This document shows positions 1 through 64,000 of a DNA stretch of 64,000 bases, piece by piece. The position numbers and the translations under genes were made by a program. The notes under the pieces were generated by a model. The model saw only the letters and a program-made list of their open reading frames with translations. It made no database searches and had not been told where the DNA came from. Origin of the DNA: Lethocerus indicus (taxonomy: Eukaryota > Arthropoda > Insecta > Hemiptera > Belostomatidae); contig JACDQD010000008.1 of NCBI GenBank assembly GCA_019843655.1, positions 12,372,442 to 12,436,441 on the forward strand, read 5' to 3'. The first letter of the stretch is position 1; each line of letters opens with the position of its first letter.

Positions 1-18
1 TACACCGGCCCGAGGAGT

Positions 19-51
19 GGGCAGTTTACTGGATGACGCAGTAAACTACCC
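19..51. repeat. Short hairpin, 13-bp stem with one mismatch
   Basis: GGG-C-AGTTTACTG (19-31) pairs with CAGTAAACT-A-CCC (39-51), leaving a 7-nt loop (32-38). The only unpaired stem position is C22/A48. It sits at the very left edge of the window in DNA with no gene. It could be a transposon-end remnant, a palindromic protein site or chance. No function is assigned. Confidence 0.6.
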
Positions 52-1180
52 CTGTCTAGATAGGACTTGAATAACAATCGTCGCATTGAATGTAACTCAG
101 TACTGCAGAAATGTGTTAAGGTCCTTCCTAAGAACATTCAGCTCTCATTCTTAGAATATATTTTGGATTTAGTTCAAAAGTTAACTATTTCACATTTTAT
201 TTACATTTATATTTTGCCGAGGAATACTGAATTAGTTTTATTATTTGGGAGAATATTGTATTATTATAATTTCGGGAATTCCCACCATCTAATACAACTA
301 TTTGCATTCGAATTACGTAAGGACTTTAATTGGAGATTTAATTAGGCGAGTCGAGGTGGGCAAAAACAGAAAACAGGGGAGTGCTATTGGAAGAAACGCA
401 GGATGGCTGCGGTGCGTGACCGGGGCCGGGTTGATTGAGCGGGCGACTCTCAACCGCCGAGTTCAGGTGAACCTCCGCCGATTTAATTGGTTAGCGGGAT
501 ATCGCTCTGGGAACAGGGTCACCTCCCACCAACTGACATACCCGACATTGCGACCATTCTATATGAACTCTGATGTAATGGTATACATATTTGTGAGAGT
601 TAATTAATACAAATACAACGTTGTAGATGTATTCACAAATAATTCATGAAATTACCCAGTAATAAAATAATGGTTTCATAAAGAATACAGTAATTCTTGA
701 GGTCTTCTGTCTCCACTCAGGCTTCGGCTACTCGCCAACTTCAGTTAGTGTCACGTCAGTAAATTAGTAAAGAACAACCTTGCAGATTGGGCTACTGAAA
801 ATGACTATAGGCCGAAGCCAGTGTAGCATAAAATTAATTCGGCGAGTGGGGAAAGAAGATTAAGTTACTGGAATAAAAAGTATGACGCGGTTAAATAAAG
901 CGATAAAATATGTTATTGTTCAAGTTATTCTTATTTCTAATTAAGGAGAATGTTATTGATAGGGTATGGTTTCTCATACATAATGACATCGTTGGTCGGC
1001 CACTTTCATTCGTCTAAATTCAATTCATCGGCCTACGAATGTGCCGATTTTCACGAAGCAATCAATTATGGAAGTCGTCACGCGCGGACCGACGTTAATT
1101 ACATCGAGGGAGGGAGGGGGAATTACTTAATCACGGCGGCACCGCCGGTGGTGGACGGGCTAATCTAATTTCGTCCCACT
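52..1180. other. Noncoding AT-rich stretch with one GC-rich patch
   Basis: No supportable gene. A GC-richer patch at about 350-530 stands out from AT-rich flanks. The only other structure noted is the interleaved inverted repeat pair at 720-847. Short frames here (up to 101 codons) have no recognisable content. Confidence 0.6.
720..847. repeat. Two interleaved inverted repeats (pseudoknot-like order)
   Basis: GGCTTCGGC at 720-728 is complementary to GCCGAAGCC at 811-819. ACTCGCC at 730-736 is complementary to GGCGAGT at 841-847. The order is a-b-a'-b', so the two stems cross, as in a pseudoknot, rather than nest. Both arms are exact. This may be chance in a long window; no known RNA family is recognised. 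Confidence 0.4.
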
Positions 1181-1530
1181 CATCTACAGCCAATTTATAA
1201 ATTGAGGTATACAAGGGAGGAAGTGAGAGAGAGCGAGAGAGGAGAGAAAAAAATAAACAATGGAGGCCTCCGGTATGCCGATGAGTATAGACAGAGACGG
1301 GGCGGGATAAAGGCGGGATAGGGGAGCGGTCACCGAGCGTATAGAAGAATAAGGGACGTTGTTCTCAAACGCCATGGAGCGGAGGGTGGGTGGTTAGGGG
1401 GGGAGGAGGGGGACTTGGTCTTTTTTGACCGGCCACACAATGCGGCAAGGTCAGTAACAGTAGGAGGGCCCTCTCCGCAGGCTCCGGCCATTCGAGATAC
1501 TCTCAAGGTACAACATTATTGTCCGGGCCG
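1181..1530. other. Purine-rich GA-repeat block followed by GC-rich DNA
   Basis: At 1215-1253 the plus strand is almost pure purine with several GAGAG units, then GC-rich sequence follows to about 1530. GAGAG is the core bound by GAGA factor and related proteins in insects. This is a motif match only, with no gene or promoter seen beside it. Confidence 0.4.
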
Positions 1531-1893
1531 GAGTCGTTACGCGTGATTGAAACTTGACACAACCGCCTTATCTACAAATAAATAACGAAGGAGCGGGGAG
1601 ATTACGCTGGGACTCCAAAAAAATGATTCGTAATTCTCAAATTCCGCTACTGTGTCAGATTTAAAATACATCTTTTGCGGTCTTTTTTTACTCCTGGCTT
1701 TCTTGTCGTTCTGGCGTACTGGAGAGTGTGACCTCCCATAACCGTCTGAATGCTGATTCAACTTTGTCTGAATCAATTTATGCTGATAGTCAATGGAGGT
1801 GCTATTGGGTGTTGAAATATTTTTCTAATTTGTTCCATGTTATATATAAAATTTTAAAATCCAGTTTTCGGAAAATGTTGGAGAGTTCGTAGG
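1531..1893. other. Featureless spacer
   Basis: Mixed-composition noncoding DNA leading into the minisatellite. I see no gene, repeat or site here that I can support. Confidence 0.5.
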
Positions 1894-2178
1894 TGACTGG
1901 AAAGAACCGCAAGGGACAGGAAAAACCGGAAAGAACCAGGGGGGAACGGAAAAAAGCGGAAAGAACCGGAAAGAACCGAAAAGAACCGGAAAGAACCGTA
2001 AAGAACCGTAAAGAACCTAAAGAACCGGATAGAACCGGAAAGAAACGGAAGGAACCGGAAGGAACTGGAAGGACCCGAAGGAACCTGAAGGGACCAGAAG
2101 GAACCTGAAGGGACTGGAAGGAATCTGAAGGGACCGGAAGGAACCTGAAGGGACCGGAAAGAACCTGAAGGGACCGGA
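1894..2178. repeat. GGAA-type minisatellite, 10-bp unit with 20-bp higher-order unit
   Basis: About 285 bp built from a degenerate 10-bp unit. The left half is dominated by copies of the type GGAAAGAACC. The right half (from about 2076) becomes a 20-bp unit, AAGGAACCTGAAGGGACCGG, repeated about five times with single-base changes. Many units carry CCGGAA, an ETS-family core, at about one helical turn spacing. Because the unit is 10 bp and lacks stop codons, it keeps long frames open on both strands, including the longest frame of the window (1802-2503, minus). That frame is a repeat artefact, not a gene. Copy number probably varies between individuals. Confidence 0.95.
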
Positions 2179-2560
2179 TCGCCGGGCGGACGGAGGCTGC
2201 GGGAGGGAGATACAGAGGTCGTGTCCGGGGCGGTGAAGTGAGGAGTGATGCCCGGCTAGCGGAGGGGCGGGCTAAGGATACCGGAGCGCCGGTATCCCTA
2301 GCCTTGCGTCTCGGTTCTGGCCTCACTGCTCCCGCGTTAGTGCCCTGCGGAAAGGTATATGTGATGTTTTTGACAACGTCTGTTACAATCAAATTCCATT
2401 CGAGAGTAGTGTGTTTGTGTATGTTGGGGGTGGAAAGGTATACGCCCTGTGTTGCGCTGCGTCCGAATAGGCAGCTGAGCCCGGTACGGCCCACCTGTAT
2501 CAAACGAATTCCATTCGGTAATCTTCCTCTCCAGTCGCTATCCTTCAGACGATAACGATT
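2179..2560. other. GC-rich block after the minisatellite
   Basis: GC-rich noncoding DNA holding the strong hairpin at 2270-2303. Frames run through it on both strands (2238-2555 plus; 1802-2503 minus) but read as proline/arginine/serine-rich low complexity, typical of translated GC-rich noncoding DNA. The block and the minisatellite may belong to one inserted element; no terminal repeats were found to prove it. Confidence 0.5.
2270..2303. repeat. Strong GC hairpin, 15-position stem with tetraloop
   Basis: GGCTA-A-GGATACCGG (2270-2284) pairs with CCGGTATCC-C-TAGCC (2289-2303) around the loop AGCG (2285-2288). Only A2275/C2298 is unpaired. This is one of the most stable small foldbacks in the window and would form on either strand. 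Its short loop and lack of a flanking stem argue against a standard pre-miRNA. It may be part of a foldback-type mobile element. Confidence 0.8.
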
Positions 2561-4180
2561 ATTAGACCCAAATGCTAAACTCTCGATTTCATTCTTCGTA
2601 TCGTCAAGGCAACGTTCGCATCCGAATGGGTGATGGTTTCTGTTTATTAAATTCGCAATACCAATGACGGTCGGAATTATAAATGGGAATTTGATCCGGT
2701 GATAAGATGCGTAAGAAATGCGGTAGGAGCATACCGGCTCATCGAAAGCCGCTTCATCACTGAAAAGATAGGCGGCCGTCGCATGGATAAATTATTTTCT
2801 TCGAGAGGAGAGTCTACGGGGCTTTTTTTCTTACTCCAAATCAAGGAGGCGGATGAAGGGAACGCAGAGCGCTGGGATATATAACTTAGGTTTTTGTGGT
2901 AGCGAATACGAAATGGTTTAAAGAAAGAAAAAGAAATTACTTTATTCACTTGATCTATACACGAAACAAGCGCACAAAGAATATGAATATGATGTTACAC
3001 CGCTCACTACCTAAACTCGACTGCCTGGTGTTTCCGTTTAAAAAGGAGGAAAAGGGGTTATTCGATCTCACGGTTTATGGCTCTAAGAAAAGGATCCCAA
3101 TACCCCAGCTGGAAACAGTGGCTGGCCTGTGCCTGTTGTAACGTATATATTGCTTCGAGCAAACAGAGCTAAAATCAACATTATTTCACAGCTGGAAACC
3201 AATCATCAGGTTTTGCAGGGTTGACGCGGCGCCCGAGTCGCAATGAGTAAGCACAACCCCGGAATGGATCGATCGCCGGTTTGACCTCCACTATCTCATA
3301 TTTCCTCCGACTTTTGTCTCTTCGATTTTGTACATGTTAACAAAATTGGTGAAGTTTCGTAACTTGCACCGAAGTGAGTCTCTAAGGGTGCGAACTAGAC
3401 GAGGTGTCAAATATTTTTAAAACGAAATGATGCAATGTTAGGCAACCGTGAGATTTCGATTTAAAATTTCGCGACGAAATAAGTATCGTCCTCACATGCT
3501 AAGCAAGAATGCATGAAGGATGATAAGTAGAACCTACGATACGGTTAGGAATGGTCCAAATCTGATCATCTAGTCCTCATCCCTTGGTTAACTATTTTCT
3601 GGCACCAACACCGGGAGAAAATGGTGAATGTTTTCACTTGGGAAGTGGCAAAGTTATAAGCAAAACAAAATCATATAATAAAGAAATGTTTCTATAAATA
3701 TTGTTAAAATGTTACAAATTCTTTTAATTTTATTTATGTTCACGCCTTCCTTTCTTTGGGCTGCGTGAATACTATTTTTTTCACCAGTTGTTGAAGTTCA
3801 AATTTCAATTTTTAACATTCATATCATTTTTAATTTCAACAGCCACAGACGGTCGGATTTTGCAACTCACCGTAGCGCCGACTGATGACAATTGGAAATA
3901 AAACGTTTTGGCAGAATGATTAACACTGCTCAATAGGAGGAATATCCGATACTCTTGCACAACGTTGCATCTGGCTAGCCAACCACGCTCGATAAAAGGC
4001 AGATAATGGTGACAAATTATCATGCCAATTTTACCTAACCTTTCAGTCCAGTGATAACTACACGTTTGGGTTCTCGAAATCTACTACACGATACTCCACG
4101 ATATGCGTATTTACTGGTGAATTCTACTGATGATGACCAGCAAGTCCATGATAACGGACAGCGTGGTCTGTGAACCGCAT
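2561..4180. other. Noncoding spacer
   Basis: AT-rich DNA with frames of at most 90 codons. I see no repeat, RNA gene or splice-like signal here that I would defend. Confidence 0.55.
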
Positions 4181-4480
4181 GGATTGGTGTTTTTATGTCT
4201 GACGACTGCTGGACTAGCGGGTCAAAAGCCTCTGCTCGCATGCTGACCCGGCTAGGGCGTCCTAGAGACGGACAGACGGATCTACGACGAGAACTAAGCG
4301 CGAAGCCGACGAAGCCCCGGCGGGCTCCGACAGCCTTCCAGAAATGGTCAAACTCGTACAGACAAGATCTGACGTCACCGCCAGTACGTATCCTCGCGGA
4401 CCAGACGAAGAACGCCCCTCTCAGCAAATATGGGAGACCTCTTGCGTCGGACTGCATTCCTTTTATTTTTTCCACCCCTT
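4181..4480. other. GC-rich island with a CRE palindrome
   Basis: About 300 bp of GC-rich DNA inside AT-rich flanks, open on both strands (4035-4475 minus, 146 codons; 4195-4524 plus, 109 codons), with no recognisable protein in either. It contains TGACGTCA at 4370-4377, the full CREB/ATF palindrome. One such site is about what chance gives in this much DNA. The island could be a conserved element, a decayed exon or old transposon DNA. Confidence 0.35.
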
Positions 4481-7400
4481 CTGTCTATCTCTCTTTCTCT
4501 CCTTTTTTTCTTTTTATAATTTAATACGTACCGGGAAATATAAAACTGAGAAACCCGACAGATGTTACCTCGCGGGTATCTGGAGAACTTTAAACTCGAG
4601 GAAGTCGGCCGAGATGCTGCTAAAAGAATTTCCGGCTATTTAAACACGGGGACACTTTTTTTGCGTGGCTGCGTAATAATTTACTGGCGAAATTCTACTG
4701 AAGATGACGGCCAACACTTAGATATAGAATGATGATATTCCAAATGTTCGTCTAGAAGCTACTGGAAAAAATTTATTTCCAGTATTTCCAGATTTTGATG
4801 TTAGGCAGCACCGAATGATATTATACACACCTTCGGTAATCGGAACGCCTATTTGATTCCACTGCGACAAAACAAACTAATAAAAAAGGAACAGAATCTT
4901 TTGACCAACCTCTAGACCAAACAAATGGCAGAAAATGAATTACTTTTTGCGAATAGCACGCTTCAATTGACCTCTTTTTAATTGGAAAAAGCTTTCGAAT
5001 ACCAATACCTCTGCGCTTCAAAAGAGACCATAATTTTTTTAGTAAAATAAATTTGCACGGTTTTATTCGACTATAGAATTTTTTAAGCCGCATAAAATGT
5101 ACTTCGTTTTTCTCCCTTGGGTTACGCAACTGACCTTTGATCGGAGACTCCACGCAGGAACCATATGGCGCGTACTGACGGACGCGCGGAGCCATTACAC
5201 AACGTGGGGCTTACGAGGAATGGCTATAAAAATAATTACACGAATGTACAGTGAATTGAAACTACATTCTTATCATACATTTATATACTAGAGAACCAAT
5301 TTCATTACCCGTATTAAAACCAACCAAATAGTTAAAAAAAATAAAATAGTCAAAATCATACGCAGTGTTTAAAACAGTAAAATAAGTTTACTAGTGGAAC
5401 AAATTTCATTAAGTAAACCATGGTCTAAGTGGTGTAACTGATGAGAATATTTGCACCATTTGTTGTCTTAATGCTCACACAGAGTTTTAATGTTTATTCC
5501 TTTTACACAGACGTTTCTCCTCCGGTTAATGGAAGGCCTTGTGCATTTTAGCGACAGGGACACAAGATTTATATTACTTTGAAAGTCACTTCGAAAAGAA
5601 AAAGTAAATATTAATAAAAGTGGAGATAATAAAATGCTGCAAACAAGACTTACAAAAGGAGACACTAAAACCGAAATGGTCTTAACGATCCTTTCTAAGG
5701 GCCTATGCAAATCCTGGTACCGGGGCCGAGGGTCTCCCACACGACTCGCACTTTCCCCGCCAGATGTTTGTGGAATCGATGACCGTGTACCGGGCCGCGC
5801 GTATACCCGCCCCCGACAGAGGCCTATTCTTAAAAGGATCACTCCCGATCACCTGCTACACAGAAACGGAAGGCCGATTTATTTAATCAAACCGACGCGG
5901 ATATATATTATAAGCCGATTCGAATCTCGGCCCTAGTTATGAAAAACCTAATTCCAATCAGACGATTGTCGAATTTCAACCGACGTTAAAATGACGTTCG
6001 GTCTACGGTTTCTATCTATTAAAGGAGATTTTTTTCGTAAATGGAAAAACCGCAAACAATTGACGGGTTACGGATGGGATGCTTTCATTAATTGATCCAA
6101 CATGCGCAACGTAGAGAATAGGCTAACATAATTCGCCTTTTAGGGTCCGGGAATTTCATTCCCATTGCGACTTTGATCAACACACAGTTGAGACAGGATA
6201 TGCGGGAAAAGGTAATACCTTAATGTTTGGAGGTTCTTTTAAAATGAAAACGATTATGTTCACATTTCTAATAGATCAAAACGTGGATACTGCAACTGAT
6301 AATTTAATCGTTTTGAGGAAGGAGCTCGTAGACGTAACTTACGATTGAGGTTAGAGCAATTAAAATAATTCCCTCGATACAAGTCGGTAGATAGCAATAT
6401 TAATCTACGGTCATCTTCATGCCTTTTATTACAGATATAGTACACAAACTATTCTACCGAAAACGCGATACTCAGCTAGGAAGACTTAAATAATTTCCTC
6501 AAAAACAGAGAGAAATAGGCTGATTTCCCAAAGTATACAAATCTGATATGGCGAATCATTAATGAGACATTTTTTCGTATTTATGACTGTTTCTTCCCGC
6601 TGGATGACAGCAATTCTTTGTTATTCCTATCCCTCGGCAAGCAAAGTTAGTCAAGCTTATACTGGGCTAAAGTTAGCCTTAGTTCTAGGTTATACGATTT
6701 AAATATCTCTTGGGTACATGAATGACAAACCTGAGGAATTGTTATTTGAACTAATTTTAACAATGGAAAATTCAGAGGTTAGAGAGGTGACGATTATAGG
6801 TTTTATCATTAGGCCTCGGTAATTTCTTAGTCATGGCGGGGTTCTTCATTGACGGGCGACCAAACACTTACCGACATTTACTGCATTTGTTACTGTCAGC
6901 AAATCACACGGGCAATAATACACTACATTTAAACCAAAACTTTTCCGGTCCAAATACAATGGCGAGCAGGGAGAGAAATAAAAAACCGAGTAGATTTCCA
7001 GTCATCAATTATTTAAATGGGAAACCTCGTCCCGGACCCCGGCCCTGTGACTATAGTCGGTGGTCGGCCCCGACAACGGGCTTCATTAATAAATCAGACG
7101 GGGGACTTCAGCGAGCCCAACACGCGACCGCCGCGCGCAGCACTCACATCACACTAGCAGGCAGAAACACACACGCACACGTACACGGCCGCACGTGTTA
7201 AAAGTTGTGGGGGGGCTTCCGTTTTATTCAGGAGTTCGGGCCCGGAACGTTGGGATCTGATTTATGTCACTTCCGTCACCGCCGGTCCCCAACCTCCAAC
7301 CGGTCGCTCTTATTATTTTCTCATCATTCCCTCGTTTATAACTCCTATTCATGTTTTTCAACAACTAAAATTAATAATATACATCTCTCTGCTCTCTCGC

Positions 7401-10400
7401 TGAAGTTGGCGTCCCAACTGAGCAGCATTTAATACAAAACAATCTGCTACAATCTGCTATCAGTTCACAATAATATTAATATATTAATTTTGCTGGGATA
7501 AATTAACTGTTTGTTGCTATTTGGATGCGTCTATATTTGGATGCTGGCTTTTTCCTCGTATGGTTCAAATGTGCCAGAGACGTTTTTCGGGATTTTCAAG
7601 ATTAACACGCTTTTCCTCGTTTCCAAGCAAACTACCCTGTCACTTCTACTTATACAAGGAGGGATCCTGTAGGAGGAAAATCCCTTTACTCGTCGATTTT
7701 TTCAGAAAATCCGGACCACAGGGAAAATTCCCACCTCGCAAATTGTCCGGGCGCTGTTCCAGCACGTATGTGCTGAGAAAACCTATTATAAGGTAATCAC
7801 TTTTCTTAGAGCTCCAGTCAAAAATCGCTGGCAAGTCACGATTTATACATTCAAGGCTGTCAGACTATGTGCCTTCTAGGTCAAGCTTGTATCTATGCAC
7901 AGAGTAATTACGCCGCAATGAGAAGTTGCACTTTTGTGTTTCCATACGTTAAATAAATTAAAGGAAACAAAATAAGTTAAATGAATTATATAATTACTTC
8001 CTTCATATTTTTGTAAGATAGATACTTTCAAAAATAATAAGGGTATAGCCTCCATTCAATTGGAAACTTGCAAGTATAATTTGACTAATGGACGTCAAGA
8101 AAATTGTCATAATTTCGTGTGAATGTCTCAAGGATCAAGGTTCTGTAATTCTACCCCGAATTTTAAAAATTATATCGATATTTGACTGAATGTGAGGCCA
8201 CATCCGGTTGATTATAAATGATAGAGTAGCCCCAGCGCATTAAACCGTTCTAACAAACGTCTAAACTGTAATTTATGTCTATTAACGACGAAGGAGATTC
8301 CCACCTCTGTTATTAGAGATGTCGCTAAGATCTTAAAAATACTCAGGTTATTATATCTAAATTATCGGTATCCGTATAATTTATTTGAATCAGTACAGTA
8401 TTTTCCAGGCAGTAAAAACCGAACGGTAGCACTGAAGGCTGGGCATTGAAGTCGATCAATTAGCCAGCGGGCGGAGAGAGGCTCGCGTGTGGGCCGCATT
8501 GGCCAGGCCACGTTCTCGGCCTAATCACCGGATCTCTCCACAGAAAGCAAAATTAAAACCACCGATTTCAAATGTTGGTTTCTCAATTACTTTTCAGGAA
8601 GAAAAAAAGAAAGGTATAAGGTCCTATAACGTGCTCGGCATTTACAAAATCAAAATTCATTCGAAACTGCGCCAAAGACTATACGCTGGATAATTCTGAA
8701 AATGTTCATATCAGTAGAAGACATGACCAAAACGAACGAAAATGGATATTCTAAGGCTTTCTTCCTAACAATACCCTTTCAAATAACAATTGAATCCCAC
8801 GAACTCTGGCACTTGTTTTAATATAGATATGAAAAAATTATATATTTTATAAGTACTAATAGATTAAATGTTTATTACCAATACAACAAACCAAAAAGAA
8901 AGAATAGCAAGAATTTCATTATGGCATACCCAGTTGCTCTGAATAGGGAAACTATGGGTTTTTTCTTCAATTTTCTTAAGTGGGGAAACTAGCAATATAT
9001 CTTACAAGCCTTCCCCTTAGTCGGCGTCAGAAACAATGAAAAACAACAGTAGAGGAGCTTAAGTACTAGCCCCATCCGGCCCACTAATTAATGGGCCCAG
9101 GCTCGAATTCCCTTAAGCCGTTTAATCCGAGGGCAATTCCCCGACCTTATTTACTACTGGAGTCGGATTCGGTGAAGAAACCTCCGGACGTCAGTAGAGA
9201 ATTGTCCTTCCAATTCACAGAAATTTTTGCCTATAGTATATTTAGGAAGCAATTAAGAGCCTGCAGCTCCTCAATATTCAATTAAACAAACGTAGATGGG
9301 GTAGATTAGATCTCGATCCTGTGGAATATAGTCTACTCTATTTCATATATTTCCCATACATCATATATGCATTACGATATGTACATGATGAAACCTACCT
9401 ATGATTGACGTCGTATATTTCTAGTGATCCGACTTTTTCAATTAAATTCGAATTTCCCGTTCACGACATTTCCAATCTGGTAAATTTTAATTTGACTAGA
9501 CAGATTTATTGAGCGAAGAAATCGTTTTAGCGCTGTATAATTAGAAGTGAAAGTCGGCCCAATACGAAAGAGAGAGGTACCAGTCCTAAGATCGGGTCGC
9601 ATTTAGGTTGCCCTGCTTCTCGAATCGACGACGTAAATTTGAATTTACGGATGCGAAAATTGTTGGAAGAGCCAACCGAAGTGCCTTGGCCCAGAAAGGT
9701 GAAGTGCGTGTCCTTGCGGTCACGCGGAAGAAGCACAGGGGAAGAAGGCCGATGAGATAATGCCTTCTAGTTTTCGACAACATGAATGAAATTTCCTTTT
9801 CCTTTTTCTGATGCCGTGTCAAGAAAAGCATATTTCACACTATACAGGAAGTATTATTTAATTATTTCAATTTTTAAATAATTATGATAATTTATCATAA
9901 CTATTAGAAACTCTAATAAACTCGAGTGTACCTCGAATGCAGTACTCATGTTTCTCTGACATGAAAATGTCCCCGAGGTTTTATTACTACAGTTTATCTC
10001 GAAAAACTGAAGCAAAATAATTTCAACTTTTCAACTCAAAGAGGATAATTTACCGTAAGTAATTTTGTTTACCTGTCCAGTCACTTATTGGTTTACTGCG
10101 CCGTATAACGAATAGAGACGTTTTGCGCTTATTTCTGAGTAGATCAAAAACACTAATTATACGCCCATTCGTAGCAAACAGCCCTGATTAATATTTGATA
10201 GGAGCAATTAAAATCAAATCGACTAATACGCCGCTTGTTTCCTGATCGTTACGCGTTGCTCGGTTCGGGCCCGAAACCGGTTCGGTCACGGAATCTGTTC
10301 AAACTCCAATTTGCCAGTTGGAACTCTCGCCATCAATCGGATCGAATACTCGTTTCGAAATCAATTATCCTCTGCCGACAAATTGCAATAGGTACAGCGG

Positions 10401-13400
10401 TTATAAGGCAATGAAAGGAAGAAAAAAAAAGTTGGGGATATTCAAAAATACTTTGGCGGAGAGGAGGCATCCGTGAATGAGCGAGCGGCCTTGTGAGGTC
10501 ACAGGAAGTTGCCTGAGGATCATGCCCGACAAGGAAAATCCCTGGCAGAACATACAAACGGGTTAGTTATTTCACAGAATTAGGAATTAGGAAATATATA
10601 TTACAAAAGAACTCATCTTAAAAATGAAAGGTACTTTCATTAGATTCAATTTGATTTTAATAAGAATAATTCATAGTTTATATGCTTTTTATACAAATTC
10701 AAAGAAGTAATTCAAAGACGTAACCGATGAAATGTGTTAATTATTTTGTATCTATCTGTTTTTTGCATTATAATAAATCTATTGGGTCTCTCAATACTGG
10801 CACGAATGAATTTTACGAGAAAAAACTATATGACACGAGACAATAAACATGAAACAATTGCCAGAAAAGGATTACTTCATTACAATATTGTTTTTTTAAA
10901 TGATTCATTTGTGTGGCATTACTAACTTGGATTGCCTTGACAACGCATCGACTGAACAGTAAATACAGTATGACGATCAATAGTTCAAAATTCTGGAAAA
11001 GCAAGCGCCACACTAATTTGAAATGTTTCGTTCTCATTCTTATTATTTTGTGATGCATGTGCGCTATTCAGGTCAATAACTATGATATGTCAATTCTGTA
11101 ATACGCATTGGGCGATATGAATAAATTCCAACTCTAAAATTTGCCTGGAGGTTCGATCTTCGACGCATTTCAGTTTAAACAATACTAGGACCTCATAATA
11201 CACGGGGTTCCATAACAAACCGGTTTGCTTTCGCAAAATATTACAGCAGAGATACAACGAAAGATCTGCGCAGCTGGGCGACCCGATTGAAGCTTCGAAC
11301 ACAGTCAAGGCGTCTCCGGGTCGTGACCGATCCGGTTTGTCACCGCCCCTGTTATTGGGTTCGAAGCTTATTTTTTGCGACTGGAGTGACCGAGTTAAAG
11401 AGGAGGAGCAGTGACTGCGGCTCTGACCCGGCCGGGCATAACGGGAAACCGCCGGCGAAAGTAAATCTCCCGCTGTTGGAACAGTTCCGAACCCGGTGAT
11501 TAAACGCAGTCATTTCCACGGGACCGAGAGTTTGAGTTCCAACAAACCCTACTGTTAATTTGCCTTTTGACAATGTAATAGCAGACTTCTGTAGCCACCC
11601 TCGCTAACTACCCCTAAACAAACTTATTATTCTTCGATTGAGTGTTTCTACGTTACCTTCACGATTATATATACATACAATTATATATTAGTTATTAGGC
11701 CTAGAGTTTTAACTATCATTTGTACTCTGATTTTCATTTTGTCGGTGTAGGTTTTTTGTCATCTTCAGTAACAATCCGTCGTACAGTGACAGGACTGTTA
11801 GACTAAGTAGACAGGAATGACAATACCGGTTTTTTTAAGTTATGGCAATAAAAATTAGAGCCACAGAGTTAAGATAAGACAATACAGATAGCGATAAAAA
11901 AAAGTCTAAATATCATTACAATGGTTATTGGAATCATTACCGGTTCGGATAATAAAGTGATGTCCCATTGGCGGTATGATGGGGCGGTCATTTAGTAGCG
12001 ACAGGCTCCGAATATTAATTACAGTCTTTGTGTGTGTTCATGTGTATCATTTTATACCCACTAAACCTGTTGCGAATATTTTTGCTGTTGAGATAACTGA
12101 TCCTCAAATCATAACACATATTAATTGATGCAGTGCACTCAATCCATTTATGTGTCATAAAACACTATACAGAAAAATGATTGAACCCATATTTCACAGG
12201 AATTGTTAAATGAATGAACGATCCTTGGGAAACACACGAAATCATTTCTAACGTACACTCCTACAATCCAACCTTTTCCAATCACCGTTCAACGACTTCT
12301 CTATATCAACCATCGTTCTTACTTTCGCGACCACAAAATTCGTAACTTCCGCCACATTCAAATTCATGCTACCGATTACCATATTCTGAACGAATTTTTT
12401 TGCCACATATGATGTAATATCCAAACCTAATCGTGTTCTTCCACTCTCTCCATTAATTCATACGGCGTTGAGTCACTCCCTGAGACAGTACTTTCTCTAT
12501 TGGCATGTAAAGAAAGAAAATAATTACACCGGTTCACAGTTCTTTACGAAACGACTTTACTACTTTTCAACCTCCTCTAGGTTATAGTCTAGGCTCTTCC
12601 CCCGCTTCAGTTACGTTTTAGTCAGTAGACTGCAAAGAAATGTTTGCAATTGGTGGTTGCCACTGGGACACGTTCTTTGCTATATATGCTCTCTCTGTGG
12701 TGGTGTTTTGTGTTTTTGAGCATTAGATATTCGGAAACTCAAACAACGATAACAGAACGAAATTATACGAAAATAGGATAATATTAATTAACTAGACTAA
12801 ACAGAAGTACTACACGTAGTTAATACAAAAATGTACATACAGAAATCTTTTAATTACCAAATTTTTAAATCTGTGAACTGGTTCTTACAAACAAGTGTGC
12901 AGTGACATTCACTTTTCGAGGACCGATTTTGTAAAAAACGCCTTTAATTTATTGAATAAATTGGAACAAATAACAAGGCTAAGCAGAATTCAAGGCTCTT
13001 ACGCATATAGCCCACAAATGATTTTTTGGAGTCAGATTAGTGGCCGCTTTTTCATACAAATCCAGCGGGAGAATAAGTCATTAAGTTTCAAGAAGGTATT
13101 TTGATTTTATAATTATGTCGATTTGATCTTTTGTTAGAATAAATTCGCTTACAGATCGTATATCACCAATATAAAATTATATTATAATATATTATTAAAT
13201 TATAAATCTATAAAGTATATCGAGAAATTCTATCAGGCTATTGGATAAGAAATTTATCATAAGTTCCGAATTAAATGCGGTGATGATATGCGTTGGTTTT
13301 AATTCAAATTCATGGATTTTAATTCGCGGCGAATAGCAAAGTTCCACCACATTTCCCGATCCTTTTCTTCGTCGGCCGAACGAATCACAGCGGGCACAAA

Positions 13401-14440
13401 GCGATATTGGAATTGCCGCCCAGTACAGGTTGGGAAGCTTTCAGGGAAACCAAATCGAATTGTTTCACCGCCAATAATCGCGGCGCAGGAAATGAGAGCG
13501 GCGACAATAGACTTCTGTCTCCTTCGGCCTGCTTCAGCCCCCCTCCCCCCACCACGGATCCATTTCGAGTCAACCGATTCACGGACGGCCGATCACAAAT
13601 ATCCATTTGAAGGAATAAAGAAACACCGACAATAACTATTATATATTGCAAAATAAGAAGAATAATAGAGTCGGGCGGATGTATAATCGAATATAAGGAA
13701 GAAACGAGTCCAATTGTTGCCTCGATACAATATGCCACTGGAAATTTGCCAGTAAAAATAGAGAGTATTAATGGAGAGACAATGTACACCTGAATAAATG
13801 TTGTTATACACCCCTAGTAATTACAAGGGGATACTTAAATAGATATTAAACTATTTAAAGAACATCCTCATACCTTTCATGACGCTCTAACAACGTGGGT
13901 GATATAAAATGTTAAATATTACAAAAAGCGTAGCCATATTATTCAACCGTCTGTTCTGTAGACGGAAAGCCCAGATGAAAATCTGTGTTAATAATGCATT
14001 TTATAGAAAGAATTTATCGCGAAACCAGTAGAACAATCGGGAATACATTTATGAAAGCCCGATAGAATATCTAAACCATTGTTTCTCAACCTACCCCTTT
14101 TTGTTATTCTAGCGGCATGCACGGACTTGATAAAATGGAGACGGGAGCCGATCTAAGAATGCACTAGGAATTCCGAAAATAGTCGACCGGAAAATGGGTG
14201 GATTCTTTCGGGAAGGTCCACCTTATATTGTCGAGATCTATCTGAATTTCATTTTTATAGTCATTTCTTTTTGATCTTTGTATTTTCCTACCCAACAGCA
14301 AAATACATCAACATAGAGATAATAATAATAATAATCTTTCACTAATCACAGAAAACCACCTCAAAAGCACTATAATATTATCCAGGATAGCTTAAGAAAG
14401 TCTGAAATGCTTGTACTAAATCCCATCTGGCCACATCGTT
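4481..14440. other. Long noncoding stretch with one GC-rich island at 7.0-7.3 kb
   Basis: AT-rich DNA without a supportable gene. Notable points are a GC-rich island at 7030-7300 (GACTATAGTC palindrome at 7049-7058, CA-rich tract near 7165-7185), two AACCGGTT palindromes (10275-10282 and 11218-11225), and a TTATGATAA/TTATCATAA foldback near 9886-9903. A T-arm-like motif near 5910 was examined and rejected as a tRNA. Confidence 0.5.
11216..11227. promoter_or_regulatory. Perfect 12-bp palindrome matching a Grainyhead-type site
   Basis: CAAACCGGTTTG is fully palindromic. Its core AACCGGTT is the dimer consensus of Grainyhead/CP2 proteins, which open chromatin at epithelial enhancers in animals. 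A second core lies 943 bp away at 10275-10282, and others are at 28632-28639 and 41297-41304. Binding cannot be judged from sequence alone. Confidence 0.3.
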
Positions 14441-14860
14441 CGACCAACAGTTATGGGAGACGGTAACGCAAGTGCTCTGAGTATGGGGGCGGCCCAAGAG
14501 AGATCGCAGTAAAACACATAGGCCGGGGAGGACACGCCAGTCTGGATATGGATCGTCGGCTTACCGAGAACTGGCCTAGGGAGGTATAATAAAATGGGAC
14601 GGTAGAGTCCTGCCTATCTGGCAACCTTTTATTACAAGGCGATAAAACGCAGGGGAGAGAGAAAGACCGAAGAGAGGGGGGGGAGAGAGCGCGCGACGAG
14701 AATACTGTAAAACGTCCTGCGGAGGGGACCACGATAGAGGGGCCGATAAGAAAGAAAAGGAGGACTCCCGGCTACACTGGCCGGCTCGAAACGTTTGCAT
14801 CTGAGAAAAATTACTCTTCTCGGACGGGCTGTCCGGTTACGGCGGTGTTTATGGCCCAGT
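14441..14860. other. GC-rich and purine-rich island
   Basis: GC-rich DNA whose centre (about 14650-14700) is a GA-repeat tract on the plus strand, with a G-run and several GAGAG units. Open frames on the minus strand here are serine/proline-rich readings of that tract. A GAGA-factor-type element is possible; no core promoter is recognisable. Confidence 0.35.
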
Positions 14861-17800
14861 AGAACTGTAAACGGACAACCTATAGAAGGATATCCTTAAA
14901 GTGGAGGATCGCGAAGGAACATTCCATTATGTAGTTCTTAAAAAAATATATAAATTTATATTCTCATTTTTGCGTTTATAAACTAATTTCCATTTAACTA
15001 TTTTTGGATCATTTATTTTCTTTATTCGATTGTTGAGACGGCCCTGGCATGAAAATTTGGCTACTATGAATTAGAATATAATTCGTTTAGAAATGTTATC
15101 AATGGCAGATATATTAGCAATGGAGTAATAATATTCGAGTAGTATTACACGGAATCAAACACCCTGTCGGCCGTTGGAGTAACATTCCATTAGCAAGTAG
15201 TTACATTGTTAACTGACTGTTCCAGTGTAATTTACGGATACTGATTGAATTATAATGAGTATACCGTAGTTTACGAGTACTTCTCGCGATCAATTTAAGT
15301 TAGTAATGAATGAAAATGTTCCTGTCCGCCACCGGGTTACTCATTGCCCGCTACTGGAAAACAGTTGGACTTCATTCCCATATGAGGTAAGTGTTTCTAA
15401 TAAAAAAAAGCATTGGTACAAATGGAAATAATAAAACTCACGATTGTTTTGCATTTTTAAACTTGTTAGCAGTACATCCTTATTGACTAGATCTATCGAA
15501 GAATGTGCTGTTAATAAGATGTGGATAAAACTACATACATACACGGGCCCCGAGAATTTTTCTAATGTACAATTAATATGAATGAACCAAACCATAAACG
15601 AGTACGAGATACTATTAAGGAGGAACAATAAAACTATATCTATAGAGGATATGGCCACGATTATAACCAACGCTCAGAGATAAATACCATACGAGAGACA
15701 CAACTTTTCAGTTTCCTACAGAAGTTATCGCTTCCACAGCCAATACCACAGTTATCTGTGAGCTAAACGATTCTTGTCTCAGCATGAATAACACAAACGC
15801 TTTTATAAAAGATAAGTACTTAATACCAATTAGTAACTTTCAACTACGCTGACGCGAAAAGGCCTGTGGGGATTATTTCTACACCGGTTGTGAAATATCC
15901 GCCGTTAGGAGGGTCACTTTTACCGCAGATGACCACGAATCGGAAAATGTTTTGGCAAGGTTGAAAAACATCGGAACACAACAAATTCCTGATTTTTTAG
16001 AAAGAAACTCTTAAATCACTGATATTTCAGTAAAATGAAATCGGATTACATAATGCTATATTTATAATTTATTATTTCAATCGGAAAACGACCCCGATGT
16101 CTTACAACGAGACACTCTTCACAAAACGGAAATACGGTGATGAAAAGAATCTACCGTAAGATATGAGCTTTAAACGACCAGCCGCCGGCACGGTGGAGGG
16201 AATACTATGAAAAATTAAAACCATATCTGAGCCAATCGTAAAATAAAAAAGATGGGCCACGTGACGCGGGCGAAAATATTGCCCGACAATATTGCCGGGT
16301 TTTCATTGGGGTTTCAAACCGAGTGCAATATTATTTTTACCATCCGCACCATTAAAATGAGAATGGACTCTTTATAACAAGAAACTCGGTTGGGAAGCGG
16401 TAGTAAAACCTCGAATAAAACCCATGACACAAGATGGCCCTAATACAAATCGTTAAAATGTTCAATTGAAATGCCCTTACTATTATTTCGAAGACCGATT
16501 GCAGGAGGAATTATGGTAGTTGAATATGATCTAAAAACTAAGCCATTAGCGACTGACTGGCAGATGGACATTAGTATTGGAATTTAGTTGAAAAGCAGCT
16601 TACATCACAGTCATCTAACCTAGCACACACAACATTGCATCTTTTAAATAAAATCTATTTTTCACCTGTAAAAGTTACAAATGATTACAATGACTACCCT
16701 ACTTTTCTGAAATCCATGTGTTGGCTTAACAAACCCGGCAGACCGAAAATGTCAATAATGTGCCGCGAAAATGTAGATGATCTGACCGGTTAACCATCAA
16801 TTTTGATGCAACTGACTGTTTATTCCATGGAAAAATTAATTTTATGCAAAAAATACCGTTGAAAAAAGCTCATCTACCCTGTCGTTTCTTTGTTGTGTTT
16901 GGCAATGCCACGGGTATTCTGTAGAGTTCTGTTGCAAGGGAAAAAAATCTTTTTTCTTTTCAAAAAGCCACCGCACAATGGCGGCCCGAGTTTCAAAGGA
17001 AAAAAAATAAAATATATAATAAAAATATGCGATGAAAAAAGGCGCGCGGGCGGCCTTGGCGGGCTCTTCCGCCCATAATAGGGCCATGGTTTAGTGTTTA
17101 TGGACGGCCTGAAGCGAGATAAGCGGACATATTACACTTCATAGGCCGATCTTCGCTTCCGGTAGAAGCAAACTTGACGTGTCATAAATAAAATATACTG
17201 TTTAATTATGGTATGTAGGAATTGAACACGTGCTACCAACACTCATGAGAACAACCATGGTTCAGAGGGTTTACATACAAATTGGATAAATGAATACAAA
17301 AGTAAAGATAAAGAAGAAATGTTTCTACAAAATGCACTAAGTATTGTTATTCGATATAAGTACACAGAACTAAGTTTTTAGGCAGGTTATCAGGGTTTAC
17401 TTTTAGATACTTTTTCCACTTGTATATCTCCAGACCTTTATAATGCAGTTTTTCAATAAATCAAGTGGGTAATAAATTTACATTATATCGTCAGATTTTG
17501 CTATACTAATGCAACACCTCGCCTCATTACATTTCGGTATAGGAACATCGAATTAAAACTATCTTTATATTCTTCAATCGGTATACTCTCCCTGAGTGTT
17601 CCATTAACGTGAAATCCTTTTCTATGCTCCTTTCCAACTCAATTGCTTACCCTGTACCGACTTACAATAGGCTTTAGACTCCCTCGGTCGCGTTAACAGT
17701 TTTTTTTTTCGTTGCTTTAAAACCTACTCCATTTGGAGCTTCCTTGTTCGTGACTATGCCTGTCAACCAACCACAGGCTTCACTGAACTTTCTAAAGATC

Positions 17801-18120
17801 ATTATTTAGAAATTATGAAAACCGGATTAGATTCAATCCCGTAACAGTATTGGCGATCTCAGCAAAATTGGCCGTAATCAAGCAGAAGAATATATAAAAA
17901 ATAAATAAAATAATATAAAGACATAATAATTAGGCTTGTGCTGAGCTGTTTAGTAAAACAGAATTACTGGCACCAGAATTTCTGTTATTTAAGTCCATAA
18001 ACTCAACAAATATTTACAAAGTAAAGTAATAGTTTAATTATAGGAAAATTTTAAGGAAAACCCCATCTAATATGGGGTAGTTATTTCTTGTTTGCGGAAT
18101 AAAATTGAGATAGCCAACAG
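14861..18120. other. Noncoding AT-rich spacer
   Basis: No supportable gene. Frames reach only 109 codons and have no recognisable content. It includes a small direct/inverted repeat at 16275-16300. Confidence 0.5.
16275..16300. repeat. 13-bp tandem pair forming an 18-bp near-palindrome
   Basis: AATATTGCCCGAC (16275-16287) is followed directly by AATATTGCCGGGT (16288-16300). Across the join, CCCG-A-CAATATTG-C-CGGG (16282-16299) is a palindrome with one mismatched pair. Such a compact dimer-like site could bind a dimeric factor, but no family is identified. Confidence 0.45.
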
Positions 18121-18133
18121 CAGAAGTACAATG

Positions 18134-18265
18134 CCGCCCCCAACGTTGACATCCTTCGCCTATTATTAAAAATACAAATCTCGAGGCAGGGGTGGAGAAA
18201 AAAGAGACCCATTCAATGGAGGGGTTGATCCCCTCCGACTACGTTGGGGTCCATTGTTGGGGCGG
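18134..18265. repeat. GC-rich nested inverted repeats beside the last recursive site
   Basis: An inner perfect hairpin GGAGGGG/CCCCTCC (18218-18236, 5-nt loop) lies inside an outer imperfect inverted pair, CCGCCCCCAAC at 18134-18144 against GTTGGGGCGG at 18256-18265 (one extra C). The block is GC-rich in AT-rich surroundings and lies about 400 bp downstream, in transcription terms, of the splice site at 18665. Confidence 0.45.
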
Positions 18266-18614
18266 ACCGGAGACTTCGAGTGAACCGCTGGAGGGGCCAA
18301 GTCAAATACTAACTACAGCCGGCGAAAACAGACGGGGAAGAACAACACTAAGTAGACAATAGGCCGCAACTAGCTAGGTAAACATTCCCAATAAGCGAAC
18401 GAAGATGAAACGTGTCTGGTAATACGACCTTTTGAAGAGGGGGCATATTGACTATTAAGTTTTTTCAATTAAAGATATAAAAGCAAAATATCCCCGAAAG
18501 TAAGGGCTTATAGTTTAAACTTCTGAATGTAAGACTAACTCTAGATATTGAAATAAATTAGGGCTTATTATAAAAGTTGAACATAGATAAAAACGTTCCA
18601 ATCGAAAGTCTTAC

Positions 18615-18665
18615 GGAAAATGACTTACGGTAAACTGAATCAGCAGCGTGTGATGATGGCCTTAC
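18615..18665 (-). other. Putative RS-exon 3 (37 or 51 nt)
   Basis: Downstream of the recursive junction, a second donor ACC|GTAAGT follows 37 nt later (donor at 18628-18623, exon 18629-18665). A third, TCC|GTAAGA, follows 51 nt later (donor at 18614-18609, exon 18615-18665). In the RS-exon model the machinery first defines this short exon and then chooses between the reconstituted donor and the downstream one. Normally it would be skipped. No coding role is claimed. Confidence 0.45.
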
Positions 18666-18678
18666 CTGAAAAAAAAAC
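18661..18678 (-). promoter_or_regulatory. Recursive splice site 3 (last in transcription order)
   Basis: On the minus strand the sequence reads TTTTTTTTTCAG|GTAAGG, with the junction between 18666 and 18665. A nine-T tract runs directly into CAG and is followed at once by a near-ideal 5' splice site, so acceptor and donor overlap with no exon between. A branch-point-like TTTAAC lies further upstream. This matches the recursive splice consensus (pyrimidine tract, CAG, GTAAG) known from long Drosophila introns. Use would join the upstream exon to 18665 and immediately re-create a donor. Confidence 0.7.
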
Positions 18679-21600
18679 AAAGCCGATGTTAAATACCGTC
18701 ATTCCGTCATATTATATTCTACAATTATTTCTGTATTTATCATACGAATGTTGTAAGGGAAAGTGAAATGATGCAGCGCAGTGTCTAATTTTAGATGCGA
18801 ACCAAGTTAGTTCGTTCCAAACAAAAATCAGAAGGATGAGGGGTCGTGAATTACGATGCACTCGGTTCAGTTCTGCACCAGGGTACGACCCCGGGTCGTC
18901 ACTCGAAAATAGAACTGTTCAGACCATTTCTGGAACTACTCCAGGCGTTAAAACCTGCTCGATTACTTGAGTATGCTGATGATTATACTCTATATCCCTA
19001 TTAAAGTTATTTTTCTTTTCCTGGATATCAACCAAAAAAACAAAAATTAGTAATAATTCTAGTTCTGGTCTGGAAAGCCGTCCATTTAATAGTAAAATGA
19101 GCCGTCACTACGGCAGACCCAGATTCCATAAATAATTTTGATTAATTTCGTATTTTTAATGTAGAACATTTTTTTTTAATTTCTGATCAAATAGAACTCT
19201 TATGAAAACAGCCAGTTCAAAATATGTATTTCCACATATTAGAGGGCCACATTAGGTACAGTACGTACCCGATCGGATTCCAACCCACATAACCCTGCAA
19301 GTAACAACCTAGGAATAGAAAAGGGAGCAAGGTCGGACGGGATAAATGAGATTCCCCGCTTCCCGGACGGTGGGGGCCCTTCACTGCCATGCCATTCCCA
19401 TAGGTGCCAATTGCGGCAATGCGCCCTTCCGCTAACCGCAGAGGATGCTCGCATTAAGCGCCCTCCCCGGCAGTCATCCCTCCGCCCGCCGACCCCAAAA
19501 CATCGGATAACGCCGCCTATCTGCCGCACATCCCGTCCGGTAGATAGTGACGTATGGATATGAGACAGACACGCAATTTCCCCGGCTGTTTCAACAGTAG
19601 GCCTTCATCGAAGGGTTGGTCGTACAACTGAAACGTAAATTTGTTGGACAGAGACCAACAGGAGCGAATTCCAGCGATCGGTATACGCCCTGTAAACATC
19701 TCCGTGTAAGTGCCAGAAAAGCCCCGTTTGAAGGGCAAAATAAAATATAACAAAAGGTAATGCCGCATCTGCCGTGAAGTCAGCGGGACCACGGCAAAAC
19801 GGCCTGCGGATCGTCGGTTCCCAAAGAGACTGAGCAGCTGCTTCGGTTGACGGCTCGTTGAACCTCACCTGCCAAACTGGGATTTGCCCATTCGTGGATT
19901 ATGTCCCTAGGGAAAGACCTTATCTGAAGGAGGGAATACAAAACGAAACCAAATTTACAGATATTTATTTCTCACGAATCATTGGTTTTTAATGTTTTTA
20001 TCCCCATATAATTCAGGTTCATAATTAAGTCCCATCTCCTTGTTTCGCCAGGTAAAATATGTTTTCGTTTATGATGTTTTTACTGTACACATCCTGCTGC
20101 ACGGATATCTCGCTAAACGTTTTTAAGCAAAAGGTGATAATGTTTACGGTAATGTCTGTGACAAATAATTCACAAATGGAAATGAACTAGTCCAAAATTG
20201 CACAAAGAATGCGCGAAACAAGTACACCCAAAAAGAACAAATAAATGAGCCAACAGTCAAAAGCATAATTTAATTTCTTAGGATTTATAATGAAAAATTA
20301 AACCCCCAGAATTATTCCAGACAAGAATAGTGTACAGCAATTTAATATAAAGACAGCAGCGGTGACGTCAATAATAACCGCGAGGTCCTAAAATTTAAAC
20401 GCCATAACCTGAGTCTTTTTATACATTTACCCTATTCAGTTAAATTGAAGCCTTCCTTTTAACATTCCGGATTAATGGAACACATTTTCCGCGATGGCTG
20501 CTAACTCGTTTTATGATCCAGACGAAAAATAGGCATAAAATGTACTAACATACGGAATTACTTTTTGCTTATTAATTTTCTTTATTTTTATCTGCGTGGG
20601 CAACCTGTACTGGGGGTCCTTAAGACTTTATCGGATGGATATTTTAGCATGATGGTGTTTATAGCATCAGCAGTAGCTGGTCAAAAATCACCAATATTTA
20701 CTAAATGTTTCAAACAAAGTACTCGTACCTTGATATTAATGTTCTCGAAATAACAAAAAATGTTAACATCATTTGACATAAAGACTAGGGCGACTCTAGT
20801 CAGGGAGGTTACTACGAATAAATGCCGTGGTACTTTTACTACAGTCCTACTACAGTTTCAACAGGCATTGTTCTATACAGACAATTTCTGCGGCTTATCT
20901 CATCAAATGAAGCCGGCTCACGCAAACATGTTTACCTAGGGATCCGGGACTCTTCTATGTTCGGGCAAGTAGTTGGGGAGGGGCCCTTCAGACAACTTTC
21001 AGTGCAACCTGTAGGATGCCCGGTTATATTTTGAGGTTTAACGAGTTGGTAAACGGAACGGTAAACTAAACTGTCACTCTCCTCTCACCTGGACTTTTTA
21101 CCACGTTTTGACTGAGACTTTTTATTGGTGAAATACCATTGATGATATTACAAGCCATCACGGACGCGTATTCGAGAATGCGATGCCGCATCAATACAGT
21201 AATTTGGTATCAGGAAAATATAATTATTATAAGAATTCTGTACTGTTTTTAAATACAGAAAACCCGATATTCAGGAAACGTTTCGTGGCAGAGAAAAGGC
21301 GGGTCAATTAACACCATCGTGTCGTGATCTTCCCCGTAAACACATAATACTCGACCCCCGCCTTAACTACTACCGTTTTCCATTTTTGTTTTCTAACAAT
21401 CTTTACTCATATAACAGATAACGTTCCATTCTATTGCACCAATATTCAGCGGAACTTTGCTTAATACCCTCAATTGCATAGGAGCATTCTTCTTCCGATG
21501 AAGTATACTCACCATGCAGGTAGTTACACGGGTACGTTCAAAATTCGAAATGAATAAAAGCAAATTACGAAGGGAAATGGTTCTGCTTCCTGCAATATCA

Positions 21601-24600
21601 TCATTCTCAAAATAGTACGATATTCGTGTATTCAAAATTAATTAATAGCATTTTCAGTAAGAATATTCATTGTTCCAGTGGCCACTGATTCGAACATCTT
21701 TCCCGGATACCGACAATGACCTGCCGGTAAACTAAAATGGGAGGAGTTTAAAATTAGAGTGAAGTTCCATATTGGAAGAATGCGGTGCAATTAAATATCG
21801 CGCGTAACAATGCAAATCCAAGTGGATCAGCCTGAATTAGAACCGTTAGGAGGAACGTGAGAAAACCCCAGATGGGAGAAAATGCGTGTCGGCCCCAACT
21901 CGGAAGTAGTTTCTATTCGCAAGAAAGTACGAACGCCTTCTTGGATATAGGCTAACTCGCTTTTATTACCGATAGTTTGCATAGAATGGGCCATACCAAT
22001 GGGGCTGAATATATAAGTAAACAACCGGGAGATTACACACATCTGAGAAGTACACGACTGCGTTGGCAACTGCGATTCTTTACATAACACGAAAAACTGA
22101 AAATATCAATTCAAAATGGAACAATGTAATGAAAATAGTTCACTGAATTATTTTATTTCTTTGATATTATTATAACTGTTCAGTGAAACTCCGTTAACCC
22201 ATTTTCTACTGTCTTAAATTAAGATACCTGTTTGATGGTCCAGAAAGGTTAGAATACAATACACTAATACTAAACTGAATCTGCATAAGACCAAATCAGA
22301 GTGTGGAGACACAGAATCGTATGAATTTTAACAGTTCTGAAAAAGACAGAAAGAAAATAAATTCAGAATTGGTTATATTTAATTTTGATAGGATGTTCCG
22401 AATCATCGCCGACCCATCCCACAATATATTTATATCCACACACTATCAAACTTCCGATTCGAAGAAAATTATCCCAAATTTGTTTCCAATTTATTTATAG
22501 ACAAAAGCTCAAGCGTATGATTTCAATTATACTCCTGGAACGTTGATATTTTATCAAACTTCGAATTAAAAAGATAAGGAATACATTCTATCAAAGCCAC
22601 AGACCGGGCAATTGGGTCACGGGGCAACAATGGATACAAACATTACTGCGTTACCCTTCAGTTCTGAATTAAGAAAATAGGAATCAGCGAATAGGAGATC
22701 GCGTGAGCCCGTATCAGTACTCGGGCGTGTGCCGCACGCGACTGGTTAAACACGGGCCAATTACAAAGACCGTCATAATAGGCCTACATTTAATATTTAG
22801 AGCCATTTTTGAAATGGGACACTAAAAACTCCAAACAGCAGTATCAACGCTATCGAACCGGACGCATTGTGTTCAAAGCCGCACACTATAACCAATATAG
22901 AAGTAAGCTATTGTAACAGAATATATTGTACGCCACAAAGGCCTACCTAAATTGCCCCGCAAGGAGCGAAAGATACCTGTGCTGATACAAAGCCGAGCTG
23001 CTGCTACGTGTTTGAAACTGATATTGAGCATGTAACACTAAACCTAACCTAACTGTAATGCCAAAAAATGTTATAAAAATAAGAACACCCTTCTGATAAA
23101 ATTATGGTTAATAATAATAATAAAAAGAATTTTTTATGATTAAATAAAATGGAATAACATTTTTATTAAACTTGATTCCATGCTTTGCACATATGACACT
23201 GATTCTGAATTAAAATAATTATTATAATGTTAAATTAAATCCTATCTACAAATTATGATTCAAATATTCATCATCAGTATGACATCTGGCAAGTCTTTTC
23301 TTCAGTCTACGAGAAGATTTTATTCAAATACCCATCATGCTGGCAGCTGTTATCCGAACGCACTTAAAATCAGCGGGTTTATAAATCTTCGCCCGGTTGG
23401 CGGGGGGGGGGGGAGAGCGGGTAACGACAGCTCGTAAAAGAGCGGTATTCCATACGCTTTCACTTTCTTCTATAATGGAAGGCTCAGTGTCCCGGGGACC
23501 CGGGCCAGTCCCGGAAAAGCACGAATTAAATTTTCATTAATGCGGGACGACGTAAAAAGCTTTTGTGCACCCCCGTGTAGGAGTAAACCAACAGTAAATT
23601 GGTTTCTTGGACGTGGCTTCTTTTGTGCCGGACCCAAACTCGGATAGACGGATTTGCCCGGAAATCCAATTTTGGACGTAAGGTTACTTTCCCCGGCGGG
23701 AGAAAGAACTTCCTGAATCGGTTAAATGGATACCTTATTATGGATAATTCTTCCCGAAATAAATTGTATTCTTTCTCAATATAAAAGGGAGCTACAGTTC
23801 AATTTCGTGAGCAACAATTTATGACAAGAAATACAATATTCATTATACTACCGCGTAGTGGCTCTGGCAATGGAAACTCATAGAAGCCCTATTATTTTGA
23901 AATTAATTCTTAATTCTTCTCTCAACTGTAAGTAGTCTGAATAGTGCTGATCAGTAGGCGTAAAGAACTGAATAAAGTGAAAAGTCATAACCGGTCTGAC
24001 ATGAGAAAACAAACATGATGAAATAGAGAATCGCAATTGTGACGAAACCACAGAAGTATTTACCATGCACCCGTAGAAAGAAAAGATAATTATTACAGAT
24101 GTAAAATATTTGAACGTCATGGAACTACGGATTGTAGTTAACAGATAACGAAATGTGTTCAAGTTCAAGCAACGAGTCTATTAATCACAAAAAAAAACAA
24201 AAAAAATATATTTAAAACACCTTAACGTAAAAATCACAGTAACTGACGTAATTATCCGTGTACCTCAAGAGAATTCCCGGTCAGTCACGAAATATTTCGT
24301 GTTTCTGATAAAACGAGATTTAAACGATTTAGTCAATTTTATGCCACTTCTTGTAAAAATTTTCATTCAACGAAAAAGAAATGTATATAAAAAAAAACAA
24401 AGATTTTCAAGGCCTTGAAATCGAGTAGACCGTAAATCCTCGAGCCGGCAAAGGAAACATCAGGGCCAAAGCCAAATCAACTCAAGTAGACGGTTACAAG
24501 ATTCGACATTGAAACTTTTGTAGTTAATGTTACAGATGATGATGATGGTAGAAGCTCATTAACCAGCCAGATAATGCGAAGATCCTCGGTTGACTTCCTT

Positions 24601-27600
24601 CCATTGTTTGACCAAGCGTAAAGCGACTGAGAATGAAACAATGGTCTAAGAGCGTTAAGAACTGTTAACAGCAACACTGGATGAGATAAAATACTGAACA
24701 AATATTTTCAGAGCTCCAGTACGCGAGGACTGTTTAACGGTTATCCCAGCATCCAAATGTTTTAAGAGATGGCAAATTTGTACCTAGCCTGCCTAACTAG
24801 CTTCTCTTAACATACACAGTGTCACAGCCCGGGACTACTAACAATATAATTATGCTAAAACCATTATCCCGCAGGGTGTAATTATTCGCCAAATTTTTTG
24901 AAATGTCTACTAATCCTTTTCTTCGTCCTACGGTCAGGATATTACTAAAAAAACCCACGCAGGGTTTACTTTATTTCCAAGGGCGGATAATCGTTGGTTG
25001 ACGGGAGAGACCTCCCGTCTCTCCCGTATATACTCTTTATAGTAACAAACGGCTACGGTGCTGTTGAGGTGACCGCGCTTAATTTCTCTTAGATTGTATA
25101 CCTGAAAAGGACTTCCCCCCGTAGGCAAGATAAGCCGCCGTACATAGCTATCGGCCTACTGAATGGCAATTAGAACATATCTGCTCTTAAGAACCGAGTC
25201 AATGTACTCCCATCAGAGTTCAGGTTCAGACTTCAAGGTTTCAGAATAATATCTGTGGCCCATTATTTGTCTATAAAGGGATGCTGATTTATTAAAAAAT
25301 GCGATTGTCGGCGTCAAAGTTATGGTGTTGGAATAAATGATACAGGTAAGCATATTCCATCAATACAAAGAAGCCATAATGTTAATAAGAATGATGATAT
25401 GACCTGTGATAACATAAATTGAAAAGATGTATAATGTAGATTATCCACTGGATTTCTAAAATATTCGTTCGTACAACAACTATGTGCAATATTTCATAAT
25501 AACTACTGAAACAGATAATAAATATTACTTTGGATCATTGTCCACCAATAAAATATAAGTAGTATTTGTCGCATTGTTTTCCTTAAAATTCCCAGAACAA
25601 TAAAAACAAACATTCTTAAAAAAACCTACTCACATTCATATATAAAGCCTAAACTTAACAAGATATTGTAGACTAACATGAATAATCTTCATCTAAGGAT
25701 TTATTAAATAAAAAAATTAATTGTTTTCCAGTGGTTTTCCGTGCCAAAATCAAATCATCGAGTGAAGAAGTTAATAGAAATAATAAAGACAGTTATAATA
25801 ATAAAACTGATTGAATCAGGACACATCAATATCAATGTCGTAATATTAATAGGAAGAATCCGGATTTATCAACCTTATTAATACCTAACCCATATCGGAC
25901 AATTGTGTACAGGATGTAGTAAAACAACAAACAAAGAAACAATTGCATTTTTTTCAGTCATTAAACAATTTGATGCAAGTCATTAGACGGTTGGCCGGCG
26001 TGTTTGATCTTAAAAAGCGAAACGCTGCCTTGAGGTTTCCGATTTAACAAATGATGCGTTCCCGGTACCGCTCCACTGCCATTAATTCGAGTTCCTAGAT
26101 TAAATCTAAACCGAGCACGAAACTGCCCCGGCCCGGGACAATATGACGAATGGTCCTTCTTTTCTTCCTTTCCTTCCTACTGGAGGTACATTGCTTAATC
26201 GACTCCGCTCTCTGTATTCGAACTTTAATTAAACGCAATGCACGACTTTGTATTGTATCGTATTGAATACGACCGGAGAAATAGAAAATGCCCTCACCCA
26301 ACATAGGTATTTGAAACGATTTGAAAGAAATTGTTGCGAGGAAGTGTCTTGTCGCCAACTTTGAAGCTGTGATTCATCTTCAAGTCGCCAATGATCACAC
26401 ACTGAGTTTGTGAGCCAACACAAAACAGAAAAATGCGTACAGTAGTACAGTCTGCTCTTTCTTTCCCCAAAAATTGAGTAATTAAAACCTACAATTAATT
26501 TTTCCTATTTAGTTCACTTACATAGTAAAACAACAGGCTATGAATAAAATCATTTAAACTAGTTTGGAGTACCTGCTTGATGGCCTACTAAAACTTTCGC
26601 TGGGGTAAAAAATACATGATAATTAGAAAGCCTGAAATTTATACTGCATTACAGAAGAAAGTTTAAAGTATAGAATCTAAGAATTAAAAAGGATTCTACA
26701 TGAATTTCCGAATATGATCTTTTATTTTACACTTGTACAATTAAATGATGACCTTCGTGTATACGACCTTCAATACGCTGGTTGCATCACACCTGTATTG
26801 TAACTTAGCATGAACACAAATTCAGATATTTCAAAGACTCCTCATGGTTACAAGATGTTTAAAACGGCAAATGCCTCATTAGAGTAACTTAGTGTCAAAG
26901 GGGGATGTTAAGCTCGTAAGAAACGATAATCCTCTGCTGAAAGAAAGCCAGACATAACTGATTCCTATCTCTACAGGCCTTCTAATAAGCGGCTTGACAC
27001 GTGTTAATTCCCAACTTAACTACCTAAAAAAACAACGCTGATTCTTATTTTATTTTTAGAAGGAACGCAAAAAAATAAAGTTCACATTGGTCTGGCTCAT
27101 TATGCGTAGAGTTACTGAACACACCCTTTAAAAGAGGTGTTACAAGAGGTACTCATGTTCTGTACATAATGTTGTTAGCGTGACATAAGGGAATGGTAGA
27201 CTGTCTATATATAAAAAGGTGATAAAGCCCGAAATACTTTAAACATTCACAGTCAATATTAATTGTCAAGTGCTACACGTTCTGAAGCTGTAGTATCACT
27301 GGGTATACTTCAAAAAGGAAAGCATCAGGACATGGAAGCATGAAAAAAACACCAATTTCTTTTAGTGTAAATTAGACAAATTTCAAGCAATTGTTTCGAA
27401 TGAAGATGTGAAAAATAAGAATTCCGGCGCGATACATTTAACATAAAGCACTTTGTGAAAAGAGAGGTACGATTCTCACAGTGCTTTCCATACAGAATTA
27501 TAGAACTAAAACAGCGGCAGTTGGAACAAAGAAATCACCCGAGATAATAGTTTTTTTAATCTGTCGTTTTTCAAATCCCAATTTTATTAAAGAAAGATCA

Positions 27601-29990
27601 CCTGTTTGGGCTAACGCCCCAAATTACAGGGCGAGACCCAAAGACGAGTACTAATCGAATTGATGTACCCCCCGTCTACTAAACGAGGGAGAATATAAGA
27701 TTATGTTAAGTACCCTCCGACGGCAGGAACTACACGACCGGCATCCCCGTGGGCGTTTACAAGGTTTTTAAGTGTTAAATGAGGGGAATTTAAAGAAAGG
27801 ACAGTTTCGTTAATGAGGGTGCCAGGAAATCGAATGGGTAACCTTCGTGTCTATATTTAAATTCGATAAAATTCTAAACTGTAACTGAACTAATAGAAAG
27901 GAAAGCCTGGCAGTATTACGTGGCAACTGTTCGCTTAAGGCAGAAGAGCCCTTTTCAATATATACATGCTGAAATAAATAAATGTTATATATACCCATAT
28001 ATGTGATATCACGGGTGGCATCAACACTAACTAGTCCGCCAATCGCGAAATTTCTGCTTATGTAAATTTTTATAATTTTTCTGCATATTTCCGTATTCAA
28101 TATTCCTGCTATCTGACGCATCTAAGGTATTTGTCATCCGAGTCGTCCACTCTTTGATTTCCAAATATTGGGGATAAGTATGAAATGGAGATTTTGAAAA
28201 CGTTATGAAGTAGCAAACGTCTGCCACGTGTTCATTTACCTGCGTATATTACACAATTACAAGATAGTCCGTAACCCCACCATACATACGCCATGTTAAA
28301 AATATTCAACATGAATGTTATCTGATGTTTCTTTAATCTGATCAGTTACAAATGGCCAAGGCAATTCTGATAACGCGAAAGCGGTACTGGATATTAGAAT
28401 GCCGTCTCAAATTGCACACGGCGATGAAGAAGTTATAAGTTATATGGAGATATTGAAAAAGAAGATAACTATAAATCTAGTACGCAATCTCTTATGGGAC
28501 GTTCATTACAGTAACTAAATAATTGTCCGTACTTTTCGTTCTGATCGGAATGGGCCGTTCTTCAAGAGATAATCTGAACGGAGTGGCGGAGCGGATTTCA
28601 TAAGCATCGGGGATTCAGTCAACATATCATAAACCGGTTCCTTCCATTAAATATACTTCAATTATCTTGTTTCGTAACACCGCCTCTGCCTACCGGGCGA
28701 CTGCTATCCCGCCATAGCCAACCGTTTGATTTATTCCGCCAGGGATTTAAATATTATCTGATAATTTATAGTCCATGCGAAGGTATGGAGAACTTCCTTA
28801 AACCCTCGAAAGGGAAATATTGTTGCTCAATAGTTATCGATATTAATCTCGTGTATGGAATCCAACGTATATGGTTCGTTTCACCTTTGATATAAGAGCA
28901 AACGAAGGAATACTAATCAGAATTCAAGCCAGAATAATAAAATGTCCTTCAACAACTAACGCAGTTTAAATGGATAATATTCGTTTTAATGCCGGTAATT
29001 AAAATTTGCGGAAGAATAACTACAAGTGGCATTAAGATTGAGATTTTAACTAGATATCAGAAAAAAACGAGGACGCCCTTCTTTCCTCCCTCAATCTTGC
29101 GCTTCGTTCCAAACTTTAAATTAAGTGAAAGTTTAGAACGAACTCAGGACATATTTATGTCTTTTGAAGATCACTGAGGAAAAGGAAGTGACAAATGAGT
29201 GTCGGTTTAAAATGTGTTTTAAGAATGTAGAAATTAATTACCTTCGAAAGACATCGGATCTCTAGTAAACTAGCATGGAATAACATAATACAGGAATTAA
29301 CAAAAGGGCGCGGAACAAAGTATATGGAACAAGCCCAATGGATTTTCACAAACTATGGTCACAACTCCTGATACGAACAAGAATCTACAGTCGAATATGA
29401 AATAGCTGCAGGCCAATATAGAATTTAGTTGGCAGTCTATAGGCATAAGTCAAAATTATAAAAATATAGACGTAAGTCTCTTATCTTCTTATCTAATATA
29501 GAGGAACAGTATTATTGACTGCCTCGCCATCATTTAAGTTACACAAAACACACCCACAAAACAATTGTGTCAACAATTAGCGGAGTTCCACGAGGTGTTA
29601 AAAAAATGCAAAGGCGTCACGCCAACTTCATCCGGTGTTTTACCCCGAATGGTGATTACATTTAGTTAAAGAATCCCAGACCCTGAGCCTGAAGGATTGA
29701 AATGTTAAGCGGCCCCCGAGTTGTCACATAGGTTATAGCTTCAGTGACGGGAATAAAAAGTATAAACAATGGCAGCATTAATGCCTCTCCGGAAGCAGTC
29801 GTTGGTAACAACATTCGCGACACATTACCACCAGTTATCTGGCATAGACTTTGCAATAACGGACAATGACCTCGTGTACCTCTCTGAAAAAATGACTTAG
29901 ATTAAAAAGTTAAAAAAGAAAAACAAATCGAAGGGAGTTTCTAATCATGAAGTTGGTGAAACAAAACACACTTCTAGCGTTGGACGCGTG
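18679..29990. other. Long noncoding AT-rich stretch
   Basis: No supportable gene in more than 11 kb. Points of note are a GC-richer block at about 19320-19530 and 19790-19870, a second CRE palindrome TGACGTCA at 20363-20370, a 12-G run at 23402-23413 and a perfect 16-bp palindrome at 24286-24301. Minus-strand PPT-CAG|GTATAC at 25102/25101 is a weak splice-like match. Confidence 0.5.
24286..24301. repeat. Perfect 16-bp palindrome
   Basis: CACGAAATATTTCGTG reads the same on both strands with no spacer. The next bases (TTTCTG) extend a resemblance to the left arm of the hairpin at 31414. It could be a dimer binding site or a remnant of the same repeat; chance is possible. Confidence 0.5.
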
Positions 29991-29999
29991 GTAACCGGG

Positions 30000-30270
30000 C
30001 AGGATACCATTTATTCTACCACCCCGATCAGTATTTTCCCATCGCCGCCTGTAAACGGCCCCTTTCTCTCGTCTTGCGTTTCTTGCGAACCCGCTGAAAA
30101 AAAACTTTAGAGAGGCGCGAAACAAACATTTGTTCTGAGCAGATCGGTCTCGATCTATACACCGGGGGGGATAGGAAGGCCCCGTGGGACCGGCTACGGG
30201 CGACGGACAAGGTCGAAGAAACAATGAGGCAAACCGAGAGACAACGATCGGTTACTTCACAATGGCACAC
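30000..30270. other. GC-rich island
   Basis: About 270 bp of GC-rich DNA open on the minus strand in two overlapping frames (29910-30224 and 30028-30270). The translations are arginine/serine-rich and unrecognised. I see no exon-like boundary with good splice sites, so I do not call an exon. Confidence 0.35.
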
Positions 30271-30831
30271 CCCTGTCAGGAAGTAAGGAATAAAGGGGAA
30301 CGGGGACGCAATCTAAGAAACTGCAAAAAATCGCAGTACTAATGAAGAATGGAACCACGTTTGTTGTGATGAAATTTTCCTGAATCTCTTTCCTTAATAA
30401 GCACCACTTAAATTTACCTTACAAAAGTAAAACAAGCAATGACTGAATGAGTATTGGTTTAAAATTGAAGCCATAGGGTTACACTTAACGTTTCTGTAAT
30501 TAATTAAAATTTATGATTTATTACAAAGCGATAAGCTATATAGACAAATAATCGTGTGCGCTCCTTATATCGCCAAATATTTCAAATAATCATTCCCCTG
30601 AAATACAACGCATTATTAAAAATGTAAGTTTTTACGATAAGATTGTACCAAATTATCATAGGTCATATGTTCAAAGTAGGTTTATAATCTTCCTAGCAAA
30701 CACATTTACAACTTCATTCACTACTGTATTGTGACGATGCTTAGAATGAGTGATGAAACATTTCTAGGTTAAATCTCAAATTTAATTGTCGACTACAGTC
30801 GGTTATGGTAGGTCGTTATACTTTCGCTAAC

Positions 30832-31320
30832 TGCACATATAAAACAGGAAAAGGGGGACGAGGGAGCCGTGTATACTTGGCGGAGTGTGCGTGCGTACGG
30901 AGGTGGCGCCAGCGGGGATGACACGAGGGGAAAAGGAGGAGGGATAGAGAGGCCAGTCCGGGGGAGATCAATAACTACGCTCCCCTCCCCCTCGACACAC
31001 CGCCCAACCACCGCCAGTATCACTCCCTCTCCCTCGCACGCTCTCCGGCCTCATCTCTCTCTCTCTCTCTCTCTCCCCCCTCTCTCGCTCTCTTTCGGTC
31101 CCAGTAGCGTCTCGAGCACACACACCGACCCACGATTATCGGGCTGGCCCCGGATGAAAGGCCCGCCGTGGGAATTGCGCGGGGTTGGGGGAACTCTCGG
31201 AGCGAGCGATTGAATACCGACGGTGCCCCGGTGTTTGCTCAAGGGGTGAGGGGGAGAGTCGTGAGCCGCTCTGATGCGCCCGGCTGGAGAGATGCCGCCT
31301 TAGAGGTGAAAATAAGTCGG
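30832..31320. promoter_or_regulatory. GC-rich, CT/GA-rich island, possible regulatory element
   Basis: The largest GC-rich island of the central window. It begins with an AT-rich TATAAAA-like sequence at about 30837, continues through G-rich and C-rich runs, and includes the CT microsatellite at 31054-31075. On the minus strand the latter reads as GAGAG repeats, the GAGA-factor core. Long frames on both strands are low-complexity readings of these tracts. A promoter or Polycomb-type element is conceivable, but no initiator at the right spacing was found. Confidence 0.25.
31054..31075. repeat. (TC)n microsatellite followed by a C run
   Basis: About ten TC units run into CCCCCC, followed by further CT-rich sequence to about 31100. 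Homopurine/homopyrimidine tracts like this can form H-DNA. Confidence 0.9.
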
Positions 31321-31413
31321 TGCGAAATGTCTCACCTATTTCACCTTCCAGCGGGTTCTTCTTTTGCTATCTTTATTACATTTTTTTATATTGCCAAAAA
31401 AATAATCAATTTC

Positions 31414-31459
31414 ACCGTAGATTTCGTGTGTTTCTGTCTCTTCTCGCCGGTTTGGTCTT
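31414..31459 (+). repeat. Dispersed repeat, copy 1 (with 8-nt insertion)
   Basis: Starts ACCGTA, then ATTTCGTGT, an extra GTTTCTGT, then CTCTTCTCGC and GGTTTGGTCTT. Without the 8-nt insertion it matches 54746-54783 at 35 of 38 positions. The insertion lies in the hairpin arm, so in this copy it contributes to the foldback. Confidence 0.75.
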
Positions 31460-31501
31460 CGACATATTTAGCTAAAGACAGAAACAGAAGAAATCTACGG
31501 T
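31414..31501. repeat. 88-nt hairpin with 26-position arms
   Basis: Left arm ACCGTAGATTTC + gtgt + GTTTCTGTCT (31414-31439) pairs with AGACAGAAAC + agaa + GAAATCTACGGT (31476-31501). That is 12 and 10 perfect pairs separated by one symmetric 4-nt internal loop, with a 36-nt terminal loop. It is by far the longest foldback seen in the window. The shape resembles a pre-miRNA, but the large loop and the perfect arms fit a small foldback element equally well. The left arm and loop share a repeat with 54746-54783. A minus-strand host transcript would contain it as an intronic (mirtron-like or Drosha-type) hairpin. Confidence 0.75.
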
Positions 31502-34451
31502 ATTCCATCCCTTCGCAGACCACAAAACAGGTATTTTAAATCAATTTCACGTAATAAAGTTACAATATCATCTTTTTGTCAATATTCTGGCTCCACACGC
31601 TGATTTGGTCCTGAGCTAAATCGACTGTGTATTCACATTAGGGATACCAAAGCAAAAATGAATATAAAAATTCTTAGGCTTACGTTCTTTAACCACAGCT
31701 CGATCCAATCTTGGAATCGTCCGAGACAATTTCTGGAACGGCTCCCTCTAATCCCAGTGGGAGGATCACGTTATTTATGAAAACGACCGCAGAAGTCTAA
31801 TCCCGAGCAAAAGTGGAAATGGAACATTCATTTGCCAGAGAGACCGACGCTAATCCGCCCGGGGATTAAGGGATGGGGCAGGAGGCAGCAGGTATTAACC
31901 TTACTAGTTTTAAATAAATAAGGAAATTCTTAATTGAACTGAGGATTATGAAACCGTAATTGATCAGCGGTACACTGCAGATCGGGTAGAAATAACTCCT
32001 TGAATAAGGGAAGATAATCCGGAATAACTTTCCGCTACCACTCTATTTTATAAACTAGCATTAAATTTCACGAGTTACAAATTTAGTGGAGGCAGTAATA
32101 CGAACGAAACGATGTCCCAGCAGAAGCTGGAAGTATTATTAAGTACTGACGATGGTAAGAAGAGCAAACCATAATAGTAAACAATTATTTCTTATTCGGT
32201 TTATTCACTGCAGACCTATACAGAAAATCTAATAACTTTCTGTGAAATGCAACATGCTCACATCGGATTCAGCTCCTTAAGAGAGGTTTGCGAATAAATC
32301 CCAATACCGAACTTACCCTAACTCGAATTTGCCGAATTGCGTCGTGACAGACACATGAGACCTCCCCTTTTTAAACAACCATGAAAAGCATCTAAAAAAA
32401 GGATACCTTGCATGATGCATACGGAACGTTGGAATGCAATGTTCAAATCCGTGATTCCATTCGACTGCAGCATACAACAATCGCCAATTCAGTTGGCCAA
32501 ACAAACACATTGGTACTCCAATAAAGGCATAAAGCCAACACCAGTTTCGCGGCAACACACATCCCTGGATATTAATTACGTTATAAATTTATTGCAAAGT
32601 TGTACAGCGCTTATATTTACAAAATGAATTACGGCTTTGATTAATTAAAATACGAGAGAGGTTACCGTAGTTATTTTAGCCCCAATTAAGCCTGCATCTG
32701 TGAGATAATATTAATATCGGCACATTAATAAATGATACAATATGAAAAGCCCATATAGAATTTCGTTATTAAAGACCGCAGAATATAAATTATCCAGACT
32801 ACATCAAATCAATTATAATATATACATTTTTTAAAATTCTATTTTCGTTATATTTAGAAAAATAATTTTCATCTTATTTTTTTATTATACCTGGAAGCAA
32901 TATTTCTCCTATAATTTTATCGATCCCGGGTCAATTTGTGCTTGGATAACATTTTCATGCTTTTCAACTTTTCTAACGAATCGGATAGATGAACAAACCT
33001 TCAGGTCCTTTAGAATACACTAGACGTTTTATTAAATGAACAGAATACAAACGATTTAAATATGATAACTAATGGAAACAATTAATTCGACGTGTGAATA
33101 ATGCCATAGAGCCTAACACGCCAGAAAATTTTATTGACGGAAGGATAGAAATAGACTTGTAAATGAGATTATAGATTGCAAATGTTTATAGAAAATATGT
33201 CAAAGGATTCACAAAATTTTATTTCAACAATCAAATTGGAGAACAGAGGTTAATGATAGTTAAGGAATGCAAGGAGAGAAGAATTAGTGCGTGAAAACCT
33301 GTCGCAATATCTACGTATGGAACTCAACCTTGACGAAGAAAGTAAAAAAGGAAAATGAATATTCCAATTTCGAGAGCTTCCATTTGACTTTATTAATATC
33401 TGACCAACATTGCAAAGTTACTGTAGTCCGATTTCGGGTGATGACCCCTGGGTGTGACCCCGGGCCCAGGAATGAAAGCTGTGAAAGCCGTTCACCCGAC
33501 GACATCGTTTATTCTGACTCACAACTCTATATCGGTCCTCCAGTTAATTTCATAAATGCAAACTGGCAAATGGAATCACGAACAACATGCTATTTAGAAG
33601 TGTTAAAACAAGAGAAGTCTAGTGCAGAAGTATTTAGTGCAAAAACGTCACAAATACTACAGAAACTAAAAAGATTACGGCACTAAGAGGTTTACAACAT
33701 TTAATTATAAGTGTTCAAACAATGCTGCTACGAATTTCTGCATGTTTTAACATCAGAACTTTATATGTAAATCGTCTCCCATAACGAAGGGAACGATGAC
33801 TACCAAGTGACAACCCGATTGTGGAAAAAAGAGGAATCGTCGTTGGTGGAAAGCAGGAGGGCCGGAACTTCGCGCCGGTTTCTCTGAAAGCGGAAATAGA
33901 TTGAAAAAAAATGAATATAATGCGATATAAAAAAGATCCCGGACATAAAAAGGACGGTAGAGAAACGGATTACTCAGACCGGGGAAAGGGAAGTAAAAGA
34001 GAGAGAAAACGTTAAACTGGAGAGATCGTGAAATAACGCTTGAAGACGAAAAACCGAGACAAATCGTTCCAAATGTATCGTATTCGTTGCTATATTATTC
34101 CCTGATAAGAAGTTATAGGTCTTCTAACGATTTAGAGTTTCACACAGGAAATTAAAAATAAAATTATACTTCCGTAGTCGGCCGATAGAATATAAATTAT
34201 ATCACAAATGAAGATATTACCGAAAAAAAAGATTTTAGTAATTGAGGATTGTATGTAATCAGCCCAAAACAGTCTGAACTCTTCGTACTCGTCATTTACC
34301 TTCGTGGGTAAAACAAAGTAAAATTGCGATGTGTCTTATATTTCCATATATCTACACTTTTTTATTTTTTTAATTATTTATATGTTAGAATATATGTTTG
34401 ATTAAATTTCACTCTTCACTATCCAGTAATTAAAGGCATGACTTTAGTACG
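31502..34451. other. Noncoding AT-rich spacer
   Basis: No supportable gene. The longest frame (33291-33686, plus, 131 codons) has no recognisable domain and no clear exon boundaries; I treat it as chance. Confidence 0.5.
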
Positions 34452-34546
34452 AAAATAATAAACTGTTATGACTAAGAAAAGAAGGTAAAACCTTATTACT
34501 ATGTTCGAATTTCACAACACGCGGAACGTATAGAAAATAAGATAAT
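34452..34546 (+). repeat. 95-bp direct repeat, copy A1
   Basis: Identical over all 95 positions to 34704-34798, 252 bp away. Begins AAAATAATAAACTG and ends AAATAAGATAAT. Together with the intervening 141-bp unit it gives the order A-B-A. Perfect identity means a recent local duplication or an assembly artefact. No target-site duplication or coding content was found. Confidence 0.95.
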
Positions 34547-34687
34547 ACGAATGTATCGGTCAGGAATAGTAATTTACTTAGCATTCCTTCGCAATAACTC
34601 GGTCGCCAATTAGATTTGAGATTTAATAATTCAAACACAATTTATTCTTTAATTATTGACAACGAATTATAACAGAAAAATGACTTT
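34547..34687 (+). repeat. 141-bp dispersed repeat, copy B1
   Basis: Matches 38748-38888 at 138 of 141 positions with no gaps; differences are G34563/A38764, C34586/G38787 and A34612/T38813. Both copies keep a short minus-strand frame, but the frame ends differently outside the repeat, so I read it as a repeat of unknown class (MITE- or SINE-sized) rather than a gene. Confidence 0.95.
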
Positions 34688-34703
34688 CCTGTCATTTCCT
34701 GAA

Positions 34704-34798
34704 AAAATAATAAACTGTTATGACTAAGAAAAGAAGGTAAAACCTTATTACTATGTTCGAATTTCACAACACGCGGAACGTATAGAAAATAAGATAAT
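34704..34798 (+). repeat. 95-bp direct repeat, copy A2
   Basis: Exact second copy of 34452-34546. A 16-bp spacer (34688-34703) separates it from the B unit. Beyond 34798 the sequence is unrelated to what follows copy A1. Confidence 0.95.
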
Positions 34799-37700
34799 CA
34801 CAACGGTGGAAATTAAAATTAGCAATTAACAGTACAATTAACCCGCTGTGGTAGAACTAAAAAACGATGGCCGAACAAAGTGCGAACGCTGTCGAGCATC
34901 CGACAGCGTGAAGACTAACATACTTAAGTACTTAAATTCCTTTTTGAACGGACGGCACACGCAACAACGACATTTCAACAAAACTAACTATTATTCACCA
35001 GAGCCGACAGGAGAAGGCATAACTTATTGAGCTCGCATTTTCATGTTATCGGGGGGATACACGGAAGATATACACCTCTTCTCACTCTCTCCGTGGGTGT
35101 CAACCAAGGGCCAATCATCGGGACCGAATTTCAGAGCCGCAACCAATTTGCAACCGCCTAAAGGGACGTGACAAACTGACGCCCCTGAGTTATTGAGGGT
35201 ATAATTCATTCAACGCACTCGGTTCTATGCGTTTGGCCGTCGGCCAGAATTTAAGCGCTAATAATGCCGACGAGATAACTCATGCGCAAAATAAACTTTT
35301 TATTTCTTGCTTTGTAGCAGTCTAGCGATCGGACTTAAAAGTACTGTACCGTGACCGATCATCTGTCGCATGAATATATGAATAACTAAAACGGTTTATG
35401 CACTAAAATACAGTATCACCGTCTGGATTCATTATAACGTGACAAAAGTTCAGAACAAGTAACGGAAAGTCATCTCCGCGATCCTAGTCCGATGGAATTC
35501 ACAGCGACTTATTTTCTTGAGCGTAACTCTCATCCATTTCATCAACATTCTTCTCGTCACAAAGTTTCCCTGGCGGTGGAATTCGCTGGCGACTTCGGAT
35601 TCAATTTCTAATTTATGACTTGCCACCGATTATGAATCGTTCCCACTTTAATTACGAACATTGACTGTTACAAATTGTAGACACCTCGGCATTCTTCTCG
35701 ATGGGTGGCATTCGAGAGAGTCGGAAATGAAAATACTAACGATTTAAGTCAATTTAGTCTAATGCCTTCTAGCCCAGTGAATACTCAATCTTCGGTGACA
35801 CAATTCGGGGAATTCCTTAAAAAAAAGAAACAATTGTTTCGTCCAACGCCAATTTCGTTTCGCGAGGCCGTTACAGACAATGCGATAAGTGCAAATTACG
35901 AGCGGCTGTAGGTGCGAATATCTGAATTAGGATAATTGCGACAATGGAGGGACGGCGAATGTCTCTAATGGAAGAAAATGGCCCTAAGCTAATGGCGGAA
36001 GACGATTGTTCTCGCTTTTTATCTTGCCTCGGTCAAATCTATCATCGGGACCGAATAATTCAAAAATTTACGAAACACCTGGAATCTACCTCTGAATTAA
36101 ATCTTATTCCCAATTCTGTGCCAAGCGTTTGTGCCTTCTGCGAACGCAATACGTTCCAAACGGGAAATTTTCATATTGAGGTAATAAATCACTGAGTTTA
36201 ATGGCTTACATCCAATCATGACAAGTCAGTTTCATGCTAATATGCGCACCATAAATCTTGATGGTTTCATTGATGTGCCAATGAGACGCGAAGGACAAGT
36301 CTAAATTGTTTACTCGGCAAGTAGCAGTTTTTTTTGTAATTTCGAAATCCTAAACTCGGAGTATTGGCTCTATAAATAAAAAATGTTTGGTTCAGTAATT
36401 CTGAGAATTTTTAATTCTAAAGGCGCGAGACTGCGAAACAGGATATGACACGTAGGGACAGGCATAGACTAGGGCTCCAGTGCAGCTGGCAACAACCAAC
36501 AGGAAAATCGTTCTGTCATCACACTACAAATATTGCCAACATTTTGTCTAGTATTTGTTACAGGATTCCGTGGATGCTTAAAAATTATTGCGGCATTACA
36601 CCGAATCAGCGAGTGGGTTCTTTCTTATTTCAGCTGTTGGAGACAAAAAATAAAATTAAAGCCTAGGAGTCGATATAAAAAACAGCGGTCATAGCTTCAT
36701 TCATTCATAACGAATTATCCACCCGCGATTTTCACGGCATAAAAGTACCCTATTGACTTATCATCGTAGAAAAATAAACTGCCGGACAGTCTATTGAGAG
36801 GAGAGCGGCGACACGACTCAGTGACTTCATTCGGTTGACCTCATAACTGTAAAGCCGGTTGGCCGGTGCCGAGAAGTACGTCGGAGGAAAGATGTACATC
36901 CGAACGTGATCCGTAAGGAAAACCCCCGTTTCCCTCCTGAGAATGGGCGCCTCTCTGAAATGCCGGCCAACACCTTAGTCATTTTCCGCGGGGAGAAACG
37001 GCTCCATGAAAAATTCAATCTCCGTCGGAACCATCAACGGTCTATGGCCATCAAACTGGAGAGTCTAAATCCGAGTTTATTATACCGGACGTATGAAGCC
37101 GGTGATAAAGTAATGTTCATTCGAAACATGGACGTCGGAAACGCCGAGAAACGACCTGGCGCTTAGAGACTGATGACAGCAATTAAATAACGATTGAATA
37201 AATAATTCAGAAAACGTATTCCCAAAATTATACACTTTAATATAAACTTATGATCTTTGGGTAAATTACTATATGACCAGGTTATGTATTCGGAATATAA
37301 TTTTTACAATAATGCTATCCATAAAATATCTACATGCAGAAATCATTTCGCACTTATAAATACCGCTTTGAAATACGGCCTCAAATTTACATTTGTCGTT
37401 TCGTGCATTGAAATGCACCGTAAGGGGTTTATTTTGTATTGGAAAGCCTGTCGCCTAATTGTAGGCGTTGTTACACGTGTCCCATTCTTTCTTTCCTTCT
37501 TTATCAAACACTCATTAGCTTTCCCCGCTGGACCTCTGCGATTCCCCAGTGAACCACTGCTATTATCCTCGGCAACAACAAAAGAACTCCTTTGTACTCG
37601 GTAACAATGTTGTAACCGGAGCGGCTGTGATACAGTTCCACGGGCACTGTAACGTCTTATCAGGGCGCACATTTCCTGTTTCAGTATCTCGCGTAGTTGG

Positions 37701-38747
37701 CTTCATGTGGGCCAACATAACAAAAACGGCGTGGTCCGAATTTTGTAGTAAAAAGAAAACAAATAACATTTGATAATCCGTAATATTCAAGCCGCAAATG
37801 TTTCACATTTGATAGGACCAATATTTAAATGTAATGTGTAGGATTTAGAACGTACATGTAGTCAGGAATTAACTTAAGATGTACAGCGTGTATGAGCACG
37901 AATTTTGGATGGGGGTGGCGGTTAGGCCACCTCCAGGTGAAATTGGATACGGGGGCCAAGATTTTTGTCCTTTCCCTCGGCACCGCACACAAGAGGCCGC
38001 TTGAAAACGAGTTTTGAGTTTCACTTTCGACATAAATGAAAAGGGGGGGAGGGGGTGGTACGACCTTCGGGTGACTTTATGTGCGTTCACAGTCAGAATT
38101 TGCAGCTAGGGTTTTCCTCCATTGATCCACTATCCCCGGGTAAGTGGATTAATGTTTCCCTCAGTAAGGTTTCTCCCGTCGTTAATAGTCAAATTATCAG
38201 GAAGTATGAGGCCAAAACCATACGTATTCCACGTAGACAATAGAATGAACTACTAATGACTTCGTGCGTTAGGTGCGGTTAACCGAAGTGAATGAATTTG
38301 TACTCCCGAACCTTTGCCGGATCCTCTCTCTTTGTTCTCTTATATAGATTATAAAATATGCATTTTTATAGGTTTTGACTCAGTTCAGCCTGTTGGATAA
38401 GTGTTTTGTTCAAGAATTATTACAAATTTAATACGCAATTCTAATCATACAAATCTAATGTACATTTTAAGGACAATTAGCCTGGTCTAAAAATCATGTT
38501 TTAACACACTAATATGTAATTACCTATGAATAATCTTTACTAAAGGATATTAAATAATAGAGTTATTTGAAATCGTGACCGCATATCCGCATTTGGTTAT
38601 TGACCGCATTTAATCCTCTTGAAATTAAATGCAGGGAATACCATAAAATTGATAATCACCAGAAAATTATTTCCAATGGTAAAAAATATTACCCAGAGGT
38701 AAGCGGCGGAAAGGAGCGGAATTTTCGTGACATGATAAAATCTCATA
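34799..38747. other. Noncoding stretch with small GC-rich islands
   Basis: No supportable gene. It contains the hairpin at 34886-34909, a GC-richer block at about 36850-37000, a frame-rich but unrecognised region at 37340-37790, and a small GCATTTAAT/ATTAAATGC foldback near 38607-38632. Confidence 0.5.
34886..34909. repeat. Perfect 9-bp hairpin
   Basis: ACGCTGTCG (34886-34894) pairs exactly with CGACAGCGT (34901-34909) around a 6-nt loop. Shaped like an intrinsic terminator stem but with no T-run, and the setting is eukaryotic, so no such role is proposed. Confidence 0.6.
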
Positions 38748-38888
38748 ACGAATGTATCGGTCAAGAATAGTAATTTACTTAGCATTGCTTCGCAATAACT
38801 CGGTCGCCAATTTGATTTGAGATTTAATAATTCAAACACAATTTATTCTTTAATTATTGACAACGAATTATAACAGAAAAATGACTTT
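38748..38888 (+). repeat. 141-bp dispersed repeat, copy B2
   Basis: Second copy of the unit at 34547-34687 (138 of 141 identical), 4201 bp away and in the same orientation. It lacks the flanking 95-bp A units. The two B copies have diverged slightly while the A copies have not, so duplication of B is older than duplication of A. Confidence 0.95.
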
Positions 38889-39246
38889 GCGGTAGAACTG
38901 GTTCGTAGTTCAAATTATTATATATTTATTTCGCGGACGTCAATTCACCATTCCATGTTTGCAGTAAGCTTTCCCCGACATGTAATAAGGAAATAATATA
39001 CATTCCTACTTTAATATATAATAAACGTCCTACACCTCTGTACTTATTAGGGCAAGTATTAATGACGGGGAATTACAAATGTAATTCCAAACAAGTAATA
39101 AAATCTTTATTTACTATGACGTTATCCAATGGACTAAACGTAGCCGACTCTGTACTCTTTTATATTACAATTTTCTTCTTTCATTTCCGCGTTGGAAATT
39201 ATTTTTCAGACGCCACTGGCTATATATAATTGTTTTAACTTCTTAC

Positions 39247-39330
39247 CGGTCATGAAGTAACATTCTCATCGGTTAATGATCACGATACACTAGTATGTGC
39301 AGATTAGTATGAACCAGCTAGAATCCTTAC
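39247..39330 (-). other. Putative RS-exon 2 (84 nt)
   Basis: After the recursive junction, a donor CCG|GTAAGA follows 84 nt downstream (donor at 39246-39241). The exon-like interval has no assigned coding role. As at the other two sites, the presence of a close downstream donor matches the RS-exon layout. Confidence 0.45.
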
Positions 39331-39341
39331 CTGAAACAAAA
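39326..39341 (-). promoter_or_regulatory. Recursive splice site 2 (middle)
   Basis: On the minus strand: TTTTGTTTCAG|GTAAGG, junction between 39331 and 39330. The pyrimidine tract reaches back through ATTATTTTGTTT, and a YTNAY branch-point match (TTAAT) lies roughly 20-25 nt upstream of the AG. No exon separates acceptor and donor. It is 19.3 kb downstream of site 1 and 20.7 kb upstream of site 3. Confidence 0.72.
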
Positions 39342-42300
39342 TAATTTTTCATTAAAAACAATTCATGTGAAAGCATGATACTAGAATTTAAAGCAGGGAA
39401 TTCGAAAGGTGGTATTCACGCACCTTTGTACATTCCACGAAGATTACCGCGTCCTGGTTTTATATATTTCTTGGTTTATCATTTCTAGTTACAATGAGTT
39501 CAAACCAAACAGGTCACTCCAGCGTTAAGAATGTAAAATTGTCGAGTCCATTAATAATAAAGATTATTGTTATTATTGCTACTTTCCATTTGATATCATC
39601 TACTCAAAGTGCTCAAGCCTCTCGTATATGATATACTTAGAACAGGATGTTGACAAAAAAGGCGCAAGCGGTGCCTGGTGCCACAAGGGGAATATACCGG
39701 ATCCGCTGTCGTGAAAGTCCCATCTCTTTAAAATGGAAACAGAAAATACCCAAAGAATACATGCAACGAGGGCAATTACGCGATAGAAAGTCCAAGAGTC
39801 GGCTGCCAATTAATGGAGCACTTTCCGACGGGATGGTCGCAACGAAAGTGGACGATCAGAGCGTCAGCAGTGGGATGCCTGAGGAGGCGCGAACCTCGCA
39901 TTAGCCTGGATACTGGCCAAACCGCATCCTCCTTCAGTTTTCTAATCGGAGCCTACTTCGGCCTCTCATCCTCATTACGGCCCAAGCTAAGCTATGATGC
40001 TATTTCGGCCAGATTTAATTGGGTAGTACAAATTTCCGATCAACTGAAAAATGGGCCTCACGTTTGGAATCGAAAATTAACGATGCATCCCATCTTGGGT
40101 GCAACTTGAAGAGCGGGTGGGCTTCGCTTTCCAAAGCGAGGAGCACACGTTTACTTTAATTGCAAATTTGAATCCTCTGCCTCAATTTTGACTCTATGGT
40201 ATACCGATTTCGGTTTCTCGCTATCCTGATAATTTGTGAGGTGCCTAGGCATGTAGGTTGCTGATGCAGAGAAAAAAATCGTACGAATAATCATCATAAT
40301 ACAAAAATTATGTTCGCTAAGAAATGATTGAGCACATCCCGAAATTCCCCTCCGGATGCATAGTCGACTGTAAAACAGCACCCCTTTCGCGTTTTCTAGT
40401 GAGGTGAAACCGAAGCCTACTTTGGGAAGACGTTGCGAAATTGCAGTAAAAATTGTTTGCTTTCACATATCTCTTAAGGTAATCGATGGGACGGCCTTCG
40501 GGGCAGGCTTTCAATAGCGTTCAGTAGAGATAACTCCACGAACAATCAGTCTATAATAGTAGGATTGCAAGATCCGTAAAATGCCCTCATGTCCAAGGCT
40601 CTGGTCGGTTGTTCTTTTCTAAGTCTTCTTTAAATTGAATGCACATTTCAACATGTTATGTCAGACGTCAGTTTTATATTAGAATTTTCAAACAGAATCA
40701 TAGATGATGGCTTATGCTTATCGACTATGCAACCCGCTTAAACAATCCGCGACCAGAACATGAAGTATCACAAACTGGCAATCAGCAGACGTTGGTTTGT
40801 ATACTTCTATTACTCTGCAATGTGTTTTCTAGAGATTATACAAAACAGTACAGAAAATAGTAACTAAATCGCATTTAATAATTTCGAGAAGAGTTCGAAA
40901 AGTTCATCTTGAAATATTCAGAACTGTATATGGTGTTGTAGATTAAATAAAAAAATATATAACTGAAAGTTTTATCGCGTCCTTAATTAAAGTTTCAACT
41001 ACAAACCAGATAGAAGATACCGTTTTTAATGTAATAAAATGAGTAGAAGGCGGACGAGGGAACATAAATTCTTAAACGCACTCCCCGTATGATGTCGGTA
41101 TGGGGGCTCTCGTTTTGGCTATCGCAGTCCTTATGCAGATAGGCGACTTTTACTGTCGTCGTCAAATCTCCTGCATAATACCCGCCGCTTAGAGCCAAAA
41201 CAGATATTTTTCAGAGGTTTAACAGGGGAAGATAGGGCGTCAAAATGCGTGGCCTACTATATAAGGAGTGGGATGGTGAACGGCGGGACGCGGGGGAACC
41301 GGTTTGGCACTTACGCAGAAGTAGGCAAACAGGTGCAGTCCCCATTTCAGTCAGTAGACCAAACAACCTAGCATAGACTGTGTATGAGTATAAAACGAAT
41401 AGGAATGCAAATTTACATCTAATCCCATGTAATTAATCGTTAAAAATGCATAAGGAGAGAAGTCGCGAGCTCCTTATGTATATTTTTGTTAACATAGGTA
41501 TTACCACATTTTATTGTACATTCTTGTACATAATTAAACCACAGAACATAATTGACCATGTAATTTTCTCTCTACCATTTCTGTCCCCGCCTCCATCAAT
41601 GTTATTAAATTACGGTTGTTATATTATAAGGCGGCTTTTTAGGGTACATACCATTCACATCAGTTCTACACTGTTGCTATCATATAAATCTATTAAAATG
41701 TTCTTGTAAATTTTACAAGATTTTTTATTTGCAGATACAAGTCGAACTGAATCGAAGAATATTATGTCAACTCTCAAATATATTCTGATACTTATTAAAA
41801 AGAGTGGTGAATGAGAGTGAAATTCGACGAATTGCACCTCTGGTGAGTGAACACGAATGAGGTTTTTTGAACATTTGGAACGTGCCGAACCGAATGCGTT
41901 TAAGAACGAACTGTCAACGGTGACAGAGCTCTTTTCCAAGACTATGGGACACTTATCGGAATCGGAATTGCAAAATAGTCGGTGAATTTCTTGCCCGACT
42001 CCGAGACATCTGCTGACACAGCTAAAGCGGGCATTTGAGGCTGAAAGGAAGGATTCGGTCTCACTCTTTCTCCGGGAATGGCGGCCTCTTAAATTGCCTT
42101 CCGTGGCCAGGAAGTAAAAGGGAATTCAAAGATCATACCGACAGCAATAACCATGCTTCCTACTATATATAAAAGAGGGATAAGTAAACCTTAGGTAAAC
42201 TTGAGGATAATCTATGCTCTCAGAAATAACTCTGAACCTCAGGATAATAGCCTGTCTAATCCTGTCGGGTATACACTAATCACATGCGCCTAATCTAGTA

Positions 42301-45300
42301 ACTCTTTCTATATATATTATGTATATTTTTGAGTTACGTAAAAATATTCTCTGTACAAACAGTAATTCAGGAGCTCCTGTTCGCCGATGCCGTATGCCCC
42401 AACTGGAAGCTGTGCCAACATTGACAAACCTCCCAGCCTTATAAGGTCCGGCTCCACTTTAGGCGAATCTGCACGGTTATAAACTTCAGGGGACGAAGAA
42501 AGAAAATAAAAGACAAAACTGTTTCATAATAGAGCCGAATGTGCTTCTGAGAGAACGTCGGAGTGTGATTCAGTAGGCAACTATCGGGGACGGATTGCGT
42601 CACGGACACCATCATAAATTCTGAATTTAACGCCTTTTTCTGCCGTCTGAAGTCTGAAGTCTGCCGATTCGAGGATCCTGCAGGTATATCAAAAGTACGG
42701 AAATACCAAACAGAATTCATTCTTTGAATAACAACAATAATTTTATCTTTTAAAGAACGCGGTGACCAGCATCTTTTAGCTATTGGTGGTTTACAATCAA
42801 TACACGTCTCTCCAATTATGCCAGCTCAGAAACCGTCAGTTATTTTCCTTGGAATGTCATAAACTGACAATTATGTCTGTTTCATTCATTAGAATGACCG
42901 CATGCAATTTCTACGGCTGATATTTATGGCACAAGGCAAATTAAAATGACAAGTAATTCTAACGAAGAACGAAATTAGCAAGAGAATGGGACCCGAAGTC
43001 AAACGGACCGTGGAAAAATAAACCGCGGAACTGAAAAACACTTGAAAGCCTTTTGTAGGAAAAAAAGGAAGAAAAACAGCCTGAAAAGGGTCAATTAGCG
43101 CCGCTCTAAGATCTATGAGTCAGGAGGTCGCCGCCGGCTTAATGGCTAATGTCAAGAACTCTACCATTCCCAAAGGGGCAGAAATAAGGGGAATTCGAAC
43201 TAACCTTCATCACTTTTCACTGATAAAGTGAACGTCTAGAACAGATTATGAAAAGAAAGTATAGGTATAACTGATAAAAATAATCAACTTAGCACTCGGG
43301 CGGAATGCATTTAGATTAAACATCCCTTTTCGTCAGGTACCACAAATCGATTTCATAATGACGATAGTGAACCATTCTAACTCCCTGCAAGACCAAAATA
43401 CTTGTCTTATACATATGCTTCTGAATTCCCAAAGGCATCCAGCGATAAGAAGGTCAATATAATGAAACCCAATAAAAGGGTTAAGCAATTCCGATTCAGT
43501 TTGTCTGCCGGTATCGTAAAAACTTTATGGCTACAAGAAAAACGACAGACAATAGTTGGTTTAAAACCGCCCCATAACTTTTGTTACAGTAGTTCGGTTA
43601 TAGAGGAGAGCTGGGATATAATAAAAAGAATAAGAGCTGAATTTATTTTGCAGGATATAGGATAATATTATCCCGGATTGAATTGTTAGCTGATTGCTGC
43701 ATTCAAGGTATATCGTCGAAAAATACTAGATAGCCAATTTCGCACTGGCCAACGATCGAAAAAAATTAGATATCGTTTTTATTACCAAATATTTCGACAA
43801 ACAGAAATATATATAAATTAGTTACAATTAGACAAACAAGTCTGAGAAATACATTGAAGTGAGCCAACTTAAATTAAAAAATTAAATAAAAAATAATTAT
43901 GTCACGAATATTTAGAAAGGATAATTATAGTTAGTACTAATCAATATTAGCACCAAGTTATATTCAAATTTCAAAACCAATAAATATTACCTATTGTTGA
44001 TACTGAAACGACCAAAGCCTGATCTTCGGATGACAGCATATTAATTTCTAATAAGATGATGAATGGCAGGTATTCATCCAAAACCTCGTAAAAGAAGAAA
44101 TAAAGAATTACCGAAGGAAATGTATTGGAAGATAATTCAGGATAAAAAATTTGACCAACTTTTAGGTTATGGAGAAAAGATAAATGGGAGGAAAAGCTAT
44201 TCTACTAACGATAACAAATGGCCTACAAGCGAATAACTTGTCACCCTTCGATGACAGAAGCAATTACGTAAATTTACATTAAAGCGCGTCGTTATATGAT
44301 TCAGAATTACAACACGTCCTTGGAATCAGTTGCGGTTGTCTTGAGTTAATCGAAAGTGGAAACGTTTGCCGATACGGCAACAAATGCTGCTGCGACCCCG
44401 ACGTATCTTCAAAAAACGAACCGTCCCAACTATGTTGTCACTGTGACTATTCAGAACTCACCGTTGGGAACTCTCTTCGGACGGGCCATCGCGATCGGTC
44501 AAGGGTAGGGCACATACTGCCGGGCGAAAGAAAGTGTATAGCCCGGGCCTGGGGTTTGTTACCCGTCCCCGAACCTCAACATTTGATCGAATTTCTCCTC
44601 GACGACCCGAATTCCTCCCAGCCCGTGCTTTACTTTCCGAGCCCCTTGCCGCTTTTCCAATTCCAATTCAACACTCGAAGCCCCGACTCTCCCGTGCCAA
44701 CTATTTAGAAAACGCCACCTTAACGATACTGCACCAATAGTGATATCCCCATTTTCTATGTGAGGATAACGAGGATTTAAAGTATTCTGAATGCGATCGG
44801 ATTATGGTCCACAGAAAGCCAAGTGTGTGGAATTTTTATCCTAAAGTGCAGGACGTGGAACATAGGTCACTTCAAACAACTACACTCTCACCACTACTGG
44901 TTTACATGGGTATTAAGCTAGATCTAAATATATATTTAACATAACTTAGCCTAAACACGCACAGATACTCGAAAACTCGTACTAACGGTCCCAATTATTT
45001 CAAAGTGTACACCCCAAGTAATTGAGGAAATCTTTCTAAAATCTGGTAGAATTATCTTTATAATTTCTATTCCTTCGCACTTCAAACAAGTTCGAGTTTT
45101 TCCTTTCTAAAAACATCCTTTTTCAAAAGGCCATTTAGTATAAACACGTCGCCGGCTATAAAAATATCGGCGACCTACAAAACAGATAAACATCACCATC
45201 CCGCCCGCCAAAAAATCCAAAGATGCTAGCCAAATAGAAATACTTTTACTGCTCTCCAAAAGAAGAATGTCTTACTGCGGTCATAAAATATGAGGGGCGG

Positions 45301-47333
45301 GGGACTGCATTTAAACTAAACCCCATGAAACGGCACTACATTAACTCTCCTATCAGCCTGTTTTATCATGTATATACATACGGCAACGCTGCGACCGAGC
45401 ATTTCAGCGTCCGGTCTTCGACATCAACAAAAGAACTTTTACTGCACTGAAATTAGTCGAGATTTACATTAGAGAACGGCTGCCTCATTTATGGTTGTAC
45501 CAAAATTGGAGAAAATTCTTAAAGAGATCTCGTAGGGCGGATTTGCGCATAAAACTCTTTGGATTTCTTGAATAATTCAGAACCGACCCAAAACAACTGC
45601 GCTAAAAGTTAAAAAATGTAAATTTGAACTTGTGCTACGTTAGCCGACCGAGTCCGGAAACAGTACCGGCGTTAAATATGGGGCTCTAACTAAAATCTAG
45701 CAATTACGTGTCAGGAAATAAATCATGCTCAGTCTTCTCCTGTTCAGCTGCTCAACAATCTACAGCCTAAATGATCTATATTCATATAAATCTACAATAT
45801 ACCTATTCCACCTTTCAAAGTGGAATATGAAAGCGACAGCAAACATTTTGAATTTCAATTTATTTCAGTAAAACTGTTGAAAGGAAAGTCTGACTTGATA
45901 AAATGAACTGCTCCACAGAAAACGAAACAGTGTGGAGGTGACCGGCACCAAATAAAAAAAAACTTTTAACACTTCAAGGTCAATTTTTCAATACCTCGGT
46001 TTCAACAGTTTAATTAAAGGGTTGCCGATGTGAATTGATAATTAACCGCTGGGTAATCGGAGCGCGCCAACCGAAATGAAAATTCCGAACAATGGCCATA
46101 AAAAGGACACTAATTCCGAGGATATTAATTGCGCTTTTCGCTCGGGTTGAAAAATGTGATTCTACAATCGTACTGGTCCAGTTTTACGTTTGCCTGAGTT
46201 AATTGCTTGCATAATTTAATACATTTACTAAACATGTGTACAGTATAATTGCAGTGTTTAATTATTTCATGAGTGCAAGTACCCTATTTGCTGTGGTCTA
46301 TATGAACATTGGAAAATTAGCATTGGTAGGATAGCTTAGTTAATTTTTAACTTGTTTGAACAAATGCAAAATGATGATACTTATTAGATGTATATTTTAA
46401 ATTCGCAATATATATTATTTATTCTGTTTGGATACATGTGCTGATGTTTCAGGACTTAATATATTCGTGAAGATAGTAAATTTAAGTGGCCGAGCAATAA
46501 TATACTCATGTTATCAGCTTATATTGTTCCTAATAGCGATATCATGTAGGCTACATACATCATATAAATAAATATAGTGGCATTAATGTTAACATGTTTG
46601 TTTGACATTTACGTACGCAGTCTCTCTCTTAATTACTCCGTTCAACACGTGCACATGCAATTTGTGTGATAAAATGAAACATTAATTATTGCCTTATATA
46701 TTAATGACATTTAACACAATTAAAGACAAATGGACACTCAAATGATACTGTAAGAACGAACTCTATCGACAACGATGCTATTTTAACCATTAGAATTAAG
46801 GAAATATTATTAATAATATTAATTAGAATGCGGCTAGCACCTGTGATGAGAGGATCGTTTTTAACGAAACAATGTTGCCAACTGCTCAGATTTATAAACC
46901 AGAAAACAAACTCCGCTTCAGACTCCGACAGTAAGCTGGGTTGGCGACACTGCCCTTTGTAAAAACAGAAAATCAGTGTTGCAACGAGAGAACTTCTTGC
47001 GTTCATTTTTCTGAAACGAGTCAGCCCCTCGTCAATCCCATATAAGGGCAGAATGTCGTACCCCACCGCACTGCCGTTTGCATTTGAAAGTTATATCGGT
47101 AATACCACTTTAGTTAGGGCACAATAATTCAGTTTCATCAAACGCATCGATCTAAATTCGTACACACAGTGTTTTCGCGTACCCAATATTAGTAGGATAT
47201 ACAATTTTATTGTAAACAATATGAGAACAACAATAAATCAATAATATTATTATTAAGCTCTGAAAGAGGAAAGAATGCTCATATGAACATTGGTAAATAG
47301 AATATACAGTATCAATAAACAACTGACTTTATT

Positions 47334-47336
<3 letters not shown>

Positions 47337-47407
<71 letters not shown>

Positions 47408-47412
47408 ATATA
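47337..47412. repeat. (TA)25(TG)10(TA)3 compound microsatellite
   Basis: About 25 TA units, then ten TG units (47387-47406), then three TA units. The TA part can extrude a cruciform and the TG part can adopt Z-DNA. Likely polymorphic in length and difficult to sequence, so the exact count should not be trusted. Confidence 0.97.
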
Positions 47413-50400
47413 AGAAGAAAATATTTTCGCGAATGCTACTAATCCAAAACTGCGTAACCAGTGAACAAACAAGTGAACGGAAACGTTTCCATAACAGCAA
47501 CAATGTTAACTGAATAGACTGATATTGGTTTAGTCAATTTGTAAGGTAACTGGTTAAAATTTCGACATAGTTCATTGCTTGATCTAATCTATAATCAATA
47601 ATTGAATCAGTAACTTTATAGCGACGATACTCCGTCGAGAACAGCGCAGCAGGACACCGAAGGCAGGAAAATTGCTGCATACCCAATTTCGTTTGAACAA
47701 CTTGGAAATAATCTTTCTAAAAATTAATGCCCCGTGGGTTATTTCTCTTTTATTCCGTACAGCGGAGCGGAAAATTCTTTCGAGTTTAATTTTCCTTCTT
47801 CAGGGGAGGTTGAAAAAAGGGAACCAGCCGGGCACAGGGCTCGCCCTGGGGCAACCTTCGCCCTTACGCTTTAATAGTGCGCGCCCAAGCCCTTTCACTG
47901 CTTGCACTCAAACCCGGTACTCATAAAAGATCCATAAAATGTTTATATTTTATATATTTTACGCAGCGGATATACTAGTCCTTAAGGAAAGGTAATGTAA
48001 CCCGTAGCCCACGTAGAAATATATTAGACTTTTTTCAGGCTCAGTGATAAAAGATAAAATAGTGTTGTTATTCTCTGAGCTTTTGAACGATTACATATTT
48101 TTGAATTATGCCAATAATGAAATGAGCAAATCCTACACAGCGTCAGTATAGCGTTAAACCGTTACAAAATAAAAGAAATAAATCTTTAGAACTATTCTTA
48201 TTTATCCTTAATACATTCAGAAATATAATTTCAAATACTTTCCTTTGCTATTTGGTTAGGATACCATAGTTTAGGTACAAAGTGTATGATAATGTAGTCG
48301 TGACTTACTATGACTCCGTATGATAGAATTGTGTCAAAAAATCGACAGAACTAAATAACGAATAGGGTTGTCTAAATTATTATTTATTAGATACCAATTC
48401 CACATATGGGCTCTACGAACGTTTTAAGGTCGGTACGTTCAGCAACATCGATGTCCCAACCAGAAGAATCGGAGGACAAAAAAGGGTACGCGGACACGTT
48501 CGTACATTTGTCAGAATCCGATAGGTACTAAATCGATTCTAAGTATAAGGCCCACCGATGGCCGGGGGAGCGAGCACAGAGGTCGTCGGGACTGGTTCAG
48601 GAGAAGAAGGAGTTGCGTAAAACCGCAACTGGGGCACAAAACACGGCGAGTTCTATCTCTTTCTCTCCTTTTTAAACGAACTGAAAAAAAGGGCGAATAA
48701 AGAGAAGCCGAGAGGGAGAGAGACAGAGACAGACCGAAGATGGATTTTCGATTTGATATACCGATCCATTGTTGGGACTCTTTGGAGCCAGGAGCCGCGC
48801 GCAACAATGCCTTCTCCTCGCCCACATTCTTCACAGCACCTATGCTGTAGGAAAAGAACATAAAAATACGCAACATTTTGGCGGCAAAAACATTCACATT
48901 ATTTTCACTCCTCACACATACATGGGCGATATCAGTTACACCTCTGGGTTGAGGCCACCGAGAACCATCTCGCCCAGACTCCAAAATGTAAATGTGGGGA
49001 TGTTACACGAGAAAGCGGAACCCTAACAGAGGCCACGTCTGTGTCTAGCTTAAGACACTTTAAACAGGACAAAAATATGGACCTTCTCGCTTATATGATC
49101 CTATGCCACCTCCTCAATATTCCGTTTTTTATATATTGTGGTACACAAGGCAGTACAAAAGCCTACCCGGACAACAACTGAACACAATTCAAAAATTGAA
49201 AATAATATAATATTGATTCCTAATTATAATATTGATTGTGTTCTTAACATTCTCATTGAAAATATTTCATATTAAAATGGTGAACAAATGTAGTGGTTCC
49301 ACAACAAACCCGATTGCCCATTGCTTGGCGCCATCGCCGGAGATGTGCGGGCGCCACACTATTTAACGACCAACATTCATTTAGTTGTTAGTATCCCTGT
49401 GTGAAGATTTTCGGCCCATTTGAGCCTCGATAAATACTAGTCGGAAATTCATTATCGCTCTCAGAGCGACGAACTGATGGCGTGTCAGACTCCGTGAAAT
49501 ATCAGAAGGAGGCGTGAACAGGAAGCACATTGATAAACTGAAATTCTTGCCCTACTATCCCAATAATTATAACCCCGTACCAACATTGTGTAGCACACTC
49601 TATAATATTTCAAGCTGTCCTGATACAATATAGAACAATATAAGCAGTGCTGACTTCAGAACTGCTTAAGAACACAGAGACAAAAATGCCGCTGCCGTGA
49701 CCTATTTAAAATTCTCGACAGTCAAGATTTAAACAAACAGCCCATGAATGAAATAATAGTTCAACACCGCATTGTATATTCAATGGATGATAAGAAGTCC
49801 TTACAATAAACAAAATGTTGCCTTATCTAGTTATCGTATAAAACAGATATTAACCAAAGAACGTAGTACTTCCCTACGAATCTATTGTTACGACTGGGAT
49901 CTGCTTCCTTTCTAAAAGTAGCGCCTGATTTTCATAGTACTGTTAAAGTTAAATATATATTATTGTAAATAAAAATAAGACCCTGGGCATGACGGATACT
50001 AACGCTTAATTGCGCACGTCGTCCTATCTTCTGCAATACAGAAATCAAGTATTTTCCAAAAAATCAGTTGGTAGAAAAAACAGGCATACAAAAAATCTAG
50101 GAGACTGGTAAAGTTCTTGGGGACGTAGCGGAAGATAAAGTGACGTAAGCGTGAAATGCACGATAAGGGCGAACACAGAGAAGACATGTTTGCCAGGAGA
50201 TTACGGACACAAAAGGATAAGCCCAGGCCACAGCACTTACCTGAGCCTTCGTACCCCCGAAGGTACCTTTGTCCTGGATGTGACCTCAGAGAAAAATCAG
50301 TCCAGAATTCATATATTAGAAACTCATAATATATTAAAGGGGTCAATTAGAAATTGAAACCGATATTATCACGTAGAATAAATGATTAGAATCCCTTTCA

Positions 50401-51250
50401 CGGTTCTCCGACAGTTTAATTAAGTCACATCTGGAGAAAGAACCAGTCGTGCAGAAATGTGATGATGCTATCCTCCGAAGACGTTGTCGGCTACATGTTC
50501 CGAACCCTATGACTGGGATGTTTAAATCTACGACGACAATCCGATTAGCGTCAGAGAAGACGGGACATCTCAGCAAGCTAAGTGAAACTAACGAGGCCAA
50601 CAATGTTAATGAATTGGGCTTGCTTCAATTAAAGCCAATCAAAACAGTAATACTAAATCAGCCGTGTCTTACCACTAATCCATCTTATAGGATTAGAGAT
50701 TCTTTCTAAATATATTATTCATTTATAATGGTTTTCAAACCTTTACAGACATCAGAATAAAATTAAGAAAAGTTTACATACGTGCATACATTCTCACACA
50801 TTCAAAAGTTGATGCTTCGACGGAACCAACCATATCAAGCAGCCTGTGTGATTGAACTTTTTGATTCGTTATAACCGCTTCCATGCTCGAGTACTTCAAC
50901 ATTAAAAGTAAATTTCATTCCCATAACCAAATAAAACAGTTACACAGTAATTTAAATGTGCATGTAGGATATTTAAGGGCTTTGTACACTCGTTATTTGA
51001 TTGCAATCTTTTCCTGTGGAGATTTTATAGATCGTTCATGCGTTTTATATAAATTATGATACCGACATTTGGTCCTGGGATCGTATATTTTTCGCAGTCT
51101 TATCCAAAGAAATGCCTATACCTTCTGAAAGCACAACCTGTTGCATGGAGGAAAGTGTTGATATTTCTTGCACCCTTAGACGTGGATCAATTCCTTATTG
51201 AACTAGAGTATTAAAACCAATTGCCTAACGACGGTCGTCGGCACAGTTAC
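47413..51250. other. Noncoding stretch with a GC/GA-rich island at 48.5-48.8 kb
   Basis: No supportable gene. The 157-codon minus frame at 48511-48984 is fed by a GA-repeat tract at about 48700-48740 (reading as a Ser-Leu repeat) and has no recognisable domain. A 44-nt microexon candidate is listed separately. Confidence 0.5.
50241..50284 (-). other. Possible 44-nt minus-strand microexon (weak)
   Basis: A good donor CAG|GTAAGT (donor at 50240-50235) is preceded 44 nt upstream by TTTTTCTCTGAG|, a pyrimidine-rich but GAG-type acceptor. The interval contains a CCTTCG/CGAAGG foldback. Unlike the three recursive sites there is no pyrimidine tract directly before the donor. GAG acceptors are inefficient, so this is a low-confidence call. 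Confidence 0.15.
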
Positions 51251-51454
51251 TAATTATATTACAATTAATTCATTTTTTAATTAATTATAATTAATCTTCT
51301 TACAAGATTCTCTCGCTTGATCAGTTGAATTTTCCTTCAATTACAATTTTCAATTAATTAGTAGGCTTCCAACTTGATAGCAAGCCTGATTCCAAATGTT
51401 GGAAATTTGTGATCGACGAATCGTCGGGTAATTAAAATTAATTGTGGCTAATTA
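51251..51454. promoter_or_regulatory. Dense TAATTA cluster, homeodomain-type binding region
   Basis: Seven TAATTA hexamers start at 51251, 51278, 51282, 51288, 51355, 51429 and 51449, with further ATTA cores between and just after them. By base composition, well under one would be expected in 204 bp. The sequence between them is not a simple repeat. TAATTA is the preferred core of Antennapedia-, Engrailed- and related homeodomains, and clustering is typical of autoregulatory or Hox-responsive enhancers. No transcription start is seen near it. Confidence 0.5.
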
Positions 51455-52379
51455 AAAACACCGAAACGAACTCTCTTGATATTAACAAGCCCAATTAACA
51501 AATTCTGAACGATATCGGTTTATTGATTTGATCAGTCGAGAGAACGCGGCTGCTTCACTTCATACCCAAGTCCAGACTTAATTTAACGCCCACTTTCTCC
51601 CATTGATATTCAAACAACTAAAATTCAATATGGAAATTAATAAAAAGCAAACAGTTCAAAAGTGCCGGTAGGATGAAAGTATAAGTATGAATTTTTTTCA
51701 TTGTGAAGAGTAGGGGCAGCATATGTAAAGTTGTGAAGCGTTTTGAAATTAGTTGCCCTGAGAGGCTGTTGAGTGAACAATGAGTTGTTCAATTCAAAAG
51801 GGACTGGATTTTACGTTACCCCCCTTCCCATGCGGCTAATTACACAATCCCATATTACTCCTATTTCCTTCCGGCTTCTACACTTGTACGATAAAAGGCA
51901 GGTGTGCGCAATCTCGAAAAGATGATCGGCAGGTGTCTATAACCAGAAAAACAACAAGGAGGATGGTCCTTATTTATCATCGAACCTAATAAAAGGAGAC
52001 ACAAAATCCCTATCAGATTAAATGAGATATTTTCGCGTTTATCAAATTTGCTTTATAATGTCATACATACATAAAAATACAATTGTAATATCAACATTAT
52101 TCCAATATCCTCACTACAATTGCGGACAGGATGGTTCATCGGCAACAGCGATGTGCTTCACTAATCTATTGATACAGAGCTACTGAGCATGGCGAGAAGG
52201 CGGAACCGTTTTGCCAAATCAGCTAGTGGAGACAGAAGAACCCAAGGATAAGCATGTTACAAATCTTCGCTCATGAATGAAAAGATCTCTTAAAACAATA
52301 AGAATGCAGAAACACGATATTTGAACCGACCGGCCCAAATAATTGGCAAGTCTTATTTATTTATTCAAAATGACTCCAG
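51455..52379. other. Noncoding spacer
   Basis: AT-rich DNA with no gene and no repeat that I can support. Confidence 0.5.
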
Positions 52380-52840
52380 GTTCTGGGCCTTAGTGCGAAC
52401 GTTAATTGAGATAAAAGAGAACGGGGGGGGGGGAGAGGAGGAGTACAAAGAGGGCTGGAAAGGGGGATAAAACATTTTGTACCACCGGAAACAAAGGGCC
52501 GGGCACCGGAGGCGACGCTTGAACCATGAGGTACGGCCCGATGAAAATAAAACCCTCCCTTTCCCCTTGTCCAAACTTTCTCCGCCCCGGCGAGGAACAA
52601 TGAAAACAAGAAAAAGTACAAAACGCTAAAAAATAAAAGGCGGGGGCCGCGGAAAGGAGTGCGACTTTAAAGCAGGAGCCCGCCTCATCTGTTGTCGCGG
52701 CGGCTTATAGAGAGTCGAGGTGGCGACTGGAGGAGGGACAACAAAAAAAGAGAGAAAGAGGAATGAAGAGAAAATAAAAATAAGGCGCCGCCGGGGCAAA
52801 TCCTCGGTCACCAACAGAGCCCAGAGAAATGCCCCAGGTG
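52380..52840. other. GC-rich island with G11 run and purine tract
   Basis: An 11-G run (52423-52433) in a GA-rich tract is followed by GC-rich DNA and then a long purine-rich stretch at about 52730-52790. Frames on both strands (up to 101 codons) are low-complexity readings. The G-runs could form G-quadruplexes on the plus strand. Confidence 0.45.
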
Positions 52841-53736
52841 CCGACCAAACCTGTGCAACTCGACACTTTACCAGATTTGAGTCGGATTTTGTGAACTCAA
52901 ATGCTGCATCAAACAGTGGAATATAGAGCACTAAATGGCTAAAGAATTAATCTGGCTTCCATTTATTATTATATATGGGTTCCTGCTCTCATTTATTATT
53001 AATTTATTATAATGTATAAATGTTTAGCAGTTAACTCAAAAACAGAACATTGAATGGTAACGTTTATCATTATGTACTACATTATTAATGCATTCTATTT
53101 GAACATTCTTTCTTCATCATGTGTTAAAAAAATAAAATACACCTAGAAGTTATTACTAAATGCAATACATTTTCTGGGACCAAATATTATGAGAATCTAT
53201 TAACCTCGATTTATGTTAACTGGTAGTGGGAAATTTACAAGATGCCCTACATCGAATATCTATGACAATGAAAATAATGTAATACAAAATAAGTATTCGA
53301 AACGAATTAAGAAAATTAAACTAGTAGTACACAGATTATATCCCCGATCTGACATGGTAGTCTCGTACCCAATTCACAAAAAAATAAAAACTCCCGTACT
53401 CGGTAGCTAGGAGGCGGACAAATTTGGCCGATAAAGGAGCTCTAAATATTGGGGTCGGCTCCAGGGAGACTATGAATAATGAGGGGGGGAGGGTTCCGGC
53501 GCTGGTAACACCTGGGGCACCCGTGTTCCCTCTCTTGTAGAAAAATAAAAAAAAGACCGGTGGGAGGGGGGGTTCGAAATATATAGGTCCAGCTTTGTAA
53601 TCTTCCCCGCTCTGGCCGATAAATCACGCCGGAGGAAAAAACTGAAAATGTTTCATAAGCAAATTATTCGGGATCTGGCAATGGAAGCGGGCGGGTTCGT
53701 CGATTTCATTCCGCTTAGCGCCTTACGAATTTTTTC

Positions 53737-53765
53737 GTAGAAAAAAAAGGGACGGTTTTTTCTAC
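53737..53765. repeat. Perfect 10-bp hairpin with 9-nt loop
   Basis: GTAGAAAAAA (53737-53746) pairs exactly with TTTTTTCTAC (53756-53765). AT-rich and therefore of modest stability; function unknown. Confidence 0.6.
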
Positions 53766-54745
53766 AACGCGTATCTTTATTTCCCATACAAATATCTCAG
53801 TCTGTACGCTTTTAATGGATTACATAACACCTTGAAAAACGTATTATATATTTATATATATAATTTGAACAAAGGCATTTAAAAGAAATTTTAGGGAAGC
53901 CTCCAAGGACTCCAAGCACCTTGGGGTTCTTGTTCATTTGTTTGCTAGTATTCAAAACTATAATGTATAACAACATATTACATAATTTTTAGCCTCAAAA
54001 TTTAAACTAGTGAAAATTAATTAATACTAATTTCCAAATATGTTTAAGAGTAATTTTATTTTGGAATTTAATTTCATTTCATAGTATATAATTCTGATCT
54101 AACATTGACAGGAGGTTTAAACTGGGATTGGAGTTACATAAGGAAGCCATTCTTGAACCTGAATAAGAGCACGGGGCTCTGTTACATACGGAGATTGATA
54201 TCTGAATACTTTCATCTGAATGTCACGACCGTTTTAAATTCAGAAGGCGGTCACCTCCGGGCCGTATACACTTTCTCCGCGTGCAACGGTGAAAGTATTG
54301 CTCCGTTAATTCGTACCGATACGTGCAAAGATATTTCCATCTTTATCATACACAACTGATTTCAAAACAGTTCGGATAATGAATTAAAACCGAAAGGCGG
54401 AATGGGCAGAATTCCGAGATTAACGGCGCTTGAATTAACAAAAAGGAGAAGCAGAAAATGTTTCCAAAGATAGAAAAAGTTGAAGGAGGACTTTCCTATA
54501 AAGTTTTATCTCGAGTTTAAGACGAGATAGTGGGCAGAACTGGAGAAAAACAAGAAATGAAGAGGGGAGGGAGGGACACTCTGCACACTCCTACCACTGG
54601 GCAAAAAACTACTTTCCTGCTGTAAGAAACTTTCTTCACTGCAAACACTCCAAAATTTACAAATAAGACTCGAAAAAAACAAGACGTGAACAATGTTTCA
54701 TCCATAAGCCGTAGAACTAATTTGGTTCGATATCATATTAAGTAT

Positions 54746-54783
54746 ACCGTACATTTCGTGTCTCCTCTCGCTGGTTTGGTCTT
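54746..54783 (+). repeat. Dispersed repeat, copy 2 (no insertion, no hairpin)
   Basis: Matches 31414-31459 at 35 of 38 positions once the 8-nt insertion of that copy is removed. No matching right arm is present downstream, so this copy does not fold. It shows that the left arm and loop of the 31.4-kb hairpin belong to a repeat rather than to a unique RNA. Confidence 0.75.
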
Positions 54784-56599
54784 TTGCTTTCAACAAAAAG
54801 CTACCCACTGCTTACATTAATAAATTACAATTTTACAAAGTGCGTAAAAGGATTAGGTTCTGTTTGGCTGGTACACGCCGAAAATCCCCTTAAGATAACA
54901 AGAGAACTTTTCACGCTCAATAAGTTCTCCTGCCCCCCCCCTTCGTGGTCCCTAATCTTCGGAAATGCGGGTTCTGACGACAGAAAGGGAACAGATGGGC
55001 GGGCATCTGTGGGTCTTCTTCGCCCTCATCGGCCGAAACTCGCCCAGTGACGAAAGAACCTGACACTCTGAAATTTATTGGATTCCCCTGTCTCCGAATT
55101 CGTCGGTTCTCGTGAAGGCGGACTGAAATCTGGTTGGAAAAGCTTACATCCGCCACGGACCAGACATTCTTGTCCCTTCTGTCCCAAGTCCTTTAGTTTT
55201 AACGGACGGACAGGAAATATCGTAAATTTGCCTCCACGATGAATTTTCATATTCAAATATCCTTTTCCCATATGAGTTGTGAAAAAATATTATATTTTTC
55301 ACTTCACTACGGAAGCTCTGTGATTCAATCACTTCTTTTACCATGTCGGTCATATGTTGGCCCACCGGTGCCTACATCTAAAATCTCCTTGTTAAAGCGA
55401 GTGAAAAATGTCAGCCCTCCAGTTGTTATCGGTATTATTTTCCCGATCATTTAAGCTAGTATTCTTACAGTAGTACAGACGATTAGAAGCAACGATAAAT
55501 TAATTAATAGAAATGCCCAGATTACAAAATCACAGGGATCATCATCCCCGAGGGCACTCTACCGGAGGCATCTTGTGTCAGCGGTGATCGTTTTGAACCA
55601 TGGTGTCTTAAACCTCCTTTTATTATTCTTTTCACGTATCAAATGTCAGGTCAAGTGATTATTTAGTTAGGACAAATATAAATCAATACTAATAATACAG
55701 ATGTTTCTCCAACTCTAACGGTATGTTTGAAGTAAAGATTGTATCGGCGAAATCGACCCTCGGCACGATAAGGCGGACGAATTATCTTGGACAATCATCG
55801 CAAAACGGTTCGCAATTATGGAACTGCACGAGTTCAGAGGCAGTTCAAATAGGATCGAAATCCCGAGCACTTCCCGATTGAACTTGTATGTATCGAAGTT
55901 ATTGCACGGTTTAGCAGTCTCGAATTCCTAAAACCATCGAGCCTTATTAAGAAAATACCGGTTTAATGAAATTTACCGCATTCTAATAATATCTAACGGG
56001 ACTTAAAATCAACCGGAGGTAAATTGGACCAGGCCGAACGAGCTAAGAGCTCGGGAATTAAAAAACGCGAAAGCAATTCACTTCATCGTAATACGTCAGA
56101 TGTTCTTCGGTATAAATTCCTCGGGTTCCTCACAGTTCCCATAATTTTGATAATTCATTTCAAATAAGCTAACTTTTTTTTGTTACCTAACGTTTTCATA
56201 CTCAACATCTAAACTCACCTATGTCACAACTTATATTTCAGTACGTATAGTTTTTGTACCATAACACTATTCTGTTCATACTATTTAATTACACTATCGA
56301 ATTATTGAATATCTGAATGACCCTCAAAGCATTAAGTTATAAAAATGAAGGAGCACAGGTTAGAAGCCGGATAATTTGAAATTTATTTAGGCCAAATCCT
56401 TTTCATTCAGGTTGTTAATTTTATATCAAGTATAGAAGGATACGGGACAATATTTATAATAATTTGAGTATCTAAATTCGTTTAAGGTTTAATTATAAAC
56501 ACAAATACTTCAACGGATCTAAAACATTCTTCCGCATTGGGGCTTTAAATAACGAAAAGTAATAATGCAACGGTAGATGGTGGGCGGGAGACTGCACCC

Positions 56600-56649
56600 C
56601 GAGCACTATTTTCAGAATCGTGATCCCGTCTCGGATCACGAACTGCTCG
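56600..56649. repeat. Two-part hairpin
   Basis: Inner perfect 9-bp stem TCGTGATCC/GGATCACGA (56618-56641, 6-nt loop) is enclosed by CGAGCA (56600-56605) and TGCTCG (56644-56649). The internal loop between stems is lopsided (12 nt against 2 nt), which is unlike a typical pre-miRNA. Confidence 0.55.
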
Positions 56650-58595
56650 TTATAAGAGACCAATTAGCGCCGATTATACATTGCGGGCCCACTATTTTTT
56701 CTCTTGGGAGTTCTCACGCGGTTAATGACGCGTGGAAACGCACCTCCGGCTAACGAAGGACTTACCGGTCACAGTTCGACACCGTTCCGTGTAGTCTCAG
56801 GAAACACTAACTTTAACATAAATAGCAGCCTCTTGATAGTCCATTAACGGGTCCCTTCAACGTCAAACGACTGACACACAGAACTGACAAGACAGGGATA
56901 CAAATGTCCGAAACTTAAAAGATAGGTCCTTTGAATTTATGTGGATAGAATTTAAGGACCGTTTTCATAATTTATCTCAATTCTTTAAAATTGAGATGCG
57001 GCATTCCCAAAGGCTTAATTATAACGACACTCGTGTAAATTCAGTATATCCTCTCATAATTCGACATTACCCAGTCAGGATAAAACTTAAAAGTATTACG
57101 GAACACCAAGGAATAACATTTTTCAGCAAATAAGGTTTTTTATATCAGCGAAGAATGATCCGGGTGAAGTAAAATTTCGTTTCAATTAATAATTTCTGAA
57201 TATACAATAATATTATGTCTTAAGACTCCCCCTGAGGTACCCTGAGGTGTCATGATAAAATAAAATATTGGTCAATCAATGCCTTGTTTTCATGGGAAAT
57301 GGAAAAAAATGTTTTGTGGCAACGAGAGCTTTTTGAATAGGGCCACCTACCCCTATCGCCACCTCTACATCCGCCTCCCGACCGTCCTTTTTTATTGTAG
57401 TTCTGTTGTGTCCACCATGTTGTTTCGGCTCTCCGAAAATTACTCGTGAATATTTTTCGATAGATTCACTGGTCCCATGACTGATTTCCCCTCCGGCTAA
57501 TGAAGACTGGGGTTGGTGACAACCCGCTATAAATTCCTGGAGAAACCTAAGTGAACTAGTTCCGAGCGCTGATTGATTGTATGTATAATATTTTTCAATT
57601 TTTTACTGCCCCTTTGCTGTACATTTGTTAGAAAATAGCCGAAAAATAGCACATTAATAGTCAGACAAAATGATTAGCATCAACCATCACGCAACAACAA
57701 AGTATTAGGTAACGAACATCATCTTCCTTGTAAATGCTCAGTAAGTACAGATGCGTCAAACAAGTTTAAGAAGGTAATAAAAAGTACGTTACAAAACCTA
57801 AGCCGGCGTTTCTCGTACATTTTTCAACATTAACGACGAATAAATGGCGCGTACAGTTAGACGACCTGGGCACAGACCGAAGTCATCAGAACAACGCATT
57901 GATTTACGACGCCATTAAGGTTTGGGAGTTATATCTACTTCTTTAATAAACCCTAAGATCATCGCCAATCATTATTTGGGCCTAACGGTGTCAAGAATCT
58001 TACGGAATCAGCATTAGAACACCTCCACGTTACAGGGATTACCGGGCAACGGTACTGGAATCGTACACCGTTTTTACGCTTGAAAGCATCGAAACAGATC
58101 TGCGCAGTTCCTGGAGGAAAATTCCCTACCAAATAGCGATGGAAATATCTAGAAAATACCTATCCCGGACACTTGCGGAATTCCGAGTTTAAGTAGCAAT
58201 AAAAAACGATGGTCCGGAACAAAAGCGTACGGGAAACAGAAATTCTTCACGTTTCCCCCCATGGAATTTAGAAACGGGACTTCATCGGGAAGGCAATAAT
58301 TAAACAGGGGCCATGAGCTTCTTACGGAGAACATTCGAACACTCGGTGTCGCTTGAACGAACATCGGAATGGTCTGCAAAAGCACGGAATGTCACAAATT
58401 TGTATCTACCCGTTCCGGATTTGTTATTATTAGTGCAGAAAAGCGGGCTGAACCGGGGAAGGCCTTTTCGCAACTTACGGCATACCTCTATTAAACAATA
58501 TTTTGTGAAATCGAACGGAACGGAACTGAAGTTAACAAATGCATAAATTTGCATGGGGAGGCGTAAATAATGTATATGTCAGAAATTTCACTCAC

Positions 58596-58643
58596 TGACC
58601 CAGTTGATCCGTCCTTTTTGCAGCGGTGTCAAAACAAGCTTAC
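58596..58643 (-). other. Putative RS-exon 1 (48 nt)
   Basis: After the recursive junction, a donor TCA|GTGAGT follows 48 nt downstream (donor at 58595-58590). Of the three minus-strand frames only one is open. The plus strand across this interval carries an acceptor-like CCTTTTTGCAG (ending 58623), which I treat as coincidental. Confidence 0.45.
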
Positions 58644-58656
58644 CTGAAACAGAAAA
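58639..58656 (-). promoter_or_regulatory. Recursive splice site 1 (first in transcription order)
   Basis: On the minus strand: TTTTCTGTTTCAG|GTAAGC, junction between 58644 and 58643. Two strong branch-point matches, CTAAC and CTAAT, lie about 20-30 nt upstream of the AG, making this the most complete 3' splice site of the three. The donor follows with no exon. Used first, it would join the upstream exon to 58643 and prepare the next step to 39330. Confidence 0.75.
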
Positions 58657-61600
58657 CAATTAGAAGTTAGGAAAACGGTTTTTCATATCACTGAAATGAC
58701 TCGTTCAATACATTCTCTCCGCCTTTAGTGTTTTTAATCTGCTGGCGTTCAAATTTCTTATATAGTGAGCTAATCATTATTTCATTGCAGTAAAATTATT
58801 TTCAAACGTTCCAAGGATTAGATATCTTTGTCATTTGCTTACCTAAATAATAACATTAAACACTTAACCTGCTAGATGTATACAGGCCGATATAATTCTT
58901 AAATTCATATATACATTATATTGGTAAGATAAACATCGATATATCTTAAAGCTGTATTAACTAATTTTGTATTCTGATTTAGTATTAAATTTTAGCTGTC
59001 AGATGAAAATAATCTTCTAGCGCTTCTGAACTATTGGGATTATAACTTCTACTACTTAAGACACGAAAATCCCCTACTTCTCATCCTATATCGCTGCCTC
59101 TTATATTGCTGTAAATAAATAAGTCCGCAACGGAATAATAATCGCAATTATAGTGAAGCAAAAAATATTTCTTAGATTTCTCTAGATAATTTAAGCCAGC
59201 GGATTGGGGCCTATTTATTAATAACCAATTAATATGTCAATCTGGAAAAATGAATATGAAATGTTTTAATCGGTTCGCCCACTCTACTTCCCACATCGAA
59301 TGGTACCGACTGAAATCGAGAACTCTGAGAAACCGGAGACACAACAATGGCAATAAATTATTTCTTTATTAATGCAAACTGCGGTTTGTTTATCGTCCCA
59401 GGAAGCCAACCCCCCCTTACCCCTGAAAAAAAGCGAAGTTATGGGAGCGGATGAATAAAGAAATTGTTATTGGGGAAATAAATTCATGATAAGGAGGCGA
59501 TAAATTGACGACGAATTAATGCGCGAAAGGGTGTATTTCAATTTGAAAGCGACGGGGCTGACTGAAAAATCGGGCTCGAAATTTACGACCGCGCCCGGGA
59601 AAAAAATCCCGAACAGGTGGCCGGGAATTAACGGCGAGAACATTTTAATTAGAAGACTCTTTGATGTAGAACAATTTGAGCGACCACGGCCGGTATTTTG
59701 GGACGGCTCTATCGGACACCGATAGGCAGGCACTAGGTAGGCCTTCCAAACGCCGTCGAACTGCGCGCTGTTATAAAACGCGTGTTACGCGCGCTTAAGA
59801 GCTTGCGAAATAACGATCACGAGTGAGGAATATGATGCGATTCGTCAGCAAAGTGCACATTCAGAGGTTTGTAATTTGCAATTTTGCAGTTAATGGAAAA
59901 GTGTGCAGGGGGTGAGGCGCACGACATTTGCCCTTCAATACTTCTAAATGGGTACCACTGCTAACCATCTGAGCTTTTCCAATGAAAATTATATCAAGAG
60001 TTTCAACAGGTTTCGGTTCTATGTATCTTGAGACTACACTCCTAATTTATCTGAAAACATTTCTAAACACCATGAGGTAATAGATTAGGGTTATAATGAC
60101 CAAAGAATTTCTTCTTAATTATTTATGTACGGATATCACGCTTTGAAAATGTAAATAACGTAAGCGCTTCTTTGTTGAATATGAGATATTACACAATACT
60201 ATATGAGATATTTACATATTGCTTTATGTTAAGTATAAGAAACATATAGGTCAGATATGATAGAAAAAATAGCCGAGTCTATCAATCATAGAGACGGGAG
60301 ATAATGTTAATAGTAAGAGGAATGCCAATCGGAAAAGAGCCGCCAACAAAAAGCGGGCGGCCCCGAAACGGGACGTTGAGTGTTGGCGTTCCAGAAAAAG
60401 CAAGGGGCAAATGAAAAGCCGAATTAGTCGGCTTCAGCGCGTAGCTTCTTCCTTGACGAATGACCGCCCCAACCATCAATCACCTTGGAGTTCATCATTA
60501 ATAGAGTGAAAGACAAAACGGCCCACACGATTCTTTTCGGTCGTGACGCGACTCTGCTGCCTTCATTGTCGGCTCGGCTATGGCCATCGAATTTACTTTC
60601 TCCGTACGCAACACTCCTCCCAAAAATTTTCTTCCTGAAAGTAACTCCAGGTTGCGACAAAAAGGCCCACCTCGCAAATTTTTAAGACACGGAAAAAAGA
60701 AGAAGAAAGGTTCAAAGATTTACGAATGCTTACTAATAATTAAATAAATCTAACAAAAATTATCACAAATAGGTGTAGGAGTTAAAAACTTAATATTTTT
60801 TCCAAACGGCATAAAAATTTGTCTAAACCAAAGTTCGCTAAGTTGTAACTACACAAAGGAAAAGTAGGCTGAGGCCTGGTTACAGAAAGTAGAGTTATTT
60901 ATGATGGAAAATATTCGATATAGTAGGTCGAAAATACAAATTCACGGAGCGATGTAATGATTGGGAGCCTTTGGCGCGTAGTACAATGTCAATTGGGAGG
61001 GGAATGAAGGCCGCGGGAAACACTTCTCTCTCCGGGCTCAGAACTAATTTCATGATCGAGTACGTGACGCGGTATGGCCCCCGCCAACGTTACAAGGCCA
61101 TTGGGATAATATAACCGGGGCGAATGCGGAGGAGTTCCCTTCTCGGGACGCTAGGGACGAAACCAAATTGCCGCGCTTATAACCGGGAAAGTGGTCCCAA
61201 CGGACGTAACTGGCGCATCTAAAATACTCTCAATCATAAGACTCATATAAAAACATAATCGTATGTAAGTAGAATCGTAGAAAGTACTAGTCTATGAGAA
61301 AAATGCAGAGGAAAAAATCTGTAGTCAAAAATAATCATAATAGAGGTTTCTGTAACTTTAAGATAGTGAATAGAGGGAAGGGTGAGAACGGGAGAAGGAA
61401 TGAAGAAAGGACGATGAAAAAGAAGCTAAGATAAGGGATTTTCGTGACATCTCAATTTTCGAATGGAACACAGTGAATGGGAACGGATCTTCAATCGTGG
61501 GAGGGGAAAATAAATAAATGCGGCAGAAAGGCGTCGTACGCCAGTTGAATAAGAAGTGGTTAACAAGTACGGCGGAGGCTCCAGTTCGTTACCCGGTCCG

Positions 61601-64000
61601 AGAAAAACACCCCCACGGAATCGGCAGGAAGCTTTGTCGGTGAGGAATTGAGAAAAGAATGTTTGGAGGAAATTGTTTAGTACAACCCCCTTGGGTGGCT
61701 AATTTGGCCCTGGGAAACACTTGGCCGCTCAAAATCAATACCGGAGAAGAGCTGGGAGGGAGAACACGAAGCGGAGGGGTAGAAAATGAAGGGAAAACCC
61801 TACAGGAGACGACGTGAGGGAAATGAAACATGCGAGGGTAACGATGGGTATAAAATTTGAGATGACTATTATATCGCCCCTTAACGGTTCACTATATTTT
61901 CTTCCTAGACGGCAACCGTTTTCAACATTGAGAATAGCTCGCCGCCGTGATTACGGATAAAGCTTATATTTTTTCCGAAGTCGATCCACCCACAGAGAAC
62001 CCGAACGGGGAAATATCAAGGTTACAAGGATGCTGACAACAAAGAGAAAGGAAAAACAACTCGGTTTTCAAATTTTAATAACTCAGTCCATTCATGACAC
62101 TTCGATCGACTGACAATACTCTGACAGCAATGCATATTCTTGACGTTTGTGTAGATCAACGCTTCATTTAAAGTAATTCAATTCTTAAAATGAAACGGAT
62201 ATCGTTTTATATAACCCGAGTGTTTCGGCGACGGCATAGTTGCATTGAATACATCGGTTTGGATTGGTTGCGAAAAGATCTGTGCAACGCCCTTATGCAA
62301 CGTACATAACCCCGCGCACGATATTTGCGATATAAATGCTGAGTTCTAATAACAAAGTGGCTTATATAACTGTGTAAGTGAAGGGGCGATATACCCGCAA
62401 CGTTGTGGCCGGCCTAAAGGAAATGATATGTACGGAAGAAGCGGAATCCGAGAAACGGGGAGTTAAAGCGGAATGGCGGTAAGAAGGGTAGATGCTTGGT
62501 ACATATAGGGAGAATGAAGTTGGGGAGGCCTAAACCAAGTACATGGTAAGGGCGTCACTTCGGGGGCAAACTGCCAAACGTCTCCATCTCCCTGACTACC
62601 GCACCCTACTGGCGCTTCCCCCCTTTTTCACCGGCACGTGCTATGGCATCCCCAGTCGCCGCATAACAGTAAACATCCAAACCACATTAAAATATGAAAC
62701 AGATGCGCCCGCAGAAAATGATTTGTATGGGAACCCGCTGGTGCATAGGCCACATATCGGGTATCAGTCAGACTTTTATTACTTCCACCATATTACAATT
62801 CATACGATGGCATTCATACTTCAACGTGAGAAGATGGTTGTAGTCGTAAATTCTACAGCATATATCAATCAGGAAAAGAATTTTAATATGTAGTAAAGTA
62901 CAATAGAACCTAATTTTAAACCAAAAGGTGTCGGTGTTAAATGCCTTTCGTTCAAGACATTTAATTTCAGTATATAAAATTTTTACACTTTAGAAGCTGT
63001 ATGAAAAGAGGTTTACCTAAAAAATTACAGAATTCATTGAGAATAGTGTTGCATTATCGTACCCAACACATTAATCAGTTATATAAGAAAACAACATTTT
63101 CAATTATTGTTAAAAACAATTGAAAAAATGATTTATTATATATTATTTAACGGTGTTGACGTATAAGTTAGTTGTATATATCCAGTACGGGGACGACGAG
63201 TCATCGGACTGAATATTTATGGGCACGTTTATCCCTGCGGGGACAGTGGGCTCTCCCTCCCCCTCCCATATGTATTTACAGAGGGATAACAAACGCTGAT
63301 GGTTTATCGATCAAACTGTATTACATCATGCGACACGGCAAATTGCAATATACCCCGAACGTGACGCACCCACGCCTGGAATGTTAATGACTTCATATCG
63401 TGTGTAGCATACGGAGTAACGTTCTCTGTTTATTCATAAATATTATCCTATATAAACGTATAGTATAGAATACGAAACGTCTATAATTATTTCGACTTTC
63501 ATTTAAACACCTTATTCAAATTGCAGCTCCTCAGTCGAAAGCAAATTACAATAGCATACCACGCGGTGAGGTCGGACAGGGTACATGCATTTTAATTACT
63601 GTGAGCGATTGCCTTATCACTGATGCAAGGACAGTAATAAGTCCCGTTAAGGAGTTTTTGTGGTTCAGGCTGTAACATAAACAATCTGAAATTTGTCGAT
63701 CATCTCTCATTTTATAATCACAGGAGAAAAAAGTATGGAAAATAAAAGCAACTATCTAAGTTTGCACTAAAGGAACGGCCTTGGAGGGCTTATTTCCTAT
63801 TAGAAACCTAAGATTTCTCCTTGAACTTCTAAAGTCCACAGACCGCATTTCAACCGAGCTTTCCTATTTCTATAAGGGCTCACAGAATACAAAGTAAATA
63901 GTCTCGTTAATAGCTGACATTGGAGGCCGACAGAATGACAACGACTTTGACTCCGATGGCGCAGAAATTGATGAACCGCGGCCAGAACGAATCAGGGCTT
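58657..64000. other. Noncoding AT-rich stretch with small GC-rich islands
   Basis: No supportable gene. GC-richer patches lie at about 59540-59730 (with a CGGGA/TCCCG foldback near 59597), 60300-60680, 61000-61200 and 62540-62660. Frames reach only 116 codons (62543-62893, plus) and are unrecognised. Two weaker minus-strand acceptor-donor juxtapositions are at 58843/58842 and 63017/63016. Confidence 0.5.

Follow-up and report, generated by a model that had tools for sequence, protein, structure and literature searches.

A predicted long intron of Lethocerus indicus with likely recursive splice sites at nearly even steps

Introduction

To our knowledge, recursive splicing has been shown experimentally mainly in Drosophila and vertebrates. 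In vertebrates, work by Sibley in 2015 reportedly describes definition of an RS-exon followed by its skipping via a rebuilt donor, and the mechanism proposed below resembles vertebrate recursive splicing in both steps, exon definition by the RS-exon and then skipping. Vertebrates differ in having few fully suppressed intronic sites, nine being noted beside thousands of possible expressed RS-exons in the available text of PMC8605326.

In Drosophila, recursive sites are found in most introns over 40 kb, with non-random placement and pieces of ~9-15 kb (PMC6110457, available text). The ratchet points of Ubx, kuz, Bx, Ten-m and hundreds more, as far as the available descriptions go, fuse an acceptor to a donor around AG/GT (the slash marks the junction throughout), as at the locus described here. 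Two further features of the fly introns are also predicted at this locus: several sense-strand sites per long intron that leave similar-sized pieces, and a cryptic RS-exon that is short and closed by a weaker donor ~50 nt on (PMC6110457 and PMC8605326, in the parts available). The step length differs, being 19-27 kb here, read from DNA alone, against a typical 9-15 kb in the accessible part of PMC6110457.

Among the literature matches listed we found no experimental recursive splicing in non-fly insects; PMC2773006, in its available portion, predicts that large introns contain RP-sites in bee, beetle, mosquito and sea urchin. The same portion reports a sense-strand excess of fused sites in introns >50 kb, 4-fold in bee and 8-fold in beetle, and we see a similar excess on the predicted sense strand here. 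It gives densities by species, whereas the arrays, the spacing and the RS-exon statistics below come from the present genome. The mechanism is already known; what is new is the locus with its six even steps, together with the statistics that this genome gives for arrays and RS-exons.

Results and Discussion

Three fused splice sites in the window

The window is a stretch of 64,000 nucleotides (C8:12372442-12436441) of a 426.8 Mb assembly, G000, which is larger than the D. melanogaster genome. Positions are counted from its first letter, and those left of it count down through 0. The CpG observed/expected ratio is 1.13, a value ill-suited to a vertebrate.

A sequence-only reading of this DNA had placed three minus-strand junctions at 58644/58643, 39331/39330 and 18666/18665, and all three are present at those positions. 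Each fuses a strong 3' splice site to a strong 5' splice site in the form (Y)nNYAG/GTRAG. A fourth, weaker site lies close to the first.

58838..58847, minus strand: weaker TTTAG/GTAAG site with its junction at 58843/58842, lying 199 nt upstream of 58644
58639..58649, minus strand: candidate ratchet point 1, TTTCAG/GTAAG, junction 58644/58643
39326..39336, minus strand: candidate ratchet point 2, TTTCAG/GTAAG, junction 39331/39330
18661..18671, minus strand: candidate ratchet point 3, nine T then CAG/GTAAG, junction 18666/18665

All splice scores were computed with generic, hand-entered weight tables. The 18666 site has the top acceptor+donor score in the window, with TTTAAC ahead of its nine-T run and 51 nt upstream without AG. 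The 58644 site ranks second (19.3); a CTAAC branch-like word at 58670-58666 stands before TTGTTTTCTGTTTCAG, and 45 nt upstream are free of AG. The 39331 site ranks third (15.4), with 48 nt free of AG and the weakest of the tracts, shorter and modest in pyrimidines (10/20). These AG-free stretches add little, because 11 of the 44 minus-strand TTTCAG words, the three sites included, equal them; a stretch of at least 45 nt precedes 10% of all minus-strand AGs. The 58843 junction, with an AG-free stretch of just 18 nt, was left uncounted as a ratchet point. Repeats of at least 30 nt joining 58644, 39331 and 18666 were sought and none was found.

As had been read, the word CAGGTAAG occurs five times in the window (4 minus, 1 plus), and the three copies with a pyrimidine tract upstream are all minus; the other two, at 25345 plus and 50241 minus, are without a tract. 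The earlier rough expectation of about two copies proved slightly high: dinucleotide shuffles give 1.23, and a count of five was reached in 0/100 of them. The junction at 50241/50240 minus is the window's best-scoring donor (CAG/GTAAGT, 12.8), has no acceptor tract, and could terminate an alternative first exon.

The fused sites might be products of chance, in that a T-rich minus strand holds common acceptor-like words and three of them precede GTAAG in a window picked for that. The composition gives some ground for this: the plus strand has an A>T skew of 0.074, and TTTCAG occurs 44 times on minus vs 26 on plus. We found three sites in the window scoring at least as high as 39331. Markov sequences of order 1 to 4 gave a mean of 0.32-0.50 such sites on both strands, with a maximum of 3 (60 simulations each), and it was order 3 and order 4 that came as far as three. 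Against chance, GTAAG follows TTTCAG on minus in 3/44 cases where 0.043 are expected (P 1.2e-5), which makes it the commonest pentamer there; on plus it does so in 0/26. After any AG on minus, GTAAG shows no excess (5/3137 vs 3.05 expected). Furthermore, TTYAGGTAAG has 4 matches, all minus and 58843 being the fourth, where 0.40 are expected and 0/100 shuffles reach 4; under a local order-2 null for the minus strand the mean is 0.26, and at least 3 were seen in 0/150 runs. With the flanking and genome-wide evidence below, we consider chance a very unlikely explanation.

Strong donors are also unevenly divided between the strands. Those scoring at least 10 number 12 on minus vs 5 on plus, 3 of the 12 being the fused sites themselves, and those scoring at least 9 number 21 vs 9. 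In bee introns donors are slightly depleted (PMC2773006 Table 3, in the part available), whereas the minus strand of the window is richer in them. Open reading frames of at least 100 aa number 24 on plus and 26 on minus, vs local null means of 10.9 and 11.9. This excess is a leading point against the ratchet reading, and the strand bias of strong donors also counts against it.

The series continues outside the window

The same-strand series carries on beyond the window at a nearly equal step. Three further minus-strand fused sites were identified in 60 kb of left flank.

-3942, minus strand: fused site TTTCAG/GTGAG, from the flank scan
-23878, minus strand: fused site TTTCAG/GTGAG, from the flank scan
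-50737, minus strand: fused site TTTCACAG/GTAAGC after TACTAAC and a long pyrimidine tract, from the joint-score scan

The site at -50737 (ACAG/GTAAGC) escaped the initial YYYAG pattern and was recovered by the score scan. Thus the earlier series of three was right as to strand and too short as to number, which is six once the flanks are scanned.

The joint-score scan covered 324 kb on both strands, with 1715 AGGT sites, and seven of these scored at least as high as the weakest of the three originals (39331). Six are minus (18666, -23878, -50737, 58644, -3942, 39331); the seventh is on plus, at 103976, with a LUC7-like gene close by. Plus 211067 comes next in rank and lies slightly below the threshold. 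At the Markov rate, six minus sites in 150 kb have a Poisson P of 7e-5, a value to which the three sites that led to the search contribute. The three flank sites played no part in finding the first three, and they alone give a Poisson P of 0.007, which again speaks against chance.

The window spacings of 19.3 and 20.7 kb given earlier are exactly 19313 and 20665 bases, and two gaps so similar have a chance of 0.033. Over all six sites the steps are 19313, 20665, 22608, 19936 and 26859 bases, dividing the predicted intron into similar pieces. Over the first five sites the spacing has a coefficient of variation (CV) of 0.069 (P 0.0004 under uniform placement), and over all six of 0.139 (P 0.0005, conditioned on the chosen sites, three of which had led to the search). 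Between 58.6 kb and the end of the strand skew near 90-95 kb we found no fused site of comparable strength, which would make the first step 30-40 kb long and speaks against the reading.

Taken together, these data suggest that 58644, 39331, 18666 and the three continuing minus sites likely act as ratchet points, the sites of recursive splicing. We consider it highly probable, judging from the sequence, that they belong to one very long minus-strand intron removed recursively in multiple steps of ~20 kb.

A predicted long minus-strand unit with no detected coding exon

An excess of A over T along the plus strand is taken here as a sign of minus-strand transcription; the literature matches listed for strand asymmetry dealt almost exclusively with mitochondria. 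Here A exceeds T in 56 of the 64 1-kb blocks of the window (skew 0.074) and in 135/150 blocks from -60 kb to ~90 kb, vs 47/92 in a comparison stretch at 112-204 kb. The sign has its limits: isolated 8-kb blocks beyond the skewed region also lean to A, e.g. at 200 kb, and a sense-strand T excess was seen at only 4/8 other fused sites of the genome. From the skew we infer that the locus is transcribed, in a minus-strand unit that begins between ~90 and 100 kb and extends left past -60 kb.

1..64000, minus strand: predicted continuous intronic sequence (plus-strand A>T, no Pfam domain above cut-off in minus 411-64000 or plus 14401-63990)

The sequence-only reading had named a minus-strand gene boundary between the sites as evidence against itself. 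No such boundary was found: the skew is unbroken, and a Pfam scan of minus 411-64000 in three frames gave nothing above cut-off. The same holds for a Pfam scan of plus 14401-63990, and the two sub-threshold matches from both strands had E values of 0.092 and 0.089. A PDB sequence search with minus 14001-29000 in three frames gave no match, the period-3 signal in the window pointed to no convincing exon, and the Rfam and tRNA search found none. Over 160 kb of the minus strand, 28 exon-like pairs were candidates and none was judged convincing; neither flanking exons nor a host gene came to light. Searches of phage records with a 7-kb piece and of viral contigs with a 31-base piece found nothing, which is what nuclear DNA should give.

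To the right, a plus-strand LUC7-like open frame was found at 100351-100845 (L012:6351-6842), with a PDB match to 5zwn_Y (E 2.6e-8). This open frame, of a splicing-factor gene, lies directly outside the skewed unit.

Predicted RS-exons at the locus

The sequence-only reading had stated that no exon lies between the sites. This holds for coding exons, none of which was detected in the parts scanned, and probably fails for short cryptic exons, which 18666 and 39331 are predicted to head.

58479..58643, minus strand: possible RS-exon headed by site 1, length 165 nt, donor GCC/GTAAGT, weak evidence
39247..39330, minus strand: predicted RS-exon headed by site 2, length 84 nt, donor CCG/GTAAGA with score 9.5
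18629..18665, minus strand: predicted RS-exon headed by site 3, length 37 nt, donor ACC/GTAAGT (GTAAGT at 18628-18623), from the donor scan

A short RS-exon with a weaker downstream donor is predicted at 18666 and 39331 and is doubtful at 58644, where the alternatives are 158 nt (GAG/GTATGC) or 48 nt (TCA/GTGAGT, weak). On minus, 1.8% of positions attain the donor score of 39331 within 20-100 nt. Outside the window, -50737 has a 52-nt candidate exon ending CTG/GTAAGA and -3942 a 54-nt candidate exon before AAG/GTAAAT; at -23878 no RS-exon donor of the kinds sought was found within 420 bases. Within the window alone the RS-exon donor signal is weak (Fisher P of 0.012 within 20-100 nt and of 0.035 within 20-200 nt), and 7/44 (20-100 nt) or 13/44 (20-200 nt) of the minus TTTCAG words match the weakest of the three sites. 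In view of the genome-wide counts below, the sites probably head short cryptic exons, which corrects the earlier reading.

The same AGs could instead be acceptors of ordinary short exons (cassette, untranslated or lncRNA) that start with GTAAG and are retained in the mRNA. Possible terminal donors do lie downstream of every window site, the 54-nt exon headed by -3942 is open in one frame, and expressed RS-exons are known, as in Ubx (PMC8605326, available text). In the genome subset described below, 69/168 RS-exons are a multiple of three. On the other side, the length of the 37-nt exon is not divisible by three, and the 84-nt exon (donor at 39247) has no open frame. The upstream donor also beats the exon's own at three of the three window sites, the ratchet donors scoring 11.4, 11.7 and 11.7 vs 7.7, 9.5 and 6.4 for the best RS-exon donors (58644, 39331 and 18666, respectively). 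In fly RS-exons a stronger upstream donor is linked to skipping (PMC8605326, in the part available). We therefore regard retention as ordinary exons as highly improbable, and prefer recursive removal.

A genome-wide class of fused sites

The recursive-splice reading is further supported by the rest of the genome, where the motif is enriched, stands in same-strand arrays and is accompanied by RS-exon donors. The word TTTCAGGTAAG occurs 845 times vs 252 for the reversed word, and TTTCAGGTGAG 644 times vs 154 for its reversed control, numbers that are all inflated by contigs that partly duplicate one another. By the reversed control, ~252 of the 845 would be background, which leaves room for chance at single sites.

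The background falls steeply once a second donor is included. A fused site with GTAAGT 15-44 nt past the junction occurs 93 times vs 2 reversed, and with GTAAGT 45-74 nt past it 102 times vs 2, so the combined class has 195 members vs 4. The 18666 site (C8:12391064-12391112) is among the 93, and this membership argues against chance at the locus itself. The false share of the donor-bearing class may be about 4 in 195, with the reservation that the reversed control is unmatched for acceptor strength; an acceptor-matched pattern would be TTTCAGATAAG plus donor. A zero-length exon as the only kind at fused sites is rejected in view of the RS-exon donor enrichment.

Lengths and strands were compared in a subset of 168 sites, obtained from the 193 matches listed of the 195 by removing 23 off C1-C12 (mostly duplicates) and two repeats. 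Of the distances searched (15-74 nt), the RS-exons occupy a defined part, with none under 25 nt, a mode of 35-45 nt and a median of 45 nt. Neighbouring sites share a strand in 22/22 pairs at up to 50 kb, 37/40 at up to 200 kb, 13/16 at 200-500 kb and 40/100 beyond 500 kb. Similar agreement was found irrespective of the second donor: among the first 100 TTTCAGGTAAG matches listed (C1 and part of C2), 18/21 pairs within 100 kb are on the same strand, and C1 has a run of six. With the TTTCAGGTGAG matches added for C1 and C2 to 20 Mb (75 of 100 matches listed), 48/56 pairs within 100 kb agree among the matches listed; agreement is weaker, 15/20, for mixed GTAAG/GTGAG neighbours. Of the same-strand gaps up to 60 kb, 1/32 is under 12 kb (C1 and C2, among the matches listed).

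Two other arrays were observed. On C1 at 8667464-8828458, seven fused sites follow one another on the plus strand, six with GTAAG and one with GTGAG, at gaps of 14-40 kb. On C8, minus-strand RS-exon-bearing sites at 25707169, 25802184 and 25897195 are 95015 and 95011 bases apart, and their exon sequences differ.

Well over 100 candidate sites can thus be listed from DNA alone with the same grammar: a strong acceptor fused to a donor, a short RS-exon and same-strand arrays. A fused site with a second donor 15-74 nt on offers a sequence-only route to ratchets in unannotated genomes, at 4 expected in 195 by a reversed control unmatched for acceptor strength. With such sites one can test outside flies if definition by RS-exons is ancestral and if the length of the steps is under constraint.

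Proposed mechanism

The junctions, their strand and their spacing are read directly from the DNA, as is the genome-wide enrichment with its RS-exon donors and same-strand arrays; from these we infer the splicing, the order of the steps and the ends of the host intron. An upstream exon, expected near 90-99 kb, would be joined to the AG at 58644, and the adjoining GTAAG would recreate a 5' splice site. The recreated donor would then be spliced to 39331, and in turn to 18666, -3942, -23878, -50737 and finally the next exon, expected left of -51 kb, so that no intron sequence would be retained in the mRNA after the last step. At each junction a short cryptic RS-exon would probably be defined first, with the AG as its 3' splice site; at the clearest sites, the second donor that pairs with this splice site lies 37-84 nt downstream. 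Once joined, the stronger upstream donor would prevail and the RS-exon would be lost.

The close same-strand neighbours found elsewhere are mostly 14-46 kb apart and rarely under 12 kb, and the step here is near-constant at ~20 kb. A tentative idea, which we put forward as possible and rather unlikely, is a spaced ratchet in which recursive sites are kept at a near-constant step and RS-exons above ~25 nt, intron length being metered by selection on the span of one step.

Other observations

At 1899-2178 a 10-nt unit (GGAAAGAACC-like) is repeated in tandem, inside an open frame of 329 aa on the minus strand. Two copies of a 146-nt element, 97% alike, lie in 34452-34798 and 38748-38893; one copy is flanked by two identical 95-nt direct repeats, and the element is perhaps a small insertion with a duplicated flank. 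In the right flank, 208001-216000 is a block of 64% G+C amid ~39-44% G+C. Elsewhere in the genome, a COX1-like fragment on a large contig (L035, G000:C2:2338820-2339434) is readable with TGA as W, looks arthropod and is likely a mitochondrial insertion in nuclear DNA.
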